NCBI RefSeq assembly: GCF_001807485.1 | Contig: NZ_KV789171.1 | Location: 32,655 to 96,654 of the forward strand | Reading direction: 5' to 3' | DNA: 64,000 bases | Origin: Corynebacterium sp. HMSC08A12 | GTDB taxonomy: Bacteria > Actinomycetota > Actinomycetes > Mycobacteriales > Mycobacteriaceae | Shown: positions 1 through 64,000 of the stretch, one piece after another | How the letters are laid out: each line of letters opens with the position of its first letter | Position numbering within the stretch: position 1 is the stretch's first letter | Position numbers and translations under genes: made by a program | The notes under the pieces: model-generated | What the model was told of the DNA's origin: nothing | Database searches by the model: none | What the model saw: only the letters and a program-made list of their open reading frames with translations

Positions 1-1175
1 AAATCGCGCGCGGCCTGCTGATCTTCAGAGAGGTCGGCGCTGGGGGCGTCAGCACCAACAACAAGGTCAACCACCATCTCTGCGAAACCGGCGGTCAAAC
101 CCGGGGTAGCAACGCGCATGAAGGGGATGCCCGCCTTTGCGGCGGCATCGCGGGCCTCAGTATCCAGATCCCACTTGACCTCCATGTGGTCGGTGATGAA
201 GCCAACCGGGCACAGCACAATTGCGCGCTTGTTGCCGGCCTCCGCGCGCGCCTCGATGTGGTCGCACACGTCCGGCTCCAGCCACGGCACATGCGGCGAA
301 CCAGAGCGCGACTGCCACACCAGCTCGACGTCCAGGTCGGTGCCGGTACCCACATCCACACCCACAGTCTCACCCGTGTGTGCAGGCCCATCCCCGCGGC
401 CGCCGACGTTCTCGTGGCGGGCCAGCCGGCCAGTCCAGCCGTAATCCGCACCACTACCAGGGTTGTTAGCGAAGCTGCTGGCCTGCTGGATCAAACGCGA
501 GGCATCAAGCACCTGCTGGGAGTACAGATTCCCGCCGAACTTGTGCGGGCCCGCCGCCTTATCCGCCACCGTCGGCACCGAGTGCGCGGTGAAAACCAGG
601 TCGGCCTGCGCGGCGGTCTCCTCGCCGTGCTCGGCACGCAGCTGCTCGCGCGCCGCATCCACGGCCTGGGCAAACTCCGCGATGAACGTCGGGTGGCGGT
701 GAAACTGCGGCAGGCGCTCCACCTTCGGCGCCTCCAGGCCAGCCTCCTCGCACGCGACGATGGCGCGGCGCAGATCCTCCTGATACTGCGAGCAGCCTGA
801 GTAGCCGCCCCAGGCGCTGGTGGCGAAGACGTATACGTGGCGGATGCCATCGCGGGACATCTGCTGCAGTGCGTCCTCCACATAGGGCTCCCAGTTGCGG
901 TTGCCGAAGTACACGGGCAGGTCGATGTCGCGCCGGGTCAGCTCAGCTTCGATGTTGCGGATCAGCTGCTTATTCTGGTCGTTGATGGGGGAGCGGCCGC
1001 CGAGTGCAAAATAGTGCTCGCCGACCTTCTCCAAACGCTCGCGGGGGATGCCGCGGCCGCGCGTGACGTTCTCCAGGAAAGGCACCACGTCCTCGGCCTT
1101 CTCCGGGCCGCCGAAAGACAGCAGCAGGAGGGCGGAATTGGGGGCGATAGCGGGGGTTTTAGCGCTCGTGCTCAT
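1..1175 (-). CDS. hemH: Coproporphyrin III ferrochelatase, C-terminus cut by window edge
   Basis: The enzyme inserts ferrous iron into coproporphyrin III in the coproporphyrin-dependent haem pathway of actinobacteria (also named cpfC). The ATG at 1175 opens a protein starting MSTSAKTPAIAP, with the early motif LLLLSFGGPE. Further on come the family motifs TSAWGGYSGCSQY, FTAHSVP (the metal-chelating His loop), LVWQSRSGSPHVPWLEPD and CPVGFITDHMEVKWDLD with the conserved His/Glu pair. About 390 codons are visible without a stop, near the family's full length, so only a short tail is missing. Between the substrate-loop region and LVWQSRSG lies a Gly/Thr-rich insertion of roughly 40 residues that typical ferrochelatases lack. 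The family call is firm; substrate preference is inferred from the phylum. Confidence 0.93.
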   Translation of the reverse strand, partial: MSTSAKTPAIAPNSALLLLSFGGPEKAEDVVPFLENVTRGRGIPRERLEKVGEHYFALGGRSPINDQNKQLIRNIEAELTRRDIDLPVYFGNRNWEPYVEDALQQMSRDGIRHVYVFATSAWGGYSGCSQYQEDLRRAIVACEEAGLEAPKVERLPQFHRHPTFIAEFAQAVDAAREQLRAEHGEETAAQADLVFTAHSVPTVADKAAGPHKFGGNLYSQQVLDASRLIQQASSFANNPGSGADYGWTGRLARHENVGGRGDGPAHTGETVGVDVGTGTDLDVELVWQSRSGSPHVPWLEPDVCDHIEARAEAGNKRAIVLCPVGFITDHMEVKWDLDTEARDAAAKAGIPFMRVATPGLTAGFAEMVVDLVVGADAPSADLSEDQQAARD

Positions 1176-1242
1176 ATTCACCAGCCTAGCCCGTCGGCCC
1201 TGTTGTTCCTTAAACGCGCCGTCGCACGTGGCTGCACCCGGG

Positions 1243-1872
1243 TTAGGCCACCCCGAAGCGGCGCTTGTTCTTTGTTGTCTTTTCTTTCTTTGTGACGCCA
1301 CCCTGTCCCTCGCCAGCCATCTCAACCAAGTCGGCGCGGGCGCGGGCAACGCGGGAACGGATCGTGCCCACGCGGACGTTAGCGATCTTCGCGGCCTCGG
1401 CGTAGGTGTAGCCCAGAACCTGCGTGAGGATCAGAGCCTCGCGGCGTTCCGCCTCCAGCTGGTCGATGAGGGCGCGAGTGTCCACCCACTCGGCCCAGCT
1501 TTGCCCGCCAGTGGTTTCGGCGGCGGGGGTGGCGCTGGTGGCGTCCTCAATCTCCGTGGCGGAACTGCGGGGGCGGGCCATATCGTGGCGCACGCTATCG
1601 ACCCACACGCGGCGGGCGAGGGAGAGAATCCAGGTGCGGGCCGTGGAGCGGGCGGCGAAGCGCGGCAGGGCGCTCAATACGCGCAGGTAGGTCTCCTGGG
1701 TGAGGTCGTCCGCGCGGTCGGTATCGGCCAGGTGAGCCAGCAGGCGCCACACGTCGTCGTGCGTGGCGGAAATGAATTCTGTCAACGCCTGGCGGTCGCC
1801 ACTGGCGGCGCGCAGGGCAAGGTCGGTCACGGCGGCATCGTGCGCCTGACTGCTGGTTGCCTGGCTGGTCAT
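1243..1872 (-). CDS. sigC: ECF RNA polymerase sigma factor, SigC-like
   Basis: A 209-residue extracytoplasmic-function sigma factor that redirects RNA polymerase to a small regulon; the corynebacterial SigC next to katA is linked to respiratory-chain control (family knowledge). Region 2 is recognisable around DDLTQETYLRVLSALPRF, and region 4 as ALILTQVLGYTYAEAAKIANVRVGTIRSRVARARADL, split here only by reading order. I chose the ATG at 1872 (MTSQATSS) over a TTG two codons upstream. No anti-sigma gene is adjacent. It diverges from katA with only 81 bases between starts. The C-terminal tail after region 4 is Lys/Thr-rich and is encoded by one exact copy of the dispersed motif described in the findings. 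Confidence 0.88.
   Translation of the reverse strand: MTSQATSSQAHDAAVTDLALRAASGDRQALTEFISATHDDVWRLLAHLADTDRADDLTQETYLRVLSALPRFAARSTARTWILSLARRVWVDSVRHDMARPRSSATEIEDATSATPAAETTGGQSWAEWVDTRALIDQLEAERREALILTQVLGYTYAEAAKIANVRVGTIRSRVARARADLVEMAGEGQGGVTKKEKTTKNKRRFGVA
1285..1299 (-). repeat. Dispersed motif GGCGTCA-N2-AAGAAA, exact copy
   Basis: Reads GGCGTCA-CA-AAGAAA on the minus strand, inside the last codons of sigC, where it encodes GVTKK. Confidence 0.6.
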
Positions 1873-1920
1873 GGACAAAGCCTAACACGCGGGTGTGGAG
1901 ATTCTGGCAAGGTGGAATGC

Positions 1921-1934
1921 ATAGCCAAAGCTAT
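1921..1934. promoter_or_regulatory. Inverted repeat upstream of katA
   Basis: A perfect ATAGC-N4-GCTAT inverted repeat lies 20 bases before the katA ATG and just upstream of its GGAGG ribosome-binding site (1944-1948). Its place in the 81-base sigC/katA divergent spacer suggests an operator, but I cannot name the regulator. Confidence 0.35.
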
Positions 1935-1953
1935 TAGGTATCTGGAGGTACCC

Positions 1954-3585
1954 ATGACTGCTACGAATAATGACGGCACCAATAACGACCCAATCACCAC
2001 GGCCAAGGACGTCGCCTCCCGCGGCGTGTGCCCCTACTCCGGGGCGTCGACGAACGTGAACGGTTCCCCGGTCAGCACCGAGGAGCACTCCGCGACCGTG
2101 GGCCAGCAGGGTCCGCTGCTGCTTTCCGATGTGCACCTGGTGGAAAAGCACGCGCACTTCAACCGCGAGCGCATCCCGGAGCGCAACGTGCACGCCAAGG
2201 GCTCTGGCGCCTTCGGCGAGCTGACCATCACCGAGGACGTCTCCAAGTACACCAAGGCGGATCTGTTCCAGCCGGGGCGCGTGACCCCGATGCTGGCCCG
2301 CTTCTCCACCGTCGCGGGCGAGCAGGGCTTCCCCGATGCGGTGCGCGACGTGCGCGGATTCTCGCTGAAGTTTTACACCCAGCAGGGCAACTACGACATC
2401 GTGGGTAATAACACCCCGGTGTTCTTCCTGCGCGATGGCATTAAGTTCCCCGACTTCATCCGCTCCCAGAAGCGCCTGGCGGATTCCGGCCTGCGCTCCG
2501 CGGACATGCAGTGGGATTTCTGGACCCGCTCCCCGGAGACCGCACACCAGGTGACCTACCTGATGGGCGACCGCGGCATCCCGACGGACTTCCGCCACAT
2601 GGACGGCTTCGGCTCCCACACCTACCAGTGGATCAACGCCGCCGGCGAGCGTTTCTGGGTGAAGTACCACTTCAAAACCCGCCAGGGCTGGGATTTCTAC
2701 ACCGACGACGAGGCCGCCAAGGTCATCGCTTCGGGCAACTTCGATTCCTCCCGTCAGGATCTTTATGACGCCATCGAGCGCGGCGATTACCCGACGTGGG
2801 ATGTGAAGGTGCAGATCATGCCTGTCGCCGAGGCGCAGGACTACCGCTGGAATCCGTTTGACCTGACGAAGACCTGGTCGCAGAAGGATTACCCGCTGAT
2901 TCCGGTCGGCCACTTCACGCTGAACGAGAACCCGCAGAACTTCTTCGCTCAGATTGAACAGGCCGCCTTCGCACCATCGAACCTGGTGCCGGGCATTGGG
3001 CTGTCTCCGGACAAGATGCTGTTGGCTCGTGCCTTCGCCTACGCCGATACGCAGCGTTACCGCCTGGGCGTGAATTTCCACCAGCTGCCTTCCAACCGTT
3101 CCGTCGTGGCGGAGAAAAACTACTACACCGCCAAGGACGGCGCGGGTAACCAGGAGTTCCCGCCGGCCGGCACCCCGGTGTACTCCCCGAATCGCTTCGA
3201 GCGCGGCGAGGGCACAAACGACGTCAACGACGGCTCCGGTGCCGTCGAGCAGGGCGTGGCCGCCGGTGAGTCCCAGTACGGCTTCGGCCGTGGCCAGGAA
3301 TCCGCCGTGACCGCCGCTGAGGAGCTGGGTCTGTTCGACGATCTGCACGGCACCGACCTGACCCGTGGAGCTTATGTCCGCCACCCGGAGGACGACGACT
3401 TCATCCAGGCGGGGCAGCTGGTGCGCGAGGTTCTGGATGACGCCGCCCGGGAGCGCCTGGCAAACAACATCGCAGGCGCGATGGACGGTGTGTCTGACCA
3501 GGTGGCTGAGCAGTGCTGGACCTACTGGGGCAAGGTCGACGAGAACCTGCGCGACCGGGTGAAGGAAATCTTCACCGGCAAGTAG
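1954..3585 (+). CDS. katA: Monofunctional haem catalase
   Basis: Catalase disproportionates hydrogen peroxide in the cytoplasm. The 543-residue product has the small-subunit size. The distal-haem His is about residue 80 in RIPERNVHAKGSGAFG, the catalytic Asn is in IVGNNTPVFF (about 152-153), and the proximal haem-ligand Tyr is about 363 in RAFAYADTQRYRLG. The ATG at 1954 follows GGAGG with good spacing; reading can extend far upstream in frame, but that part is antisense to sigC and has no family similarity. Divergence from sigC and closeness to ferrochelatase (haem supply) and Ohr make a coherent peroxide-defence block. A strong stem-loop follows the stop. Confidence 0.97.
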   Translation: MTATNNDGTNNDPITTAKDVASRGVCPYSGASTNVNGSPVSTEEHSATVGQQGPLLLSDVHLVEKHAHFNRERIPERNVHAKGSGAFGELTITEDVSKYTKADLFQPGRVTPMLARFSTVAGEQGFPDAVRDVRGFSLKFYTQQGNYDIVGNNTPVFFLRDGIKFPDFIRSQKRLADSGLRSADMQWDFWTRSPETAHQVTYLMGDRGIPTDFRHMDGFGSHTYQWINAAGERFWVKYHFKTRQGWDFYTDDEAAKVIASGNFDSSRQDLYDAIERGDYPTWDVKVQIMPVAEAQDYRWNPFDLTKTWSQKDYPLIPVGHFTLNENPQNFFAQIEQAAFAPSNLVPGIGLSPDKMLLARAFAYADTQRYRLGVNFHQLPSNRSVVAEKNYYTAKDGAGNQEFPPAGTPVYSPNRFERGEGTNDVNDGSGAVEQGVAAGESQYGFGRGQESAVTAAEELGLFDDLHGTDLTRGAYVRHPEDDDFIQAGQLVREVLDDAARERLANNIAGAMDGVSDQVAEQCWTYWGKVDENLRDRVKEIFTGK

Positions 3586-3602
3586 CCGCCACTGGCCGCA
3601 GC

Positions 3603-3637
3603 GCGGCGCCCACCGGTTCGCGTAGGCTGGGCGCCGC
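3603..3637 (+). terminator. Stem-loop after katA
   Basis: A perfect 10-bp stem (GCGGCGCCCA / TGGGCGCCGC) with a 15-base loop. It has no following T-run, so it may slow or partly stop transcription between katA and ohr, or protect the katA mRNA end. Confidence 0.45.
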
Positions 3638-3699
3638 AACGAATCAAACAGCAACTAACGACGACCAACGACAGTTTTGGCGAAAGGATTGGTTCACTC

Positions 3700-4125
3700 A
3701 TGAGCGACGCACTGTACACAGCAAAGGCACTTTCTACCGGTGGCGGCCGCGATGGCCACGTCGCCACCGACGACCGCCAGATCGACCTGGACGTTCGCCC
3801 GCCGAAGGCAATGGGAGGCTCCGGCGAGGGCACGAACCCGGAGCAGCTGGTCTCTGCAGGCTGGGCCGCCTGCTTCAACGGCGCCCTGCAGAAGACCATC
3901 AAGGAGGCTGGCGTGGACATGAGCCAGTCCCCGGAGGTCGCCGTCGAGACCACCCTGAACAAGGTTCCGGAGGGCTTCCGCCTGTCCGCGAAGATCACCG
4001 CCACCGTCTTCGGCGTGGATCAGGCCAAGGCCGACGAGCTGGTCGCAGACGCCCACGCATTCTGCCCCTATTCCAAGGCAATGCGCGGCGAGATCGACGT
4101 TGAGGCCGTCGCCGTCGTCGGCTAG
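3700..4125 (+). CDS. ohr: Organic hydroperoxide resistance protein, Ohr/OsmC family
   Basis: A thiol peroxidase of 141 residues that reduces organic (fatty-acid) hydroperoxides. The two catalytic cysteines of the Ohr subgroup are visible: Cys58 in SAGWAACFNGAL and Cys122 in HAFCPYSKA. The N-terminal ALYTAKALSTGGGRDGH and the DVRPPKAMGG block match Ohr rather than OsmC. The ATG at 3700 follows a GAAAGGA ribosome-binding site. No OhrR-type regulator is adjacent. It lies 114 bases after katA on the same strand, behind a stem-loop, so it may have its own promoter. Confidence 0.94.
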   Translation: MSDALYTAKALSTGGGRDGHVATDDRQIDLDVRPPKAMGGSGEGTNPEQLVSAGWAACFNGALQKTIKEAGVDMSQSPEVAVETTLNKVPEGFRLSAKITATVFGVDQAKADELVADAHAFCPYSKAMRGEIDVEAVAVVG

Positions 4126-4142
4126 TTCCGCTGCTAAAGCAG

Positions 4143-4186
4143 AAACGAGTCCGCTCCCACCAAGGAAGTGGGGGCGGACTCGTTTT
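4143..4186. terminator. Bidirectional terminator between ohr and mrpG
   Basis: A long inverted repeat: AAACGAGTCCGC and TCCCAC pair with GTGGG and GCGGACTCGTTT, with A/T tracts at both ends. It sits between convergent ohr and mrpG and can serve both. Confidence 0.85.
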
Positions 4187-4195
4187 CTATTGGCG

Positions 4196-4597
4196 CTACT
4201 TGGGCTCTTTCGCCTTCTGACCACCGGACAGCGGCACAGTGTGATCCCAGTGCGTCGCATGCAGCGCGCGGCCCATCACGTATGAACCGACGGCGCCGAT
4301 CACCAGCAGCGCAGTGATGGCGACGATTGCGCGGATCAACTCGCCCAGAACAAACCCTTCCGTCGACCAGGAGTAAACCAGGTTGGCGCTGATCAGCAGG
4401 GGAAGCCCCACGCCGACAGCTGGACCGACCATGTTGACCTGACTGATGGCGTCCGGAGCAAGGTACATCGCGCGGGCAGAAACAAAGATGAAGATCGCCC
4501 CGAGAATGGCGAGCACACCCGCGGTAATCGCGCCGAGCCAACCCGGCTCGCTGAACTCGACCATTTCGCCGGCGGCGGCGAGAATTGTTGTGGACAT
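4196..4597 (-). CDS. mrpG: Mrp-type Na+/H+ antiporter subunit G
   Basis: A small membrane subunit (133 residues, three hydrophobic helices) of the multi-subunit Mrp cation/proton antiporter. The core around AGVLAILGAIFIFVSARAMY and ANLVYSWSTEG..IVAITALLVIGAVGSYVMGRALH fits the MnhG/PhaG family. Family members usually begin close to the first helix; here about 20 extra residues precede it. It is the last gene of the operon, directly abutting mrpF with no spacer, and is followed by the bidirectional terminator. Confidence 0.88.
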   Translation of the reverse strand: MSTTILAAAGEMVEFSEPGWLGAITAGVLAILGAIFIFVSARAMYLAPDAISQVNMVGPAVGVGLPLLISANLVYSWSTEGFVLGELIRAIVAITALLVIGAVGSYVMGRALHATHWDHTVPLSGGQKAKEPK

Positions 4598-4876
4598 TTA
4601 GCGCCTCCCTCGAGAAATGATGCGGGCATAAGCGATCGTCGACAGCGCGCCGAACAGGCCGGCGAACAGTGCGACCTCATAGGTGATCGCCGTGCGGTGG
4701 AAGATCGAATAACACAAAAACAGGCCGGCCATCGCCATAAACACCATGTCGGAAAGGACGGCGCGGCGGGCGTCATTATGCGTAGAAACAGCGCGCCACA
4801 GCACCGTAAACAGCGCGACAACAACAATGGCGGCGGCGATGCCCACCAGGATATTTAGTAGGTCCCTGGGCTCCAT
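4598..4876 (-). CDS. mrpF: Mrp-type Na+/H+ antiporter subunit F
   Basis: A 92-residue, three-helix membrane subunit of the Mrp complex. The conserved centre RAVSTHNDARRAVLSDMVFMAM corresponds to the polar loop and second helix of MrpF, in which an Asp lies in the membrane next to the ion path (family knowledge). It abuts mrpE (stop/start adjacent) and mrpG, so it is translated from the same transcript. Confidence 0.88.
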   Translation of the reverse strand: MEPRDLLNILVGIAAAIVVVALFTVLWRAVSTHNDARRAVLSDMVFMAMAGLFLCYSIFHRTAITYEVALFAGLFGALSTIAYARIISRGRR

Positions 4877-5734
4877 CTACTTGCCTTCCTTCGGGTTGTT
4901 CTTCGGATACAACGGGTCGTACAAGGTCTCTCCCGGTTTGGTGCGGCCTTCCTGGTCGGGTTTGGACGCCCCCAGGTTGTCCCCGCGGAAAGTATCAATA
5001 TCGGGGGTTGCATTGGAGATGCGGGCCTTGGCGCGCTCGGCGTTTCGGCGGGCGATCTCGTAGCGCTCCTTGCGATCCATGTCGCGCACGTCGGAGGGGT
5101 TCTTCTCCTCCTCGTCGGACTGCAGGATCGCGGCGACGAAAGCGGCGGCGTGCGGGGTGGAATCCACCTTCTCCACGTCGAAGACCGTCTCGTCGGATGC
5201 GCGGCCACCGCGCGAACCGCGGAAGCCACGCGGGCCTGGGCGGCCCTTCTCCACCAGGTACTGCACGTCGAAGTGCAGCGGCTTATCCTTCACCGACGGG
5301 GCGAGGTGCTCCTCCATGTCCGCCAGGCTGGCCAGGAGTTCTTCCGGGTCCGCGCCGTACATGGCGTGTACCGCGAGGAAGCGCTGGACGTGGTCCAGGC
5401 CGTGGGTGTTGAACTCCGAGCGGGCCACGGCGAAGGCATCCTTAGAGCTGCGCTCGCCGGCGGCTGCGTCGTAGTCGACCTCCTTCGGGCCGGTCACGCC
5501 CAGGGACAGCGTGCCGGGGGTCATGGTGATCGAGGCGATGAGGGCCGCGATGTCCCGCTCGCTGGTCACGCGCAGCGGGTAGTAGATCACCACCGGCGCG
5601 ATGTTGCGGCCGGTGCCGAGGGTATCAGTCGCCATGACGACCGACTCCTTGACGATCTGCCCGACCAGCCAGGTGGCGTACTTCAGCGCGTGGCCGGTGG
5701 ACTTCACTGCTTGGACAATACTGAACTTTGCCAT
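4877..5734 (-). CDS. mrpE: Mrp-type Na+/H+ antiporter subunit E with long soluble tail
   Basis: The MrpE fold is seen in the first 130 residues: YATWLVGQIVKESVVMATDTL, then the cytoplasmic domain with ITMTPGTLSLGVT and FNTHGLDHVQRFL. The usual product is about 160 residues with two N-terminal membrane helices; this one is 285. Only about 15 residues precede the YATWLV block, so the first hydrophobic hairpin seems to be missing or reduced. The second half is hydrophilic, with a collagen-like GRPGPRGFRGSRGGR stretch, then acidic and Arg-rich segments. The family call is secure; the function of the tail is unknown. It lies three bases after mrpD. Confidence 0.85.
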   Translation of the reverse strand: MAKFSIVQAVKSTGHALKYATWLVGQIVKESVVMATDTLGTGRNIAPVVIYYPLRVTSERDIAALIASITMTPGTLSLGVTGPKEVDYDAAAGERSSKDAFAVARSEFNTHGLDHVQRFLAVHAMYGADPEELLASLADMEEHLAPSVKDKPLHFDVQYLVEKGRPGPRGFRGSRGGRASDETVFDVEKVDSTPHAAAFVAAILQSDEEEKNPSDVRDMDRKERYEIARRNAERAKARISNATPDIDTFRGDNLGASKPDQEGRTKPGETLYDPLYPKNNPKEGK

Positions 5735-5737
5735 GGC

Positions 5738-7420
5738 TTAGCGATCCTTCCCGTCCTGAGCCTGCTGTTCCTTGCTTTCGCGTTCGGCATGCTCCCTGTG
5801 GGTGTCATCGTTCGTAGTACTACGCGCACCGGCAGGAACATTATCCAATCCGCTCGGGCCGGGCGGCAGGACCGCGCCGACGGCCTCATCCGGATCGCCG
5901 AGGACTGCCTCGACATAAGCGGTCGTGTCGGTCAGATTATCGGCGGCCTTGTTGACCTGCTGGAAGACCGGCCCGGCGCCGATGAACATGCCCACGGAAA
6001 TCAGCATCATGACTGCGGACGGCCACACGTAACGGCGCGGTACGCGCAGCTCCGGGTCGGCCTCGTTGGCGTTCATCTGACGGCCCCAGAACACCTCGCG
6101 CCACACGTAGATCATGGAAACCAAGGCGCCGATGGAGGAGACGATGATTGCGCCGATGGCCAGCCAGGTCTTCCACGTGCCGCCCTGAGCCACGCCGAAA
6201 ACTAGAGCCAGCTTGCCCCACAGGCCGGAGAACGGCGGCAGGCCGACGATTGCCAGCGCACCAGCCGCGAAGACGACCGCGACGAAGCGGTCGCGGCGCA
6301 TCAGCCCGGAGAGCTTGCGCACGCGGCCCGAACCGTAGGTCTCCTCGATCGCGCCGGAGGCCATGATGAGGGATCCGGCGACGATCATGTGGTGCAGCAT
6401 GTAGAACAGTGCTGCGCTGAGCATGAGACGGGCATCGTTGCTGAGGAAAGCCAGTCCAATCAGCATGAATGGGATGCCGTTGACCATCTGGTAGGCGATC
6501 ACGCTGCGCATCGTGGTTTCGCCCAGGCCGGCGAAGCCGCCGATCAGCATGCCCAGCACTACGATCACCAGGATTGCCCAGGACCAGGCGGGGTCGCCCT
6601 CGAAGATGGTCAGGTACACACGGAAGATCGCGTAGATGCCGACCTTGGTGTGCAGGCCGGAGAACAGCGCCATCACGGCCGGGGAGGTAGACGGGTAGGC
6701 GCGCGGCAGCCACGTGTGAACGGGCGCCACGCCCGCCTTCACGGCCAGCGCCAGCAGAACCACGCCCAGCGGGACCACTAGCTGCCACTGGTTGCCGAAG
6801 ACTCCTTCGGCAAACTCGGTGCCGCGGGGTCCGGCTGCACCCGCCAGGGCGGCGAGGTTGGTGGTGCCCACCACGGCGTAGACCAGTACCACGCCACTCA
6901 GCAGCACTAGGGAGGTCACCAGGTTCACGATGATGAACATCCTGCCCGCCGCCAGGCGAGCCCACGTGCCGGTCATCGCCAGCAGGCCGAAGGAGGGCAT
7001 CAGCATGACCTCGATGAACACGAACAGGTTGAACAAGTCCGCGGTCAGCAGCGCACCCCACACGCCGCCGATCAGCATGAGCGTGAGGGCGGGGTAGAAG
7101 CGGGCGCGCGTCTCGCCGACGACGTCGGCGAACCAGTTGGCGATCAGGGCGACGACGGAGGTCGTCAGGATCATGACGCCCGCCAGATTGTCGGCGACCA
7201 GCGGGATGGAGATGCCGCCCACGAACCCGCCGACGTTATCGACCAGCACCGTGTTCGGCTCGTTGACCTGCACCAGCACCCAGATGCCGCCGACGATGCC
7301 GAATGCCGGCACCAGCAGGCCCAGAGCGCGGCGGAGGCTCATCCACGGAGCCATCGCGGCAACGGCCGCAGCCAGCAGCGGGACGGCGATAAACAGACTG
7401 AGGAGGGAACCTTCGGTCAT
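5738..7420 (-). CDS. mrpD: Mrp-type Na+/H+ antiporter subunit D
   Basis: A 560-residue proton-pumping-type membrane protein related to complex I subunits NuoN/M, with about 14 helices. The family core is seen in PALTLMLIGGVWGALLTADLFNLFVFIEVM, with a conserved membrane Glu, and in KAGVAPVHTWLPRAYP, with a key Lys in helix 7. The C-terminal 60 residues after PVFQQVNKAADNL are hydrophilic and highly charged, longer than usual. Its start codon shares one base with the mrpC stop (TAATG), indicating translational coupling. Confidence 0.94.
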   Translation of the reverse strand: MTEGSLLSLFIAVPLLAAAVAAMAPWMSLRRALGLLVPAFGIVGGIWVLVQVNEPNTVLVDNVGGFVGGISIPLVADNLAGVMILTTSVVALIANWFADVVGETRARFYPALTLMLIGGVWGALLTADLFNLFVFIEVMLMPSFGLLAMTGTWARLAAGRMFIIVNLVTSLVLLSGVVLVYAVVGTTNLAALAGAAGPRGTEFAEGVFGNQWQLVVPLGVVLLALAVKAGVAPVHTWLPRAYPSTSPAVMALFSGLHTKVGIYAIFRVYLTIFEGDPAWSWAILVIVVLGMLIGGFAGLGETTMRSVIAYQMVNGIPFMLIGLAFLSNDARLMLSAALFYMLHHMIVAGSLIMASGAIEETYGSGRVRKLSGLMRRDRFVAVVFAAGALAIVGLPPFSGLWGKLALVFGVAQGGTWKTWLAIGAIIVSSIGALVSMIYVWREVFWGRQMNANEADPELRVPRRYVWPSAVMMLISVGMFIGAGPVFQQVNKAADNLTDTTAYVEAVLGDPDEAVGAVLPPGPSGLDNVPAGARSTTNDDTHREHAERESKEQQAQDGKDR

Positions 7421-7992
7421 TACTTCTGCGCTCCCTTCTGATCGTTAGCACGTGCCTTGTCGGTGGGGCTGGCCGAGCCGGCAGACTTCGCTGCATCGGC
7501 GGACTGTGCGGCGGCTTCGTCCGGGCCGTCCTCGTCGGTGGTGGAGTGGACTTCCGTGTAGTCGTTCGCGCCGAGTTTCTTCTCCTCGTGCTCCTTGACC
7601 ACACCGCCGTGGGCCTTGGCTTCCTCGTAGTTCTTCCAGCCCATCGTCTGCAGGGTGCGCAGGCGGCGGGAGGCGGTCTCCACGTCGTCGCTGCCGAATG
7701 TGTCGTCGTCGCGGCCCAGTGCGGCCATGGCCAGCATCACTGCGGTGGAGGCCATGGAGATCACGATTGCCGTCAGCACGAACGCCTGGGGCAGCGGGTC
7801 GGCGGCCTGCTCGGGGGTGGCGCGGTCCATCAGCGGATCCATGCGCCACGCGCCGATGCCAGCAGCGAGGATCAGGAGGTTAACCGCGTGGCTCATCAGC
7901 GTGATGCCCATGATGATGCGCAGCATTCCGCGCTGCATCACCAGGTACACGCCGCCGCCCATCAGGATGGCGATGATAGCTGCGATGATCAC
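7420..7992 (-). CDS. mrpC: Mrp-type Na+/H+ antiporter subunit C with acidic tail
   Basis: Residues 1-95 are a NuoK-like three-helix subunit: MGGGVYLVMQRGMLRIIMG, then SHAVNLLIL, then QAFVLTAIVISMASTAVMLA, with the conserved Leu-rich helices. The usual size is about 115; here 190, because a soluble, acid- and Ala-rich tail of about 90 residues follows. The start is a GTG (7992) that overlaps the end of mrpA by four bases. Tails of this kind also occur on MrpA, MrpD and MrpE of this operon. Confidence 0.92.
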   Translation of the reverse strand: MIIAAIIAILMGGGVYLVMQRGMLRIIMGITLMSHAVNLLILAAGIGAWRMDPLMDRATPEQAADPLPQAFVLTAIVISMASTAVMLAMAALGRDDDTFGSDDVETASRRLRTLQTMGWKNYEEAKAHGGVVKEHEEKKLGANDYTEVHSTTDEDGPDEAAAQSADAAKSAGSASPTDKARANDQKGAQK

Positions 7993-10900
7993 TGGTTCTC
8001 TCCCTTCTCCTCGTGCTGTTCTTGCTGTTCGGTGTTTTTCTTAGCGACGCCATCAGGCTCCGCTGCCTTAGCCTCAGCTCCGTCCTTGACGCCCTTCACC
8101 GGCGCGCGGGCCGCCTCGCGCTCGGCCCGGTGGGCCTCTTCCTCCGCCTTCGCAGCAGCGGAGACCTGGGAGGGGTTGAGCGGGATGTTGCTGCCGCCGA
8201 CAGTCACAGCCACAGGCGAGGGCTTCTTGGCGGGATCCGCCTTGCCCTCGATGGGCGTGGGGCGCTTGCCCTTGGAGTTCGGACCCATCTTCTGCGTGGC
8301 AGTCTGGGCGCGGAACTTAGACTTCAGCGTTGCCGGGTCTGTACCCGGGCGCTCACGGCCGCCCATCTGGTTGATGACAATGACCACCAGGCCGAGCACT
8401 GCCAGGTACACGCCGCCGTCGAAGATCAACGAGGTGGATACGTGCTGGCCCAGAACATCGGCGTGGATTGGGGAGAGGAAGCCGTCCTTGAAGTAGCCGA
8501 TCAGGCCGGTGATCAGCGCCATCGCTACGCCCGCGCCGACGAAGGTGTAGGCCACCTGATCGGTGAAGATCTTCTTGGCCCGAGCCTGCGCCAGGTAGTA
8601 CATAAAGATGCCGCAGGCTGCGATCAGGGCGGCGACGAAGCCGCCGCCGGGGGACTGGTGGCCGCGCCAGAACGTGGCGGCGGACAGCAGCGCCAGAATC
8701 GGGATCAGCGGGTACATCGTCATCCGCGAGTTAATGGAGTTCAAGTGCGTGGAGCGCAGGTACTTGGAGTAGAACGGCGCCAGCTCCGGAACCTTGTGTA
8801 CATCCGGGAAGCGGGTGGAACCCGGGGCGCGGAACAGCTCCGCGGTGGAACCCGGGCCGTAACCCGGAACCGGGGAACGGGGGATGGACTTGATCAGTGC
8901 GGCGATGACGATGCCCGCCATGCCCAGCACCGTCAGCTCGCCCAAGGTATCGAAGGCACGGAACTCCACCAGGATGACGGCGACTACGTTATTGCCGCCG
9001 GAGATCTCCGGGGTGTTCTCCAAGTACCACTGCGCGATCGCAGGCTTCTCGTGGCGGCCGATGAGCAGCCACACGCCCAGGAAGGTAACCACGCCGACCA
9101 GCACCGCCAGAACTGTGGCGAAGCGGGTACGGTTTGCGCCCTCGCGCAGGTACAGGCGCGGCTGGTGGCGGATCACCAGCATCATGATGACGACCACGCA
9201 GAACTCGACCAACAACTGGGTGGTGGCCACGTCCGGTGCGCCTAGTGTCAGCATGACCCAGGAAACGCCCACGCCGACCACACCGACCAGCACCACGGAA
9301 GCCAGGCGCGAGCGAGTACCAATCATCACGAGCACACTCAAGCCGATAATCACCAGGCCAACGAGGTCCACGATGCTGTCGATCCCCTCGACACGCGGCG
9401 GCAGATCCGCCAGCCCCTCCAGGCGACCCGGCCCCAGCAGGGAGAAGCCCGCCAGCACAATCAGCGAGGCGAAGATCCACACCACGTGCCGGTTGGGGTT
9501 CACAGAGTTCGCCAGGCGGCCAAACGCACGGCCCACCTTGGTCGAGCGTTCGATGAATGCGGAGATCATCTCCGCGCCCGTTGCCACCCCGAGACGCTTG
9601 CCCTCGAGCGGCTGGAGCAGAGGGCGTCGATAAATAACAACAATGACGCCCGCGACCAGCACCGCGAGAGAGATCCAGAGCGCCACAGTCAGGCCGTGCC
9701 AGAGCGCCAGATGAGTGTGCGCGTCGCCCAGACCCGTGGCGTAAACCACGTGATCGAGAGTCTCGTCGAACACGCCCAGGAACGCGACACCCGGCAGGGA
9801 AAGCACGCCCGGCAGCACCGCCGGAATCCACAGGTTCGCCGGAGCCTCCTTGACGTGCGAGACATCCTTCGGTCCATCGACGAACGCACCCAGAACGTAG
9901 CGCGCGGAGTACACGAAAGTGGCCAGCGCGCCGATGCCAGCCGCGATCAGCAGGGCGATCACGCCGGCATTGTTAAACGGCGCCTCCTCAAACGCGGTGA
10001 GCATGCCCTCCTTCGACACAAAGCCGAAGGTCGGGGGAATAGCAGCCATTGACGCCGCCGCGATCACAGCGGACACAAAAGTAAAGGGCATCTGGCGCCA
10101 CAGCGGACCCAGGCGACGAATGTCACGCGACCCGGCCTGGTGATCCACCACGCCGGCGATCATGAACAGCGAGGACTTAAACAGCGCGTGGGCGGCCGTG
10201 TGAACCAGCGCGGCGCTGATGGCGAAGGGAGTGCCCACGCCAATGGTGGCGACGATCCAGCCCAGCTGGGAGACCGTGGAGTAGGCCGTGAGCTTCTTCA
10301 GATCCGTCTTCTGGATGGCGAACACGGCGCCCATGATGGCGGTGGTCATGCCGATGACGATCAGCAGGACGTGCCAGGCCATCACACCCTCGAACAGGCC
10401 GGAGAAGCGCAGCAGCAGGTACACGCCGGCCTTGACCACGGCGGCGGCGTGCAGGAAGGCGGAAACCGGGGTGTCCGCGGCCATCGCCTCCGGCAGCCAG
10501 AAGTGGAAGGGAATCTGCGCGGCCTTCGAAAACGCGGCCAGGGCGATGAGGACTGCGACGATGGCCAGGCGGACATCTTGGCCCTCCCAGGCGGGGGAGT
10601 GCAGCATCGCCGTGAGGTTCGTCGTTCCCGTGGTGATTACGCCGATGGCCAGGGCCGCCAGCAGGAACAGGCCGCCGACGAAGGTTAGGAGGAGGGTGCG
10701 GATGGAGCCGGCCTCGCCGCCGGAGCCCGAGCGGGCGATGAGGAAGAACGAGGCCAGGGAGACCAGCTCCCAGCCGATGAACAGCAGGGCAACGTCGTCG
10801 GCCAGAACCAGCAGGAGGACTGCCAGCATGAAGGAGGTCATGAGCACGTAGAAGCTCATGATCTTGTCGCCCTTGTGCAGGTAAGCGGCGGAGTAGATGA

Positions 10901-11288
10901 ACACGACGGCGCCGATGAGCAGCGCCAGGAGGGTGAAGAACAGGCCCAGGGAGTCCATCTTCAGGGCCAGCTCTAGCCCTCCTTCGCTGGCAGCGCCCGT
11001 GCCCGCTGCTCCGCCTGCCACACCTGCACCGCTGCCGGCTGCGCCCGCACCGCTGCCTGCCGTGCCCGCTGCTCCGCCGGCGCCGGTGAGGAAGCCTTTG
11101 ATCCAGGTGATGGACCAGGTGGCTGTCTCTCCGTTGAGTATCGGGTCGGCGTGCTTGATCACATATCCTGCGAGTCCCAGGAAGGTCAGGCCTAAGGGCC
11201 AACCGGCGTTTCGATCAAGTGTTTTGACCAGCAAGGGAACGAGGATGAGCGCCACCGCGACGGTGACGGGGATGGCAAGGAGAGCCAC
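7989..11288 (-). CDS. mrpA: Mrp-type Na+/H+ antiporter subunit A, fused to MrpB
   Basis: The largest antiporter subunit (1099 residues), related to NuoL, with MrpB at its C-terminal side. The NuoL part shows DDVALLFIGWELVSLASFF, AAQIPFHFWLPEAM and HTAAHALFKSSLFM, with the conserved Glu, Lys and His positions. The MrpB-like part includes YPLIPILALLSAATFWRGHQSPGGGFVAAL. Two oddities stand out. Between the second and third helices is a Gly/Ala/Ser-only stretch of about 35 residues encoded by repeated DNA (about 10990-11090). The last 110 residues are soluble, charged and disordered-looking. The start is GTG with a weak ribosome-binding site. It heads the mrp operon; a foldable leader lies upstream. 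Confidence 0.94.
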   Translation of the reverse strand: MALLAIPVTVAVALILVPLLVKTLDRNAGWPLGLTFLGLAGYVIKHADPILNGETATWSITWIKGFLTGAGGAAGTAGSGAGAAGSGAGVAGGAAGTGAASEGGLELALKMDSLGLFFTLLALLIGAVVFIYSAAYLHKGDKIMSFYVLMTSFMLAVLLLVLADDVALLFIGWELVSLASFFLIARSGSGGEAGSIRTLLLTFVGGLFLLAALAIGVITTGTTNLTAMLHSPAWEGQDVRLAIVAVLIALAAFSKAAQIPFHFWLPEAMAADTPVSAFLHAAAVVKAGVYLLLRFSGLFEGVMAWHVLLIVIGMTTAIMGAVFAIQKTDLKKLTAYSTVSQLGWIVATIGVGTPFAISAALVHTAAHALFKSSLFMIAGVVDHQAGSRDIRRLGPLWRQMPFTFVSAVIAAASMAAIPPTFGFVSKEGMLTAFEEAPFNNAGVIALLIAAGIGALATFVYSARYVLGAFVDGPKDVSHVKEAPANLWIPAVLPGVLSLPGVAFLGVFDETLDHVVYATGLGDAHTHLALWHGLTVALWISLAVLVAGVIVVIYRRPLLQPLEGKRLGVATGAEMISAFIERSTKVGRAFGRLANSVNPNRHVVWIFASLIVLAGFSLLGPGRLEGLADLPPRVEGIDSIVDLVGLVIIGLSVLVMIGTRSRLASVVLVGVVGVGVSWVMLTLGAPDVATTQLLVEFCVVVIMMLVIRHQPRLYLREGANRTRFATVLAVLVGVVTFLGVWLLIGRHEKPAIAQWYLENTPEISGGNNVVAVILVEFRAFDTLGELTVLGMAGIVIAALIKSIPRSPVPGYGPGSTAELFRAPGSTRFPDVHKVPELAPFYSKYLRSTHLNSINSRMTMYPLIPILALLSAATFWRGHQSPGGGFVAALIAACGIFMYYLAQARAKKIFTDQVAYTFVGAGVAMALITGLIGYFKDGFLSPIHADVLGQHVSTSLIFDGGVYLAVLGLVVIVINQMGGRERPGTDPATLKSKFRAQTATQKMGPNSKGKRPTPIEGKADPAKKPSPVAVTVGGSNIPLNPSQVSAAAKAEEEAHRAEREAARAPVKGVKDGAEAKAAEPDGVAKKNTEQQEQHEEKGENQ
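8037..8051 (-). repeat. Dispersed motif, one mismatch (GGCGTCG)
   Basis: GGCGTCG-CT-AAGAAA on the minus strand in the disordered tail of MrpA, twelve codons from its stop. Confidence 0.5.
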
Positions 11289-11335
11289 GTTGGTTCAACA
11301 CCCCAATGTTTCTATAGTTGTTCGATCACCTTGAA

Positions 11336-11348
11336 TATTCACTGAATA
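11336..11348. promoter_or_regulatory. Palindrome upstream of mrpA
   Basis: Perfect TATTCA-C-TGAATA, about 50 bases before the mrpA GTG. This is a candidate operator for the antiporter operon; the regulator is unknown. A TATAGA possible -10 element lies between it and the gene on the minus strand. Confidence 0.35.
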
Positions 11349-11370
11349 ACCACGTACGACATCACGCTGC

Positions 11371-11426
11371 CGTCGCGAAGCGACGACCTCACGGAGCCGT
11401 GCTGAGCTCCGACATCAGAAGGTCGT
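11371..11426 (-). ncRNA. Foldable segment, possible structured mrp leader
   Basis: On the minus strand ACGACCT (11426-11420) pairs with AGGTCGT (11389-11383), enclosing a second hairpin CGGAGC / GCTCCG (11411-11392). The adjacent hairpin CGTCGC-TTC-GCGACG (11385-11371) shares three bases with the outer stem, so the two folds exclude each other. GCTCAGCACG is present twice. Whether it is transcribed with mrpA is not visible. Confidence 0.3.
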
Positions 11427-11639
11427 GCTGAGCCGAACTAGATCGCGGGCCCAATGAGGCCTGAAGGTGTCAAAGTTATTCAAGTGATCCACTGGGGTGC
11501 CGGCAAAATAATTCCGGTCCATCACGACGCGACGTGATCGGAATAGTTATACGACGGTCACAGTTTATCAGGCGCCCCTTAGGACTGTTCAGGGTGCTTG
11601 GCCTGGCGCCCGAATGAGCAAGGCATTTGTCGGGGAGGT

Positions 11640-11792
11640 GCCGGCTGCGATTCTGGCTGCAGTTCTGGGTGCGGTTCTGGGTGCGGCGCGCAAAACGAGG
11701 GGGCGCTAAATGAGGAGCGCGCTGGGTGGTGCTGGGTGGTGCTGGGTAGGGCGCTGGGTGATGCTGGGTAGGGCGCTGGGTGAGACTCTGGA
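11640..11792. repeat. Low-complexity GCTGGGT-type repeats
   Basis: Degenerate units of GCTGGGTGGT, GCTGGGTAGG and TTCTGGGTGCGG follow each other, with several tandem pairs at 11722-11790. They carry no coding signal. Confidence 0.7.
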
Positions 11793-11807
11793 GCTCTGAG
11801 TGAGGTG

Positions 11808-11831
11808 AAATGTCGTTAGAACGGGAATACG
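11808..11831 (+). repeat. 24-bp repeat, copy A
   Basis: Contains ATGTCGTTAGAACGGGAATA. The ATG (11810) opens a 26-codon frame beginning MSLEREYV, preceded by GAGGTGAA. Confidence 0.7.
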
Positions 11832-11889
11832 TGGTCTGCGGTGGTTCAAATAGGGTCGCACCGGGCTCAAAAGGCTCTCGATGGCGGTG

Positions 11890-11913
11890 AAATGTCGTTA
11901 GAACGGGAATGCG
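11890..11913 (+). repeat. 24-bp repeat, copy B
   Basis: Same as copy A but with TGC for TAC near the end. The frame from the ATG at 11892 begins MSLEREC and stops after 20 codons. Confidence 0.7.
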
Positions 11914-11991
11914 CGCAAGAGGTTGATGGGCATCAAAAAATGAAAACGCTCTGACCTGTACTTTTGCAAACTTGCAAATCAATGTCATTAA

Positions 11992-12015
11992 CGTATTCCC
12001 GTTCTAGCGACATTT
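11992..12015 (-). repeat. 24-bp repeat, copy C (inverted)
   Basis: Opposite orientation to A and B, with CTA in place of TTA (both Leu). Copies B and C could pair as a long hairpin around a 78-base loop. Confidence 0.7.
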
Positions 12016-12116
12016 AGGCCCAGCGGAGGGGCATGGGCGGCAGCGCCCGGCAGAGTATTCTCGTTCTAGCGACATTTAGGCCCAGCGGAGGGGTATGGGC
12101 GGCAGCGCCCAGCGGA
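11993..12116. repeat. 62-bp tandem duplication
   Basis: Two units (11993-12054 and 12055-12116) differ at only a few bases until near their ends. Each carries one inverted 24-bp repeat followed by GGCCCAGCGGAGGGG and GGGCGGCAGCGCCC. Confidence 0.8.
12054..12077 (-). repeat. 24-bp repeat, copy D (inverted)
   Basis: Differs from copy C by CGA instead of CGG; all four copies still read MSLERE from their ATG. Confidence 0.65.
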
Positions 12117-12222
12117 AGGGGTTGGCTGAGGCGCGCTAAACGAGGCGCGCTAAATGAGGGGTGCGCGCTGGGCGGGGTGCTGGCTGCAGCCCGCCGGGGT
12201 TCCCAGGTTCCCGGCAACGACG

Positions 12223-12256
12223 AAACCCGCTAGCACCTTTCGGTGCCAGCGGGTTC
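12223..12256 (-). terminator. Terminator of tRNA-Pro
   Basis: A near-perfect stem, AACCCGCTGGCACC with GGTGCTAGCGGGTT on the minus strand, with a four-base loop and T residues after it, five bases past the tRNA 3' end. Confidence 0.8.
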
Positions 12257-12260
12257 TAGT

Positions 12261-12337
12261 TGGTCGGGATAACAGGATTTGAACCTGCGACCCCCTCGTC
12301 CCGAACGAGGTGCGCTACCAAGCTGCGCCATATCCCG
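12261..12337 (-). tRNA. tRNA-Pro (anticodon CGG)
   Basis: A full cloverleaf reads on the minus strand: acceptor CGGGATA / TATCCCG, D stem GCGC/GCGC, anticodon stem CCTCG/CGAGG around loop TTCGGGA, T arm GCAGG-TTCAAAT-CCTGT, and encoded CCA. The anticodon occupies 12301-12303. Its 3' end points at the repeat-rich gap, but no copy of the tRNA 3' end is found there. Confidence 0.95.
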
Positions 12338-12457
12338 GTCTGGAGCGGCACGTTAGTTTTGCGAACTGTGCAAAGCCAACGGCTGCAACTCGAATTACTA
12401 TAGCCCGCACAGGGGGCATTTTTCAAAATGGCAGCGTATCGGGCCTTTTGGTGCCCC

Positions 12458-12539
12458 AGCAACCCCGTCGTCCTCGCGGGAACCAGCCAGGACTACCCAG
12501 CAACCCCGCCACCCTCGCGGGAACCAGCCAGGACTACCC
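12458..12539. repeat. 41-bp tandem repeat, two units
   Basis: The unit contains CTCGCGGGAACCAGCCAGGA and CTACCCAGC. The two copies differ at three bases, and a degenerate third start (AGCTACTCCGCC) runs into the end of the phosphoesterase gene. Confidence 0.75.
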
Positions 12540-12541
12540 AG

Positions 12542-13546
12542 CTACTCCGCCGGCTTCTCCACGATGTGGATCAACGTCGCCGACGGGCGGCAGAAGATGC
12601 GGAAAGGCACGTACTTAGAGCTGCCTAGCCCGTTGGTCACGTGCAGCCACATGCGCTCGGTCCAGCGGGAAAGCCCGCGCGCCCGGCTCCTGTCGATGCC
12701 GCAGTTCGTCACAATGGCACGCCCACCCGGCAGGCACAGCTGCCCGCCGTGCGTGTGACCGCTCAGCACCAGCTGGTATCCGTCGGCGGCGAAGCGGTCC
12801 AGAACGCGCGGTTCGGGGGAGTGGCTCAGTCCGATGGCCAGGTCGGCGTCATTATTAGGGTGCCCCGCGATCCGCGAGTAATTGTCCAGCTCATGGTGAG
12901 GGTCATCCACGCCCGCGATAGCCAGCTTGATCTTCGACGGGCTGGTCAGCGAACCAGTCGCCGCGGGGTCGATGGCGAACTCGACGGTGGCGTTCGAGGC
13001 ATCGTGCCAGCCGCGCTCGATGAAGGCCGCGCGCATCCCCTTCCATGGCAGCTGCACCTGGGAGGGCTTGCGCTTCTTGCCCAGCAGGTAGATGAAGGGG
13101 TTCACAGGGCGCGGTGCGAAATAGTCGTTGCTGCCGAACACAAACACTCCGGGGCGTTCCAGCAGTGGCTCGAGCGCGCGGAGCACTCCCGGCACGCCGT
13201 CCTTTTCGCCGAGGTTGTCGCCCGTGTTGACCACCAGGTCCGGGTCCAGGCGGTCCAGCGCGGCGACCCATTCCTGCTTTTGCTTCTGCTTGTCCAGCAT
13301 GTGCAGGTCGCTGACGTGCAGCAGTCGGAAGCTATCCCAATCGTCGGGTAGCGTGCCGGGCTCAAGCAGCGGCACGGTTACCTCGTGTAGCTGGAACTTT
13401 AGGGTTTCTTTGTATGACGCCGCAGCGACCGCCGCGCCGGCCACCCCAATTCCGAGCGCGCTTTTCAGCACGTTGGCGGGAGTGAGCAGACGTTTGCGGG
13501 CCTGGGCTGGGGAGTTCGCTGGGGAGTTCCGACGATTGTTCTTCAC
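12542..13546 (-). CDS. Membrane-anchored metallophosphoesterase (YkuE-like)
   Basis: A calcineurin-like phosphoesterase of 334 residues held in the membrane by one N-terminal helix (about residues 30-46, SALGIGVAGAAVAAASY). Metal ligands are visible in order: HVSDLHM, NTGDNL, GSNDY (the usual GNHD motif has changed to GSND, so the His is replaced), GLSHSPEP and SGHTHGGQ. YkuE-type enzymes act on lipid or nucleotide phosphoesters; the substrate here is unknown. The start is GTG. It lies directly downstream of ponA on the same strand with a 29-base gap, as in other corynebacteria, suggesting a cell-envelope role. Confidence 0.85.
   Translation of the reverse strand: MKNNRRNSPANSPAQARKRLLTPANVLKSALGIGVAGAAVAAASYKETLKFQLHEVTVPLLEPGTLPDDWDSFRLLHVSDLHMLDKQKQKQEWVAALDRLDPDLVVNTGDNLGEKDGVPGVLRALEPLLERPGVFVFGSNDYFAPRPVNPFIYLLGKKRKPSQVQLPWKGMRAAFIERGWHDASNATVEFAIDPAATGSLTSPSKIKLAIAGVDDPHHELDNYSRIAGHPNNDADLAIGLSHSPEPRVLDRFAADGYQLVLSGHTHGGQLCLPGGRAIVTNCGIDRSRARGLSRWTERMWLHVTNGLGSSKYVPFRIFCRPSATLIHIVEKPAE
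13407..13421 (-). repeat. Dispersed motif, spacing variant
   Basis: GGCGTCA-TAC-AAAGAAA on the minus strand, in the linker codons after the membrane helix of the phosphoesterase (ASYKE). The A-rich half is shifted by two bases. Confidence 0.4.
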
Positions 13547-13575
13547 GTTCCCCAGGGTATCGCTTCGCCCGCGGG

Positions 13576-15888
13576 TTAGCGGAGCTGATTCAGGAAGTCA
13601 TCGAGGTCGGCGAGGCCGCGGCGGATCTCCGGCGGGAGGTCCAGCTCCCCTTGGCCCTGCGGGGCCTGCGGGGCGGGCGCGGAGTTGCCGCCACCCGGGG
13701 CGCCACCACCCGATCCGCCGGTGGACGCGGGCGCGCCCCACTTGCCGGGGTTCGTACCAGCGTCGTACTTCTTGTCGTAGGAGGGCAGCTTGCCGCCACC
13801 GTACTTCTTGATCATTGGCTTCGAGGCCTCGAAGAAAATCTGTGCGGGCTCATTACCGCCGTAGAGGTTGCCGTTGCCGCATTGGCGCACGGGCGCGGTG
13901 CACAGGTTCTTGGCGGTGCCACCGTCGTTAAAGATGTAGGAGGATCCGGCCCAGCCGGAGGTGAAGCCCAGGAACGCGGCGGAGAAGCTGGTTTCCGTCG
14001 TACCCGTCTTGGCGGACAGCGGTCCGCTCCAACCCGCCGCGCGGGCAGAAGCGGAGGCCGTGCCCTGCTGCACGTCGCTGCCCAGGCCGTTGGCCAGTGC
14101 GTCGGCGATCTTCTTGTCGATGGCCTGCTCGCAGTCCACCTTCTCCATCTCCACGTCCTCGCCGTTGCGGTCCTTCACGGACAGCACGGGCGTGGGTTCG
14201 CACCAGCGCCCGTGGTCGGCCAGGCTGGCGGCGACGTTGGAAAGCTCTAGCGGGTCGACGGCCGTGGGGCCCAGCACGAAGGAGCCGAGGTTGTTGTCCT
14301 TGACGTACTCCTCCACGGAGTTCTCGCCGTCGAAGCTGCCCTCGTTCTTGTAGGAACGCAGACCCAGCTTGATGGCAATGTCCGTGATGCGTTCCATGCC
14401 CAGCTTCTCCGCCATCTCGATGAAGGGAGTATTCGGGCTGGTCGCCAGCGCTTCCTTCAACGTCATGTTGGGCTTGTAGGAGCCCGCATTTTCCACGCAG
14501 TACTTGTTCGGCGGGCAGCCGGGAGCGCCGCCTGCACCCATGCCTTCAACTTCGGCGCGGGTGGGCACGGCGAGGTTGGTGTTGAGGCCCATGCCGTCTT
14601 CCAGCGCCGCCGCGGCCGCGAAGATCTTGAACACGGAGCCGGCGCCGTGCCCCTGCAGCGAGTGGGGCAGCGGCAGCACGGATTCCCGCTCGTCCTGGCT
14701 CAGGCCGTACTTGCGCGAGGAGGCCATGGCCAACACCTGATGCTTGCCACCCTTGGGCGTGATGTAGTTCGTCGCGGCGGATACGCCCTCCTGGTCCGGG
14801 GAGACCTTGCTGCGGGCGGCCGTCTCCGCATGCTTCTGCGCCTGCGCATCCAGCGTGGTGCGGATGGTGTAGCCGCCCTTGGCCACCTCGTCCTTGGAGA
14901 TTCCCTTCTTGTCTAGGTACTCCATCACGTAATCGCAGAAGAACCCGGAGCCACCGGCGCCGATGCAGCCGTTGGCGGGAACCTTCGGCTCCTCCAGCAC
15001 GCCCAGCGGCTTGCTCGCCAGCTCATCCGCCTTGGCCTGCGAAAGGCTATCCGCGTTCACGCGCGCCTGCAGCACGGCATCGCGCCGCTGCTTCGCACCC
15101 TCCGGGTTGGTGTACGGGTTCAGCGCGCTGGTGGATTGCACGATTCCGGCCAGGAAGGCCGCCTGATTGTCGTTCAGATCCGCCGCGTTCACGCCGAAAT
15201 AGGTTTGCGCCGCGGCTTGCACGCCGAAGGCGCTGTTGCCGAAGGAGACCAGGTTCAGGTAGCGCGTCAGGATCTCGTCCTTAGTCAGCTTTTCGTCCAG
15301 GTCGCCGGCCATCTTCATCTCGCGCAGCTTGCGGGGCAGCGAAGTCTCGATGGCCTGGGCGGCCTCGTCCTCGTTCTCCGCTTCGATCAGCCATAGGTAG
15401 TTCTTCACGTACTGCTGGTTGATCGTCGACGCGCCCTCCGAGACCCCACCGCTAGAGACGTTCGCCGCCGCCGCGCGCAGGGTGCCGCGGATATCTACGC
15501 CTTTGTGCTGGTAGAAGCGCCGGTCCTCGATGGCGACGATGCTGTCCTTCATTGCCTGGGAGATCTTGTCCGAGGGCACTTCAGTGCGGTTCTGGTTGTA
15601 CACCCAGGCGATTGTCTTGCCGTCCCGGTCGGTGATCCGCGAGCGCAGCGGCACCGAGTTGTTCTCGGAAATGTCCTGCACATTGGAGTTCATCGCGTCC
15701 GTGCTGGCGTTTACCACCCAACCGCCCGCGCCCGCGAAAGGCAGGATGGCGGCGGCTAGCAGCACGCCACCGGCCAGGATGGCGAGGAAAAGTTTCAGAA
15801 ATGCCTTCGGTGCGTCCACGGCTATCACCATAACCCACGCCCCGGACAACCCTTTAGCCTTTTTGCCCTTTCTTTGTGACGCCCACAC
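13576..15888 (-). CDS. ponA: Bifunctional class A penicillin-binding protein
   Basis: It polymerises and cross-links peptidoglycan outside the membrane. The 770-residue protein has one N-terminal membrane anchor (KLFLAILAGGVLLAAAILPF), a glycosyltransferase domain (EDRRFYQHKGVDIRG; STINQQYVKN), and a transpeptidase with SVFK as the SxxK box, SPN, and KTG in AKTGTTE. The tail is Gly/Pro/Ala-rich and extends about 60 residues. The start is GTG at 15888, inside an exact copy of the dispersed motif; an in-frame ATG about 19 codons later is an alternative. It diverges from whcA across 391 bases. Confidence 0.95.
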   Translation of the reverse strand: MWASQRKGKKAKGLSGAWVMVIAVDAPKAFLKLFLAILAGGVLLAAAILPFAGAGGWVVNASTDAMNSNVQDISENNSVPLRSRITDRDGKTIAWVYNQNRTEVPSDKISQAMKDSIVAIEDRRFYQHKGVDIRGTLRAAAANVSSGGVSEGASTINQQYVKNYLWLIEAENEDEAAQAIETSLPRKLREMKMAGDLDEKLTKDEILTRYLNLVSFGNSAFGVQAAAQTYFGVNAADLNDNQAAFLAGIVQSTSALNPYTNPEGAKQRRDAVLQARVNADSLSQAKADELASKPLGVLEEPKVPANGCIGAGGSGFFCDYVMEYLDKKGISKDEVAKGGYTIRTTLDAQAQKHAETAARSKVSPDQEGVSAATNYITPKGGKHQVLAMASSRKYGLSQDERESVLPLPHSLQGHGAGSVFKIFAAAAALEDGMGLNTNLAVPTRAEVEGMGAGGAPGCPPNKYCVENAGSYKPNMTLKEALATSPNTPFIEMAEKLGMERITDIAIKLGLRSYKNEGSFDGENSVEEYVKDNNLGSFVLGPTAVDPLELSNVAASLADHGRWCEPTPVLSVKDRNGEDVEMEKVDCEQAIDKKIADALANGLGSDVQQGTASASARAAGWSGPLSAKTGTTETSFSAAFLGFTSGWAGSSYIFNDGGTAKNLCTAPVRQCGNGNLYGGNEPAQIFFEASKPMIKKYGGGKLPSYDKKYDAGTNPGKWGAPASTGGSGGGAPGGGNSAPAPQAPQGQGELDLPPEIRRGLADLDDFLNQLR
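15869..15883 (-). repeat. Dispersed motif, exact copy
   Basis: GGCGTCA-CA-AAGAAA on the minus strand, codons 2-7 of ponA (WASQRK). Confidence 0.6.
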
Positions 15889-16029
15889 GCCAGCCAGCGG
15901 GGGTGATCACCCCCTTTGCAGACCTGTGCACCTTTAGTGGAAAAGATTTGCTCTGGCGTTGGTTTGGGAAAAGTTCCGGCTGTGACGCGCAACACGATTT
16001 TCTGATGGGCTGACCAGCGGGATCGTGAG

Positions 16030-16044
16030 GGCGTCAAAAAGAAA
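16030..16044 (+). repeat. Dispersed motif, exact copy
   Basis: GGCGTCA-AA-AAGAAA, intergenic. It faces the ponA copy in opposite orientation, 146 bases away. Confidence 0.6.
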
Positions 16045-16136
16045 AGGTCGTGGGGCGGGTAGCAGATCTACAGTTTTCGCTGGTCAGTTGAATCCATACT
16101 TAATAAATGTCGCGTGGCTATCAGTTACCCCCAAAA

Positions 16137-16152
16137 TGTGACCTATTCGACA
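16137..16152. promoter_or_regulatory. Possible GlxR/CRP-type site upstream of whcA
   Basis: TGTGACCTATTCGACA against the published consensus TGTGANNTANNTCACA: the left half and central TA match, and the right half has two mismatches. It lies about 130 bases before the whcA start. Confidence 0.35.
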
Positions 16153-16279
16153 CTTCTAAAAACGTGTGAATAAAATTACTACTACAGCAAGCCTCTACGG
16201 CAGTTGGCGGTACCAAACGACAACCGACGCACAAGGCGCGAGGGCCGCCCCTGCTGGAGGCACGTTTCGGAGGAAGACA

Positions 16280-16654
16280 ATGACTGCATCGCTTGCCCGC
16301 ACGAAGGTGACCGGCGGCTCCAAGCCGACCTGCCAGCCTGCTGAACAGATCACGACCCGCGAGTCCTTTAGCAATCGTGGCGAGTGGATCACTCAGGCAC
16401 ACTGCCGCAACGTGGATCCGGACGAGCTCTTTGTAAAGGGTGCCGCCCAGCGCAAGGCCGTGGCCATTTGCCGCCACTGCCCCGTCGTGCTGCAGTGCCG
16501 CGCCGACGCCCTGGATAACAAGGTGGAGTTCGGCGTGTGGGGCGGCATGACCGAGCGCCAGCGCCGCGCGCTGCTGCGCAAGCACCGCGAGATCACCAGC
16601 TGGGCAGACTTCTTCGCAGGCCAGCTCGAGGCTGCCAGCGCGGCAAAGAAGTAA
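16280..16654 (+). CDS. whcA: WhiB-family iron-sulfur regulator, WhcA-like
   Basis: A 124-residue redox-sensing transcription factor. Four cysteines for a [4Fe-4S] cluster stand at 42, 64, 67 and 73 (HCRNVDP ... ICRHCPVVLQC), followed by the WhiB signature GVWGGMTERQRRALL and a basic stretch. In C. glutamicum WhcA represses oxidative-stress genes (family knowledge). I chose the ATG at 16280 with GGAGGA upstream; an in-frame ATG at 16166 gives a poorly conserved extension. Divergence from ponA is the usual corynebacterial order. Confidence 0.93.
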   Translation: MTASLARTKVTGGSKPTCQPAEQITTRESFSNRGEWITQAHCRNVDPDELFVKGAAQRKAVAICRHCPVVLQCRADALDNKVEFGVWGGMTERQRRALLRKHREITSWADFFAGQLEAASAAKK

Positions 16655-16671
16655 CCATTACAGTAGTTCCC

Positions 16672-16830
16672 ATGACTAACTGGGAATACGTAACCGTACC
16701 GCTGCTCACTCACGCTACTAAGCAGATCCTGGATAACTGGGGACAGGATGGCTGGGAGCTCGTCTCTGTACTGCCCGGCCCGACTGGTGAGCAGCACGTT
16801 GCCTACATGAAGCGCCCGCTGGAGCAGTAG
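16672..16830 (+). CDS. DUF4177 mini-protein
   Basis: A 52-residue protein starting MTNWEYVTVPLLTHATKQ, with the DUF4177 pattern: WEY at the start, DNWGQDGWELVSV in the middle, and a beta strand AYMKR near the end. Such domains are small alpha/beta folds of unknown function, often found between larger genes. It starts 17 bases after whcA and 28 bases before ridA, so the three probably form one transcript. Confidence 0.8.
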   Translation: MTNWEYVTVPLLTHATKQILDNWGQDGWELVSVLPGPTGEQHVAYMKRPLEQ

Positions 16831-16858
16831 GGCAAAAGAGGCAACAGAAGTAATAAAT

Positions 16859-17326
16859 ATGGCACAGCAGAACTTTCGCCAAAAACTAGAAGAACTCGGC
16901 CTGCAGCTGCCGCCGGTAGCAGCACCCGTCGCCGCCTACGTGCCGGCCGTGCGCAGTGGCAACATCGTCTACACCTCTGGTCAGCTGCCCTTCGTGGACG
17001 GCAAGCTGCCCGTCACGGGGCTGGTCGGCGCTGAGGTGACCGAGGAACAGGCTTATGACGCCGCCCGTACCGCCGCGCTGAACGCCATTGCCGCGATCGA
17101 CGACCTGGTGGGGATCGATAACATCGAGCGGATCGTGAAGGTCAATGGATTCGTTGCCTCCACCGCAGACTTCGGCGGGCAGCCAGGCGTGATCAACGGT
17201 GCCTCCGAACTATTGGGAGAAATCTTCGGCGAAGCCGGAGTGCATGCCCGCGCCGCAGTTGGTGTGGCCGCGCTGCCGCTGAATGCCCCCGTAGAGGTAG
17301 AGATCGTCGCGCAGATCAGCGCATAA
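16859..17326 (+). CDS. ridA: RidA/YjgF family protein
   Basis: A 155-residue member of the Rid family, whose best-known members hydrolyse reactive enamines/imines formed by PLP enzymes and act as redox-sensitive chaperones. The fold is indicated by VRSGNIVYTSGQLPFVDGK and the C-terminal RAAVGVAALPLNAPVEVE; the Arg of the active site is in ARAAVGV. It belongs to the slightly longer subfamily (about 150 residues) common beside metallo-beta-lactamase genes in actinobacteria. No clear ribosome-binding site is seen apart from AGAGGCAA upstream. Confidence 0.87.
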   Translation: MAQQNFRQKLEELGLQLPPVAAPVAAYVPAVRSGNIVYTSGQLPFVDGKLPVTGLVGAEVTEEQAYDAARTAALNAIAAIDDLVGIDNIERIVKVNGFVASTADFGGQPGVINGASELLGEIFGEAGVHARAAVGVAALPLNAPVEVEIVAQISA

Positions 17327-17354
17327 TTTCGCGGTTCGATCTACACTGGGAGGC

Positions 17355-18185
17355 ATGAAGCACCCCGCTTATAGTCAACTACGTCCAGTAACCCCGAACG
17401 TCGGCGTCGTTCTCGCGCCGAACCCCAGCTACGCTGCCCTTGAGGGCACGAACTCCTGGGTGATTAGGGGAGAAAACGACAAAGTATCCGTTGTGGTGGA
17501 TCCGGGTCCGCAGGACGAGGGTCACCTGAATGTGCTGAACACCAAGGCTACCGAGGGTGGTGCGGAGATCGGCGTTGTGTTGCTGACCCACCGCCACGCT
17601 GACCACGCCAACGGTGCTCAGCGTTTCCGCCAGATCTCTGGCGCGCCGGTGCGCGCCTTCGATAAGCAGTACTGCATCGCAGCCGACGAGCTGGAGGACG
17701 GGGAGATCATCTCCTTCGAGGGGCTCACCCCCACCATCGAGGTCGTCCACTGCCCGGGCCACACCTCCGACTGTGTGTCCTTCTTTATCCACTCCAACGG
17801 CGGCACCGACGATTCCGACGTGGAAGGCATCATCACCGGCGATACTCTCGCCGGCCGCCACACCACCATGATCTCCGAGACCGATGGTGACCTGGGGGCT
17901 TACCTGGAGACCCTCGCCAAGCTGCGCGAGCGCGGGCAGGACAAGCCGCTGCTGCCCGGCCACGGCCCGGACCAGCCGAACTTGGCGGAGGTTGCACAGA
18001 AGTACATCGATCGCCGCGAGCAGCGCCTGGAGCAGGTTAAGGAAGCCCTGAAGAAGCTGGGCGATGACGCTTCGGTGAACGAGATCGTCGATGAGATCTA
18101 CACGGACGTGGATCCGGTGCTGCGTAACGCCGCGGCACAGTCCACCCGCGTGACGCTGCGCTTCCTGCGCGGAGACAAGGATTAG
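17355..18185 (+). CDS. Metallo-beta-lactamase fold hydrolase (LACTB2-like)
   Basis: A 276-residue zinc hydrolase. The metal motif THRHADHANG is near residue 77, later ligands are in HCPGHTSDC and ITGDTLAG, and PGHGPD gives the final His. A C-terminal winged-helix-like region (QRLEQVKEALKKLGDDASVNEIVDEIY) is typical of the LACTB2/RNase Z-like subgroup, suggesting a nuclease or thioester hydrolase rather than a lactamase. It follows ridA by 28 bases on the same strand and ends at a strong terminator. Confidence 0.87.
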   Translation: MKHPAYSQLRPVTPNVGVVLAPNPSYAALEGTNSWVIRGENDKVSVVVDPGPQDEGHLNVLNTKATEGGAEIGVVLLTHRHADHANGAQRFRQISGAPVRAFDKQYCIAADELEDGEIISFEGLTPTIEVVHCPGHTSDCVSFFIHSNGGTDDSDVEGIITGDTLAGRHTTMISETDGDLGAYLETLAKLRERGQDKPLLPGHGPDQPNLAEVAQKYIDRREQRLEQVKEALKKLGDDASVNEIVDEIYTDVDPVLRNAAAQSTRVTLRFLRGDKD

Positions 18186-18216
18186 TGCAGACTAGCGGAG
18201 AGGCTACAGCCGACTG

Positions 18217-18248
18217 AAAAAGCCCGCACCAGCTGGTGCGGGCTTTTT
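18217..18248. terminator. Bidirectional terminator
   Basis: A perfect 32-base palindrome: five A, GCCCGCACCA, then its mirror and five T. It separates the convergent hydrolase and glxR genes. Confidence 0.93.
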
Positions 18249-18312
18249 GTGTGCCCTCTATATCTCTACCCGGAGCGTGCAGTTCTAGCGCTGCCCAAAG
18301 TGGCGCGCCGCT

Positions 18313-18996
18313 CTAGCGAGCGCGCTTGGCCAGGCGCTCGGTATCGGAGATAAGCACGGACTTGCCCTCCAGGCGGATCCAGCCGCGGTGGGCGAACTCT
18401 GCCAACGCCTTGTTCACGGTCTCACGGGAGGCGCCAACCAGCTGGGCGATTTCCTCCTGAGTCAGGTCGTGGTGCACGCGCAGAGCGGTGCCCTCCTGGG
18501 TGCCGAAACGGTTTGCCAGCTGCAGCAGGGCCTTGGCCACGCGGCCGGGAACGTCCGTGAAGATCAGGTCCGCCAGGGAATTATTGGTGCGGCGCAGGCG
18601 GCGAGCCAGCACACGCAGCAGCTGCTCGGCGATCTCCGGGTGCTCGCTGATCCAGTTGTGCAGCATTGTGGAGTCCATCGTCGCCGCGTGCAGCTCCGTC
18701 ACGCAGATGGCAGACGAGGTGCGCGGGCCCGGGTCGAAGATGGACAGCTCGCCGAACATATCGGAGGGGCCCATGACGGTCAGCAGGTTCTCGCGCCCAT
18801 CCACCGAGTGGCGGGCGAGCTTCACCTTACCGCTGATGATGATGTACAGCCGATCACCTGGCTCGCCCTCGTCGAAGATGGTGGTGCCACGAGGAAATTT
18901 AACGGTATCCAGTTGCTCAATGAGGGTGCGCACTGCGGTGGGTTCAACACCCTGGAAGATGCCTGCCCTCGATAGTATTTCGGATACTTCTGCCAT
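18313..18996 (-). CDS. glxR: CRP/FNR-type cAMP-responsive global regulator GlxR
   Basis: The cAMP receptor protein of corynebacteria, controlling carbon metabolism including glyoxylate genes. The cyclic-nucleotide domain is clear ([39 protein letters not shown], the phosphate-binding cassette) and the C-terminal helix-turn-helix is [20 protein letters not shown]. The start at 18996 ([12 protein letters not shown]) gives 227 residues, the same length as GlxR of C. glutamicum; a GTG at 19044 would add 16 residues without family similarity. The adenylate cyclase gene cyaB is in this window at 39.6 kb. Confidence 0.95.
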
Positions 18997-19035
18997 CCTT
19001 AGTTTCACTTCCGTTTCTGGCATCGCGGTGGCGCG

Positions 19036-19070
19036 GGTGACCACCTCACCTGTGTAGCGTGCATCACGCT
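19036..19070. promoter_or_regulatory. Two inverted repeats upstream of glxR
   Basis: GGTGA-CCACC-TCACC (19036-19050) and AGCGTG-CAT-CACGCT (19056-19070) stand 40-75 bases before the glxR start. The first resembles a CRP-type site but has a 5-base, not 6-base, spacer; autoregulation is possible. Confidence 0.3.
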
Positions 19071-19209
19071 AAATATGTATGGTTCGTCTCTTTTGTTAGA
19101 TCATACCCAACTATGTCACAGCACAATTCGGGGTGAAGGTACATTTGAAAATATTATTAGCTGCCGCTTTTGCTCGCAGAACTTCTTTTTCGTCGAAGTG
19201 GAAGGTTCT

Positions 19210-20007
19210 ATGACTCGCCAACCAACCCTGCCTCGCATCGGCGCTCACATCGCCGCGAACGGCAAAGAAACTCCGCTGGGCCGCAAACGCCGCGCCCGCA
19301 AGATCAATCGCATGCTCGCCGAGGCCTACCCGGGCGCACACTGCGAGCTGGATTTTAACAATCCCCTCGAGCTGCTGGTGGCTACCGTCCTGTCCGCACA
19401 GTGCACCGATAAGCGCGTCAATGCCGTAACCCCGGCACTGTTTCGCCGCTATCCCACCGCCGCCGACTATGCGGAGGCGAACCTCGAGGACGTCGAGCAG
19501 CTCATCAAGTCCACCGGCTTCTACCGTTCGAAGGCCAAGAGCATCGTGGGCCTCGGCCAGGCCATCGTGGAGAAGCACGGTGGCGAGGTCCCCGGCACGC
19601 TCGAGGAGCTGGTGAAGCTCCCCGGCGTGGGGCGCAAGACCGCAAACGTGGTGCTGGGAAACGCTTTCGGCGTGCCGGGCATCACCGTGGATACGCACTT
19701 GGGCCGCCTGGCCCGCCGCTGGAAGCTCACGGAGCACGAAGACCCAGTACAGGTCGAGCGCGACCTCATGGAGCTCATCGAGCGCAAGGAATGGACCCTC
19801 TATTCCCACCGGGCGATCTTCCACGGTCGCCGAATCTGCCATTCGCGCCGGGCGGCCTGTGGAGCCTGCTTTTTGGCGCGGCAGTGCCCTAGCTTCGGGA
19901 TGGCGGGGCCGGCTGACCCTGAGGTGGCGTCAACAATGATTAAGTCGGACGACCGCGACCACCTGTTAGATATGGCGGGGTTTGGGGAAGCAGGCCAGGG
20001 AGACTGA
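19210..20007 (+). CDS. nth: Endonuclease III
   Basis: A DNA glycosylase/AP lyase that removes oxidised pyrimidines. Visible features: the helix-hairpin-helix [14 protein letters not shown] with catalytic Lys143, catalytic Asp161 in VDTHLGRL, and the iron-sulfur loop Cys-6-Cys-2-Cys-5-Cys at residues 210, 217, 220 and 226. The start at 19210 gives 265 residues; an in-frame upstream codon would prefix 45 unrelated residues. The last 30 residues are an extension beyond the cluster. It diverges from glxR and leads a run of genes ending with the MarP-like protease. Confidence 0.95.
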
Positions 20008-20016
20008 TTTCCTGTT

Positions 20017-20736
20017 ATGTCTGCACCTGTCGAACACTCCGCCCGCACGCGCGCGATCATCATCGCGGTCACGCTGGTTGTTGGCATTGCGATTCTTTGC
20101 GTGCCGCTGATTGCCGCGCTGCGTGATGATTCTGCGGACGATGTAGGTGCGCCTACTTCTTCTGTGGAGGAGGACGCCCCTTCGGCCCCAGCGGACGACG
20201 GGCCTATCGAGGTAGCGAACGAGGTCCGCTGCCCAGAAGGTGCAGGCGCGGGCGCGAGTGAAGGTGAGGGCGAAGTCACTGTGAGCCCCGAGGCGGAGCT
20301 GAAAGACGTGCACCTTCCCTGCCTGACAGAGGGCGGTACAGGCAGTGCAGGCAGCGCAGGCGCGTCGCAGACCTCCCTGGCCGAACGCCTGGCGGGCAAG
20401 CCTGCGGTCGTGAACGTCTGGGCCTGGTGGTGCGCCCCCTGCCGTGAGGAACTGCCGGTGGTACAGCAACTCGCCGAGCAGAACCCCGAGTGGAATGTCG
20501 TGGGAGTGCACCTGGATGCCAAGGGCCAAGCCGGAGCGGACATGCTGCGCGACCTGGAGGTGGATAAACTGCCCAGCTTCCAGGATTCCAACCACACTTT
20601 CGACTCCGCGGCGAACCTGCCGAAGGTGGTGCCGCTGACTGTGGTCTACAACCCGGACGGCACCCGCGCGCACCTGTACGCGCAGACCTTCCACAGCGCC
20701 GAGGAAATGGAAAAGGCGGTGCAGGAGGTTCTATGA
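20017..20736 (+). CDS. Membrane-anchored TlpA-like thioredoxin
   Basis: A 239-residue extracytoplasmic thiol oxidoreductase. There is one N-terminal membrane helix (residues 13-34), an Asp/Glu/Ser/Pro-rich linker, and a thioredoxin fold with W-C-A-P-C at 138-142 in NVWAWWCAPCREELP. The cis-Pro stretch is KVVPLTVVYNPDG. Two more cysteines (72 and 102) flank Gly/Ala-rich low-complexity segments encoded by short DNA repeats; they might form a structural disulfide. The gene overlaps the Nudix gene by four bases (ATGA), so both are cotranslated. Confidence 0.88.
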   Translation: MSAPVEHSARTRAIIIAVTLVVGIAILCVPLIAALRDDSADDVGAPTSSVEEDAPSAPADDGPIEVANEVRCPEGAGAGASEGEGEVTVSPEAELKDVHLPCLTEGGTGSAGSAGASQTSLAERLAGKPAVVNVWAWWCAPCREELPVVQQLAEQNPEWNVVGVHLDAKGQAGADMLRDLEVDKLPSFQDSNHTFDSAANLPKVVPLTVVYNPDGTRAHLYAQTFHSAEEMEKAVQEVL

Positions 20737-21623
20737 CCAGCTCGAGTTCCCAGCCGAACACCCACCTAGACCGGTGGCTTGCACGCATGCAAAAGCAGCC
20801 AGAACTGCCTTCCAACCTGCCCGAATGGCTGCACGACTTCGCCCGCGACTGCCGTGAGGTGGACATCCACCAGTACCTCAACGACTCCGCCCGGATCGTG
20901 CCGGAGGTCGACGAGCACGGCCGCCCGCCCCGCTACTCGGCGGTGCTGATTCTTCTTTCTGGTGACGCTACCTTCTCCCGCCCCGCCGGAACCACAGGCA
21001 GGCAGTCCATCCCCACCGACGCAACCATGCTTCTAACCCACCGCGCGCCGACCATGCGCAACCACAGCGGACAGGTGGCCTTCCCCGGCGGGCGTTTGGA
21101 GGAAGCCGACGCTGGGCCGGTGGAGACCGCCCTGCGGGAGGCCGAGGAGGAAACGGGGCTGAACCCGGACACGGTGGAGCCGTTTGCAGTGCTGCAGCCG
21201 ATCTACATTGATCGCTCAAATTTCGCAGTGGTGCCCGTGGTGGCGTGGTGGCGTCAACCCCATGCGGTAAGCTGCCCTACAACCGAAAACGACTGGGTCG
21301 AGCCCTACCCCCTGGGCGAGCTGGTAAACCCGGAACGGCGCTTTGAGGTGGGCTTCGCCGGCTGGCGCGGACCGGCCTGGAACCTGCACATCGGTGAGGA
21401 AAACCCGCTGGTTCTGTGGGGCTTCACCGGCGGGGTGATCAGCGCCCTGCTGCGCCGCGCGGGCTGGGAGGAACCGTGGTCCAGCGGCGGCGATAGCGGT
21501 GCCGAGGGGCCGTGGAACCTTTTCGAAACGCTGGCCGGCTCCGCCAATGGCGAGGCGCTCGGCGATATGCGGGAAGGGTTCGACAGGGCCAACAAGATGG
21601 GCAGGAACGGAGGCGCACCATGA
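20733..21623 (+). CDS. Nudix hydrolase, CoA pyrophosphatase type
   Basis: A 296-residue Nudix protein predicted to cleave CoA or acyl-CoA to 4'-phosphopantetheine and 3',5'-ADP. The Nudix box starts GGRLEEADAG (about 119) and ends ALREAEEETGL (about 143); upstream NHSGQVAFPGG fits the CoA-pyrophosphatase signature (LLTKR...GQVAFPGGR). An N-terminal 65-residue and C-terminal 60-residue extension flank the domain. The strand before it (ILLSGDAT) is encoded by a degenerate dispersed motif at about 20951-20968. It overlaps its neighbours by four bases on both sides. Confidence 0.88.
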   Translation: MTSSSSQPNTHLDRWLARMQKQPELPSNLPEWLHDFARDCREVDIHQYLNDSARIVPEVDEHGRPPRYSAVLILLSGDATFSRPAGTTGRQSIPTDATMLLTHRAPTMRNHSGQVAFPGGRLEEADAGPVETALREAEEETGLNPDTVEPFAVLQPIYIDRSNFAVVPVVAWWRQPHAVSCPTTENDWVEPYPLGELVNPERRFEVGFAGWRGPAWNLHIGEENPLVLWGFTGGVISALLRRAGWEEPWSSGGDSGAEGPWNLFETLAGSANGEALGDMREGFDRANKMGRNGGAP

Positions 21624-22837
21624 GCGGAGCTACGGGGTCGATGATCCTCGACATTGTGCTGGTGTTCATCTGCCTTGGCGCGGCGATCTCCGGATTCCGG
21701 CAGGGCGGGTTTAGCGCCACGCTGAGCTTCGTCGGGGTGGCTCTGGGCGGCTACTTGGGTCTGAAGCTGATCCCGCTCGCCGTGCACTTTGCCGAGGACA
21801 AAGTGCCTGATAGCGCCAGCGCACGCTTCTTCGCAGCACTGCTCACCGTGACGGTCGTCGTGGTGATCTGCTACGCCATCGGCTCCGGCTTTGGCGCGAA
21901 ACTGCGGGATAATATCCGCACGCGGGAGGCTCTAAGGGCGGATTCCGTCGTCGGTTCCATCGTGCAGGTTTTTACAACGCTGCTGATCGTGTGGTTGATC
22001 CTCGTGCTGATCGCCACCGGGAACGTCGGCGGCTTCGGGAAGACGATCAAGGGAAGCAAGATCCTCGGTGCGGTGGGCAACGCCGCCCCGGTGTGGTTTA
22101 AGCAGCTGCCCGCGCAGACCTCGCAGCTGATCAACGACTCGGGTTTCCCGATGATCGCCGACCCGATGGAGAACCTGCCCACCGCGGAGGTCGATCCGCC
22201 GGACAACGCCCTGATGCGTTCCCCGGCGGTGCAGAACACCCGCGACAGCGTGCTGCGCGTGGTTGGCCAGGCGGAACAGTGCAGCCGCATGCTGCAGGGC
22301 ACCGGCTGGGTGGTTGCCGAGGATACGGTGATGACCAACGCGCACGTGGTGGCCGGAACTAACGAGGTCACGCTGATGACGAAGGACGGCCCGCGCGAGG
22401 CACGGGTGGTGTACTACAACCCGCAGGTGGACATCGCCCTGCTCCGCAGCGAGAACCTGCCCTTTGTGCCGATGAAGTGGGCAGAAGGCGAGGGGCAGCA
22501 GGGCCAGGATGCGATCGTTATGGGCTACCCCAACGGCGGGCCGTTTAAGGCCACCCCTGCGCGCATCCGCGAGAAGTTCGTGGTCAGCGGACCAAACATC
22601 TACGCGGATGAGCGGGTGGAGCGCGAGGCGTACTCGCTACGCGGCTCCGTGGTGCAGGGCAACTCCGGCGGCCCGCTGATCGACAAGGACGGCCACGTGC
22701 TGGGAGTCGTGTTCGGTGCCGACATCAACGAGGAGGATACCGGCTACGCCCTGACCAGGGAAGAAGTCATGAAGCACGTCGGGGACGTGACCTCGCACCA
22801 GGGCAGTCCAGCGACGGGCGCTTGTGTGGCGGACTAG
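21620..22837 (+). CDS. MarP-like membrane serine protease
   Basis: A 405-residue protein with four N-terminal membrane helices (about 8-27, 33-55, 70-92, 113-133), a CvpA-like part, and an extracytoplasmic trypsin-fold protease. The catalytic triad is His242 (TNAHVV), Asp271 (VDIALL) and Ser349 (GNSGGP). Cys221 and Cys402 match the disulfide pair known to control activity of mycobacterial MarP (Rv3671c), an acid-resistance protease that processes a peptidoglycan hydrolase. The family and residues are seen directly; the acid role is inferred from the homologue. It is the last gene of the nth-led cluster. Confidence 0.92.
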   Translation: MSGATGSMILDIVLVFICLGAAISGFRQGGFSATLSFVGVALGGYLGLKLIPLAVHFAEDKVPDSASARFFAALLTVTVVVVICYAIGSGFGAKLRDNIRTREALRADSVVGSIVQVFTTLLIVWLILVLIATGNVGGFGKTIKGSKILGAVGNAAPVWFKQLPAQTSQLINDSGFPMIADPMENLPTAEVDPPDNALMRSPAVQNTRDSVLRVVGQAEQCSRMLQGTGWVVAEDTVMTNAHVVAGTNEVTLMTKDGPREARVVYYNPQVDIALLRSENLPFVPMKWAEGEGQQGQDAIVMGYPNGGPFKATPARIREKFVVSGPNIYADERVEREAYSLRGSVVQGNSGGPLIDKDGHVLGVVFGADINEEDTGYALTREEVMKHVGDVTSHQGSPATGACVAD

Positions 22838-22855
22838 CGACTAGAGACTGGCGAC

Positions 22856-23776
22856 TCAAGCGCGCAGGTGCTCGCGGAGTAGTTCCGCGACGCACGGCGG
22901 ATCCTCCACGTGCGGGTAGTGGCCCACGCCGTAAAGCACCTTGTGCTCGGCGGTATCGGCCCTCCGGGCGGACTTCTGCGCCAGGGATTCGTCGTAGATC
23001 GGATCCATGCTGCCATCCACCGCCAGCAGCGGCACAGGTGTGGTCGCGGGGAAGGTTCGCTCGAAGCGCATCGCCTCGGGGCGGAAGCGGCTACGGAAAG
23101 GCCAGCGCAGGTACTCGCAGGAAAGGTGGGCCACCTTATCCACCTGCATTGCTTCGCGGCGGAGTGCGGCGCTGCGGAAGTAGGCGTCCGTATCCCTAAA
23201 ACCCGGGGCCACACCCGCCCTAAAGATCTTTTCAGCCGCCGCCGCGTTATCGGCCAACAGCTTGCGTTCCGGAAGGCGCGGCAGTTGGGCGGACAGCAGA
23301 CGGCGAGCGAAGTGCGGCTGCGAGAACGGCTGGGCCAGGATCCTGCGGAAACGCAGCAGCGGATTGATGGCGGAAAGGGTGACGAAGCTGCGGACGCGCT
23401 CCGGGTTGTGAGCCACCAAAGTCCAGGCGACCATGCCGCCGTAGCCGTGGCCGACGACAGTGGCGGTGGTGTGGCCCAGGCCGCGGATCACCCCGGCCAT
23501 GTCGCTGGCGGCGGTGGTGAGGTCGTAGCCGCGTGGGGTCTTATCCGAGCGGCCATAGCCGCGCAGATCCACTGCGGCCAGGCGCAGGTCCTCGCCTGCG
23601 AGCTGCTGCATCAGCGGGTGCCAGTCGAAAGCGCCGCCGCCGAAACCATGGATCAGCAGCACTAATGGCGCGTTGCGGGGGCCTTGGACGTCGACGTGAA
23701 GACGCACACCCCGCGAATGCACGAAAGTGGCATGCGGGGTGTGCGGATCTACAGCGTGAGAATCTTCGGAAGTCAT
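22856..23776 (-). CDS. Alpha/beta hydrolase, EphE-like, nucleophile position altered
   Basis: A 306-residue alpha/beta-hydrolase-fold protein annotated as epoxide hydrolase in relatives. The oxyanion turn LIHGFGGGAFDW, the acid DGSMDP and the His loop VGHYPHVEDP are present. The nucleophile elbow reads VVGHGYGGMVAW: residue 111, where Asp (epoxide hydrolase) or Ser (esterase) should stand, is Gly. The protein may bind without hydrolysing, or use another residue. It converges on the MarP-like gene with 18 bases between, an arrangement also known in mycobacteria (Rv3670/Rv3671c). Confidence 0.82.
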   Translation of the reverse strand: MTSEDSHAVDPHTPHATFVHSRGVRLHVDVQGPRNAPLVLLIHGFGGGAFDWHPLMQQLAGEDLRLAAVDLRGYGRSDKTPRGYDLTTAASDMAGVIRGLGHTTATVVGHGYGGMVAWTLVAHNPERVRSFVTLSAINPLLRFRRILAQPFSQPHFARRLLSAQLPRLPERKLLADNAAAAEKIFRAGVAPGFRDTDAYFRSAALRREAMQVDKVAHLSCEYLRWPFRSRFRPEAMRFERTFPATTPVPLLAVDGSMDPIYDESLAQKSARRADTAEHKVLYGVGHYPHVEDPPCVAELLREHLRA

Positions 23777-23794
23777 CTCAGGCGCGCGGGGGAT

Positions 23795-24304
23795 TTAGGT
23801 GTACATTCCCGGGCGGCGCGCGGAGGAAGAGTTGTTGCCCTTCTGCGGGATCACGGTCTTCAGCTCGCCGACGGACTCGATGGTCTTCTCCGGCTTCTTC
23901 ACGCCCTTGACCTGCTTCAGGCCGACCAGAGCCAGGATGGCAACCAGAACCAGCATGAACAGGAAGACGACCAGGAAGGCCGCCCAACGCCACATGAAGG
24001 TATCCAGCGCCTCGGCGATGGTGAAGAAGAGGAAGAAGGAGCTGTAGGCCAGGATGATGGCGGCAGCGCCGAACAGGCCCACGCCAATGCCGGCCTTCTT
24101 GGCGGACGTAGCGATCTCGGTCTTTGCCAGCTCGACCTCGGAACGAACCAGGGAGGAAACCTGCGCGGAGGCATCCTTCACCAGGTCACTGATACTGGCC
24201 TGACCCTTGGCATGGGTATCCACATCCGACAGCGGAATAGCGTTAACCTTCGGGTTAAAGCTATCGCGGTCGGTGAACATGCCATCGTGATCGTTGTTGC
24301 TCAC
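23795..24304 (-). CDS. Holin-X-like (PF07332) membrane protein
   Basis: A 169-residue protein with two hydrophobic helices (about 70-95 and 107-128) separated by a short loop, after an amphipathic SISDLVKDASAQVSSLVRSEVELAKTE segment. This layout is that of the actinobacterial putative holin-X/phage-holin superfamily proteins, which are chromosomal and not phage genes; their function is unknown. The start is GTG. It lies 18 bases upstream of the EphE-like gene on the same strand, so the two are likely cotranscribed. Confidence 0.7.
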   Translation of the reverse strand: MSNNDHDGMFTDRDSFNPKVNAIPLSDVDTHAKGQASISDLVKDASAQVSSLVRSEVELAKTEIATSAKKAGIGVGLFGAAAIILAYSSFFLFFTIAEALDTFMWRWAAFLVVFLFMLVLVAILALVGLKQVKGVKKPEKTIESVGELKTVIPQKGNNSSSARRPGMYT

Positions 24305-24398
24305 TGTTAAAACTCCTGGGGGTTACACCTAATTGACTCCCCCTAGTTTGCCAGACCACGGGGAAGATTGCGCGCGCGGGTGCATTATTGTCTTAAAT

Positions 24399-25184
24399 AT
24401 GTCTGACAATTCTGCGCAAGACCCACTCGCCGGACTGGCCGAACTGCCCGGAGTGCCGGAGGCCGTGGCCCAAGCCAACGACCACCTGGCGCGCCTGCAC
24501 CGCCACCCCGCCAACCTGCGTGGTTGGGATGTTACGGGCGCGGAGTCGGTGCTGCGCGGCGCGCGTGCCTCGGCGCAGCTGGACGGTGGCTCCCCGCGTT
24601 TGCCGGAGGACGGCCAGGTGGAGGATCCGATCCTAGCCGGTGCCCTGCGCGCCGCGGAGCTGCTGGCGCCGGACGGTGTGACGGAGACGGTGACTACCTG
24701 GCGGCGCGCCCCACTGCAGATCATGGCGCGCATCAACGCGGTTGCCAGCCCGCAGATGTCCGACCCTGCATTTCGCCAGAAGGCCGCGGGGGATGCGGAG
24801 TTCCTGGTGCCGGGTCGGCCGCGCCGCTCCACGGATGCGCGCCTGCAGCTGCTGGGCAAGTTCATCACCGGTGGCACCAAGGTGAACGCGACGGTGCTGT
24901 CTGCGGTGATCCACGGCGAGCTGCTGACGTTGCAGCCTTTTGCGGACGCCACCGGCGTGACCGCCCGCGCCTGCTCCCGCCTGGCCACTATCGCCACCGG
25001 CCTGGATCCGCGCGGCCTGGGTGTGCCGGAGGTCTGGTGGAACCGTCGGCGCGACGAGTACCAGGCAAAGGCTGAGGGATTCGCCAGCGGCACCCCGGAA
25101 GGCGTGGCCGAGTGGATTGTTTTCCACGCCACGGGCCTGTCCGAGGGCTCGCTGGAGGGCAAGTCGATCGCGGACGCGAAGTAG
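24399..25184 (+). CDS. Fic-fold protein with degenerate catalytic motif
   Basis: A 261-residue protein that I place in the Fic superfamily from the run AVIHGELLTLQPF ... ACSRLATIATGLDPRG, then WWNRRRDEYQAKAEGF, which follows the Fic core (HPFxDGNGRxxR, then YxxxRxxYxxxL). The catalytic motif is broken: His is Gln179, the Gly-Asn of GNGR are Ala184-Thr185, and the Arg is Val187; only Pro180, Phe181, Asp183, Gly186 and Arg190 remain. Upstream, SAQLDG (58-63) resembles the inhibitory helix motif (S/T)xxxE(G/N). So AMP transfer is unlikely. The position beside a HAD phosphatase and the tad locus matches actinobacterial relatives of unknown function. Confidence 0.65.
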   Translation: MSDNSAQDPLAGLAELPGVPEAVAQANDHLARLHRHPANLRGWDVTGAESVLRGARASAQLDGGSPRLPEDGQVEDPILAGALRAAELLAPDGVTETVTTWRRAPLQIMARINAVASPQMSDPAFRQKAAGDAEFLVPGRPRRSTDARLQLLGKFITGGTKVNATVLSAVIHGELLTLQPFADATGVTARACSRLATIATGLDPRGLGVPEVWWNRRRDEYQAKAEGFASGTPEGVAEWIVFHATGLSEGSLEGKSIADAK

Positions 25185-25193
25185 AAGTAGCCG

Positions 25194-26030
25194 CTAGGCC
25201 TCGTCTGAACCTTCCTCGCGCCCGCGCCACCACATCGCCAGACCAGTCGCGGCAATGCCGAGCAGCGCCAGGGTGGCGCCCGCCCCGGCGATCACCGCTG
25301 CCTGCGGGAACAGTGGTTCCGGGCGGATGAACTGGCGGATCGGCCACTCGGCCTCCGTCGCCTGCTTCTTCAGGGGACGATCCGGGTTCACGGCAACCGG
25401 GTTGCCCACCAGCTTCAGCATGGGGATGTCTGTGGCGGCGTCAGAATAAGCGTAGCTTTTCCCCAGGTCATAGCCGTGTTTGCGGGCGAGCTCTAGGATG
25501 CGCTCGACCTTGGCGTGCCCCTTGTTGAAGTGCGTGACGGCGCCGGTGAAGCGCCCATCCTTTTCTTCCAGTTCGGTGGCGAAGAGGTGGTCCACGCCGA
25601 GTTCCTTGGCGATGGGCTGCACCATGATGGAGGCCGAGGCGGTCACGATGGCGATGCGGTGACCCTGTTTGCGATGCCATTCGATCAGTTCGCGCGCTTC
25701 GGCGTAGATGAATGGGGTGATGACCTCCTGCAGGGCGTCTTGGGCGACCTGACGCAGGGGTTCGGATTCGCGATCCTTGATGATCCTGGTCAGGGCTTCT
25801 TTTGTGGATTCCAAACTCTCTTCGGAGTGGGTGGAGAGCATGTAGTTGCCCAGCATCGCCATCATCTTCAGCACCTCGCCGGTGTTGAGCAGACCGCGTT
25901 CGGCCATCGGGCGGCGGTAGGCCAGGGATGCCGACGTGTCGATGATGGTCTTATCGAGGTCGAAAATGGCCAAAACTCGCTCTGCGTCCTTTGCGCGCGG
26001 TGGGTCTTGGTGCTGGTTCACATGCGTCAT
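25194..26030 (-). CDS. HAD-superfamily (SerB-like, subclass IB) phosphatase with membrane tail
   Basis: A 278-residue phosphatase. Motif I is FDLDKT with nucleophile Asp24 and Asp26, motif II is in IVTASAS, and motif III/IV is in YAYSDAATDIPML. Family members use phosphoserine-like or small phospho-substrates. A single C-terminal hydrophobic helix (about 245-268) followed by charged residues would tether it to the membrane, unlike SerB. The mycobacterial counterpart sits next to ssd, as here, and diverges from it. Confidence 0.85.
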   Translation of the reverse strand: MTHVNQHQDPPRAKDAERVLAIFDLDKTIIDTSASLAYRRPMAERGLLNTGEVLKMMAMLGNYMLSTHSEESLESTKEALTRIIKDRESEPLRQVAQDALQEVITPFIYAEARELIEWHRKQGHRIAIVTASASIMVQPIAKELGVDHLFATELEEKDGRFTGAVTHFNKGHAKVERILELARKHGYDLGKSYAYSDAATDIPMLKLVGNPVAVNPDRPLKKQATEAEWPIRQFIRPEPLFPQAAVIAGAGATLALLGIAATGLAMWWRGREEGSDEA

Positions 26031-26080
26031 TCTAGTAAAATCGCACCACTTATGTCACTCTAATCTTTTTGCGTTACGGG

Positions 26081-26132
26081 TTATTCACAGGGTCTAGGCC
26101 CTTTTTTATGACGCCAACCCGACTTTTCCACA
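26081..26132. promoter_or_regulatory. DnaA-box-like sites upstream of the tad locus
   Basis: TTATTCACA (26081-26089) is a perfect DnaA box (TTATNCACA). TTTTCCACA (26124-26132) differs from TTATCCACA by one base. Both are in the 154-base HAD/ssd divergent spacer. A degenerate dispersed motif (26103-26117) lies between them. Confidence 0.45.
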
Positions 26133-26184
26133 GCTAAAAAATCAGGGGTACTTTTGCCAGCGCGCAGCTGGGAGCCTGTGGTTC

Positions 26185-27390
26185 ATGGGCGCAGGGAAGT
26201 CAGTAAAGCAGAGCAAGGCAGCAACCAAGAAGGCAAAAACGGCAGCCAAGAACAAGGGGTGGGAGCGGCCGGCACAGCTCCGGCCGGTGATCGTGGACAT
26301 CGCGGATCCGCTGTGGAATAACGAGGCACGCATGGTCGTGGCGGTGACTCGTCGGCCGATGATTATCCTCGATGGCACGGAGGAGTTCGAGGCGAACCTG
26401 CTCCGCGAGCTAGATCGGAAAGACGGGTTCACCTGCCAGAACTCGGCAATCGTGCTGAGCGATAGGGAAAGCGAGTTGACCCGCCACCGACTGGTGCGAG
26501 CGATCCGGGTGGATCAGCTGGAGCCCTCCCTGGATGCCGGTGGGGCGATGGTCCTGGCGGAGATGATCGGGTCCAATGACGCAGTGCGAATCGCAGTGAG
26601 CTCCGCCGTTGGCGGGGCCGGGTCCAGCCTATTCGCGGCGCAGCTGGCCTATTACATGTCCTGCGAAGGAAGACCCGCGGTTTTGCTGGACGCCGACCCG
26701 CACTCCTGTGGGTTAGATCTGGTGCTGGGTAAGGAGCGGCGACCGGGGCTGACCCGCAATCAGATTCCTGCCGACTGCGACTTTGACCAACTGCGCAGCC
26801 ACCTGCTGATGCTTGGATTCGACAGCGCGGGCGGAAAGAAGATCAGCGCGGACGGCGGGGCCGTTCCCGTAATCTACGCCGACCGTTACCCGACTTTCGG
26901 CGCGCACAGCGGTGGTAGGGGACTGGACGTGGGCCAGCTGGCTGGATTGATGCATGCGGATGACCTGGTGGTGGACTGCGGGCGCAGCCTGCCAGTGGCC
27001 GATAGTGCGAGTGCCGGATGGCAGGAGCAATGGGGTGAAGGGGAACCCGACGTGCACATCCTAGTGGCACCTCTAACCATCCAGGGAGTGACCGCCGTTA
27101 GCGCGCTGCGGAACCGGATGCTGGAAAACGACCGAACCAAGCCGCTGATCGTGCTGCGGGAAGTCCCCGGCGCTTCCACCTCCGTGGCTGTTGCCGCGAT
27201 GATGATGGACGAGGTTCCGGTGGCGGTGATCCGTCACGACGACCAGTGCACTCCCGCCCTTGACCGAGGCGAGGCCGAGTACTGGATTGAAAGCTCGCTG
27301 AAGCACGACCGCGCCCGCGGGCCGGTGCGCGAGGTGTGGGAGAAGATCCAGCACATCGTCGGCAACTGCGCGCTGCCAATCGCAAGCTAG
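26185..27390 (+). CDS. ssd: Ssd/TadZ-like (CpaE-family) protein
   Basis: A 401-residue MinD/ParA-superfamily protein of the actinobacterial helicase/secretion neighbourhood. A Lys-rich N-terminus (25 residues) is followed by a receiver-like region and a degenerate P-loop VGGAGSS (142-148) that lacks the ATPase lysines. LLDADPHSCGLDLVLG and DDLVVDCGRSLPVAD correspond to the later Walker motifs. The mycobacterial relative Ssd inhibits septum formation; TadZ relatives place pili at the pole. Which applies here is open. It is the first gene of the tad run and ends 35 bases before tadA. Confidence 0.8.
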   Translation: MGAGKSVKQSKAATKKAKTAAKNKGWERPAQLRPVIVDIADPLWNNEARMVVAVTRRPMIILDGTEEFEANLLRELDRKDGFTCQNSAIVLSDRESELTRHRLVRAIRVDQLEPSLDAGGAMVLAEMIGSNDAVRIAVSSAVGGAGSSLFAAQLAYYMSCEGRPAVLLDADPHSCGLDLVLGKERRPGLTRNQIPADCDFDQLRSHLLMLGFDSAGGKKISADGGAVPVIYADRYPTFGAHSGGRGLDVGQLAGLMHADDLVVDCGRSLPVADSASAGWQEQWGEGEPDVHILVAPLTIQGVTAVSALRNRMLENDRTKPLIVLREVPGASTSVAVAAMMMDEVPVAVIRHDDQCTPALDRGEAEYWIESSLKHDRARGPVREVWEKIQHIVGNCALPIAS

Positions 27391-27425
27391 GGGTATAGGG
27401 GACAAAAGGGACGGGGGAGACGTAG

Positions 27426-28601
27426 GTGGCGTCACGAAGAAAAAAGAGCAAGAACAGCCAGCCGGAACCGGAGCGCGGGCTGCTGGCGATCGTGCGCGAC
27501 GACCTGGCCGAACAGGGGATTAGTAGGCCGGACGAGCGCGATCTTTCGCGCAGCCTGCACCTGATCGGGAAGGCGAGTGTAGAGAACGTGCGGACTTTGC
27601 AGCGGGAGTTCAGTGGACTGGGTCCGCTGGCGGGGCCGCTGCAGGATGCGCAGGTGACGGACGTGGTGCTCAACGGCGATGGCAGTGTTTGGGCCGATCG
27701 CGGCGAGGGTATGCAGCCTATAGACGGGGTGCAGGTCGGCGTGGAAGCCGCGCGCGACCTGGCGGTGCGGATGGCGACGATGTGTGGGGAGCGGCTGGAC
27801 GAAGCCCGGCCTTTCGCCGATGGGGTGCTGCGCGAGCTGCCTCCGGACGTGCCGGCGCAGGCAGTCCGAGTACATACGTTGCTGGCTCCGCCGGCGGCGG
27901 GCGGCAGTTGTATTAGCTTGCGCGCGATTAAAGGGCAGCAGAACTCTCTGGATGCGCTGGTGCAAGGTGGCCTGGCAAGTCAAGAGATGGCGGGCGTGCT
28001 GCGGCGGATCGTTCGCGCGCGGCGGAACATCCTCATTAGCGGCGGAACGGGCGCAGGGAAGACCACCCTGCTGGCCGCACTGTTGGCGGAGGTGGCCTAC
28101 GACCAGCGGCTGCTTGTAGTGGAGGACACCCCGGAGCTGCTGATTGACCATCCTCACGTGGTGGTGCTGGCGACCCGCGAGGGCAATGCGGAAGGGGCGG
28201 GTGCAATCTCCATGACTGCACTGGTGAAGCAGAGCCTGCGCATGCGCCCCGACCGCATCGTGGTGGGAGAAATCCGTGGCCCCGAAGTGGCGGACCTGCT
28301 GGTCGCCCTGAACACCGGGCATGCGGGCAGTGCGGGCACCATCCACGCGAACGACCCGGCAAGTGTGCCAGGGCGGCTGGAGGCGCTGGGTGCGATGGCC
28401 GGACTGGATCGGATTGCACTGACCCGCCAGGTAATCGACGGAATAGACGTTGTATTGCACGTTTCCCGCACGGAGCAGGGAAGACGGTTGACGCACATCG
28501 GACGGCTAGTCGGCGACGAGCGGACGCGCATCGAGGTGCTGTGGCACTGGCGCGACGGCGCCCGCGGGGGATTCGAGGAGTTCTGCGATGAGCTGGGCTG
28601 A
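27426..28601 (+). CDS. tadA: TadA-type secretion ATPase
   Basis: A 391-residue type II/IV secretion ATPase powering assembly of Flp-type pili. Walker A is GGTGAGKTT (206-214), followed by the Asp box VVEDTPEL, Walker B RIVVGEIRG and the His box GHAGSAGTIHAN. The N-terminal domain (QVTDVVLNGDGSVWADRG) is the short TadA form. The GTG start at 27426 lies inside an exact dispersed motif, so the motif fixes the first six codons (ASRRKK, basic). Confidence 0.93.
   Translation: MASRRKKSKNSQPEPERGLLAIVRDDLAEQGISRPDERDLSRSLHLIGKASVENVRTLQREFSGLGPLAGPLQDAQVTDVVLNGDGSVWADRGEGMQPIDGVQVGVEAARDLAVRMATMCGERLDEARPFADGVLRELPPDVPAQAVRVHTLLAPPAAGGSCISLRAIKGQQNSLDALVQGGLASQEMAGVLRRIVRARRNILISGGTGAGKTTLLAALLAEVAYDQRLLVVEDTPELLIDHPHVVVLATREGNAEGAGAISMTALVKQSLRMRPDRIVVGEIRGPEVADLLVALNTGHAGSAGTIHANDPASVPGRLEALGAMAGLDRIALTRQVIDGIDVVLHVSRTEQGRRLTHIGRLVGDERTRIEVLWHWRDGARGGFEEFCDELG
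27428..27442 (+). repeat. Dispersed motif, exact copy
   Basis: GGCGTCA-CG-AAGAAA overlapping the tadA start codon. Confidence 0.6.
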
Positions 28602-28616
28602 TGGGAGGAGCGAACG

Positions 28617-29756
28617 ATGATTCCGATACTCGCGGTGGTGGCCGCCGCGCTGATGGTGGCCTTCACCCTCAAGATTGTGGTCGGGCGGATGATGAAAACC
28701 CGCCGACAGATGAAAACCCTGGCCGAGGTGCGCGATGTAGTGGATGCCATCTCCCGCGAAGTGGCCGCAGGTGCCCGACCATTGGAGGCTGTCGAACACG
28801 CGGCTGAGGGGTTGAAATCCGAGGCGCTGCGTCACGAGCTGGACGTCGCCTGCGTGAAGGTGCGTCTGGGCGCAGCGCCGGGTGCAGAGTCTGCTGGTGC
28901 GGGATCTGCTGGCGCCGCGCCGGGCAGTGACGCCCTGAGCTTCCTTGCCCACCTATTCCACATCTGGGGCATTTCCCACCGCCACGGCGTGGGGTTGTCA
29001 GCGCTGGCACGGGCACACGTGACCGACATTGATGCGCAGCTGGCGCACATCTCCAAGTCGACCTCCGCGACGGCGGGCGCGCGGCTAACGGTCACGGTGC
29101 TGCTGGCACTGCCGGTTGGCGCGGTGGCGTTGGGGCAGAGCAGCGGGCTGGGCACGCTGACTTTCCTGCTGACGAATGTGCTGGGAGTACTGCTTTTCTT
29201 GGCCGGGGTGGGGTTGGTGTGCGCCGGCACCCTGTGGACGGAGCATCTGAGCGAATCGCTGACCACATCACCGCTGGGCGGAGTGGGTGTGCGGGCCGGA
29301 CCTGCCGGCTCCACACCCTTGGGTCCGCTGGACGCGGCCCGCGCCCTCGACGTTTCCGCGGCTGCGCTGCGTGCCGGAAAGGCATTGTTGCCAGCCTGGG
29401 ACGTGGGGGTGGGGCAGCTAATCCAGGATGGTGAACACGATGGGGAAGGGGAGCTCGGCCGCGCCATGGCGCTGCTGAACCTCGGTGGAGGAAAAGACGC
29501 CTGGCTTACGCTGGCCGAGCATTCCCTTTTTGGCCCCATCGCCCGCCAAGCGGCGCAGCAAACCCGCGCCGGAACTTCGCTTGCCGATGGAATGCATCAA
29601 CAGGCCGAACACCTCCGCCGCGTTGCCGCCGACAAGGCAACCGCCGGAGCCGAAAAGGTCTTGATCGCCTTGGCGGCACCACTGACCCTCTGCTTCCTCC
29701 CGGCCTTCGTCTTCGTCGGCTTGATACCGCTGGCCATCGGAATGGCCTCGCTCTAA
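28617..29756 (+). CDS. Fused TadB-TadC-like membrane platform protein
   Basis: A 379-residue inner-membrane platform protein for Flp/tad secretion. Residues 1-220 look like TadB (an N-terminal helix, a cytoplasmic helical part beginning with RDVVDAISREVAAGARPLEA, and a helix pair at about 165-210). Residues 240-379 look like TadC (LAEHSLFGPIARQAAQQTRAG ... LIALAAPLTLCFLPAFVFVGLIP). Many actinobacteria encode these as two genes, so this looks like a fusion or a shortened pair. A Gly/Ala-rich insertion (GAESAGAGSAGAAPGSD) sits in the first cytoplasmic part. The ATG has a strong GGAGGAG site. Confidence 0.82.
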   Translation: MIPILAVVAAALMVAFTLKIVVGRMMKTRRQMKTLAEVRDVVDAISREVAAGARPLEAVEHAAEGLKSEALRHELDVACVKVRLGAAPGAESAGAGSAGAAPGSDALSFLAHLFHIWGISHRHGVGLSALARAHVTDIDAQLAHISKSTSATAGARLTVTVLLALPVGAVALGQSSGLGTLTFLLTNVLGVLLFLAGVGLVCAGTLWTEHLSESLTTSPLGGVGVRAGPAGSTPLGPLDAARALDVSAAALRAGKALLPAWDVGVGQLIQDGEHDGEGELGRAMALLNLGGGKDAWLTLAEHSLFGPIARQAAQQTRAGTSLADGMHQQAEHLRRVAADKATAGAEKVLIALAAPLTLCFLPAFVFVGLIPLAIGMASL

Positions 29757-29888
29757 GAGCAATGGGCACCGACGCGAGGTGAAGGCCACTCCTGGAGAAG
29801 CAACTCACACCGACATCCGACGTCTACCGATCACAACTCACTCGACACGGCGGCGCGCCTTTTGCGTCGCCGGGGAAGGACACTGACC

Positions 29889-30218
29889 ATGACCACTCCG
29901 ACCATCACCGCTACACCCGCTTTCCCACCGGCTGCAGTGCCGGAGCAATTCCAGGCCGCGCCGGTCAAGACAGATCCGAGCACTGGGTACTCAGAAGAAA
30001 TGTATGCTGACCTGCACCCAATCACCCGTTGGTGGAATCAAATTATCGGCGCTATCTACCGTCGATACACCGATGATAGGGGTATGTCCACAGTGGAATA
30101 TGCCTTGGGCTGTGTCGCGGCAGCGGCCCTCGGAGCGCTGCTGTACACCGTCGTCACCTCGGACACCGTGGAGCAGGCACTCAGCGGAATCTTCGATAGG
30201 GCACTGAACACGAAGTAA
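29889..30218 (+). CDS. Flp pilin-like protein (DUF4244)
   Basis: A 109-residue prepilin-like protein. A long 65-residue leader ends in DDRG, followed by MSTVEYALG and a single hydrophobic helix AAAALGALLYTVV. Glycine before the cut, Glu at +5 and Tyr after it match the type IVb/Flp prepilin rule. It is the probable major subunit of the tad system. No dedicated prepilin peptidase gene is in the window. It is separated from the TadB-TadC gene by 132 bases, enough for its own promoter. Confidence 0.82.
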   Translation: MTTPTITATPAFPPAAVPEQFQAAPVKTDPSTGYSEEMYADLHPITRWWNQIIGAIYRRYTDDRGMSTVEYALGCVAAAALGALLYTVVTSDTVEQALSGIFDRALNTK

Positions 30219-30298
30219 TCCGGATGGCTTCTCGTTAGCCTCCGGGGTCACACAGCGCCCCGCGCGCCGGGTCTCTTCAATCGGGACGGGCGCGTGGG

Positions 30299-30313
30299 GG
30301 CGTCACCAAAAAA
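30299..30313 (+). repeat. Dispersed motif, one mismatch
   Basis: GGCGTCA-CC-AAAAAA between the pilin and TadE-like genes. Just before it, GC-rich complementary arms (about 30253-30299) could form an imperfect hairpin. Confidence 0.45.
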
Positions 30314-30358
30314 CACACACCACGAACCACACACAACAATCTTTAACCAGGAACGAAC

Positions 30359-30667
30359 ATGAACACAGTCGAAGGCGCCATCGTCCTGTCCGCCATAACA
30401 CTCGTCGCTGGTGGGGCCGCCGCTGGATTGGTCACCATGTCGCAGGCCGCCACGGCGCAATCGCTGGCGCGAACCGTAGCCCGAGCCGAAGCGCGCGGTG
30501 GCGATGGGGTTGCGCTCGCTAGGCAGATTGACGCCACCGCTGACGTCTCCACATCCCGCGAAGGTAGCGCGGAATCGCCACTTGTGCGGGTGAAAGTCAC
30601 CAAGGACGGGGCGCTGTTCGACGTTCACGGCGAGGCCGTCACGCTGGTGGAGCCCGACGGGGAATAG
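30359..30667 (+). CDS. TadE-like pseudopilin
   Basis: A 102-residue protein with a very short leader, MNTVEGAIVLSAITLVAGGAAAGLV, resembling TadE/pseudopilin starts (Glu five residues in), and a soluble remainder with TSREGSAESPLVRVKVTKDG forming likely beta strands. It is the minor pilin-like subunit expected at this position in the actinobacterial tad locus (counterpart of Rv3655c). Its ribosome-binding site is weak (CCAGGAACG). Confidence 0.7.
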   Translation: MNTVEGAIVLSAITLVAGGAAAGLVTMSQAATAQSLARTVARAEARGGDGVALARQIDATADVSTSREGSAESPLVRVKVTKDGALFDVHGEAVTLVEPDGE

Positions 30668-30686
30668 GGGAGGTGGAGACGAGCTC

Positions 30687-31010
30687 ATGAGCACCGTCTA
30701 TGGGGCGATGATCACGCTCGGCATCCTGTCGGTGGTTTCCCTGCTGGCGCTCGGCAGCGCCATGCTGGGTCACAAGGAGCAGGCCAGCACGGCCGCGGAC
30801 CTAGCCGCGCTATCGGCGGCGATCGTTGTGCAGACGGGTGAGGGCGAGCCGTGCGATACGGCGCGCAGCATCGCCGGTGCCAACGGTGCCGACGTGGAAA
30901 GCTGCGAGGTTAAAGGCGAGTTCGTGACGGTGGACGTCACCACCCGCATGGGATCGAACTCGCGTATCCTCCCGCAGAAGGCGCAGGCCACTGCCGGGCC
31001 GGCGGAGTAG
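30687..31010 (+). CDS. TadE-like protein of the helicase/secretion neighbourhood
   Basis: A 107-residue protein with one N-terminal hydrophobic helix (YGAMITLGILSVVSLLALGSAMLG), then KEQASTAADLAALSAA, the TadE/TadG-like hallmark. A short soluble domain with two cysteines (CDTARS ... ESCEVKGE) follows. Relatives are named helicase/secretion neighbourhood TadE-like proteins because a DUF1998 helicase gene follows, which is also true here after one intervening lipase gene. Good ribosome-binding site GGGGAGGTGGAG. Confidence 0.78.
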   Translation: MSTVYGAMITLGILSVVSLLALGSAMLGHKEQASTAADLAALSAAIVVQTGEGEPCDTARSIAGANGADVESCEVKGEFVTVDVTTRMGSNSRILPQKAQATAGPAE

Positions 31011-31078
31011 CCAGGCAGCGTACTGCGGGTGTACCGCGATGTGGCGCGGGGCGTGGCACAAAGCCGCGCTTACGCAGG

Positions 31079-32464
31079 CTAAGCGTTGCGGAACAGCTTA
31101 GCCAGGAACGGGGTGGAGTGCGCCTGCGAAGCGGGGACGGTCCCGCCGTGGTCGGTGGGATACCAGTGAACCTCCACCCGCTGGTTACGGCTGCGCATAT
31201 CCCCGATGAACTGATTGATCCACATGTCCGTGTTCAAGATGATGCCGATAGGGGTGGGTACGTCCATATCCATCAGGCCGTGGCCGAGGAAAACCGGCTT
31301 ATCGTAGCCAGTTGCAGGAGTTTGCATGAACTCGCGCAACGCGGGCTCCAGGCCCGGCACCTCGCGAAGCGGCTTCGAAAACGCCCGCGCGACATTGGTG
31401 CCCTTCAGCGCCTCAGAAAGCTCCGGATAGCAAGAATCCTCGGCGGCCTTCACCATGCGTTTGCCCTCGTCAGTTAGGGCGGAATCGACATCCACGTTCG
31501 GGTTGGCCTCCCGGAACGCCGCAACAATATACATCGCGTAAGTGTTCAAACCGGCTGGCAGGGGGACCGGCGGGAAGGTCGGGCTGCCCGCCAACACGAT
31601 CTCCTCCACATAAGCCGGAGCGCCCGTGGCCACCGTGCCCAGGAAGTTCAGGTTCGCCTGCTGGCTCCGCTTCGTTGCCCGCAAAGCGACGTGCAGGGCC
31701 GCGCCGCCGCCCTGGGACTGGCCAATGACCGCCCAGTTGCGGGAAAGTTTCTGGCCACCCTGCTTCGCCGCAGGCAGATCCTGCGCGGCGATTACGGAAT
31801 CCACCACGTTAGCGGCAGTGGACTTGCCGTTGAGGTAACTCATCAGCCCCTCGGTGCCCATCCCCGCATAGTCGCTGGCGACGATCGCATAACCCTGGTT
31901 GAGCCAATGGTTCAGATAGTCCTGATCCCGCTGGGAACGCGGATTCATCGACGGAGTGCACTGATCCGCCAACCCCACCGTTCCATGTGCCCACGCCAAC
32001 ACCGGCCAACCCCCAGCCGGAGCCTTGCCCTTCGGGAAGAACACCGCTCCGGTGGAAGGCGCCACCGCCCCGTGCTGGTTGGTGGTCGAATAGCTAAAGC
32101 GGAACTGCTGGCCCGCGGCAGTTAAACCCACAGCCGGGTCGAGCGGAACCGTATTCATCAGCGCGCCCGCCTTAGCGGGAACCGCGCCGATCTGCAGCCC
32201 ACTATCCACCGGGTTGCCGGCGAAGGGCGCTGGGGTGCGCATCGGCTCGCCCTTGTTGACTAGCGCGGAAGCGCTGGACTGCGGCCCGGAAGGCGCCGGC
32301 GCAGAGGAGGCCACACCCGACGGTGTGGACCCTGAGGGCGCTACGGACTGTGCGGTGGCCACCCCGCCCATCCCGGACAACGCAATCAAGGACATCGTGG
32401 CGGCAATGCTCGCCTTAAAACTCCGCCGGAACCCATTGTGATTTTTCCCAGGAAAAGACTTCAT
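31079..32464 (-). CDS. Secreted lipase, LIP family (PF03583)
   Basis: A 461-residue exported serine esterase/lipase. The signal peptide runs from RRSFKAS through the hydrophobic stretch to GVATAQ (cut near residue 39), then a Ser/Pro/Ala-rich linker. The alpha/beta-hydrolase core has the oxyanion region AWAHGTVG, nucleophile elbow VIGQSQGGGAA, an Asp in LGHGLMDMDVP and His in YPTDHGG. The family hydrolyses triacylglycerol or related lipids, fitting a lipid-using skin-type Corynebacterium (inference). It interrupts the tad/helicase neighbourhood on the opposite strand from the pilin genes. Confidence 0.88.
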   Translation of the reverse strand: MKSFPGKNHNGFRRSFKASIAATMSLIALSGMGGVATAQSVAPSGSTPSGVASSAPAPSGPQSSASALVNKGEPMRTPAPFAGNPVDSGLQIGAVPAKAGALMNTVPLDPAVGLTAAGQQFRFSYSTTNQHGAVAPSTGAVFFPKGKAPAGGWPVLAWAHGTVGLADQCTPSMNPRSQRDQDYLNHWLNQGYAIVASDYAGMGTEGLMSYLNGKSTAANVVDSVIAAQDLPAAKQGGQKLSRNWAVIGQSQGGGAALHVALRATKRSQQANLNFLGTVATGAPAYVEEIVLAGSPTFPPVPLPAGLNTYAMYIVAAFREANPNVDVDSALTDEGKRMVKAAEDSCYPELSEALKGTNVARAFSKPLREVPGLEPALREFMQTPATGYDKPVFLGHGLMDMDVPTPIGIILNTDMWINQFIGDMRSRNQRVEVHWYPTDHGGTVPASQAHSTPFLAKLFRNA

Positions 32465-32499
32465 GCGGAAAAGTATATTCTTAGGCAAGCCGGGATGTG

Positions 32500-32514
32500 G
32501 GCGTCCCAAAGAAA
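32500..32514 (+). repeat. Dispersed motif, one mismatch (GGCGTCC)
   Basis: GGCGTCC-CA-AAGAAA in the 59-base gap between the helicase end and the lipase start. Confidence 0.5.
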
Positions 32515-32523
32515 AACAGTGAA

Positions 32524-34938
32524 CTAACCCGCCGCCCCGGCCAGTGCCCGCAACAACAACACCGCGCCCGCCTTGAACAGCGGATCGTTGCCATTGCCGC
32601 ACTTCGGCGACTGCACACAAGACGGGCAACCGGACTCGCACTCGCAGGTCTCCACGGTCTCGGCGGTGGCGGCCATCCACTCGGCAAAGCGCGCAAAGCC
32701 CTGCTCGGCGAAGCCCGCGCCGCCCGCATAACCGTCGTACACGAACACCGTCGGCAGGCCCGTATCCGCATGCAAAGCGGTAGAAACTCCACCAATATCC
32801 CAGCGGTCGCACGTCGCGATCAGCGGCAACAGGCCGATCGCCGCATGCTCAGCAGCATGCAACGTCCCTGGCCACGTCGGCTCCGGCAGCCCTAGATCCA
32901 GCAGCACGTCCGGGTCCACGGTATAAGCCACCGCGCGGGTGCGCAGCGACTCCGGCGGCACGTCCAGCGGTACGGTCTCCAAAATCTCGCCACCCGGCAG
33001 GCGCTTCCGATAACCGCTGACGGTATGCGAAACCTCCACGTCCACATCCGCCAGCCACACCCCGTCGCAGACCTTGCGCGTCCCCCGGGTGCGCCGCACC
33101 GCAATGTCGGTATCGCGGATCACCTGGGTGGTGTACTCGGGGAACTCGGGCCGCACCCACGCCACGGATTCCTCCAGGTCCAGCAGCTGCACCACGAACG
33201 TCTCGCCCTGGTGCATGTACACCGCCCCCGTGTGCACGTCCGACGTCGCGCGCGACTGATCCACCGTGCCCAGCAGTCGGCCGGAATCGGCCTCCACGAT
33301 CGCCACCTGGGCCGCCGCCCCGCCGCGGATCGACACCTGCGAATGCACCTGCTCCGCCACTTTCAGGTCCGCGAAAATGCCTCGCGGCCTGCGCTTCAGC
33401 GCGCCCTGGCGCAGCAGGTGCTCCACCACTCGCTCCGCACCCCAGTGCGTAATCTCCGTCTCGGACAGTGGCTTCTCCGCCGCCGCGCACACCACGTGGT
33501 CCGCCAGCACGTAGGGATTCGTCGGGTCGAACACCGTATTCTCCACCGGCCGGTCCAGCAAAGCTTCCGGGTGGTGCAGCAGGTACGTATCCATCGGGTC
33601 ATCCGCGCCGACCAACACCACCAGCGCACCCTGGCCGCGCCTGCCCGCACGCCCGGCCTGCTGTCTAAAGCTGGCGATCGTGCCGGGGAAGCCGCTGGTC
33701 ACCACCACATCCAGTCCGCCGACGTCGATGCCCAGCTCCAGTGCATTCGTCGAGGCGATGCCCAGTAGCTCGCCGTTGTCGAAGCGACGCTCCAGCTCGC
33801 GGCGATCCTCCGGGGTGTAGCCCGCGCGATAGGCCGCCACCCGCACGGCATCCGCGCTGCGCCCCAGCGCCGCCAGCTTCTCCGCGGCGGCGACGGACAC
33901 CACCTCCGCGCCGCGCCGGGAGCGCACGAAAGTCAGCGTCCGCGCGCCCTGGGCGATCGCCAACCCCATCACGTCCGCGGCCTCGGAGTTCGCCGCCCGT
34001 CGTACTGGCGCGCCGTTTTCGCCCTCCACGTCCGGCAGGAATCCGGGCTCCCACAGCGCGACGGTCCGTTCGCCCGCAGGCGCTCCGTCCTTCGTCACCG
34101 CCACCACGTCTGGCCGTCCCGTCAGCCGGCGTGCGTGCGCGGCCGGATCCACGCTGGTCGCGGACGCCAACACGATCGTCGGAGCCGTCCCACACAGCCG
34201 CAGAAGCCTGCGCAGCACCATCGCTACGTGCGCGCCGAACACCCCGCGGTACACGTGGCACTCGTCGATCACCACATAGCGCAGTGTGCGCAGCAGCCGA
34301 CTCCACGACTGCGGATTCCCCAGGATCGAGGCGTGCAGCATGTCCGGGTTCGTCACAATCACCCGCGCCTGGTCGCGGATCACCCGCCGCGTCTCGGGCG
34401 GAGTGTCGCCATCGTAGGTGGCCACCATGATGTCATTCAGGTTCGCCGCGCCCGCGCACATTCGCGCCAGCGCCGCCCGCTGGTCCTGCGCCAGGGCCTT
34501 CGTCGGCGCAATATAAAGGGCCGTCGCGGTGCTCGCCGTAGCCAGGTCGCTTAAGGCCGCGAGTTGGTAGCCGAGGCTCTTTCCGGACGCCGTGCCGGTG
34601 GCAACCACCACATCCCGCCCCGCGTGCGCGTGGTTCGCGGTCTCCACCTGATGCGACCACGGGGTAGAAATTCCCTGCTCATGCAGGTATTCCACCAGAG
34701 TCTCGTCAGCCCAGTCCGGCCACTGCGCCGTCTGCGATGGGCGGGCGGGGATGGTGCGCGTATGGGTGACGGTGGAGCGCGGAAACTCGGGCGTCAGATC
34801 GGCCAGAAGTTCCTCGCCGAACGACGGCGCCGCGCTACTCGCCGCGCTGCTCGCTGGGCTGCTTGCCGGGCTGCCTGCCGTGCCGCTTGCGGGATCGTCG
34901 GGCGCTGAGTCTGGGGTAGGGGGCGTGGGGTCGGACAT
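32524..34938 (-). CDS. DExH-box helicase with DUF1998 domain (MrfA/YprA-like)
   Basis: An 804-residue superfamily 2 helicase. Motif I is ATGTASGKSLGYQ, the DExH box is DECH (YVVIDECHVYRG), motif III is ASATS and motif VI is QQAGRAGRRGQG. The C-terminal DUF1998 domain ends in four cysteines (CECESGCPSCVQSPKCGNGN), the metal site of MrfA-type helicases, which repair mitomycin-type damage in Bacillus. The ATG at 34938 (MSDPTPP) is chosen; upstream codons are antisense to cspA. The first 40 residues are Ser/Ala/Pro-rich from tandem DNA repeats (34829-34893). Confidence 0.93.
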   Translation of the reverse strand: MSDPTPPTPDSAPDDPASGTAGSPASSPASSAASSAAPSFGEELLADLTPEFPRSTVTHTRTIPARPSQTAQWPDWADETLVEYLHEQGISTPWSHQVETANHAHAGRDVVVATGTASGKSLGYQLAALSDLATASTATALYIAPTKALAQDQRAALARMCAGAANLNDIMVATYDGDTPPETRRVIRDQARVIVTNPDMLHASILGNPQSWSRLLRTLRYVVIDECHVYRGVFGAHVAMVLRRLLRLCGTAPTIVLASATSVDPAAHARRLTGRPDVVAVTKDGAPAGERTVALWEPGFLPDVEGENGAPVRRAANSEAADVMGLAIAQGARTLTFVRSRRGAEVVSVAAAEKLAALGRSADAVRVAAYRAGYTPEDRRELERRFDNGELLGIASTNALELGIDVGGLDVVVTSGFPGTIASFRQQAGRAGRRGQGALVVLVGADDPMDTYLLHHPEALLDRPVENTVFDPTNPYVLADHVVCAAAEKPLSETEITHWGAERVVEHLLRQGALKRRPRGIFADLKVAEQVHSQVSIRGGAAAQVAIVEADSGRLLGTVDQSRATSDVHTGAVYMHQGETFVVQLLDLEESVAWVRPEFPEYTTQVIRDTDIAVRRTRGTRKVCDGVWLADVDVEVSHTVSGYRKRLPGGEILETVPLDVPPESLRTRAVAYTVDPDVLLDLGLPEPTWPGTLHAAEHAAIGLLPLIATCDRWDIGGVSTALHADTGLPTVFVYDGYAGGAGFAEQGFARFAEWMAATAETVETCECESGCPSCVQSPKCGNGNDPLFKAGAVLLLRALAGAAG

Positions 34939-35202
34939 TAACAGTAGTTCTAGACCCATTAGGGGGTGGATACAAGTTATTGTCCTGCGGAATCCAAACT
35001 CGCCCGAATGTTTAACCCGCAACGTGGCAGACTGTCGTGTGGTTATTAAAATCCTCGGAACTTTTCCGCTCGCCTCGGCGTGAGGTGGGGTCTCGTTGGG
35101 TTTTGGGCCGATTGGGTTGGAAACGAAGTATCTTCCGACCTCGGCGTTTGGTGGTCGCAGAAGACTTGCGCCGGACAGATTCAACAAGATAGGTAGAAAT
35201 TC
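34939..35202. promoter_or_regulatory. Helicase/cspA divergent spacer and csp leader
   Basis: 264 bases without a gene. Cold-shock genes often carry a long 5' leader, and the part from about 35080 to 35195 is G/T-rich, but no specific cold-box was identified. GATAGGTAG precedes the cspA ATG. Confidence 0.35.
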
Positions 35203-35406
35203 ATGGCACAGGGAACCGTCAAGTGGTTCAACGCGGAGAAGGGCTTTGGCTTCATCGCCCCGGACGACGGATCTTCCGACGTCTTTGTCCACTACTCTGA
35301 GATCCAGGGCAGCGGCTTCCGCACCCTCGAGGAGAACCAGAAGGTCGAGTTCGAGATCGGCGAGGGCGCCAAGGGCCCGCAGGCTCAGAACGTCACGGCT
35401 CTTTAA
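35203..35406 (+). CDS. cspA: Cold-shock protein
   Basis: A 67-residue OB-fold single-strand RNA/DNA-binding protein that melts RNA structure. RNP1 is KGFGFI and RNP2 is VFVHY, with the surrounding aromatic residues (KWFN, HYSEI) intact. The length matches the family exactly. It diverges from the helicase and is followed by two hairpins, so it is probably a single-gene transcript. Confidence 0.97.
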
Positions 35407-35466
35407 AACCCGTAGGGTTTTAGCAAGCCCCCTCCGCGGTGCACCTCGCGCCCCGGCGGGGGCTTC
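35405..35466 (+). terminator. Two hairpins after cspA
   Basis: AAAACCC-GTA-GGGTTTT (35405-35421) starts at the cspA stop. A second stem AAGCCCCC / GGGGGCTT (35425-35465) has a 25-base loop. The first has the T-tract inside its right arm. Confidence 0.7.
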
Positions 35467-35630
35467 GCCGGTTAAGGCCGCGCCCACCCCGGTTGCAAAT
35501 AAATTGCGTAAACCGCGTACTGTCGCTTAGAAATGCGTAAGTGGCCCCCGGAAAGAACCATTGCAAAAAACCTGTATAAACAATGGCACCCGGCAAACTT
35601 TAAATTTTGAAGGATGTGTGAAATCAACCG

Positions 35631-38624
35631 ATGGCAAACGATGACGTCAAGCGTCTAGTGATCGTTGAGTCGGCGACGAAGGCCAAGAAGATCGCCCCGA
35701 TCCTGGGGCCGAACTACATCGTCGAGGCTTCCGTCGGGCACATCCGTGACCTTCCCCGGGGCGCGGCGGACGTACCGGCCAAGTATAAGAAGGAGCCGTG
35801 GGCGCGTCTGGGCGTCAACGTCGATAAAGATTTCGAGGCGCTCTACGTCGTCAGCCCGGACAAGAAAAAGAAGGTCTCCGACTTAAAGGCCAAGCTCAAG
35901 CAGGTCGACGAGCTGTACCTGGCGACGGACCCCGACCGTGAGGGTGAGGCTATCGCGTGGCACCTGCTCGAGGTGCTGAAGCCGAAGGTGCCGGTGCGCC
36001 GTATGGTGTTCCACGAGATCACGAAGAACGCCATCCTCGAGGCCGCGCAGAACACTCGCGAGCTCGATTACGACCTGGTCGATGCGCAGGAATCCCGCCG
36101 CGTGCTGGATCGCCTGTACGGCTACGAGGTTTCCCCGGTGCTGTGGAAGAAGGTCATGCCGCGCCTGTCCGCCGGTCGCGTGCAGTCCGTCGCCACCCGC
36201 GTGATCGTGGAGCGCGAGCGCGAGCGCATGAAGTTCGTCGCCGCGGAGTACTGGGGCTTGAGCGCCACGTTCGGCGTGGTAGATGCTGTTTCTTCTTCTC
36301 TTGATGACGCCGCCCCGGACTCCTTTGAAGCACGGCTGGCAACGGTCGCTGGCAAGCGCGTGGCCCAGGGCCGTGACTTTGGCGACGACGGCAAGCTGAA
36401 AGCCGGTGCCAAGGAAACATTTGTGCTGGATGGGGCGAAGGCGAAGTCCCTGGCCGACGGGCTGCAGGGCCAGGAGTTCGCCGTGACGGCGGTGGAGGAA
36501 AAGCCCTACACCCGCCGCCCGTACCCGCCGTTTATGACCTCCACCCTGCAGCAGGAGGCTGGCCGCAAGCTCCGCTTCACCTCGGAACGCACGATGCGCA
36601 TTGCGCAGCGGCTGTACGAAAACGGCCACATTACTTATATGCGTACCGACTCGACCACCCTGTCGACCGCCGGTATCGAGGCCGCCCGCAGGCAGGCCAA
36701 GGAGCTTTATGGTGCGAAGTTCGTGGCCGATGGCCCGCGCCAGTACTCCCGTAAGGTGAAGAACTCGCAGGAGGCTCACGAGGCGATCCGCCCGGCGGGC
36801 GAGACCTTCCAGACCCCCGGCCAGCTGAGCAACCAGCTGGATGCCGAGGAGTTCAAGCTCTACGAGCTGATCTGGCAGCGCACCGTGGCCTCCCAGATGG
36901 CCGACGCGAAGGGCCAGTCCATGAAGGTCACCGTCGCCGGCGACGCGAAGTCGGGTGAGACCTGCGAGTTCACCGCAACCGGCCGCACCCTGACCTTCCC
37001 GGGCTTCCTGAAGGCCTACGTGGAGGTCAGCCGCACCGTCGATGGCCGCGACGTGGCCGATAACGCGGAGAAGCGCCTGCCGCAGCTGACCGAGGGCGAC
37101 GAGCTGAATGCGCGGGACGTGGCCGCCGACGGCCACTCGACGAACCCGCCGGCCCGCTACACGGAGGCCTCGCTGGTGAAGAAGATGGAGGAGATGGGCA
37201 TTGGTCGCCCGTCGACCTACGCTTCCATCATCCGCACCATCCAGGACCGCGGCTATGTGCTGCCGCGCGGCAACGCACTGGTGCCCTCGTGGGTGGCCTT
37301 CGCCGTCGTCGGCCTGCTGGAGCAGAACTTCGGCGCGCTGGTGGACTACGACTTCACCTCCGCGATGGAGGACGAGCTGGACGCCATCGCGGCGGGCGAT
37401 CAGGACCGTGTGAACTGGCTGAAGGGCTTCTACTTCGGCGATAGCTCCCGCCCGGATGCCCCGGGTGCGGTCGTGCCCCGACTGGGTGGCTTGAAGCACA
37501 TCGTGGGCGACAACCTGGAGCAGATCGACGCCCGCCGGGTGAACTCCCTGCACATCTTCGATGATGAGAACGGCGTGCCGATCGTCGTCCGCGTGGGCCG
37601 CTACGGCCCCTACCTGGAGCGCATCAAGCCGGTGCCGGAAGGGGCACCGGAGGGCACCGAGCCGGAGGTACAGCGCGCCAACCTGCCGGAATCCATGACC
37701 CCGGACGGGCTGACCCTGGAGGTGGCCGAGAAGCTCTTCGCCACCCCGCAGGGCGGCCGAGAGCTGGGCACCAACCCGGCCAACGGGCGCACCATCGTCG
37801 CCCGCGAGGGACGCTACGGCCCTTACGTCACCGAGGTGCTCGGCGAGGACGAGGAATCCCGCGTGGCCGAGGAGGCCGTGAAGGTCTGGGAGGCCGAGCG
37901 CGATGAGCAGGATCGCGAGCGCGAGGCAGAGGGCAAGAAGCCGCTGAGCCGCGAGACCAAGACCGCGCAAGCGCAGAAGGAAAAGCGCGTCAAGCAGATC
38001 GTCGAGGAGACGCTGAAGCCCAAGACCGCCAGCCTGTTCAGCGGCATGGAGCCAGCCAGCGTGACGCTGGAAGAGGCTCTGAAGCTCATGAGCCTGCCGC
38101 GCGAGGTGGGCGTCGACCCGAGCGACAACGAGGTGATCACTGCTCAGAACGGCCGCTACGGCCCTTACCTCAAGAAGGGAAAGGATTCCCGTTCGCTGAC
38201 GAACGAGGAGCAGATCTTCACGATCACCCTTGACGAGGCTCGACGCATCTACGCGGAGCCGAAGCGCCGTGGTCGCGCGGCCGCGCAGCCGCCGCTGAAG
38301 CAGCTGGGTGATAACGACGTGTCCGGCAAGCCGATGACCGTCAAGGACGGTCGCTTCGGCGCTTATGTCACGGATGGCACCACCAATGCCTCCCTGCGCA
38401 AGGGCGATACTCCGGAGACGATGACTGACGCCCGCGCGAATGAGCTGCTGTCGGAGCGGCGCGCCAAGCAGGCAGCCGAGGGTTCGGCACCTGCGAAGTC
38501 GAGCCGCAAGGCCGCAAGGAAGTCGGCTAAGAAGACGACCAAGAAGGCCGCAAAGAAGACGACGAAAAAGACGGCGAAGAAGCCACCGACGCTCACCAAG
38601 CGCACGGTGAAGAAGTCTCGCTAA
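35631..38624 (+). CDS. topA: DNA topoisomerase I
   Basis: A type IA topoisomerase (997 residues) that relaxes negative supercoils. The TOPRIM domain has Glu13 (IVESATKAKK) and the acidic DPDREGE at 100-106; the catalytic Tyr is 336 in GHITYMRTDS. Four C-terminal TopoI repeats (each with GRYGPYL or GRFGAYV) replace zinc fingers, as in other actinobacteria, and a Lys/Ala/Thr tail of 45 residues ends the protein. An insertion loop VSSSLDDAAPD in domain II is encoded by a dispersed motif. The ATG at 35631 follows GAAGGAT. Confidence 0.97.
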   Translation: MANDDVKRLVIVESATKAKKIAPILGPNYIVEASVGHIRDLPRGAADVPAKYKKEPWARLGVNVDKDFEALYVVSPDKKKKVSDLKAKLKQVDELYLATDPDREGEAIAWHLLEVLKPKVPVRRMVFHEITKNAILEAAQNTRELDYDLVDAQESRRVLDRLYGYEVSPVLWKKVMPRLSAGRVQSVATRVIVERERERMKFVAAEYWGLSATFGVVDAVSSSLDDAAPDSFEARLATVAGKRVAQGRDFGDDGKLKAGAKETFVLDGAKAKSLADGLQGQEFAVTAVEEKPYTRRPYPPFMTSTLQQEAGRKLRFTSERTMRIAQRLYENGHITYMRTDSTTLSTAGIEAARRQAKELYGAKFVADGPRQYSRKVKNSQEAHEAIRPAGETFQTPGQLSNQLDAEEFKLYELIWQRTVASQMADAKGQSMKVTVAGDAKSGETCEFTATGRTLTFPGFLKAYVEVSRTVDGRDVADNAEKRLPQLTEGDELNARDVAADGHSTNPPARYTEASLVKKMEEMGIGRPSTYASIIRTIQDRGYVLPRGNALVPSWVAFAVVGLLEQNFGALVDYDFTSAMEDELDAIAAGDQDRVNWLKGFYFGDSSRPDAPGAVVPRLGGLKHIVGDNLEQIDARRVNSLHIFDDENGVPIVVRVGRYGPYLERIKPVPEGAPEGTEPEVQRANLPESMTPDGLTLEVAEKLFATPQGGRELGTNPANGRTIVAREGRYGPYVTEVLGEDEESRVAEEAVKVWEAERDEQDREREAEGKKPLSRETKTAQAQKEKRVKQIVEETLKPKTASLFSGMEPASVTLEEALKLMSLPREVGVDPSDNEVITAQNGRYGPYLKKGKDSRSLTNEEQIFTITLDEARRIYAEPKRRGRAAAQPPLKQLGDNDVSGKPMTVKDGRFGAYVTDGTTNASLRKGDTPETMTDARANELLSERRAKQAAEGSAPAKSSRKAARKSAKKTTKKAAKKTTKKTAKKPPTLTKRTVKKSR
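36297..36311 (-). repeat. Dispersed motif, one mismatch
   Basis: GGCGTCA-TC-AAGAGA on the minus strand, inside topA. Confidence 0.45.
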
Positions 38625-38665
38625 ATCGCCCTTACTTTTGGTTGGGAACTGATACGTTCATAAGC

Positions 38666-39568
38666 ATGCACCAGCTCCCGAACTTCACCGTCGTCACCCT
38701 GGCCCCGAACCTGCCGGGTCCCGTTGCCGCCAAGCGCCTGCATGAGCTCGGCGGCACCGTCATCAAGGTCGAAGGCCCCGGCAAGGCTGCCGACCCCATG
38801 CGCCTGTACTGCGAGCCCTACTACCAGCACTTGGTGGAGGGGCAGGAGGTGCGCAGCATCGACCTGAAGCAGGAATCCGGCCTGCAGGAACTACACGAAC
38901 TGCTGGCAGAGGCGGACCTGCTGCTCACGAGCTCCCGCCCTGCCTCGCTGCAGCGCCTGGGGCTCGGCTGGGAAGATCTCCACGCGCGCTACCCGTCGCT
39001 GGCGCAGGTGGCGATCGTTGGCCACTCCGGAGAGCACGTCGACGTCGCCGGCCACGACCTGACCTATGAAGCACACGCAGGCACCCTTTCCTTTAACGGC
39101 GATGAGCCCGTCATGCCCGTGGTGCCTATCGCTGACCTGGCGGGCGCGGAACGCGCCGTCTCGCAGGCGCTGGCCGCCCTGTGGCAGGCTAGCGCCACCG
39201 GCCAGGGCAGCTACCACGAGGTCGGCCTGGCGGACATGGCCACGGAGTTCGCCACACCCGCCCGCTTCCGCCTGACCGGCCCGGACACCCTGCTGGGTGG
39301 CCTTCTGCCGGGTTACGGCCTCTACCAGGCCGAGTGCGGGGGCTGGGTGGCTATCGCCGCGCTGGAACCGCACTTCTTCGTCGGCCTCATCGAGGCGCTG
39401 CACGCCGAAGGCCTGCTGCCGGAGGGCACCACGGCCGAACAGATGCAATCCAAGGGGATCACCGCCGAGCAGCTGGCCGCGGCAGTGGGGCAGAAGACGG
39501 CGGCGTGGTGGGACGAGGTGGCGTCGAAAAGAAACCTCCCCATCGCCGCAGTACGGGGCGGAGCCTAA
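38666..39568 (+). CDS. Class III CoA-transferase (CaiB/BaiF family)
   Basis: A 300-residue protein of the family that moves CoA between carboxylic acids or racemises 2-methylacyl-CoA. The N-terminal CoA fold VVTLAPNLPGPVAAKRLHELGGTVIKVE is typical, and the catalytic Asp is expected in PIADLAGAERAVSQAL. It is shorter than the usual 380-400 residues, closest to the AMACR-like short form. The ATG at 38666 is used rather than a TTG eight codons earlier. Its stop overlaps the cyaB stop by four bases in convergent orientation. Confidence 0.85.
   Translation: MHQLPNFTVVTLAPNLPGPVAAKRLHELGGTVIKVEGPGKAADPMRLYCEPYYQHLVEGQEVRSIDLKQESGLQELHELLAEADLLLTSSRPASLQRLGLGWEDLHARYPSLAQVAIVGHSGEHVDVAGHDLTYEAHAGTLSFNGDEPVMPVVPIADLAGAERAVSQALAALWQASATGQGSYHEVGLADMATEFATPARFRLTGPDTLLGGLLPGYGLYQAECGGWVAIAALEPHFFVGLIEALHAEGLLPEGTTAEQMQSKGITAEQLAAAVGQKTAAWWDEVASKRNLPIAAVRGGA
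39520..39534 (+). repeat. Dispersed motif, one mismatch (GGCGTCG)
   Basis: GGCGTCG-AA-AAGAAA in the last codons of the CoA-transferase gene (VASKRN). Confidence 0.5.
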
Positions 39569-41097
39569 GCCTCCGAACGGTCGGCCAAGGTCGCGCGGAT
39601 GGGACGAGCGATCTGCGTCATCTCGCGGCGGCCGCGCAGCTCCACGGACTTCATCATGGTCCAGCGGGCCTGCTCGGCCTCGTTGGCTGCGCGCAAAGTT
39701 ACGGCACTTGTCAGCACCTGTCCGGGGGTCTTCTTCGCTAGATCCGTCAGGCGGGCGGCCTGGTTCACAGCGTCGCCGATGACGGTGTACTCGAAGCGGT
39801 CCTTCGCGCCGATGTGGCCCGCGACGACGGAACCGGCGGCCACGCCGATTCCCGCAGCGAACTCCAGGCCCTGCAGCTTCGCCTTTAGCTCGCGGGCGGC
39901 GGCTAGTGCGTGGCCGGCTACATCGTCCAGCGGCAGAGGTGCGCCGAATACGGCCAGCGCGGCATCACCCTCGAACTTGTTGATGATGCCCTTGTTGGCG
40001 TGCACGACCTCCACCACGCGGTCGAAGAACTCATTGAGGGCCTTAACCACGTGCTGCGGTTCCTTCTCCGTGGCAAACCCGGTGGAGCCGATCACGTCCA
40101 CGAAGAGCACAGCCACGTGCCGAGTTTCGCCGCCTAGCTCCGGCTTTTCCTCCAGCGCGCGGCGGGCGACCTCGGTACCGACATAGCGACCGAAGAGGTC
40201 CGAGACCCGCTGGCGCTCCTGCAAACCGCGCATCATCTCGTTGAAGCCGGCCTGCAGCACGCCGATCTCCGAGGAGTCGTAGATCCGCACGTCCGTGTTC
40301 ACCTTGCCGCGACGCACGCGGTTGATGGCGTATTGCAGCTCGCGGATCGGGTCGGCCACGGCCATGGAGAACAACATGGTGCCCATGAAGCCGGTCAGCA
40401 GGGTGGTCAGCGCCAGCGCCAGCATCGCCGGGATGATGCCGCCGGAGTCTTCTGGATAGAACTCGGTGGCCGCAGCGAACAGCAGCAGCACCATGCCCAG
40501 CACGGGCACGGCGGAGGTCAGTGCCCACGTCGTCATCAGGCGATGCGAAAGAGGGGAGAGCCGCGAGTGATCCGGCGCGCCCTTGGCTAGCGCCTTCGCG
40601 GCGACCGGGCGCACCAGGCGCTCGGCCTCCATGTACGTCATCAGGCTCACCATCATGCCGCCGAGCGTGGCGGTCACGCCGACGGTTATGCCCCACTCGG
40701 TGCTATGCCTCCAGGCCACGACGGTGAACAGCACCACCCCGATGCCCCACAGCACAATGCCCGTGACGGTCTGCAGCAACGGAATGCGTAGCACCAGGTC
40801 GCGCACCATATTTGGGTCGTAGGCCTGGGGCGTGCGCTGCCAGCGCAGCACGGGAGCGAAAAAGTACAAAGTCATCGCAATGCCGGCGACCACGGCCACC
40901 CCGAAATAGATCAAGTACAGAGAGGCGATGGTGGTATCCGGGCTCGTCAGCTCACGCGCGGCGGGCAGCGGAATGAAGAAGCGCAGGAATGTCGCCACGG
41001 CGGTCGCGCCGATGACGTTCGTGGCCAGAACGGTTGCTGCGTACAAGGGCCAGGAGGTTCCCCAGGCCCACGAGAGGTAGCGCAGCAGTTGTTTCAT
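39565..41097 (-). CDS. cyaB: Membrane class III adenylate cyclase
   Basis: A 510-residue enzyme making cAMP, the GlxR effector. Six N-terminal membrane helices (to about residue 250) are followed by a HAMP linker (MAVADPIRELQYAINRVRRGKVNTDV) and the cyclase domain from about 320: FVDVIGSTGFATEKEP holds the first metal Asp, KFEGDAALAVFGAP the second, and the transition-state Asn/Arg are expected in DAVNQAARL. All catalytic positions look intact. It is the only cyclase gene seen here. Confidence 0.94.
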   Translation of the reverse strand: MKQLLRYLSWAWGTSWPLYAATVLATNVIGATAVATFLRFFIPLPAARELTSPDTTIASLYLIYFGVAVVAGIAMTLYFFAPVLRWQRTPQAYDPNMVRDLVLRIPLLQTVTGIVLWGIGVVLFTVVAWRHSTEWGITVGVTATLGGMMVSLMTYMEAERLVRPVAAKALAKGAPDHSRLSPLSHRLMTTWALTSAVPVLGMVLLLFAAATEFYPEDSGGIIPAMLALALTTLLTGFMGTMLFSMAVADPIRELQYAINRVRRGKVNTDVRIYDSSEIGVLQAGFNEMMRGLQERQRVSDLFGRYVGTEVARRALEEKPELGGETRHVAVLFVDVIGSTGFATEKEPQHVVKALNEFFDRVVEVVHANKGIINKFEGDAALAVFGAPLPLDDVAGHALAAARELKAKLQGLEFAAGIGVAAGSVVAGHIGAKDRFEYTVIGDAVNQAARLTDLAKKTPGQVLTSAVTLRAANEAEQARWTMMKSVELRGRREMTQIARPIRATLADRSEA

Positions 41098-41183
41098 GCC
41101 CTTCAGATTAACGCACGTCGTCCCGCGCCGGGTGCGTCTGCCCTGTCCTCGTCTGTCCTTGTCGGTAGCTACACTGAGTAACC

Positions 41184-42434
41184 ATGACGGAAACCACGCC
41201 GGCCACCACCGCGGCCACTACCCGGGCCACCGCCGCCGAAGAGGCGCCGGGGGTTTTCGGGCGCATCACCGCGGAGTCCGTCCGCCGCCCGCTGCAGAGG
41301 GCTGTGGAGGATCCGCAGGCGATGACCCACTCGTGGCTGTTTACCGGCCCGCCCGGCTCGGGGCGGTCCATCGCGGCGAAGGTCTTTGCCACCGCGTTGG
41401 TGTGCCCGCACGGTGGCTGCGGCGAGTGCGACCAGTGCCGGAGCGCGGCCGCGGGCACGCACCCGGACATCCTGTGGGTCTCCACCACGGGAGTGGTGCT
41501 GACGGTCGACGAGATCCGCGGCGCCATCCACGAGGCCGCAAACATGCCCACCGTCGCCCGCTGGCGCGTGGTGGTTGTGGAAGATGCCGACCGCCTGAAC
41601 GATGCCGCCGCCAACGCTTTGCTGAAGTCCGTCGAGGAGCCGCCCGCCCGCACCGTCTTCCTGCTGTGCGCGCCCTCGACCGACCCTTCGGATATTGCGA
41701 TCACCCTACGGTCGCGCTGCCGCCACGTGTACGTGCCCACTCCCTCGCCGGCGGCGGTCAAGGGGGTTTTGCTTAGTGACGCCACCTTAGGCCTCAATGA
41801 AACCCAAGCCCAATGGGCCGCCGACGTCTCGGCCGGACACATTGGAAGGGCTCGCCACCTGGCCAGCGACGAGGCCGCCCGCACCAAACGCGCCACCGCG
41901 CTGAAGCTGCCGCAGCTGGTGTACGAACCCAACGCGCTGTACCGCTTCACCTCCGAGCTGGTGAAGAAAGCCGAGGAAGAGGCCGCCAGCGAGCTGGAAA
42001 AGCTGGATCAGCGGGAGCGTGAGGAACTGGAGAGCAGCCTCGGCGTGGGCGCGAAAGGCAAGGGTGCTGCAAAGGCTCAGCGGGGGGCGTCCGGAAGAAT
42101 GAAAGAGCTAGAAAAAGAACAGAAGAACCGGCGCACCAGAAGAACCCGCGACTCGCTTGACCTGGCGCTGATCGACATTGCCGGGCTGTACCGCGATGCG
42201 ATGCTGCAGGCCGCGGGCGCGGTGGAAGGCGATGGCGTGCCGGTGGGCGGCCACCAGCACCCGGACATGGCGGCGACGTCGAAGGAACTGGCGCGGCGTA
42301 ATAGTGCGTCGGCGCTGGTGAGCTGCATCGATGCGGTGATGGAATGCCGCGAGGTGCTGGGGTACAACGTGCGGCCTGAGGTGGCGCTGGATGCGATGGC
42401 GGGGCGCCTGCAGCAGTGCTGTGGGGTGGCCTAG
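41184..42434 (+). CDS. holB: DNA polymerase III delta-prime subunit
   Basis: A clamp-loader subunit of 416 residues. The Walker A is GPPGSGRS, with Arg where ATPases have Lys, as expected for the non-hydrolysing delta-prime. The zinc module is CPHGGCGECDQC, and the SRC motif is in RSRCRHVYVP. Between about 265 and 330 is a long charged, Glu/Lys/Arg-rich segment that looks coiled-coil and is longer than in enterobacterial HolB. LLSDAT in domain II is encoded by a dispersed-motif copy. It diverges from cyaB. Confidence 0.9.
   Translation: MTETTPATTAATTRATAAEEAPGVFGRITAESVRRPLQRAVEDPQAMTHSWLFTGPPGSGRSIAAKVFATALVCPHGGCGECDQCRSAAAGTHPDILWVSTTGVVLTVDEIRGAIHEAANMPTVARWRVVVVEDADRLNDAAANALLKSVEEPPARTVFLLCAPSTDPSDIAITLRSRCRHVYVPTPSPAAVKGVLLSDATLGLNETQAQWAADVSAGHIGRARHLASDEAARTKRATALKLPQLVYEPNALYRFTSELVKKAEEEAASELEKLDQREREELESSLGVGAKGKGAAKAQRGASGRMKELEKEQKNRRTRRTRDSLDLALIDIAGLYRDAMLQAAGAVEGDGVPVGGHQHPDMAATSKELARRNSASALVSCIDAVMECREVLGYNVRPEVALDAMAGRLQQCCGVA
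41769..41783 (-). repeat. Dispersed motif, one mismatch
   Basis: GGCGTCA-CT-AAGCAA on the minus strand, inside holB. Confidence 0.45.
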
Positions 42435-42517
42435 CGGGTATCCGGGCTAACCCCAGGTGGCGTTTTGGTGCTCAGGGTTTGCGTCGGCTAGGATAACGCT
42501 TCGTACTTAATGTACGC

Positions 42518-42593
42518 GCCGCTTTAGCTCAGTCGGCAGAGCGTTTCACTCGTAATGAAAAGGTCGCGAGTTCGATTCTCGCAAGCGGCTCCA
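42518..42593 (+). tRNA. tRNA-Thr (anticodon CGT)
   Basis: Complete cloverleaf with acceptor GCCGCTT / AAGCGGC, D arm GCTC-GAGC, anticodon stem TTTCA/TGAAA around CTCGTAA (CGT at 42551-42553), T arm GCGAG-TTCGATT-CTCGC and encoded CCA. Confidence 0.96.
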
Positions 42594-42597
42594 TGTG

Positions 42598-42638
42598 ATG
42601 TCCCATAGCATTCTTGACAGTTTGCTGTGGGACATTTT
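42598..42638 (+). terminator. Terminator of tRNA-Thr
   Basis: ATGTCCCATAGCA pairs with TGCTGTGGGACAT (one G-T pair), followed by TTTT. Confidence 0.85.
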
Positions 42639-42731
42639 GATTGCTAGCGACTGCTAACGTTTCGCCGCTTATAAGCGTTTGGGTAAACAAAGCACTTCCA
42701 ACAAAACTCCTTCAGAAAGGATTCTTCCCCA

Positions 42732-43016
42732 ATGAAGATTCGCAAGTCGCTCATCGCCGGCGTTACCGCCGTAACTGTCACCGCAGGTCTCGCCGCACCT
42801 GCCCAGGCCGAAAACCACACCCCCACCACCCAAGTACAGGCTGCAGAAACTCCGAACACCAAGTCCCCGCTTGGCTCACTGAACACAATCTTCGAAAACA
42901 CCCCGGCTTGGCTGCGCTTCCCCCTCTTTGCACCGCTGGGACTCATCTGGGCCGTTATTTACGGCCTAGTTGGCGCTCAGAACTCCGACGCGCCATACTA
43001 CGGCAGTCTTTCTTAA
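42732..43016 (+). CDS. Small secreted/membrane protein, unknown
   Basis: I do not recognise this 94-residue protein. It has a clear Sec signal peptide (MKIRKSLIAG, hydrophobic core, cut after PAQA at about residue 26), a polar Thr/Gln-rich stretch, and one hydrophobic segment (about 60-81, LRFPLFAPLGLIWAVIYGLVG) before a short SDAPYYGSLS end. The ribosome-binding site AAAGGA is good and a terminator-like hairpin follows. It stands alone between tRNA-Thr and ddh. The layout fits a small envelope protein with one late membrane segment. Confidence 0.75.
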   Translation: MKIRKSLIAGVTAVTVTAGLAAPAQAENHTPTTQVQAAETPNTKSPLGSLNTIFENTPAWLRFPLFAPLGLIWAVIYGLVGAQNSDAPYYGSLS

Positions 43017-43056
43017 CCCGGTGACCGGCCAACCTGCGGGAATGCCAGCAGGCGGA
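43015..43056 (+). terminator. Terminator after the small secreted gene
   Basis: AACCCG ... CCTGC pairs with GCAGG ... CGGGTT, followed by TT; the stem has internal bulges. It may also serve ddh, which converges. Confidence 0.6.
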
Positions 43057-43077
43057 GGTCGGGTTTTGCGTTGGGGC

Positions 43078-44058
43078 TTATAGCTTCTTGGCTACCAGAT
43101 CGTCCAGAGGCTCTGCAGAAAGCAGGTAAGGTGCTACCTCGAAGACCGTGCGGGCGCCCGTCTCGCCAGCCTGGCGCATGCGCCACGCGGCGCGGCCGTA
43201 GGCCACCTGCACCGCAGCGGTGAAGTCGGGGTTGCGCTCCAGCTCTAGGCCGAACTCAATCACGTGACCGGAAGTGCCCGCCTGGCCGCGGGTGATTACC
43301 TGCCCGCCGTGTGGCATGCCCTGGTGGTCGCGCTCGAACTCGGCCTCGGAAATGAACTCCACGATCGTTTCGTAGGGCGCGAAGTAGTCCGGCATCGTCA
43401 CGATTGCCTCGCGGATCTGCTCCTTCAACCTTTCATCCGCCGCCACATCGCCGGTTTCTTCCGCCACCACGAAGCAATGGCGCAGGTGGCACTCGTTGGC
43501 CTTCAGGTCTGCACCCTCGCCTCGTTTCACGGCCTCGATAGCCTCCGGATTCGGCTTGGTGTACTGCACACCCTTGGCCACGCCGGGCACGCGACGCACC
43601 GCATCGGAGTGACCCTGCGAGAGCCCCGGACCCCAGAACGTCATCTGGTCGGCTCCCGGCAGTACTGTGCCGCCGAGCACACGGTTCAAGGAGAAGATGC
43701 CCGGATCCCAACCGGTGGAGATCATCGCAATGTTGTCGCCCTCTTGCGCGGACTTATCCATGACCGCCCGGTAGTTCGGGATTTCACCGTGGTTGTCGTA
43801 GGTATCGACCGTGGTGAAGTGCTTGGCCAGTTCAGGGGCCTGCGCTGGCACATCGGTGGCGCTGCCCAGGCAGACGAAGAGCACGTCCACCTCATCCTTG
43901 TGCTTTTCCACGTCCGCAGCTGGCAACACACGGGCCTGCGTATCGAGGGAATCGCGGCGGGAGAACACACAGACGAGTTCCATGTCGGGCTGGTCGGCAA
44001 TAACCTTTTCAACGCTGCGACCCAGGTTTCCATAGCCAATGATGGCGGTGCGAATCAT
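43078..44058 (-). CDS. ddh: meso-Diaminopimelate D-dehydrogenase
   Basis: An NADPH enzyme that aminates tetrahydrodipicolinate directly to meso-diaminopimelate, a one-step lysine/peptidoglycan branch present in corynebacteria and few other groups. The Rossmann motif is IIGYGNLGRSVE (residues 6-17); the substrate region has STGWDPGIFSLNRVLG and FWGPGLSQGHSDA, and the C-terminal part includes PHGGQVITRG and HVIEFGLELERNPDFT. The length of 326 compares with about 320 in the family. Single gene, with 164 bases to the next gene upstream. Confidence 0.96.
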   Translation of the reverse strand: MIRTAIIGYGNLGRSVEKVIADQPDMELVCVFSRRDSLDTQARVLPAADVEKHKDEVDVLFVCLGSATDVPAQAPELAKHFTTVDTYDNHGEIPNYRAVMDKSAQEGDNIAMISTGWDPGIFSLNRVLGGTVLPGADQMTFWGPGLSQGHSDAVRRVPGVAKGVQYTKPNPEAIEAVKRGEGADLKANECHLRHCFVVAEETGDVAADERLKEQIREAIVTMPDYFAPYETIVEFISEAEFERDHQGMPHGGQVITRGQAGTSGHVIEFGLELERNPDFTAAVQVAYGRAAWRMRQAGETGARTVFEVAPYLLSAEPLDDLVAKKL

Positions 44059-44222
44059 GCGGGGGAGTCCTTTCTAGATGTCCTCGTGCGGGCGCGACAC
44101 TCGTCCGACAGGAAGACGGGGAACCGTAATTGGATACCGTATTTAGATCCAGCCTATCCTCCTTTCGCTACCTGTCACTACCTGCCCCTTTAGCCGTGCT
44201 GTTGGTGCATCCGCGGCGAGCT

Positions 44223-45707
44223 CTATTGGAAGGAGGAGGGCAGGGCCAGTTTCTCGAAGGGGCTCAACCCACGGATGGCGGAGTTGGCGAAGCTGGCCAC
44301 GACCAAGATCGCAAACATCGTCGCTGCAGAAAACAGCTGCACCCGGGAACCCGGGTCCGTTAGCATTAGAACCGCCAGCCCCGCCAACACAACCAGCGTG
44401 GCGATGGTCAGCCAGGGGAAGCCCCACATGCGGATCGGCAATGCGCCGCCCGCGTGCTGTTCCAGGCGGTGGCGCAGACGCAGCTGGGAGACGACGATGA
44501 ACGTCCAAACGATCAGCAGGGAGGCACCCGCGGAGTTCAGCATAAACGTCAGTAGCCAACCGGTATCCAGGTAGTTCAGAACCACCATCACGATGGACAA
44601 ACACACCGAGAGAATGATCGCGGCGACGGGAACGCCTCGACGGTCTACACGGGTGAAAATTTGGGGTGCCTCATGACGATTGGCCAGGGAGAACATCATG
44701 CGGCTGGAGGCATAGATCTGCGCATTGAAGGCAGACAGTAGCGCCAGAACAATAATGGCTTCCATGAAGCCGACCACGCCCGGAATCCCGGCCAGATTCA
44801 GCACCCTAGTGAAGGGGCTATCGGCTGCGCTTTCCGCCTGTCCTAGGGAGGAGTGGGGGAGCAGGAAGGTAATCACCAGCACCGAACCCAAGTAAAACAG
44901 CGAGATTCGAGTGATGGTGGAGCGCACCGCGTTGATCAGCGAGCGCTGGGGATTCTCGGATTCCGCAGAGGCGATGGCCACGACCTCGATGCCCCCGAAG
45001 GCGAATGCCACAGCCAGAATCGCCGTGGCCACGCCGCCCACACCGTTGGGCATAAAGCCGTCGGCTATGAACACCTCAGTGCCGATGAAGGTATGCCCGG
45101 GCAGGAGACCAAAGACTAGTAGGAACCCAATGACCAGGAAAGCTACTAGCACCGCCACCTTGATGAACGCGAACCAGAACTCGAACTCGCCGAAAGCGCT
45201 GATCTGCAGCAGGTTCACCACGCCGAAGAAAATCACGCATACGGCTGCGGGGATCCAGGCGTCAATACCGAACCAAGCCCCCATAAAACTCGCCGCACCA
45301 GTAATTTCGGCGCCGAGTACCGCCACCGTGGCGAGCCAGTACATCCAACCCTGCGTGAAGCCAGCCCAGCGCCCGATGCCGTGTTCTGCATATTCGGAGA
45401 ACGAGCCGGAGGCGGGGATGACGGTGCCCATCTCGCCCAGCATCTGCATCACGAGGATCGCGATGAAACCCGCCACAATGTAGGCCAGCAGCACGGCTGG
45501 TCCGGCGGCCTCGATGCCCACGCCGGTGCCCAGGAATAGGCCGGCGCCGATGGTGGAGCCCAGGCCCATCATCGTGAGGTGGCGGACCTTCAGTCCGTTG
45601 CCTAGCTTGTCATCGCCTAGCTTGTCACTGCCTAGCTTGTCATCGCCGGTGCGCGAGTTCGCGTGTGAACTGGCGGTATCTGAGGAGGTGGAGGGGGTAG
45701 AGCTCAT
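44223..45707 (-). CDS. Amino-acid permease (APC superfamily, AAT family)
   Basis: A 494-residue, 12-helix proton-coupled amino-acid importer. The first helix motif GLGSTIGAGLFLGTGVGI and PASGSFSEYAEHGIGRWAGF are those of the GabP/AroP/ProY group; substrate cannot be told. The N-terminal 38 residues are soluble, and three 15-base tandem units (45601-45645) encode DDKLG, SDKLG, DDKLG. That stretch could change length by slippage without frameshift. It is transcribed toward ddh but with 164 bases between. Confidence 0.88.
   Translation of the reverse strand: MSSTPSTSSDTASSHANSRTGDDKLGSDKLGDDKLGNGLKVRHLTMMGLGSTIGAGLFLGTGVGIEAAGPAVLLAYIVAGFIAILVMQMLGEMGTVIPASGSFSEYAEHGIGRWAGFTQGWMYWLATVAVLGAEITGAASFMGAWFGIDAWIPAAVCVIFFGVVNLLQISAFGEFEFWFAFIKVAVLVAFLVIGFLLVFGLLPGHTFIGTEVFIADGFMPNGVGGVATAILAVAFAFGGIEVVAIASAESENPQRSLINAVRSTITRISLFYLGSVLVITFLLPHSSLGQAESAADSPFTRVLNLAGIPGVVGFMEAIIVLALLSAFNAQIYASSRMMFSLANRHEAPQIFTRVDRRGVPVAAIILSVCLSIVMVVLNYLDTGWLLTFMLNSAGASLLIVWTFIVVSQLRLRHRLEQHAGGALPIRMWGFPWLTIATLVVLAGLAVLMLTDPGSRVQLFSAATMFAILVVASFANSAIRGLSPFEKLALPSSFQ
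45601..45645 (-). repeat. 15-bp in-frame tandem repeat, three units
   Basis: The unit is CCTAGCTTGTCATCG with one or two differences, in the N-terminal codons of the permease. Confidence 0.8.
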
Positions 45708-45836
45708 TCCTTAAGAATACGGTGTGGCCAAATGCGCCTCCGCCTTGGACTAGTCTTGGACCGGCCTTGAACCAGACTCGGATCAGACTAGGCGCCACGG
45801 AACACCGGTCTTCATACCCCGCGTAAGAGTTTTAGG

Positions 45837-46547
45837 CTAGTACCCCGCGCGGATTGCGCTGATGGCTAGCCGCAGGCGCGAATCCACCCCGAAGCGCTTC
45901 ATCAGCGAGGACACGTGCTTCTTCACGGTCGATTCCGCGTAGAGCGCCTCCTTCGCGATCTCCGCGTTGGAGTGCCCCTGGACTAGAAGTTGCAGGGTGG
46001 TGCGCTCGCCTTCCGGGATGCTTTCCGGGTCTGGCGCCGCGCCGGGTTGCTCTTGTTTATTTGGTGACGCCGACTTCCCCGCCTGCACAGCTGCCCCACC
46101 GACAGAGCGTTCGGGGATAAAGTCCACGAGGCGTGAAAGGCACTCGGGGGAGACGGCGGTGCCGCCGTTCATCGCGTCCCGGACGGCTTGGATGAATTGC
46201 ACGGGGCGGGCGCTTTTGATGATGTACCCCGCCCCGCCGCTGGTGAGGATCTCCAGCATCGTTTCGTCGGTGTCCATGGAAGTCATGGCGACGAACACAG
46301 GGGGATTGTCCTGGGATTGCAGGGTGCGGAGTAGCTCGATTCCGCCGACCTCGGGCATGTGGATGTCCGCCAACACGAGGTCGAGGTCTCCCCCTAGTCG
46401 CTCGATCTGTTCGAGGGCGACGGCGCCGTTCTCGGCTTCGGCTACGATCTCAATGTCTTTGGCGACAGAGAAGTAGTGGCGGAGGGCGGTCAGCGCCCGG
46501 GCATCGTCATCGACAATGAGGATTCGTGTGGCAGGGGCGTTACTCAT
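45837..46547 (-). CDS. NarL/LuxR-family response regulator
   Basis: A 236-residue two-component regulator. The receiver domain has DDDARA, the phosphorylated Asp in LVLADIHMPE, Thr in AMTSMD and Lys in IIKSARP. The output LuxR helix-turn-helix is GHSNAEIAKEALYAESTVKKHVSSLMKRF. The linker (about 140-170) is Gln/Pro-rich and longer than usual, and carries a degenerate dispersed motif. Its ATG overlaps the kinase stop by four bases, so the pair is cotranslated with the kinase first. Confidence 0.92.
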   Translation of the reverse strand: MSNAPATRILIVDDDARALTALRHYFSVAKDIEIVAEAENGAVALEQIERLGGDLDLVLADIHMPEVGGIELLRTLQSQDNPPVFVAMTSMDTDETMLEILTSGGAGYIIKSARPVQFIQAVRDAMNGGTAVSPECLSRLVDFIPERSVGGAAVQAGKSASPNKQEQPGAAPDPESIPEGERTTLQLLVQGHSNAEIAKEALYAESTVKKHVSSLMKRFGVDSRLRLAISAIRAGY

Positions 46548-47803
46548 GGTGATACCGACTTTAGGCTGAGCCGCCAAAAAGTGCGCGAGCCGTAGGTTTC
46601 TTGTTCTGTCTTGACCGAGCCCTTGGTTCGCTTGGCCCAGCGCTGCAGGTTGGTCAGGCCGAGGTTGGAGGATAAGTCGGCGGGTAGAGCAGGGGAATCT
46701 GTACCGTTTCTTGCTACCTCGTTCCAGATACACAGCGAATGGACTTTTGGACGGTTTTCCACAGCAACCACAACGGGGCTGCCTGGAGCTGCGTATTTCA
46801 CAATGTTGGTCGCGCCCTCCATCAGGAGTCGGTCTACCAGCATGCGCTGTCGCGGTTCCTTCGGGAGGAGTGTGGCACATTGGCTCTGGCTGATGGAATT
46901 GGCAGGCGTGGCAGCGGAGGGGTTTGCCAACCAGTCTTTTGCCGGAGAGCCCTGGGTGAAGACCACCCGAAAGCCATGGGGCTTGAGCCGCTCGGTGAAA
47001 GCCGATAGCGACTGGCCGCGAGACGGGGGCTTGCCATGCGATATTTTTTGTTCCGTTGACCGGAGAAGGTCGAGGAGTTTGCGGCTCTGCGCCATCGCCT
47101 CCCGACTGTTGCCGACGATGGTATGTAGGTCCTTACGCATGGCTTCACTGTCCAGCTGCGAATCGGGTTCCGCGTCTAGCTGTAGCTCCATCGTCTCCGC
47201 TTGCATGACCACAGAGGTCAAGGGGCCGGCCACGGAATCGTGGAGGGTTTCCGCCAGGTCCTGGCGGGTGCGTTCGAGGTCTGCTTCCCAGCTGTCGTTG
47301 AGGAAAGCGTTTCTGCGATCCAGGTAGCCGATGAGCCATCCTGCGCCGGCCCCAAGAAGGAGGAAGATCAGCCAGGCGAACACCGCTGAGGGGGCGAGGC
47401 TTTCCAGATAGTCTCGCGGGGAGGTGACTGTCGGGTCAAGGGTGCCCAGCACGAACGCGCTGAGCGTAACCGCGACGGTGAGAAGAAGTCTTCCCCCAAA
47501 GGCGATTACGCCACAGAAGAAGGGTGCAAGGAATACGAATGCGGGAAACTCATCTACTTGCAGCAGCATCGCAGCGCTGAAGGTGAGAAGGAAGAGCGCA
47601 GTTGCCCAGCGCGGATAACGCATGCCTAGCGCGGTGGCTAGGCAAAACCCAAGCGCCACAAGAACCAGGGCGATGGACAGGGCGTCGGGTGCGAGTGCGA
47701 GGTTGGAAGCAAAGGTCAGGGCACACAACGCAAACACCACGATCGGTGTTTTCGCGGATACGCCCTGCGATGCTTGTTCTTTGATGGCCACAGCTTCCTT
47801 CAT
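46544..47803 (-). CDS. Sensor histidine kinase (HisKA_3 type)
   Basis: A 419-residue kinase partner of the downstream regulator. The N-terminal half has about five or six membrane helices with almost no extracytoplasmic domain, so it would sense a membrane or small-molecule signal. The dimerisation/phosphate box is LAETLHDSVAGPLTSVVMQAE, with His in LHD as in NarX/LiaS-like kinases. The ATPase domain is divergent: the N-box lies near GATNIVKYAAP, and the G-box is weak (NLGLTNLQRW). I used the ATG at 47803; 31 more in-frame codons are possible upstream. Confidence 0.85.
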   Translation of the reverse strand: MKEAVAIKEQASQGVSAKTPIVVFALCALTFASNLALAPDALSIALVLVALGFCLATALGMRYPRWATALFLLTFSAAMLLQVDEFPAFVFLAPFFCGVIAFGGRLLLTVAVTLSAFVLGTLDPTVTSPRDYLESLAPSAVFAWLIFLLLGAGAGWLIGYLDRRNAFLNDSWEADLERTRQDLAETLHDSVAGPLTSVVMQAETMELQLDAEPDSQLDSEAMRKDLHTIVGNSREAMAQSRKLLDLLRSTEQKISHGKPPSRGQSLSAFTERLKPHGFRVVFTQGSPAKDWLANPSAATPANSISQSQCATLLPKEPRQRMLVDRLLMEGATNIVKYAAPGSPVVVAVENRPKVHSLCIWNEVARNGTDSPALPADLSSNLGLTNLQRWAKRTKGSVKTEQETYGSRTFWRLSLKSVSP

Positions 47804-47920
47804 GCTATCGGTAGGTGGGAGTCTACTTTCGTACCGTGTTTCCCAGATGCCCTTTCCGGGAGCTTCCTTTGCCAGCACCATGGATGGCGTAAGCACCTCA
47901 CAACGGAAAGGACACAGAAC

Positions 47921-48082
47921 ATGGCTTCTTACACAGAGAAAGAATGGACCTACCCCATGGTTGGCTCTACGTTTGGCGTGGCCACCGGTGTTGCGATGGC
48001 TAACCCGCTGGTAGGCGCGGCGCTAGCCATTATCTTTAGCTTTGCCGGTTATGCCATCGCGCAGTCCGAAGAGGCCGAGTAA
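47921..48082 (+). CDS. 53-residue membrane peptide, unknown
   Basis: I do not recognise a family. The product begins MASYTEKEWTYPMVG, has a continuous hydrophobic segment rich in Gly and Ala (GVATGVAMANPLVGAALAII), and ends SEEAE. It has a good ribosome-binding site (GGAAAGGA) eight bases before the ATG, and starts 118 bases from the divergent kinase gene. Small size, one helix with Gly spacing and charged ends fit a holin-like, bacteriocin-like or channel-associated peptide; none can be proven from the sequence. It ends one base before the stop of the convergent acyl-CoA dehydrogenase gene. Confidence 0.68.
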   Translation: MASYTEKEWTYPMVGSTFGVATGVAMANPLVGAALAIIFSFAGYAIAQSEEAE

Positions 48083-50284
48083 CTACTCCGCCTGCCCCGC
48101 GGCGGGGTCCGACTCGTACTTGGGGACCATCGCCTCGTAGCCCTCCATCAGCTTCAGGTCCGTGATGTGGTCCGGGATGCCGAAGGCGTCCACCAGCGTC
48201 TGCGACCAGGGCCCCAGGGAATCCACCAGGTCGTTCAGCGCGGCGCGGGCGGCCTTGGTGCGGGTACCCGTCAGCAGGTTCTGCTCCAGGTACCAGCTGG
48301 CGTTATCCACGATGCAGCTGAGGAAGTACACCAGGCGCACCTGCTCCAGCACGCGCTGCGCGTCTTCTGAATCCAGCTTGGACTCGGCCTCCACGAAGGC
48401 CTCGAAGATGATGCGATCGACGTGTGCCCAGCCGACGGCCAGCAGGTGATCCTGCGCGCGATCGACTACCTTCGCCGCTTCGTCCACATCCATCTTGCGG
48501 GCGGGGCGCAGGCGGCGGGCGAGGGAGCGCATCAGGCGGTCCTCCCGCTCGCTCAGCAGGTTGATCTGGTAGGCCGGGTCGAACAGCGAGGTCTCCTCGG
48601 AGTCGCTGAACGTATCCACCAGGTTCTGGATCAGCGCGTCCGCGGCGGTGCGGCGGCGCAGCAGGTTGCCGAAGCTATCCAGGCCGAAGCGCACCATCTC
48701 CATCGGGTTCAGGCCGCCGAGCTCCTTGGCGAAGCCCGTCATCAGCTCCTTCGCTGCCAGTTGCATCATCACTACGTTGTCGCCCTCGAAGGTGGTGAAC
48801 ACATCCGAGTCGGCCTTCAACGTGGTCAGCAGGTTCTCCGCCATGTAGCCCGCGCCGCCGCAGGCCTCGCGGGCCTCCTGGATCGTGTCGGTGGCGTGCG
48901 CGGTGTTGGCGGCCTTCAGCGCTGCGGCGTGTGCCTCAACTTCTCGCTGGTCGGCCTGCTGTTCCTTGGTGTATTCGGTCGGTTCCACGCCCCGCTGGTC
49001 CAGCTCGTGCACGCGCGCGATCAGCTTGTTCGTGGCGAACTGCAGGCCGTAGGCGCGGGCCACGCGCGGGATGAGGCGCAGGCGGTGCCAACGGTGCTCG
49101 ATCAGGCGGTTTTCGGGTAGCGAATCGTCGGGAGCGAATTGACGCCGCAGGTTCGCGTACGTCACAGCGATGTCTAGCGCGGTGCGGGCGGCCGCGCCTG
49201 CGGCAGCTCCCACGGTCACGCGCCCGCGCACCAAGGCTCCGAGCATCGTGAAGAAGCGGCGGTTCGGGTTTTCAATGGGGGAGGTGTAGTTGCCGGCCTC
49301 GTCCACGTCGGCGAAGCGGTTCAGCAGTGCCTCGCGGGGCACGCGGTGGTTATCGAAGCTGATGGTGCCGTTGTCCACACCCTTCAGCCCGCCCTTGTGG
49401 CCGTGGTCGCCGATGCGCACGCCGTCGATGGGGGAGCCGTCGTCTTCGCGGATGCGCACCAGCAGGCAGTGCACGCCCTGCGATTCAGCCTGCGCGTCGT
49501 CGTCAGCCTCGGTCGCCGAGTCGTCGTCAGCCTCGGTCGCGTTCTTAGTGTCAGGAACAATGAGCTGCGCAAACACTGCCGCCCAACGGCCATCGCGCGC
49601 TGCGTTGCCGATGAACCACTTCTCGGCAGAGGCGGTGGGGGAGTTGATGATGAACTCCTGCGTCTCCGCGTCGTAGGTCGCAGTGGTCTCCAGCTGCTGC
49701 ACGTCGGAGCCGTGTCCGCGCTCGGTCATGGCGAAGCAGCCGAGAGCTTCGAGGTTCATCAGCTTCCCCACCATCTCCTGGTGGCGTTCGGTTCCCAGGT
49801 TGCCGACGGCGCCGCCGAACAGGCCCCACTGCACTCCGGACTTCACCATGAGCGACAGGTCGGCATGCCCCAGCATCTCGATGGAGGTCAGGCAGCGGCC
49901 GGTTTCGCCCGTGCCGCCCTGGTCGGCGCGGAAGGCGTGGTTTGGCATGCCGGATTCGAGCACACGCTGCAGGTGCTCGGTGGTGCGGGCGCGGGACTGC
50001 TCGAGGTCCAGGTCGGTGCGTGGCAGGATGTCTGGGTCTGCCAGCAGGCTGCGGGTTTCCTCGCGTGCTTCTGGGAAGTCGCCGTCGAGGACGGTCTGTA
50101 GAGCCTTTGCTATTGACGCCTGCGTCTCAGCGGTTGGAGCCGTGGACAAGGTCTTGGGCGCCGACGTGGAGCGGCGGAGTTTGTTTCCAGACTTGTCAGC
50201 AATTCCATCGGCTGGGCTCGATGTGACCGAGCTATCAGTCGTTGCGGTGTTTTCGGTCGTGTTCTCGGAATTGTTTGGTGACAT
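48083..50284 (-). CDS. Acyl-CoA dehydrogenase/oxidase-like flavoprotein
   Basis: A 733-residue FAD enzyme of fatty-acid beta-oxidation. The architecture is that of acyl-CoA oxidases: N-terminal part about 1-120, FAD/middle domain with FAMTERGHGSDVQQLETTATY, helical domain with EACGGAGYM (a loop near the base) and TFEGDNVVMMQLAAKEL, then a C-terminal domain of about 180 residues. The usual short acyl-CoA dehydrogenases are about 380 residues. A 21-base tandem repeat gives ATEADDDSATEADDD in the middle domain. It fits use of exogenous fatty acids released by lipases (inference). Confidence 0.87.
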   Translation of the reverse strand: MSPNNSENTTENTATTDSSVTSSPADGIADKSGNKLRRSTSAPKTLSTAPTAETQASIAKALQTVLDGDFPEAREETRSLLADPDILPRTDLDLEQSRARTTEHLQRVLESGMPNHAFRADQGGTGETGRCLTSIEMLGHADLSLMVKSGVQWGLFGGAVGNLGTERHQEMVGKLMNLEALGCFAMTERGHGSDVQQLETTATYDAETQEFIINSPTASAEKWFIGNAARDGRWAAVFAQLIVPDTKNATEADDDSATEADDDAQAESQGVHCLLVRIREDDGSPIDGVRIGDHGHKGGLKGVDNGTISFDNHRVPREALLNRFADVDEAGNYTSPIENPNRRFFTMLGALVRGRVTVGAAAGAAARTALDIAVTYANLRRQFAPDDSLPENRLIEHRWHRLRLIPRVARAYGLQFATNKLIARVHELDQRGVEPTEYTKEQQADQREVEAHAAALKAANTAHATDTIQEAREACGGAGYMAENLLTTLKADSDVFTTFEGDNVVMMQLAAKELMTGFAKELGGLNPMEMVRFGLDSFGNLLRRRTAADALIQNLVDTFSDSEETSLFDPAYQINLLSEREDRLMRSLARRLRPARKMDVDEAAKVVDRAQDHLLAVGWAHVDRIIFEAFVEAESKLDSEDAQRVLEQVRLVYFLSCIVDNASWYLEQNLLTGTRTKAARAALNDLVDSLGPWSQTLVDAFGIPDHITDLKLMEGYEAMVPKYESDPAAGQAE

Positions 50285-50419
50285 GAAATTAAGGATACGC
50301 AAGAGTGTGATCCGCAACTCGAAAATTTGCTAATAAATCTATGACTAAATCATCGGACAAAGCGTGGTAGCTGCAGCGTTGCGTTGGTGGTCTCCTATCG
50401 GGTGACTAGGCTTGCCCTT

Positions 50420-51787
50420 ATGGCCGAGGACACATTTGACGAGAATCACCGGGAAGTGGATACGCCCGAGCAGAACGAGCAGAACGCGCAAAACGAGGCA
50501 AGCGGGCAGATTAAGCAGAGCAACGCCGTACGCAGCCGCAAGGTAGCGCCTTCCACTCGCGGGGCGAAGGCCCGCGCGGAGAAGAAGTACTGGATGTTGG
50601 TTGCTTTCGCCGTGTTGGCGGTCGCCTACGCGGGCAACGAGTTCACCCCGATGATGGTCTTCTACCGGGGTGAAAACGTCTTTGGCTCCGTCTTCGTCGA
50701 TGCCCTCCTGGCCTGCTACGCCGCCGGCATCGCGGCGGGCCTGCTGCTGTGCGGGCCGCTTTCGGACCGCTACGGCCGCCGCGTCGTCATGCTTCCCGCC
50801 CCAATCATCAGCCTTGTCGGTAGTGTTCTCATCGCCGCCGGTGAAATGAATGAGCCACTGATCTTCACCGGTCGTCTGCTCAGCGGCTTTGCCGTCGGCA
50901 TTGTGATGACCGCAGGCGGTGCGTGGATCAAGGAGCTTTCCACCCCGACGTTCGACCCCAGCGCGCAGGAGGGTTCCGGCGCCCGCCGTGCAACCATGTC
51001 TCTGACCTTGGGATTCGCCGTCGGTGCTGCCCTGGCGGGCGTGCTGGCGGAGTGGGGTCCCGCACCGGGCCAGACCCCCTACATCCTCAGCATCCTGCTG
51101 TGCGCCGTGTCCATGATCGGCATCCTCGGCGTGCCGGAGACCCGCCAGAACGCGCACCTCAAGATGGAGGGCTCTTTCTGGTCGGACCTCAAGGTGCCCT
51201 CCCTGCGGCACCCGCGCTTCCTCACCGCCGTGATTCCGATCGCCCCGTGGGTTTTCGGTTGCGCGGGCGTGGCCTATGCGATCATGCCGAGCTTGGCGCA
51301 GGATCAGGTTCCCTATCCCATCGCCTTCTCGGCCGGCATCACAGCCATCGCGCTGGCCTGTGGCTTTGGCATCCAGCAGGTTTCCGCCAAGTACATCAAC
51401 CCGAATAACTCGCAGGCCCAGCAGATCGGCCTGGTGCTGGTGATTATCGGCATGGTCGTTGCTGCCTGGACCGCTCACGTCGGCTCGCTGGCCGGAACGG
51501 TCGCCGTCGGCCTCATCCTGGGCACCGGCTATGGTGTATGCCTGATCACCGGCCTGACGGAGGTGCAGCGCATCGCCAGCGCCGACGACCTCGGCGGGCT
51601 CACTGCCTTCTTCTACACGATCACCTACATCGGATTCTTTTTCCCGATGATCTTGTCGCGCCTGAAGGATTGGTTCACCTACACCGAGATGTTGGGCTTC
51701 GGTGCGGTGGTTGCCTTCATCGGTCTTATTGTGGTGACGCTGACTTCCAAGAAGTTCATTCCCACCCCGGAGCAGCAGCGGAACTAG
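50420..51787 (+). CDS. Major facilitator superfamily transporter
   Basis: A 455-residue, 12-helix transporter. Motif A between helices 2 and 3 is GPLSDRYGRRVV, and a second GRLLSGFAVGIVM follows. A 65-residue hydrophilic N-terminus rich in Glu/Gln/Asn/Lys precedes helix 1. The substrate is unknown. Its ATG is used in place of an in-frame GTG/ATG 12 codons earlier that lies near the divergent dehydrogenase promoter. Its stop overlaps the convergent flippase-like gene by four bases. Confidence 0.85.
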   Translation: MAEDTFDENHREVDTPEQNEQNAQNEASGQIKQSNAVRSRKVAPSTRGAKARAEKKYWMLVAFAVLAVAYAGNEFTPMMVFYRGENVFGSVFVDALLACYAAGIAAGLLLCGPLSDRYGRRVVMLPAPIISLVGSVLIAAGEMNEPLIFTGRLLSGFAVGIVMTAGGAWIKELSTPTFDPSAQEGSGARRATMSLTLGFAVGAALAGVLAEWGPAPGQTPYILSILLCAVSMIGILGVPETRQNAHLKMEGSFWSDLKVPSLRHPRFLTAVIPIAPWVFGCAGVAYAIMPSLAQDQVPYPIAFSAGITAIALACGFGIQQVSAKYINPNNSQAQQIGLVLVIIGMVVAAWTAHVGSLAGTVAVGLILGTGYGVCLITGLTEVQRIASADDLGGLTAFFYTITYIGFFFPMILSRLKDWFTYTEMLGFGAVVAFIGLIVVTLTSKKFIPTPEQQRN

Positions 51788-53103
51788 GCTTCGGTTTTCT
51801 TTGCTCGGCCGGGAGCTCGGGTGGTGCTCTGGGTAGTGCTCTGGGCGGCAAGCGCGAGCACGCCCAGCTGCACTGCAGCACCCACACTCGGGCCGACTGC
51901 CAGCGCCCAGATGGCGCGCGTATCGGGGGAGTAGTCCAGCATGAGCACAGCCGTCGACAGGACAATCGCAATCAGCCACCCGGCGGTGTAGAGGTTGTGT
52001 CGATCCGCCGCGAGCGCTGCCGAGCCGCTAATCATCAGGATGGCCGTAGCCCCGGATACGAGTGTGAGCCAGCCGAGGGTGGCGGGGGAGGAGATCACGG
52101 CGGCGTCAAAAAATAGCCCCATCAGTGGCGCGGCGAGGAAGTAGGCGGCAATACCTCCGATGGCCGCGACGGCTCCCACCGCGGCGATGGGCAGCGCGGC
52201 GGCGCGCAGGACGCGCTCGCGGTGTTTCGTGAAGTGCACGATCAGCGCAGGCTGGAAGCGCTGGAGGGGCACCAGGATCGGCGCGCGCGTGAGCGTGATG
52301 GCGGTGATGGTGGCGGCGAGCGCACCGGGGCCGACGTCTGCACCCGAGGTGTAGCGCAGCAGCACGCTGAAGCCGGTGATCATCACGGCGTTCGCACCCG
52401 AGGCGACCATCGCTTTGACCGTGCGCGAGAGGAATGGGCGGGTGGGCACGTCCGCCCGGTCGCGCAGGGTGGCTCTAGCAGCGGGGGAGCAGGCGAGGAT
52501 CAGTAGCCAGGTGGCCGCGCCGATCACCGTGACGAAAAGAAAGGCCAGCAGCTGCCAGCCCAGAGCCCACGCGACGACGGCCAGCGCCAGCCTCACTCCG
52601 GAATCGATGGCCATCAACCAGGCGAAAATCGGCCACGAGTGGTTGGCAGACAGCAGGCCGCAGACCGTCGCTTGGAACGCATAGCAGGCCAGGCCGACGG
52701 CTATGAGAACCAGCCCCCACCCGGTCAGGTCGGGCACGAGCTGGCCGATCCACAGCGGTCCAGTGACGAGCGCTATCAGACCGATAGCCAGGGCGATGTA
52801 GCTCGTCAGGGCGAACGGGCGCGGGGTGCCTGCCCGCGCAGTGTTCGCCAGCGCAGTGTCAGCCCGCAACGTGCCAGCCTGCGCAGTGTCAGTCTGCGGG
52901 GCGCCCACCACTGCGCGCCGGGTGGAGACGGCCCGGGCTGTCTCCTGCATCAGCCCGTCCAGCACTCCCGTCATCGCGAAGAACAGCGACCAGTAGACCA
53001 TGAAGTCTTCGTACCCGGCGGTGGTCAGCCCCTTGCTGGCAACCCAAATCACCAGGTAACCGGCGATGGCCACGAAGATTGTGGCGAGCGATATGGCGCG
53101 CAT
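51784..53103 (-). CDS. Polytopic membrane protein, flippase-like
   Basis: A 439-residue protein with about 12-13 hydrophobic helices and few polar domains; the N-terminal ATIFVAIAGYLVIWVASKGL and helix spacing resemble MOP/Wzx-type polysaccharide flippases, though no signature proves it. A cytoplasmic loop at about 70-95 is made of Thr/Ala/Gly repeats (TDTAQAGTLRADTALANTARAG) encoded by degenerate GCCTGCGCAGTGTC-like units near 52830-52900. A second repeat near the end encodes STTQSTT. It could export a glycolipid or envelope sugar; this is inference. Confidence 0.6.
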   Translation of the reverse strand: MRAISLATIFVAIAGYLVIWVASKGLTTAGYEDFMVYWSLFFAMTGVLDGLMQETARAVSTRRAVVGAPQTDTAQAGTLRADTALANTARAGTPRPFALTSYIALAIGLIALVTGPLWIGQLVPDLTGWGLVLIAVGLACYAFQATVCGLLSANHSWPIFAWLMAIDSGVRLALAVVAWALGWQLLAFLFVTVIGAATWLLILACSPAARATLRDRADVPTRPFLSRTVKAMVASGANAVMITGFSVLLRYTSGADVGPGALAATITAITLTRAPILVPLQRFQPALIVHFTKHRERVLRAAALPIAAVGAVAAIGGIAAYFLAAPLMGLFFDAAVISSPATLGWLTLVSGATAILMISGSAALAADRHNLYTAGWLIAIVLSTAVLMLDYSPDTRAIWALAVGPSVGAAVQLGVLALAAQSTTQSTTRAPGRAKKTEA

Positions 53104-53133
53104 TAGTTAACCCGTCCGACGGCCCAGGAAGGG

Positions 53134-54714
53134 CTAGTCTTGCAGCCTCTCGCCGAGCTCGCCGAGCCGCTGCCCAACGCGCTTCAGCGCATCCACGGCA
53201 CGCGCCGGCCCGGAAGCATCGACCATTTCCGCGGCGGGGCCCGCGGGAAGATCGCGTAGCTGCTCCTCGCTGAGCTCGATGCCCTCGTCGCCTGGGAAGT
53301 CGGGCAGTTCTTGGTGACGCAACCAGCGGTCGAACAGCCCCTGCACCTCACTTCGGGCCACACCGTTTTCCTCGGCGACGGTGCTTGCTAGGTTCTCCAG
53401 GTCGCGCGTTTCCACCAACCCCATGCGGTGCTGCGTGGTCCAGCGCTTAACCATGTCGAAGAACGCCTCGTCACCCAGTAGCACGCGCAGGGCGTGGACG
53501 GTCACACCTCCGCGCTTGTACAGCCGGTCGTCGAACATATCTTCCGCACCGGGGTCGATCAGCAGGATGTCCTGTGGCTTCTCCGCGAGCGCCTGATGGT
53601 GCGCCCATGCATGGTGGGAGGCGGGGATGCCTTGTGACTTTTCGAACCACAGCCACTCGGAATAGCAGGCGAAGCCCTCGTTGAGCCAAATATCCCGCCA
53701 CTCGACCAGGCCGACGGAGTTGCCGAACCACTGGTGGGATAGCTCGTGGGCGATCAGGCGCTCCCAGGTGTGCTTGCCATCGGCATGATTGCAGCCAAAC
53801 ATGCTCATGCCCTGGGCTTCCAGGGGAATCTCCATCTCCTCGTCCGTGACCACCACGGAGTATTCCGGAAAGGGGTAAGAGCCGAAGAGCTCCGAGTAGA
53901 CTTCGACCATCTCCGTCTGCTGGCCGAAATCCTCGTTGACCAGCTCACGGACCCGCTTGGCGTGCTCCGTGCCTTCGGGGAGCCAGCCGAATACCGGGAC
54001 GGTCTTGCGGCCGAGCTCAGCGCTGCGGAAATCGACCCGCCTAAAGGGACCGACGTACACTGCGGCCAGGTAGGTGGCCATCGGATAGTTGGTTTCAAAC
54101 ACCCGGGTGGTGTTGTTGCCCTTGCTGTACTGCTCCACCAGGGTGCCGTGGGCGATGGCGGTGACGTCCCGGTGGGCGGTGATGGCCACGCGGAACATCG
54201 CCTTTTCGTCCGGCGTATCGTCGCAGGGGAGCCAGCTGGGGGCGCCATTGGGCTGGCCTGCCACCAGGGCTCCGTCATCGGTTTCCTCCCAGCCGACCTC
54301 GCCCCACTTGGAGCGCAGCGGGCGCGGGTAGCCGCCGTATTTGATGGTCAGGTCGAAGGACTGATCCTCGGCAATCTCCTCTGCGAAAGTGATCGAAAGC
54401 TTGTTGCCGTTGTGCCGGAAGCGACGGATCTTCATCGCGTCGTTGTTGGCAGCCGCCCCGTGGCCGGTGACCTCCACGCGGTTGACAGCGAGATTGTTGG
54501 CCAGGTCTAACGTCATGGTTTTCAACGGACGGTAGTTCTCGACCGCCAGGCGGGCCACGCCGCGCAGGTGGTTGGGTTCAACGTCGTAGTCCAGCTGCAG
54601 GTCGTAGCGCAGTACGTGGAACCCGAGGTTGAAGTCCACGCCCGTGTAGGCATCCCGAGCTCCGGCGATGGGGGAGCTGCGAAAAGGACGAGGCTGCTGT
54701 TGGGATTGCTTCAT
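53134..54714 (-). CDS. M1-family zinc metallopeptidase
   Basis: A 526-residue aminopeptidase-like enzyme. The zinc motif is HELSHQWFGN with the third ligand Glu in NEGFACYSEW, 18 residues on. The Gly-x-Met-Glu-Asn motif of aminopeptidases is changed here to EAQGMSMFGC, so exopeptidase specificity may differ. The N-terminal saddle domain (LRYDLQLDYDVEPNHLRG ... WLPCDDTPDEKAMFRV) is typical of M1, but the last domain is short, as in the two-domain actinobacterial form. No signal peptide, so it is cytosolic. The ATG at 54714 is chosen. Confidence 0.92.
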   Translation of the reverse strand: MKQSQQQPRPFRSSPIAGARDAYTGVDFNLGFHVLRYDLQLDYDVEPNHLRGVARLAVENYRPLKTMTLDLANNLAVNRVEVTGHGAAANNDAMKIRRFRHNGNKLSITFAEEIAEDQSFDLTIKYGGYPRPLRSKWGEVGWEETDDGALVAGQPNGAPSWLPCDDTPDEKAMFRVAITAHRDVTAIAHGTLVEQYSKGNNTTRVFETNYPMATYLAAVYVGPFRRVDFRSAELGRKTVPVFGWLPEGTEHAKRVRELVNEDFGQQTEMVEVYSELFGSYPFPEYSVVVTDEEMEIPLEAQGMSMFGCNHADGKHTWERLIAHELSHQWFGNSVGLVEWRDIWLNEGFACYSEWLWFEKSQGIPASHHAWAHHQALAEKPQDILLIDPGAEDMFDDRLYKRGGVTVHALRVLLGDEAFFDMVKRWTTQHRMGLVETRDLENLASTVAEENGVARSEVQGLFDRWLRHQELPDFPGDEGIELSEEQLRDLPAGPAAEMVDASGPARAVDALKRVGQRLGELGERLQD

Positions 54715-54744
54715 GTAAGGCACACTACTATCTGCATAGGACAA

Positions 54745-54775
54745 CCCCCGCCACGGAGGTGGTCTGTGGCGGGGG
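54745..54775. terminator. Hairpin between mycolyltransferase and peptidase genes
   Basis: Perfect 10-bp stem CCCCCGCCAC / GTGGCGGGGG with an 11-base loop, between two minus-strand genes. Confidence 0.7.
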
Positions 54776-54832
54776 AAGTGTTGTTTTATCTGGTTGTGTT
54801 GTTATCTGGCGCTGCGTGAGAGCGCCTGAGAA

Positions 54833-56065
54833 CTAGCGGGAGCCCGCGGTGGAACCCTCCCAGAAGTCCTCCGGGGAGATCGGCTTGGTTGGCTCCAGCG
54901 GCGGGCGCTTGACGTCGGTGCCCAGACCGGCAACCAGGTCGCCCCAGTAGCCGCGCAGGTCATCCTGCCAGTAGCCCCACTGGTGGGTGCCGGCCGGGCG
55001 GAAGTTGTACTTCACCGGAATGCCCAGCGAGTTGGTCTTACGAGCCAGGTCGCGGGTGCAGGCGTTGGTGGCGCCCTCGATGACGGCGCCTTCGAAGATC
55101 ACCGGAGCTGCGGAGGACAGCTGGCCGTTCACGCGCTCGGACCATGGCATGTCGTGCTCGCCGGGGAACCCAGAGCTGGTGGAAACGTAGATGTTCTTCT
55201 GGCCACGCAGCTTCTCAGCGTTGATCAGAGCATCGTTGTCGCGAGCAACCTCACCGTTGACAGGACCCCACATCTTGGTGAAGTCCGTGCCACCGCGGTT
55301 CAGAACCAGGTTGATGAACTGCGGGGTCAGACCCGTGGTGGTTGCAGCGCAGCCGGAGAAGGAACCGACGGAGTCGTAGAAGCCCGGGTGGTGCTGCGCG
55401 TACAGCAGGGAGGTGGTGCCGGTCATGGACATGCCGGCGATCGCGCGCTTGTCGTTAGCCTTCAGCGCCGGCTCGATGGCCTGCGGCAGCTCGCGGGTCA
55501 GGAAGGTCTCCCACTTCTGCGGCCCCTTGATCGCTGGAGTGTTCGGCTCGGTGATCCAGTCGGTGTAGTAGGAGTATGCACCGCTCATGGGGATCACGAT
55601 GTTGGCGCCAATGCCGGGGCTGACGGTGCCCTTGTTGGCGTCCTCGTTGCCGCCGTAGTAAGTGACGATGTCGGTCTGGCGGAGCCAGTTGGCGATGCCT
55701 TCGCCACCGTCTGCGCCGTTCAGCATGTACAGGGTCGGGGCGTTGTCACGCTTTGCCTTGTCCTTCGGCTGGATGACGACCAGCGGGATGTGGCGCTTCA
55801 TCGACGGGGAGTACGCGGAGACTTCCTGCACGTTGTCGAAGCCCTGGTTGTTCCAGTACTTGATGTTCTTACGCCACGTGGTGGAATCCTCCGGCTGGTT
55901 CGGAGTCGTGGAGTTCATTTTCAGCGTTGCCGGCGCGATGCCGTCTGCCTTCTGGGTGGCGGAGACGCTAGCGGCTTGGGTGGCCGGTGCGGTGACCGCA
56001 ACGGTTGCGAACGGGGCGATCGCAGCCGTGGCAGCGGCGAGAGTGCGGACGATGCTTCGCTTCAT
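54833..56065 (-). CDS. Corynomycolyltransferase (antigen 85/Cmt family)
   Basis: An exported 410-residue enzyme that transfers corynomycolic acids between trehalose esters and to arabinogalactan. The signal peptide ends near APATQAAS (about 32). The catalytic Ser is in AIAGMSMTGTTSL, His in RPAGTHQWGYW, and an acidic residue is expected in DFTKMWGP or nearby. Two cysteines (SFSGCAAT and NACTRD) could form a disulfide. It is the plain catalytic form without a C-terminal LGFP extension. Its presence shows that the organism makes mycolic acids. Confidence 0.95.
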   Translation of the reverse strand: MKRSIVRTLAAATAAIAPFATVAVTAPATQAASVSATQKADGIAPATLKMNSTTPNQPEDSTTWRKNIKYWNNQGFDNVQEVSAYSPSMKRHIPLVVIQPKDKAKRDNAPTLYMLNGADGGEGIANWLRQTDIVTYYGGNEDANKGTVSPGIGANIVIPMSGAYSYYTDWITEPNTPAIKGPQKWETFLTRELPQAIEPALKANDKRAIAGMSMTGTTSLLYAQHHPGFYDSVGSFSGCAATTTGLTPQFINLVLNRGGTDFTKMWGPVNGEVARDNDALINAEKLRGQKNIYVSTSSGFPGEHDMPWSERVNGQLSSAAPVIFEGAVIEGATNACTRDLARKTNSLGIPVKYNFRPAGTHQWGYWQDDLRGYWGDLVAGLGTDVKRPPLEPTKPISPEDFWEGSTAGSR

Positions 56066-56421
56066 AGAATTGATCCTTCTGTGGGCACGCTGGGGAAACG
56101 TCAGTAACTCTCGCCCGGGGCGTGAGGTACTCAGTCGAATGTGTGAAAAAGACCTGCAGGGTGTTTTCGGTGGATATTCGGGGAATATTCAAGAAATCCA
56201 CAGCAAATCTCTAAGGACACAGGAGACTTTACCTAATCTGCGGGAATTTTGGGAACCCAAAGGAGGAAAAACTTTCTCCATTAAACCCAAAAGCGGGTAC
56301 AAAGTGGGGACGTGCGCCTAAGGGGAGGCGGGTGGCGTCAATAAGAAAGAGAAAGGGCGGGACCAAGAGCAAGACGAGCCCGACAAACACGAGCGACAAA
56401 CATTAAGTACCCTTGGGACTT
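56066..56421. promoter_or_regulatory. Mycolyltransferase/lpd divergent spacer
   Basis: A 356-base control region. It contains the palindrome TTTGGG-AA-CCCAAA (56248-56261), a GAATATTC site near 56185, an orphan AGGAGG (56261-56266) with no start codon after it, and one exact dispersed motif (56334-56348). No gene is seen. Confidence 0.5.
56334..56348 (+). repeat. Dispersed motif, exact copy
   Basis: GGCGTCA-AT-AAGAAA in the lpd upstream region, 74 bases before the GTG start. Confidence 0.6.
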
Positions 56422-57852
56422 GTGGCTAAAGAACATTTTGACGTAGTAGTACTCGGAGCAGGCCCTGGCGGATACGTGGCGGCGATTCGCGCCGCTCAGT
56501 TGGGTCTGAAGACCGCCGTTATCGAAAAGCAGTACTGGGGCGGCGTATGCCTCAACGTGGGCTGCATCCCCTCTAAGGCGCTGATCCGCAACGCCGAACT
56601 TGCGCACACCATCACCAAGGAAGCCAAGACCTACGGCATTACCGGCGACAACATCTCGATGGACTTCAAGGTCGCGCACCAGCGCTCCCGCAAGGTCTCG
56701 GGCAACATCGTCAAGGGCGTGCACTACCTGATGAAGAAGAACAAGATTCAGGAGATCCACGGCCGCGGCAACTTTGTAGACGACAAGACCATCGAGGTCT
56801 CCGACGGCGACGATGCAGGCAAGACCATCACCTTCGACAACTGCATCATCGCCACCGGTTCCGTTGTTAAGTCCCTGCCGGGCGTAGAGCTGGGCGGCAA
56901 CATCGTCTCCTACGAAGAGCAGATCCTGGACGAGAACAAGCCGGACTCCATGGTCATCATCGGCGCTGGCGCCATCGGCATGGAATTCGCCTACGTGCTG
57001 TCCAACTTCGGTGTGGACATCACCGTCGTTGAGTTCATGGATCGCGTCCTGCCGAACGAGGACAAGGACGTCTCCAAGGAAATCGCTCGCGCATACAAGA
57101 AGCTGGGCGTGACCCTGAAGACCGGTCACAAGACCACCGCCGTCCGCGACCTGGGCGAAGGCAAGGGCGTGGAGGTGGACATCGAGTCCGCCGACGGCTC
57201 CAAGACTGAGACCCTGAAGGCAGACCGCGTGATGGTCTCCATCGGCTTCGCTCCCCGCGTGGAGGGCTTCGGCCTGGAGAACACCGGCGTGAAGCTGACC
57301 GAGCGCGGTGCAATCGACATCGACGACGAGATGCGCACCAGCGTTCCGCACATCTACGCCATTGGCGATGTCACTGCCAAGCTGCAGCTGGCACACGTCG
57401 CCGAAGCACAGGGCGTGGTTGCCGCTGAGATCATCGCAGGCGAGGAGACCGAGCTGCTCGGCGACTACCAGATGATGCCGCGCGCCACCTTCTGCTTCCC
57501 GCAGGTCGCATCCTTCGGCTACACCGAGGAAGCAGCCAAGAAGAAGGCAGAGGAGGAAGGCCGCGAGGTGAAGGTCGCCACCTTCCCCTACACCGCCAAC
57601 GGCAAGGCACAGGGCCTGGGCCACGCGGTGGGCTTTGTGAAGCTGGTGGCAGACGCTGAGTACGGCGAGCTGCTGGGCGCCCACATGGTCGGCCCGGACG
57701 TCTCCGAACTGCTGCCGGAGCTGACCCTGGCGCAGCGCTTCGACCTGACGGCCGAGGAGATCTCCCGCAACGTTCACACGCACCCGACCCTGTCGGAGGC
57801 CATGAAGGAGGCCGCCCACGGCATCGCCGGCGGCCACATGATCAACCTCTAG
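56422..57852 (+). CDS. lpd: Dihydrolipoamide dehydrogenase
   Basis: The E3 flavoprotein of pyruvate and 2-oxoglutarate dehydrogenase complexes (476 residues). The FAD site is [15 protein letters not shown], the redox disulfide [15 protein letters not shown], the NAD site [15 protein letters not shown], the second FAD motif YAIGDV, and the catalytic His-Glu pair [12 protein letters not shown] at 56422 ([10 protein letters not shown]) gives the family length; a TTG nine bases earlier is possible. It is monocistronic, ending at a strong terminator, as in C. glutamicum. Confidence 0.96.
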
Positions 57853-57873
57853 TTGGGTTCATCGGCTCACTGG

Positions 57874-57939
57874 CCGGCCCGCGCCTGTACCGGAAGCTTC
57901 TCCCGGAAGCTCCCCTCCCGGAAGGCGCGGGCCGGTTTT
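57874..57939 (+). terminator. Terminator of lpd
   Basis: A perfect 12-bp stem CCGGCCCGCGCC / GGCGCGGGCCGG followed by TTTT. The 38-base loop contains three CCGGAAG(C) units. Confidence 0.9.
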
Positions 57940-58038
57940 GCGTTAAGCAGCCAGCATTTCCCTGTTAAGGCGCAGGTAGAGTAGGATTTCGAGCAAATCC
58001 CTCCGAATCCCTCCCCCTGCCACGATTGGTGCCCAGAC

Positions 58039-59142
58039 TTGCCAGAGAAGATTGGCTTGCTGGCAGACCGAGGACTGCCAGCGGTGCGCGTACGCGCCAT
58101 GCTGCAACAGCTAGCTAAGGCCTCGGAGAATCACGTCTCCGGGACCAAACCCATCCTCGAATTCCGCACCGGAACGCTGCCGATGGACGAGTTCGGCAAC
58201 GTCCGGCTCGCTGACACCGCCCCCGGAATCCTGCGCGACTACGGCTGGGACCGCCTGGTGTACATCACCGACCTGCCGCTGACCACCCGCAGGCCGGTAA
58301 TCAGCCAGACCGTCGAGCAGGGCAAGGCCACCATGCTGTGCCTGCCCGCCTTCGGCCTGCTGCGCGCCAAGGAGGGGCTGCGGCAGGAGCTGTCGCGCTT
58401 GGTCTGCGGCAAGCACGCCGGAGCCGGCCAGCGCGAAAAGGGCGTAGACGAGATCGAGGGCGGCGACGTAGAGGCCGATACCACCCGCGTGCTTGAAGGC
58501 CGCGGACGAACCCTGCGCTTGCTGCTGGGGATGATCCGCGGCAACCGCCCCGGCCAGTTGATCAAGGTGCTCTCTAGCTGCCTGGCCACAGGAGTGGCCA
58601 CCGGCGGCTTCGGCATCTTCTACGGTTCGGTGTGGGAGATGTCCTACCTGATCAGCTCGTGGCGGCAGATTATGATTACCGTCTTGTCCATCACCCTGCT
58701 GACCTTCTGGTTGATCTACAAAAACGGCCTGTGGAACGGGGGCTATAGCCGCAAGCCGGAACCGTCCGTGTTGAGCGTCGGCGCCGATGCGACCTCCACA
58801 CAGGCTTCCTCCGACAGCGTGGAGTGGTGGCGCGCCCGGATGGATAACCTGGCCACCACCGGCACGGTACTGATCTCCGCGACAGGCGTGTATGCCCTGA
58901 TCTACCTGACGATGCTGCTGGTCAGCGCCGCCGTTGTGCCGGTGCCCTTCTTCGAAAGCCGAGTGAACTCCACTATCACGCCGCTGGATTATTTGACGCT
59001 GGCATGGTTTGCGGCGTCACTAGGCACCCTCGGCGGGGCCCTCGGCTCGAGCTTCGATACCGACGAATCGGTGCGCGAGGCCACATATAACCGCCGAGAG
59101 CTACAGCGCAGGCAGATCGTCGGGCTTTTCGACGGCGACTAG
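58039..59142 (+). CDS. Conserved actinobacterial membrane protein, unknown function
   Basis: A 367-residue protein. Residues 1-170 are soluble with an alpha/beta look (KIGLLADRGLPAVRVRAM; DRLVYITDLPLTTRRPVISQ); the rest carries four hydrophobic helices (about 177-197, 213-232, 273-296, 316-335). No known catalytic motif was found. The start is a TTG that keeps the GLLADRG strand; an ATG at 58099 is the alternative and would remove it. It lies alone between lpd and ramB, converging on ramB with 18 bases between. Confidence 0.72.
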   Translation: MPEKIGLLADRGLPAVRVRAMLQQLAKASENHVSGTKPILEFRTGTLPMDEFGNVRLADTAPGILRDYGWDRLVYITDLPLTTRRPVISQTVEQGKATMLCLPAFGLLRAKEGLRQELSRLVCGKHAGAGQREKGVDEIEGGDVEADTTRVLEGRGRTLRLLLGMIRGNRPGQLIKVLSSCLATGVATGGFGIFYGSVWEMSYLISSWRQIMITVLSITLLTFWLIYKNGLWNGGYSRKPEPSVLSVGADATSTQASSDSVEWWRARMDNLATTGTVLISATGVYALIYLTMLLVSAAVVPVPFFESRVNSTITPLDYLTLAWFAASLGTLGGALGSSFDTDESVREATYNRRELQRRQIVGLFDGD

Positions 59143-59160
59143 CGCTAGTTGGGGCACAAG

Positions 59161-60690
59161 CTAGTAGGGCGACACACTCGAACGGTGCGGGTCGATCTCC
59201 AACGAGCGGTGGATCGGCGGGAACGCGCGCTGCGGGCAGTTATCGCGCGGGCACAGCCGACAACCGGAGCCGATCGGCACTGCCGCGGACGTGTCCTCTA
59301 GGTCCAACCCGTCCGAATACACCGTCCGGTCGGCGTGCCGCAGCTCGCAGCCCAACCCGATGGCGAACATCTTCCCCGGCTGGCCCCATGCCGCACGGTG
59401 GTGGTTCACGGTGCGCGCGATCCACAGGTAGGTTCTCCCGTCTGGCATCTGCGCGATCTGCCGCATGATCTTGCCCGGATAGCTAAACGTCTCATACACA
59501 TTCCACAGCGGGCACGTGCCGCCGGAGTTGGAAAGGTGCAGGCCCGTCGCCGACTGGCGCTTGGACATGTTGCCCGCACGGTCCACGCGCACGAAGGTCC
59601 AGGGCACCCCGCGCAGGCTGGGGCGCTGCAGGCTGGAGAGGCGGTGGCAGACCGTCTCGTAGCCCACGCCGTATTCGCGCATAAGGAACTCGAGGTCGTA
59701 GCGCGATTCCTCCGCGGAGCTGTGGAATTGCCGGTAGGGCAGTAGCAGTGCTGCGGCATAGTAGCTGGCCAGGCCGCGCCGGGCGAGCGCGCGGGATTCC
59801 TCGGACTGGAAGTGCCCCAGCTCCACCAGCGAGTTGATGGTCGTGCCCGCCTCCAGGAACGCCAGTTCGGTGGCCAGTCGGAATGCGATCTGCCCGGGGC
59901 GCATCTTCGCCGACACGTGGAGAGTCTTTCGCTTTGGGTCGAACTTGTGCTGCGTATCGCCCAGGTCGCGCGAGTAAATCACCTGCACTTGGTGCACCTG
60001 TTGTAGCCGTTCGGCGATGATCTGTTCTGTGTGGTGTATCTGGTTCGCCCCGATGTTTATTTTGGACGCCAACTTCTCCGCCGCTACATCCAGAACATCG
60101 ATATAGTTCTGCCGGGCGTAGAAGAAATCGCGGACCTCCTCGTGCGGCATGGAGAACGCCTCTGGCCCGGAGGCCCGGCCGAAGAGCTCACCCTTGGGAG
60201 TGATGGAGAGGATGGCGGAGCCCTGCACACGCTCCTCTGTGAGCAGCGAGAGGGTGTCCGAGACATTCCGGTAGCGGGAGTGGAGATCCACGAAGGCGCG
60301 GGCCAGGTCCGGGTGGTTCTTCACCAGTGCTGCGAGCTCGGTGACGTCCGCCGGGGTGGGGCTGATCTCCGGGTCCAGGGTGACGTCCTGGACTTCCGCC
60401 AGTAGGCGGGTGGAGTCTTGGTCGGCGAAGAAGGTTGGGTCGATGCCGAAGGCGGCGGTGATGCGCTCCAACACGGCGGCGGTCAGCGGGCGCCCGTCGT
60501 GCTCGATCTGGTTCACGTAGCTGGCAGAGAGGTCCAGGATCTCGGCGAGGCGGGCCTGGGAGATTCCGCGTTCCTTGCGTAGTTGGCGAAGGCGGGAGCC
60601 GACGAAGGGGCGTTCGGTGTTGCTTTCAGGGGCGCGTTCGGGTCTGCGTTCAGATGTGGGTTCAGATGTGCGTTCAGTCGGTTTTCCCAT
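59161..60690 (-). CDS. ramB: RamB-type regulator of acetate and glyoxylate metabolism
   Basis: A 509-residue transcription regulator of the XRE/ScfR group. The N-terminal HTH is [30 protein letters not shown]; the middle is a divergent IrrE-like domain; the C-terminal domain has a cysteine cluster [17 protein letters not shown]. In C. glutamicum RamB represses aceA, aceB and acetate activation genes. The ATG at 60690 is used; a GTG three codons upstream is possible. The first 30 residues are Glu/Arg/Ser/Thr-rich, from GTTCAGATGTG-like DNA repeats. It follows aceA on the same strand, after a terminator. Confidence 0.93.
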
Positions 60691-60768
60691 GGTGTTCACC
60701 AGTATATTCGGTGGCTTTGGGGCATTGGCGAAGTTGCCATCGGCTTCATCCGTAGTAACTGCTTGTCA

Positions 60769-60812
60769 GAAAAGAGAAAGAGCCCGGCCAGCACTTTCGT
60801 GCTGACCGGGCT
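60769..60812 (-). terminator. Terminator of aceA
   Basis: AGCCCGGTCAGCAC-GAAA-GTGCTGGCCGGGCT on the minus strand (one mismatch), followed by CTTTCTCTTTTC. Confidence 0.88.
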
Positions 60813-60873
60813 TAAGTAGTGTGCGGGCTTTTCAGCTCGCGCAGCTAGTTCCTAGCGCTTGGAAGCAAGCGGC

Positions 60874-62169
60874 TTAGTGGAACTGGCCCTCCTCGGTGGA
60901 GCCCTTCAGGGCGGTGGTGGAGGAGTTCGGGTCGACGGTGGTGGCGATCTTGTCGAAGTAGCCAGCACCGACCTCGCGCTGGTGCTTCACAGCGGTGAAG
61001 CCGCGCTCCTTGGCGGAAGCGAACTCGCGGTTCTGCAGCTCCACGAAAGCGGTCATCTGGTTGCGGGCGTAGCCGTAAGCCAGGTCGAACATGGAGTGGT
61101 TCAGAGCGTGGAAGCCAGCCAGGGTGATGAACTGGAACTTGAAGCCCATTGCGCCCAGCTCGTTCTGGAACTTGGCGATGGTGTCGTCGTCCAGGTGTGC
61201 AGACCAGTTGAAGGACGGGGAGCAGTTGTAAGCCAGCAGCTGGTCCGGGTACTCGGAGCGAACAGCCTCAGCGAACTTCTTAGCCAGCTCCAGGTCCGGG
61301 GTGCCGGTCTCCATCCAGATCAGGTCAGCGTACGGAGCGTATGCCTTCGCACGGGCGATGCAGGGCTCGATGCCGTTCTGCACGTTGTAGAAGCCCTCAG
61401 CGGTGCGGCCGCCGGTCAGGAACGGCTTGTCGCGGTCGTCAACGTCGGAGGTCAGCAGGGTAGCGGCCTCAGCGTCGGTACGAGCGACAACCAGGGTCGG
61501 GGTGTTGGCAACGTCAGCTGCCAGACGTGCGGAGTTCAGGGTACGGATGTGCTGCTGGGTCGGGATCAGGACCTTGCCGCCCAGGTGGCCACACTTCTTC
61601 TCGGAGGCCAGCTGGTCCTCCCAGTGGGTACCTGCAGCGCCGGCCTTGATCATGGCCTTCTGCAGCTCGTAAACGTTCAGTGCGCCGCCGAAGCCAGCCT
61701 CGCCGTCGGCAACGATCGGAACCAGCCAGTTGTCAACGGAGGTGTCGCCCTCAACGCGAGCGATCTCGTCTGCGCGGGACAGCGCGTTGTTGATGCGCTG
61801 AACGACGGACGGAACGGAGTTCGCCGGGTACAGGGACTGGTCGGGGTAGGTGTGGCCGGACAGGTTAGCGTCACCTGCAACCTGCCAACCGGACAGGTAA
61901 ACAGCCTTCAGGCCTGCGCGGACCTGCTGAACGGCCTGGTTACCGGTCAGGGCGCCCAGGGCGTTGATGTAGGAGTCGTCACCCTTGTTGACTGCTTCCC
62001 ACAGGATCTCAGCGCCGCGGCGTGCCAGGGTGTGCTCTTCAACAACGGTGCCCTGCAGCTCTGCGACCTGCTCTGCGGTGTAATCGCGCTCGACGTGAGC
62101 CCAGCGGGGGTTCTCGTCCCAGTCCTTCTGGATTTCTTCAGCGGTACGTGCCTTGCCGACGTTCGACAT
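60874..62169 (-). CDS. aceA: Isocitrate lyase
   Basis: First glyoxylate-shunt enzyme: isocitrate to glyoxylate and succinate (431 residues). The catalytic loop is [10 protein letters not shown] with nucleophile Cys; metal and substrate motifs include [30 protein letters not shown] and NCSPSFNW. The start at 62169 (MSNVGKART) matches the corynebacterial protein; an ATG eight codons upstream (MSKEVTPY) is also in frame and has its own purine-rich site. It diverges from aceB and is followed by its terminator and ramB. Confidence 0.97.
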
Positions 62170-62429
62170 GTAGGGGGTCACTTCCTTACTCATTAAGGGG
62201 AGAGTTATGTCTTGGTCCCTGCCCGGGGGTTCCTGGCGGGGGGACACCGAGCCGCATATTCGAGAACCTCGACAGCACTTTCCAGTGCAGCCTAGGTGAA
62301 GTCTGCGTTCCGTGTCTCTACCTACGAGAGTACCAACCTAAATAACCACGTCAATGCCGGTCAGGCGGATATTTCTGTGTGGGGGTGACTCCCTTTTTTG
62401 TGAATGTTGTAAAGTTTTCCTCCACGCTG

Positions 62430-62444
62430 TTTCTAAGTGACGCC
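62430..62444 (-). repeat. Dispersed motif, one mismatch
   Basis: GGCGTCA-CT-TAGAAA on the minus strand, 13 bases from the RamB-like box. Confidence 0.5.
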
Positions 62445-62512
62445 TTAACGTCAGAACGTGATGTGGCTCTCTTGCTGCGCTTATAGGTGTGGTGCGCCAC
62501 GGGTTCACTCGT

Positions 62513-62527
62513 GGCGTCAAAAAGAAA
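62513..62527 (+). repeat. Dispersed motif, exact copy
   Basis: GGCGTCA-AA-AAGAAA in the aceA/aceB spacer, the inverted partner of the copy at 62430. Confidence 0.6.
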
Positions 62528-62684
62528 GAGAAGCGCTACCTTGCCCGATAGTCCCCTTCGGTGGGGGTGGGAAAAGTGCGATCTATGACCAACTTCATAC
62601 CGATCGTGAGGGAACTCACCTAGTCTTTGAGGATAGAGACCTTTAAATAGGTAAATCGATTGATATGTGAGGAGCCACGTCACT

Positions 62685-64000
62685 ATGACCCAGACCGAGC
62701 GCGTAACGGCCGGCGGCCTTCAGGTTGCCAAGACTCTCTACGACTTTGTTAACACTGAGGTACTTCCCGTTATCGGCAAGGATTCCGCCGAGGAGCAGGA
62801 GAAGTTCTGGGATGGCTTCGGCAAGATCGTCGAGGAGTACACCCCGCGTAACCGTGAGCTGCTGAACACTCGCGACGAGCTGCAGAAGAAGATGGACGCC
62901 TGGTACGAGGAGCACAAGGGTGCTCAGGATCCGGAGGAGTACAAGGCCTTCCTGAAGGAGATCGGCTACCTGGTCGACGAACCGGGCGACTTCGAGATTA
63001 CGACCCAGAACATCGACCCGGAGGTCGGCACGACCGGCGGTCCGCAGCTGGTGGTGCCGATCCTGAACGCCCGCTTCGCACTAAACGCAGCGAATGCCCG
63101 CTGGGGTTCCCTGTACGATGCCCTCTACGGCACCGATGCGATCTCTGAGGAGAACGGTCAGGAGAAGGGCACTGGTTACAACAAGGTTCGTGGTGACAAG
63201 GTCATCGAGTGGGGCCGTGAGTTCCTGGATCGCGTTGTGCCGCTGGAGTCTGGCTCCCACAAGGACGTCACCAAGTACGCTGTCGAGTCCGGCCAGCTGA
63301 CCGCCACCGTCGACGGTAATGATGTGCACCTGCGCAACCCGGAGGTCTACGCGGGCTTCGGCGGTGACAAGGCCAACCCGACTGACATCCTGCTGTACAA
63401 CAATGGCCTGTACATCGACATTCAGATCGACCCGGAGTCCCCGATCGGCAAGACCGACAAGGCCGGTGTGAAGGACCTGAACCTCGAATCCGCAGTCTCC
63501 ACCATCATGGACTTCGAGGACTCCGTCGCCGCCGTCGACGCAACCGACAAGACCCTGGGCTACCGCAACTGGCTGGGTCTGAACACCGGCAACCTCACTG
63601 AGGAAGTGGAGAAGGGCGGCAAGACCTTCACCCGTAAGCTCAACGAGGATCGTGTGTTTACCTCCCGTGATGGTCAGGAGCTGCGTCTGCACGGTCGTTC
63701 CCTGCTGTTCGTGCGTAATGTTGGCCACCTGATGCAGAACCCGGCGATCCTGGATCAGAATGGTGAGGAGATTTTCGAGGGCATCATGGATGCCGTTATT
63801 ACTTCGGCTGCTGCGATCCCGGGTCTGGATGAGAACAACCCGCTGCGTAACTCCCGTAATGGTTCGATCTACATTGTGAAGCCGAAGCAGCACGGCCCGG
63901 AGGAGGTTGCGTTCACCAACGACCTGTTCGGTGCGGTGGAGGATCTGTTGGGTCTGGAGCGGTTCACCCTGAAGGTTGGTGTGATGGACGAGGAGCGTCG
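62685..64000 (+). CDS. aceB: Malate synthase G, cut by window edge
   Basis: Second glyoxylate-shunt enzyme: glyoxylate plus acetyl-CoA to malate. About 438 codons of an expected 740 are present. The single-chain G form is shown by [49 protein letters not shown], the active-site strand [17 protein letters not shown] (with the metal Glu/Asp) and [12 protein letters not shown]. Its ATG follows GTGAGGAG. It diverges from aceA, the classical corynebacterial arrangement. Confidence 0.96.

Follow-up and report, generated by a model that had tools for sequence, protein, structure and literature searches.

A dispersed GGCGTC-core word with species dialects in Corynebacterium as a candidate DNA uptake sequence

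Results

The window, meaning the whole 64-kb stretch of DNA that was analysed, belongs to a Corynebacterium jeikeium-group genome and contains a sigma-70-family gene, a Tad pilus gene cluster and dispersed copies of GGCGTCA-NN-AAGAAA, a word of 13 fixed letters (Table 1). There are 21 copies with at most two mismatches, comprising 6 exact, 7 one-mismatch and 8 two-mismatch forms. All 13 exact and one-mismatch copies of the original prediction were found with the right coordinates and strands. Four of the seven looser relatives that it listed proved to be two-mismatch copies (2758, 26101, 46057 and 53307) and two more, at 13407 and 52102, carry three mismatches, while the one placed near 20951 had no counterpart within three mismatches. 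Analysis with a home-made gene finder bore out the predicted placement between and inside genes, antisense and in at least two frames; both strands carry copies, which fall into several frames. This gene finder chose a later ponA start, so the copy at the 5' end of the long ponA frame was scored as intergenic. That copy recurs at the corresponding position in L181, L182 and L183 and, as a variant, in L184, and the copy between ponA and the next gene is preserved in L181-L184. At the site of the 8037 copy, position 7 is G in L181 and A, at the same place, in L183.

Table 1 Copies of the word and candidate uptake genes in the window
Feature	Position	Strand	Location or remark
Exact word	1285..1299	-	within 3' end of sigma-70-family gene 1243-1878 (-), sigma factor domains
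Exact word	15869..15883	-	5' end of long frame 13576-15888 (ponA in the original prediction)
Exact word	16030..16044	+	intergenic, ponA/next gene
Exact word	27428..27442	+	starts at third base of start codon of TadA-type ATPase gene 27426-28601
Exact word	56334..56348	+	intergenic
Exact word	62513..62527	+	intergenic
One-mismatch word	8037..8051	-	G at position 7; near 3' end of long gene
One-mismatch word	30299..30313	+	between tad genes
One-mismatch word	32500..32514	+	between convergent predicted genes
One-mismatch word	36297..36311	-	antisense within gene (topA in the original prediction)
One-mismatch word	39520..39534	+	near 3' end of gene
One-mismatch word	41769..41783	-	antisense within gene (holB in the original prediction)
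One-mismatch word	62430..62444	-	intergenic
Two-mismatch word	2758..2772	-	
Two-mismatch word	3430..3444	-	
Two-mismatch word	26101..26115	-	
Two-mismatch word	42086..42100	+	
Two-mismatch word	46057..46071	-	
Two-mismatch word	50106..50120	-	
Two-mismatch word	53307..53321	-	
Two-mismatch word	60056..60070	-	
Tad pilus gene cluster	26185..31010	+	candidate uptake machinery
ParA	26185-27390		Pfam, weak, below cut-off (E 2e-4)
T2SSE	27426-28601		Pfam
T2SSF	28617-29756		Pfam
DUF4244	29862-30218		Pfam
Tad	30687-31010		Pfam, weak, below cut-off (E 5e-4)

The claim that the word occurs far above chance was confirmed. One hundred dinucleotide shuffles of the window gave a mean of 1.04 copies and a maximum of 5, compared with the 21 observed. 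In 464 kb the true word occurs 16 times, whereas 1,000 patterns obtained by permuting its letters averaged 0.008 copies (maximum 1). The whole genome holds 93 exact copies, whereas the reversed pattern, serving as a control, has none; the strands carry 47 and 46 of these copies. Among 36 one-mismatch copies, positions 2-6 are never altered; the mismatch lies in the tail or at position 7, and in a single copy at position 1. GGCGTC is nearly invariant and the A-rich tail is flexible. Words made of this core plus a tail number 270 in 1,264 kb, or about 0.2 per kb.

The exact word is abundant in a small part of the genus, with 67-93 copies in 6 of 242 Corynebacterium genomes and 0-2 in the other 236. 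Related versions occur in tens to hundreds of copies in most of the other Corynebacterium genomes examined. The main dialect, GGCGTCGANAAG, gave 37,499 matches across the 242 genomes versus 1,091 for its reverse, reaches at least 30 copies in 165 genomes and up to 839 in a single genome, and is rare in samples from the rest of the order. In C. glaucum DSM 30827, matched to genome G060 through the coordinates of its ComEC, it numbers 238 copies. Fifty-one genomes contain 12 copies or fewer; one of these, G176, carries the jeikeium dialect instead. Dialects differ at base 7. Among the 80 words found in 400 kb of genome G080 this base is A in 57, and it is G in 61 of 63 words in C. suicordis and in 63 of 67 words in C. 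dentalis. A CRISPR-like array dominated the C. dentalis word search, and runs of N or A topped the list for genome G000; counts were limited to one per kilobase, and N was masked. The relatives carry dialects, and the motif of the original prediction is the local, C. jeikeium-group dialect of a genus-wide word consisting of GGCGTC plus an A-rich tail.

Codon and dipeptide bias, for example through Gly-Val-Asp-Lys or Leu-x-Asp-Ala, might generate such an excess, and two observations lean that way: in contig C9, 32 of 63 in-gene words lie in the antisense frame reading GAC GCC, and outside Corynebacterium the main dialect outnumbers its reverse in some genomes (for example 27 versus 6 in G287). 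However, synonymous-codon shuffling abolishes most copies, and codon and peptide bias is therefore not the explanation. Shuffling left 0.03 exact copies in the window, where 6 are present. A 400-kb contig went from 10 exact and 29 one-mismatch copies to 0.05 and 0.97, and its G080 orthologue from 8 and 33 to 0.03 and 0.83. Core-plus-tail words fell 13- to 18-fold in six samples under these protein-preserving shuffles (for example 89 versus 4.9, 63 versus 3.5 and 67 versus 4.4). In NML98-0116 the main dialect fell 27-fold, from 44 to 1.6, with core-plus-tail words showing just 12 versus 3.5. Bias is refuted for the samples tested and hardly credible as an account of the word. The original prediction had named this bias as a possible refutation of its view that the DNA word, and not the peptide, is selected; the synonymous-shuffle nulls support that view.

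The surroundings of the copies were examined with regard to two further explanations. If the copies served a large regulon as operators or parts of promoters, they would be expected between genes, and 10 of 16 exact copies do lie between predicted genes (home-made gene finder). In contrast, 30 of 36 one-mismatch copies lie inside predicted genes, sense and antisense, many of them hundreds of bases from gene starts, and the copy at 32500 sits between convergent genes, which makes a regulon improbable. A mobile element that left the copies as remnants, or used them as target sites, would agree with dispersed repeats whose exact form is clade-restricted. Comparison of the flanks, however, revealed no similarity past the word and its fading tail, such as a MITE or REP element would have, and the occurrence of copies within genes, the retention of orthologous sites and the dialects of other clades also oppose this origin, which we consider close to negligible. 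A viral origin was likewise rejected: at least 120 viral-contig stretches were matched, and the 80 listed had one match each, which was taken as background.

Comparison of sister species, proposed in the original prediction, demonstrated that words are kept at aligned sites beyond the level of random 15-mers, sometimes with base 7 switched. Between species 91.3% identical, all 13 positions of aligned exact words were unchanged at 8 of 9 and 8 of 8 sites, while 7,229 of 19,855 random 15-mers were identical. In G080 and C. suicordis, 7 pairs of words, representing 6 distinct sites, have the same orientation and agree to within 45 bp in their offset from orthologous genes, versus a mean of 0.92 and a maximum of 4 in 300 null runs. 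At each of the six sites one species has G at base 7 and the other A or C. Three other comparisons in this analysis, which had 10-15 gene pairs at about 32% identity and carry no weight, gave 0, 0 and 2 matches, and an initial gene-based comparison with few shared genes gave 2, 0 and 1 matched pairs with null means of 0.28, 0.12 and 0.03. Nucleotide alignment of the jeikeium group with C. dentalis and C. suicordis was too sparse to carry weight, with 4 and 2 aligned words, of which 1 and 0 were kept.

Seven mutually related C. jeikeium plasmids (87 kb) contain no core-plus-tail words, compared with 18.6 expected, and one two-mismatch copy. Sequence not common to G080 (29.9 kb) likewise holds 2 of 89 words versus 6.6 expected. 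Along the G080 chromosome copies are commoner towards the origin. From origin to terminus, the quarters hold 28, 21, 20 and 11 exact copies (KS P 0.017) and 26, 17, 19 and 16 looser plus-strand copies (KS P 0.016). The slope is gentle, and copies thin out near the terminus yet still occur there (11 of 80 exact sites in the terminus quarter), so that thinning was found but exclusion was not; core-plus-tail words number 83 in 400 kb around the terminus and 80 in 400 kb of mid-arm, the two regions sampled. An origin-ward slope is not predicted by uptake and counts against it.

A signal read along the chromosome during recombination or translocation, like Chi or the FtsK-orienting KOPS, would also be over-represented, conserved and genus-specific. 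Signals of this type are strand-polarised relative to replication, whereas no polarity was seen on the G080 arms (22+/18- and 18+/22-) and the genus totals of the main dialect are balanced (18,670/18,829); we regard such a signal as very improbable. The main rival is that the word is bound inside the cell by a protein that organises the chromosome (a nucleoid-associated, nucleoid-occlusion or segregation factor) and that has drifted in specificity from clade to clade. Such a protein would suit the conserved sites, which number dozens to hundreds per genome and lie within genes as well as between them, the origin-ward preference of the G080 copies and the plasmids without the word. Like the nucleoid-occlusion sites of Noc and SlmA, the word has tens of exact copies and thins somewhat near the terminus. 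The Noc and SlmA sites, however, are palindromic and excluded from a broad terminus zone, whereas the word is non-palindromic and present there, with a mid-arm density of core-plus-tail words. The mildness of the slope, the lack of strand polarity and the near absence of the main dialect from about one fifth of the genus also weigh against an organiser, and a concerted switch of base 7 at many sites is difficult to explain unless copying is biased. On balance we judge this rival unlikely, although it is the one that deserves most weight.

Genes for a possible uptake route are present. The window holds the Tad pilus cluster, in which a Pfam search of 30359-30667 matched no family, and the ComEC frame is open and stop-free in all six jeikeium-group genomes; comEA-comEC is open in G080. 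ComEC was found in 241 of 242 Corynebacterium genomes and the T2SSE ATPase in 239 (235 over the cut-off). Since both are near-universal, gene presence cannot separate word-rich from word-poor genomes and was rejected as a discriminator.

Discussion

Dialects, clade limits, balanced strands, chromosome-wide scatter and absence from plasmids make an uptake-type recognition word the best, albeit unproven, of the three roles put forward in the original prediction. The observed word, with its abundance, dialects, conservation and strand balance, its absence from seven plasmids and the open genes of the presumed route, is probably an uptake sequence for DNA that has diverged into species dialects and probably serves a Tad pilus/ComEA/ComEC route; we put the probability of this reading at roughly 0.6. 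In this model, free DNA would be bound at the word by a surface DNA receptor, probably a Tad pilus part or ComEA, and would then enter via ComEC and recombine with the chromosome. Words arising by mutation would then spread and persist because uptake favours word-bearing DNA. A shift in receptor specificity would rewrite hundreds of sites together and so give rise to species dialects.

The word shares with known uptake sequences an excess beyond codon and composition bias, scatter on two strands in and between genes, a fixed inner core with clade dialects, and poverty in plasmid and foreign DNA; competence genes accompany it but are not discriminating. Thousands of copies per genome, which are typical of uptake sequences rather than defining, were not found. 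The word is sparser than known uptake words, which counts against uptake: its 93 exact copies compare with about 1,900 10-mers in N. meningitidis (PMC3630211). The uptake words (USS) of the Pasteurellaceae are also more numerous than the jeikeium-group word. Among the matches listed in the literature searched, none described natural transformation in Corynebacterium, and no uptake experiment on the word was found there.

The uptake words (DUS) of the Neisseriaceae form eight dialects. Like them, the present word is short, non-palindromic and abundant genome-wide, with dialects around a fixed inner core (PMC3630211). It differs in its core (GGCGTC rather than CTG), its phylum (Actinomycetota) and its tens to hundreds rather than thousands of copies, and has no known ComP-like receptor. 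The Pasteurellaceae USS have the inner core GCGG and extended forms with an A/T-rich side, and both they and the present word combine a GC-rich invariant core with a flexible A/T-rich tail and occur as two types by clade (PMC12616744). Core, phylum and the Tad pili set the Corynebacterium word apart from the USS. The nearest parallel for the route is Micrococcus luteus, of the same phylum and with the same candidate gene set, in which transformation proceeds by Tad pilus, ComEA and ComEC (PMC4322843). The terms 'uptake sequence' and 'uptake signal' do not occur in the available text of PMC4322843 and PMC8467076.

Conclusions

To our knowledge, self-DNA uptake tags have so far been described only in two Gram-negative families. 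We regard it as slightly better than an even chance that Corynebacterium has a genus-wide, dialect-forming recognition of self-DNA for natural transformation. As part of this reading, its uptake words would be the first outside the Neisseriaceae and Pasteurellaceae, would have arisen independently with GGCGTC as their core and would probably be read by a receptor of the Tad pilus or by ComEA, while the dialects would keep species apart as sexual barriers. If true, this would be a third, independent case of uptake words, in Gram-positive actinobacteria, and would mean that natural transformation is widespread in a genus to which skin commensals and pathogens belong. A shared dialect would then predict which species exchange genes, and matching dialects to protein changes would offer a route to the receptor. 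Even without a role in uptake, a genus-wide word with genome-wide dialect differences would point to an undescribed DNA-binding factor.

Frequency and anatomy of the word

The original prediction had reported six exact and seven one-mismatch copies of GGCGTCA-N2-AAGAAA in the window, and a pattern scan recovered every one of them. Eight additional two-mismatch copies bring the total to 21 against a shuffle mean of 1.04. The 2.21-Mb genome holding the window contains 93 exact copies, divided 47 to 46 between the forward and reverse strands, while the reversed pattern has 0 copies genome-wide. The null model permuted synonymous codons inside predicted genes, leaving all proteins unchanged, and shuffled intergenic DNA in two-base blocks, with 60 shuffles for each sample. 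This null was applied to the window, to C9 (a 400-kb contig of the same genome) and to the orthologous 400 kb of G080, a related jeikeium-group genome. In addition, 1,000 letter-permuted patterns averaged 0.008 copies in 464 kb, with a maximum of 1, against 16 for the true word. A count at Markov level, or one explained by codon and dipeptide bias, had been named beforehand as grounds for abandoning the motif. The word count lies far above both shuffles and permutations, and the word therefore survives this comparison. These two nulls stood in for a whole-genome Markov count of order three or five; in the word searches the expectation was of fourth order.

Copies of the word against the synonymous-shuffle mean (observed / mean)
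Sample	Exact	One mismatch	Two mismatches
Window	6 / 0.03	7 / 0.33	8 / 1.2
C9, 400 kb	10 / 0.05	29 / 0.97	52 / 9.8
G080, orthologous 400 kb	8 / 0.03	33 / 0.83	49 / 9.7

Positions 2-6 were invariant in the 36 one-mismatch copies found in 464 kb, and the substitutions fell at positions 1 (1), 7 (5), 10 (1), 12 (7), 13 (3), 14 (7) and 15 (12). The word therefore opens with GGCGTC as its core, prefers A at position 7, leaves the next two bases free and ends in an A-rich tail whose signal weakens over a few further bases. Beyond the tail there is little conservation, and the bases upstream of the word lean to G. Taking five or more A among eight bases as an A-rich tail, 107 of the 490 GGCGTC in 464 kb have one, against 4.1 expected from six permuted cores. 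Counted regardless of its tail, GGCGTC falls short of the synonymous-shuffle mean in C9 (426 against 608), two G080 samples (420 against 530 and 398 against 514) and C. dentalis (241 against 328), which would fit avoidance of the core on its own; in the Corynebacterium sp. NML98-0116 sample it exceeds that mean (440 against 336).

Conservation and placement

C9 and G080 are 91.3% identical over 369 kb aligned. All 13 fixed positions match at eight of nine aligned exact C9 sites and at all eight exact sites of G080, against 7,229 of 19,855 random 15-mers; one of the ten exact C9 sites lacks a gap-free alignment. One-mismatch sites are identical in 24 of 29 cases, and in 24 of 31 in the other direction (2 of 33 unaligned), the two directions largely recounting the same sites. 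The two free bases vary as much as the flanks. The ponA protein of the window is 99% identical to its counterpart in C. jeikeium Cj47444. A chromosome-organising protein that reads the word, the chief rival to DNA uptake, would account for such conservation of words.

A home-made gene finder, whose gene starts are uncertain (see the table for one case), places 10 of the 16 exact copies and 6 of the 36 one-mismatch copies in 464 kb between genes. The remaining copies lie inside genes, sense or antisense and in several reading frames, among which the antisense one that reads GAC GCC is favoured. G080 is a single 2.52-Mb contig beginning at a dnaA-like gene recognised by eye. Its 80 exact copies occur all round the chromosome (22 plus and 18 minus on one arm, 18 plus and 22 minus on the other). 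Counted in quarters running from the origin to the terminus, they number 28, 21, 20 and 11 (KS P 0.017). With the looser GGCGTCANNAARNAA, whose set is complete on the plus strand only (78 copies), the corresponding counts are 26, 17, 19 and 16 (KS P 0.016), and a Rayleigh test on these plus-strand copies was not significant (P 0.34). Outside the origin quarter, words with the core plus an A-rich tail were counted in two 400-kb stretches, giving 83 at the terminus and 80 in mid-arm. There is therefore a mild excess towards the origin without exclusion from the terminus, a slope for which a chromosome-organising protein would also account.

Located features and side observations
Feature	Location	Observation
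Exact copy in tad cluster	window, 27428-27442	overlaps tadA start codon
One-mismatch copy in tad cluster	window, 30299-30313
Copy at 15869	window, frame 13576-15888	scored intergenic, yet within the frame
Claimed looser relative	window, near 20951	none within three mismatches
Stretch of G080	G080:C1, 1,411,344-1,600,169	no exact copy
CRISPR-like array, C. dentalis	L279-L294 (G248:C6)	TCCCCG-N6-CGGGGA counted 202 times, both strands, 309 kb
Words unrelated to GGCGTC	NML98-0116 (L305-L314) and G018 (L295-L304)	TTTGTGAACAGA 8 against 0.007, ATGTGCNNNAGAACT 6 against 0.015
Second word, G100 (102 kb)	L336-L341	AATGTCNNAAAAGT, 5 against 0.004

Dialects across the genus

Among 242 Corynebacterium genomes, six carry 67-93 exact copies and the other 236 carry 0-2; at least one copy occurs in 35. 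Loci with equal counts identify four of the six as C. jeikeium Cj47444 and Cj37130 and Corynebacterium sp. ACRPH and ACRQK. C. gallistercoris has 0, C. suicordis 1 and C. dentalis 2. Over-represented gapped words were searched with no pattern given beforehand. This word ranked first in the window and C9 together, and its variants ranked first in G080. The leading words were of GGCGTCG-plus-A-rich form in both C. dentalis and C. suicordis, and GGCGTCGANAAG led in NML98-0116. In genome G018 an unrelated word leads, with a GCGTCG-plus-A-rich word in the top three. Against 25 synonymous shuffles per sample, core-plus-tail words numbered 89 against 4.9 in C9, 83 against 5.5 and 80 against 5.4 in two 400-kb G080 samples, 63 against 3.5 in C. 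suicordis (260 kb), 67 against 4.4 in C. dentalis (309 kb) and 49 against 3.7 in G018 (200 kb). NML98-0116 (200 kb) had only 12 against 3.5, and 44 against 1.6 for GGCGTCGANAAG. GGCGTCGNNAARAA has 160 copies in C. suicordis (control 1) and 107 in C. dentalis (control 0), the two genomes being assigned to these species from match counts, coordinates and ComEC E-values.

Over the 242 genomes GGCGTCGANAAG totals 37,499 copies (18,670 forward and 18,829 reverse) against 1,091 for its reversed pattern, with at least 30 copies in 165 genomes, at least 100 in 130, at most 12 in 51 and a top count of 839. In sampled genomes from other genera of the order, the highest count is 13 for GGCGTCRNNAARAA (293 genomes) and 35, in 9.5 Mb, for GGCGTCGANAAG (120 genomes of a smaller sample). 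In some of these 120, GGCGTCGANAAG outnumbers its reverse several-fold (27 against 6 in G287), an excess to be expected from codon use.

The 400 kb of G080 at 600-1000 kb shares 156 reciprocal best hits with C. suicordis at 68% mean identity. Words in the same orientation, with distances from the gene end agreeing within 45 bp, formed 7 matched pairs at 6 distinct sites, against a null mean of 0.92 and maximum of 4 in 300 runs. At these sites C. suicordis has G as base 7, the first after the core, where G080 has A (four) or C (two). Over all words, base 7 in G080 is A 57, C 14, G 8 and T 1, and in C. suicordis it is G 61 and A 2. The dialects therefore differ wholesale, in part at sites that seem to predate the species split. 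Such a switch is less easily explained by a chromosome-organising protein. Within the jeikeium group, base 7 at one site is G in the window and locus L181 and A in L183.

Plasmids, competence genes and a possible uptake function

Although A-richer, seven mutually related C. jeikeium plasmids (87 kb) contain 0 core-plus-tail words, where the density in 1,264 kb of chromosome predicts 18.6, no copy with at most one mismatch, where 9.1 are expected, and one two-mismatch copy. C9 DNA unshared with G080 (29.9 kb) carries 2 of 89 words, with 6.6 expected.

A tad cluster is present in the window. The ComEC frame is free of stops in all six jeikeium-group genomes. In G080 comEA, comEC and a holA-like frame are all open, with ComEA and HolA identified by eye. 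ComEC occurs in 241 and a T2SSE ATPase in 239 of the 242 genomes, so having these genes does not account for the difference between word-rich and word-poor genomes. Word-poor G123 (8 copies) has a ComEC with an internal TGA, a ComEC search of word-poor G185 (11 copies) gave no match, and word-bearing G014, G090 and G229 have two ComEC matches each, with weaker E-values.

Among the open-licence papers listed, neither such a word nor natural transformation turned up for Corynebacterium. In M. luteus, of the same phylum, transformation requires tad genes, and tad genes together with ComEA/ComEC are common across actinobacteria (PMC4322843). Uptake words that fill the genome, are non-palindromic and combine a fixed core with species dialects are described in Neisseriaceae (PMC3630211) and Pasteurellaceae (PMC12616744). 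The Corynebacterium word resembles both in being non-palindromic, with a fixed core and species dialects. We infer both an uptake step and a receptor: biased DNA uptake would spread and conserve the word, a change of receptor would re-write words together, and plasmids not recombining with the chromosome would stay free of words, each a pattern seen here. The word is accordingly classed as working like an uptake word, a candidate DUS/USS member.
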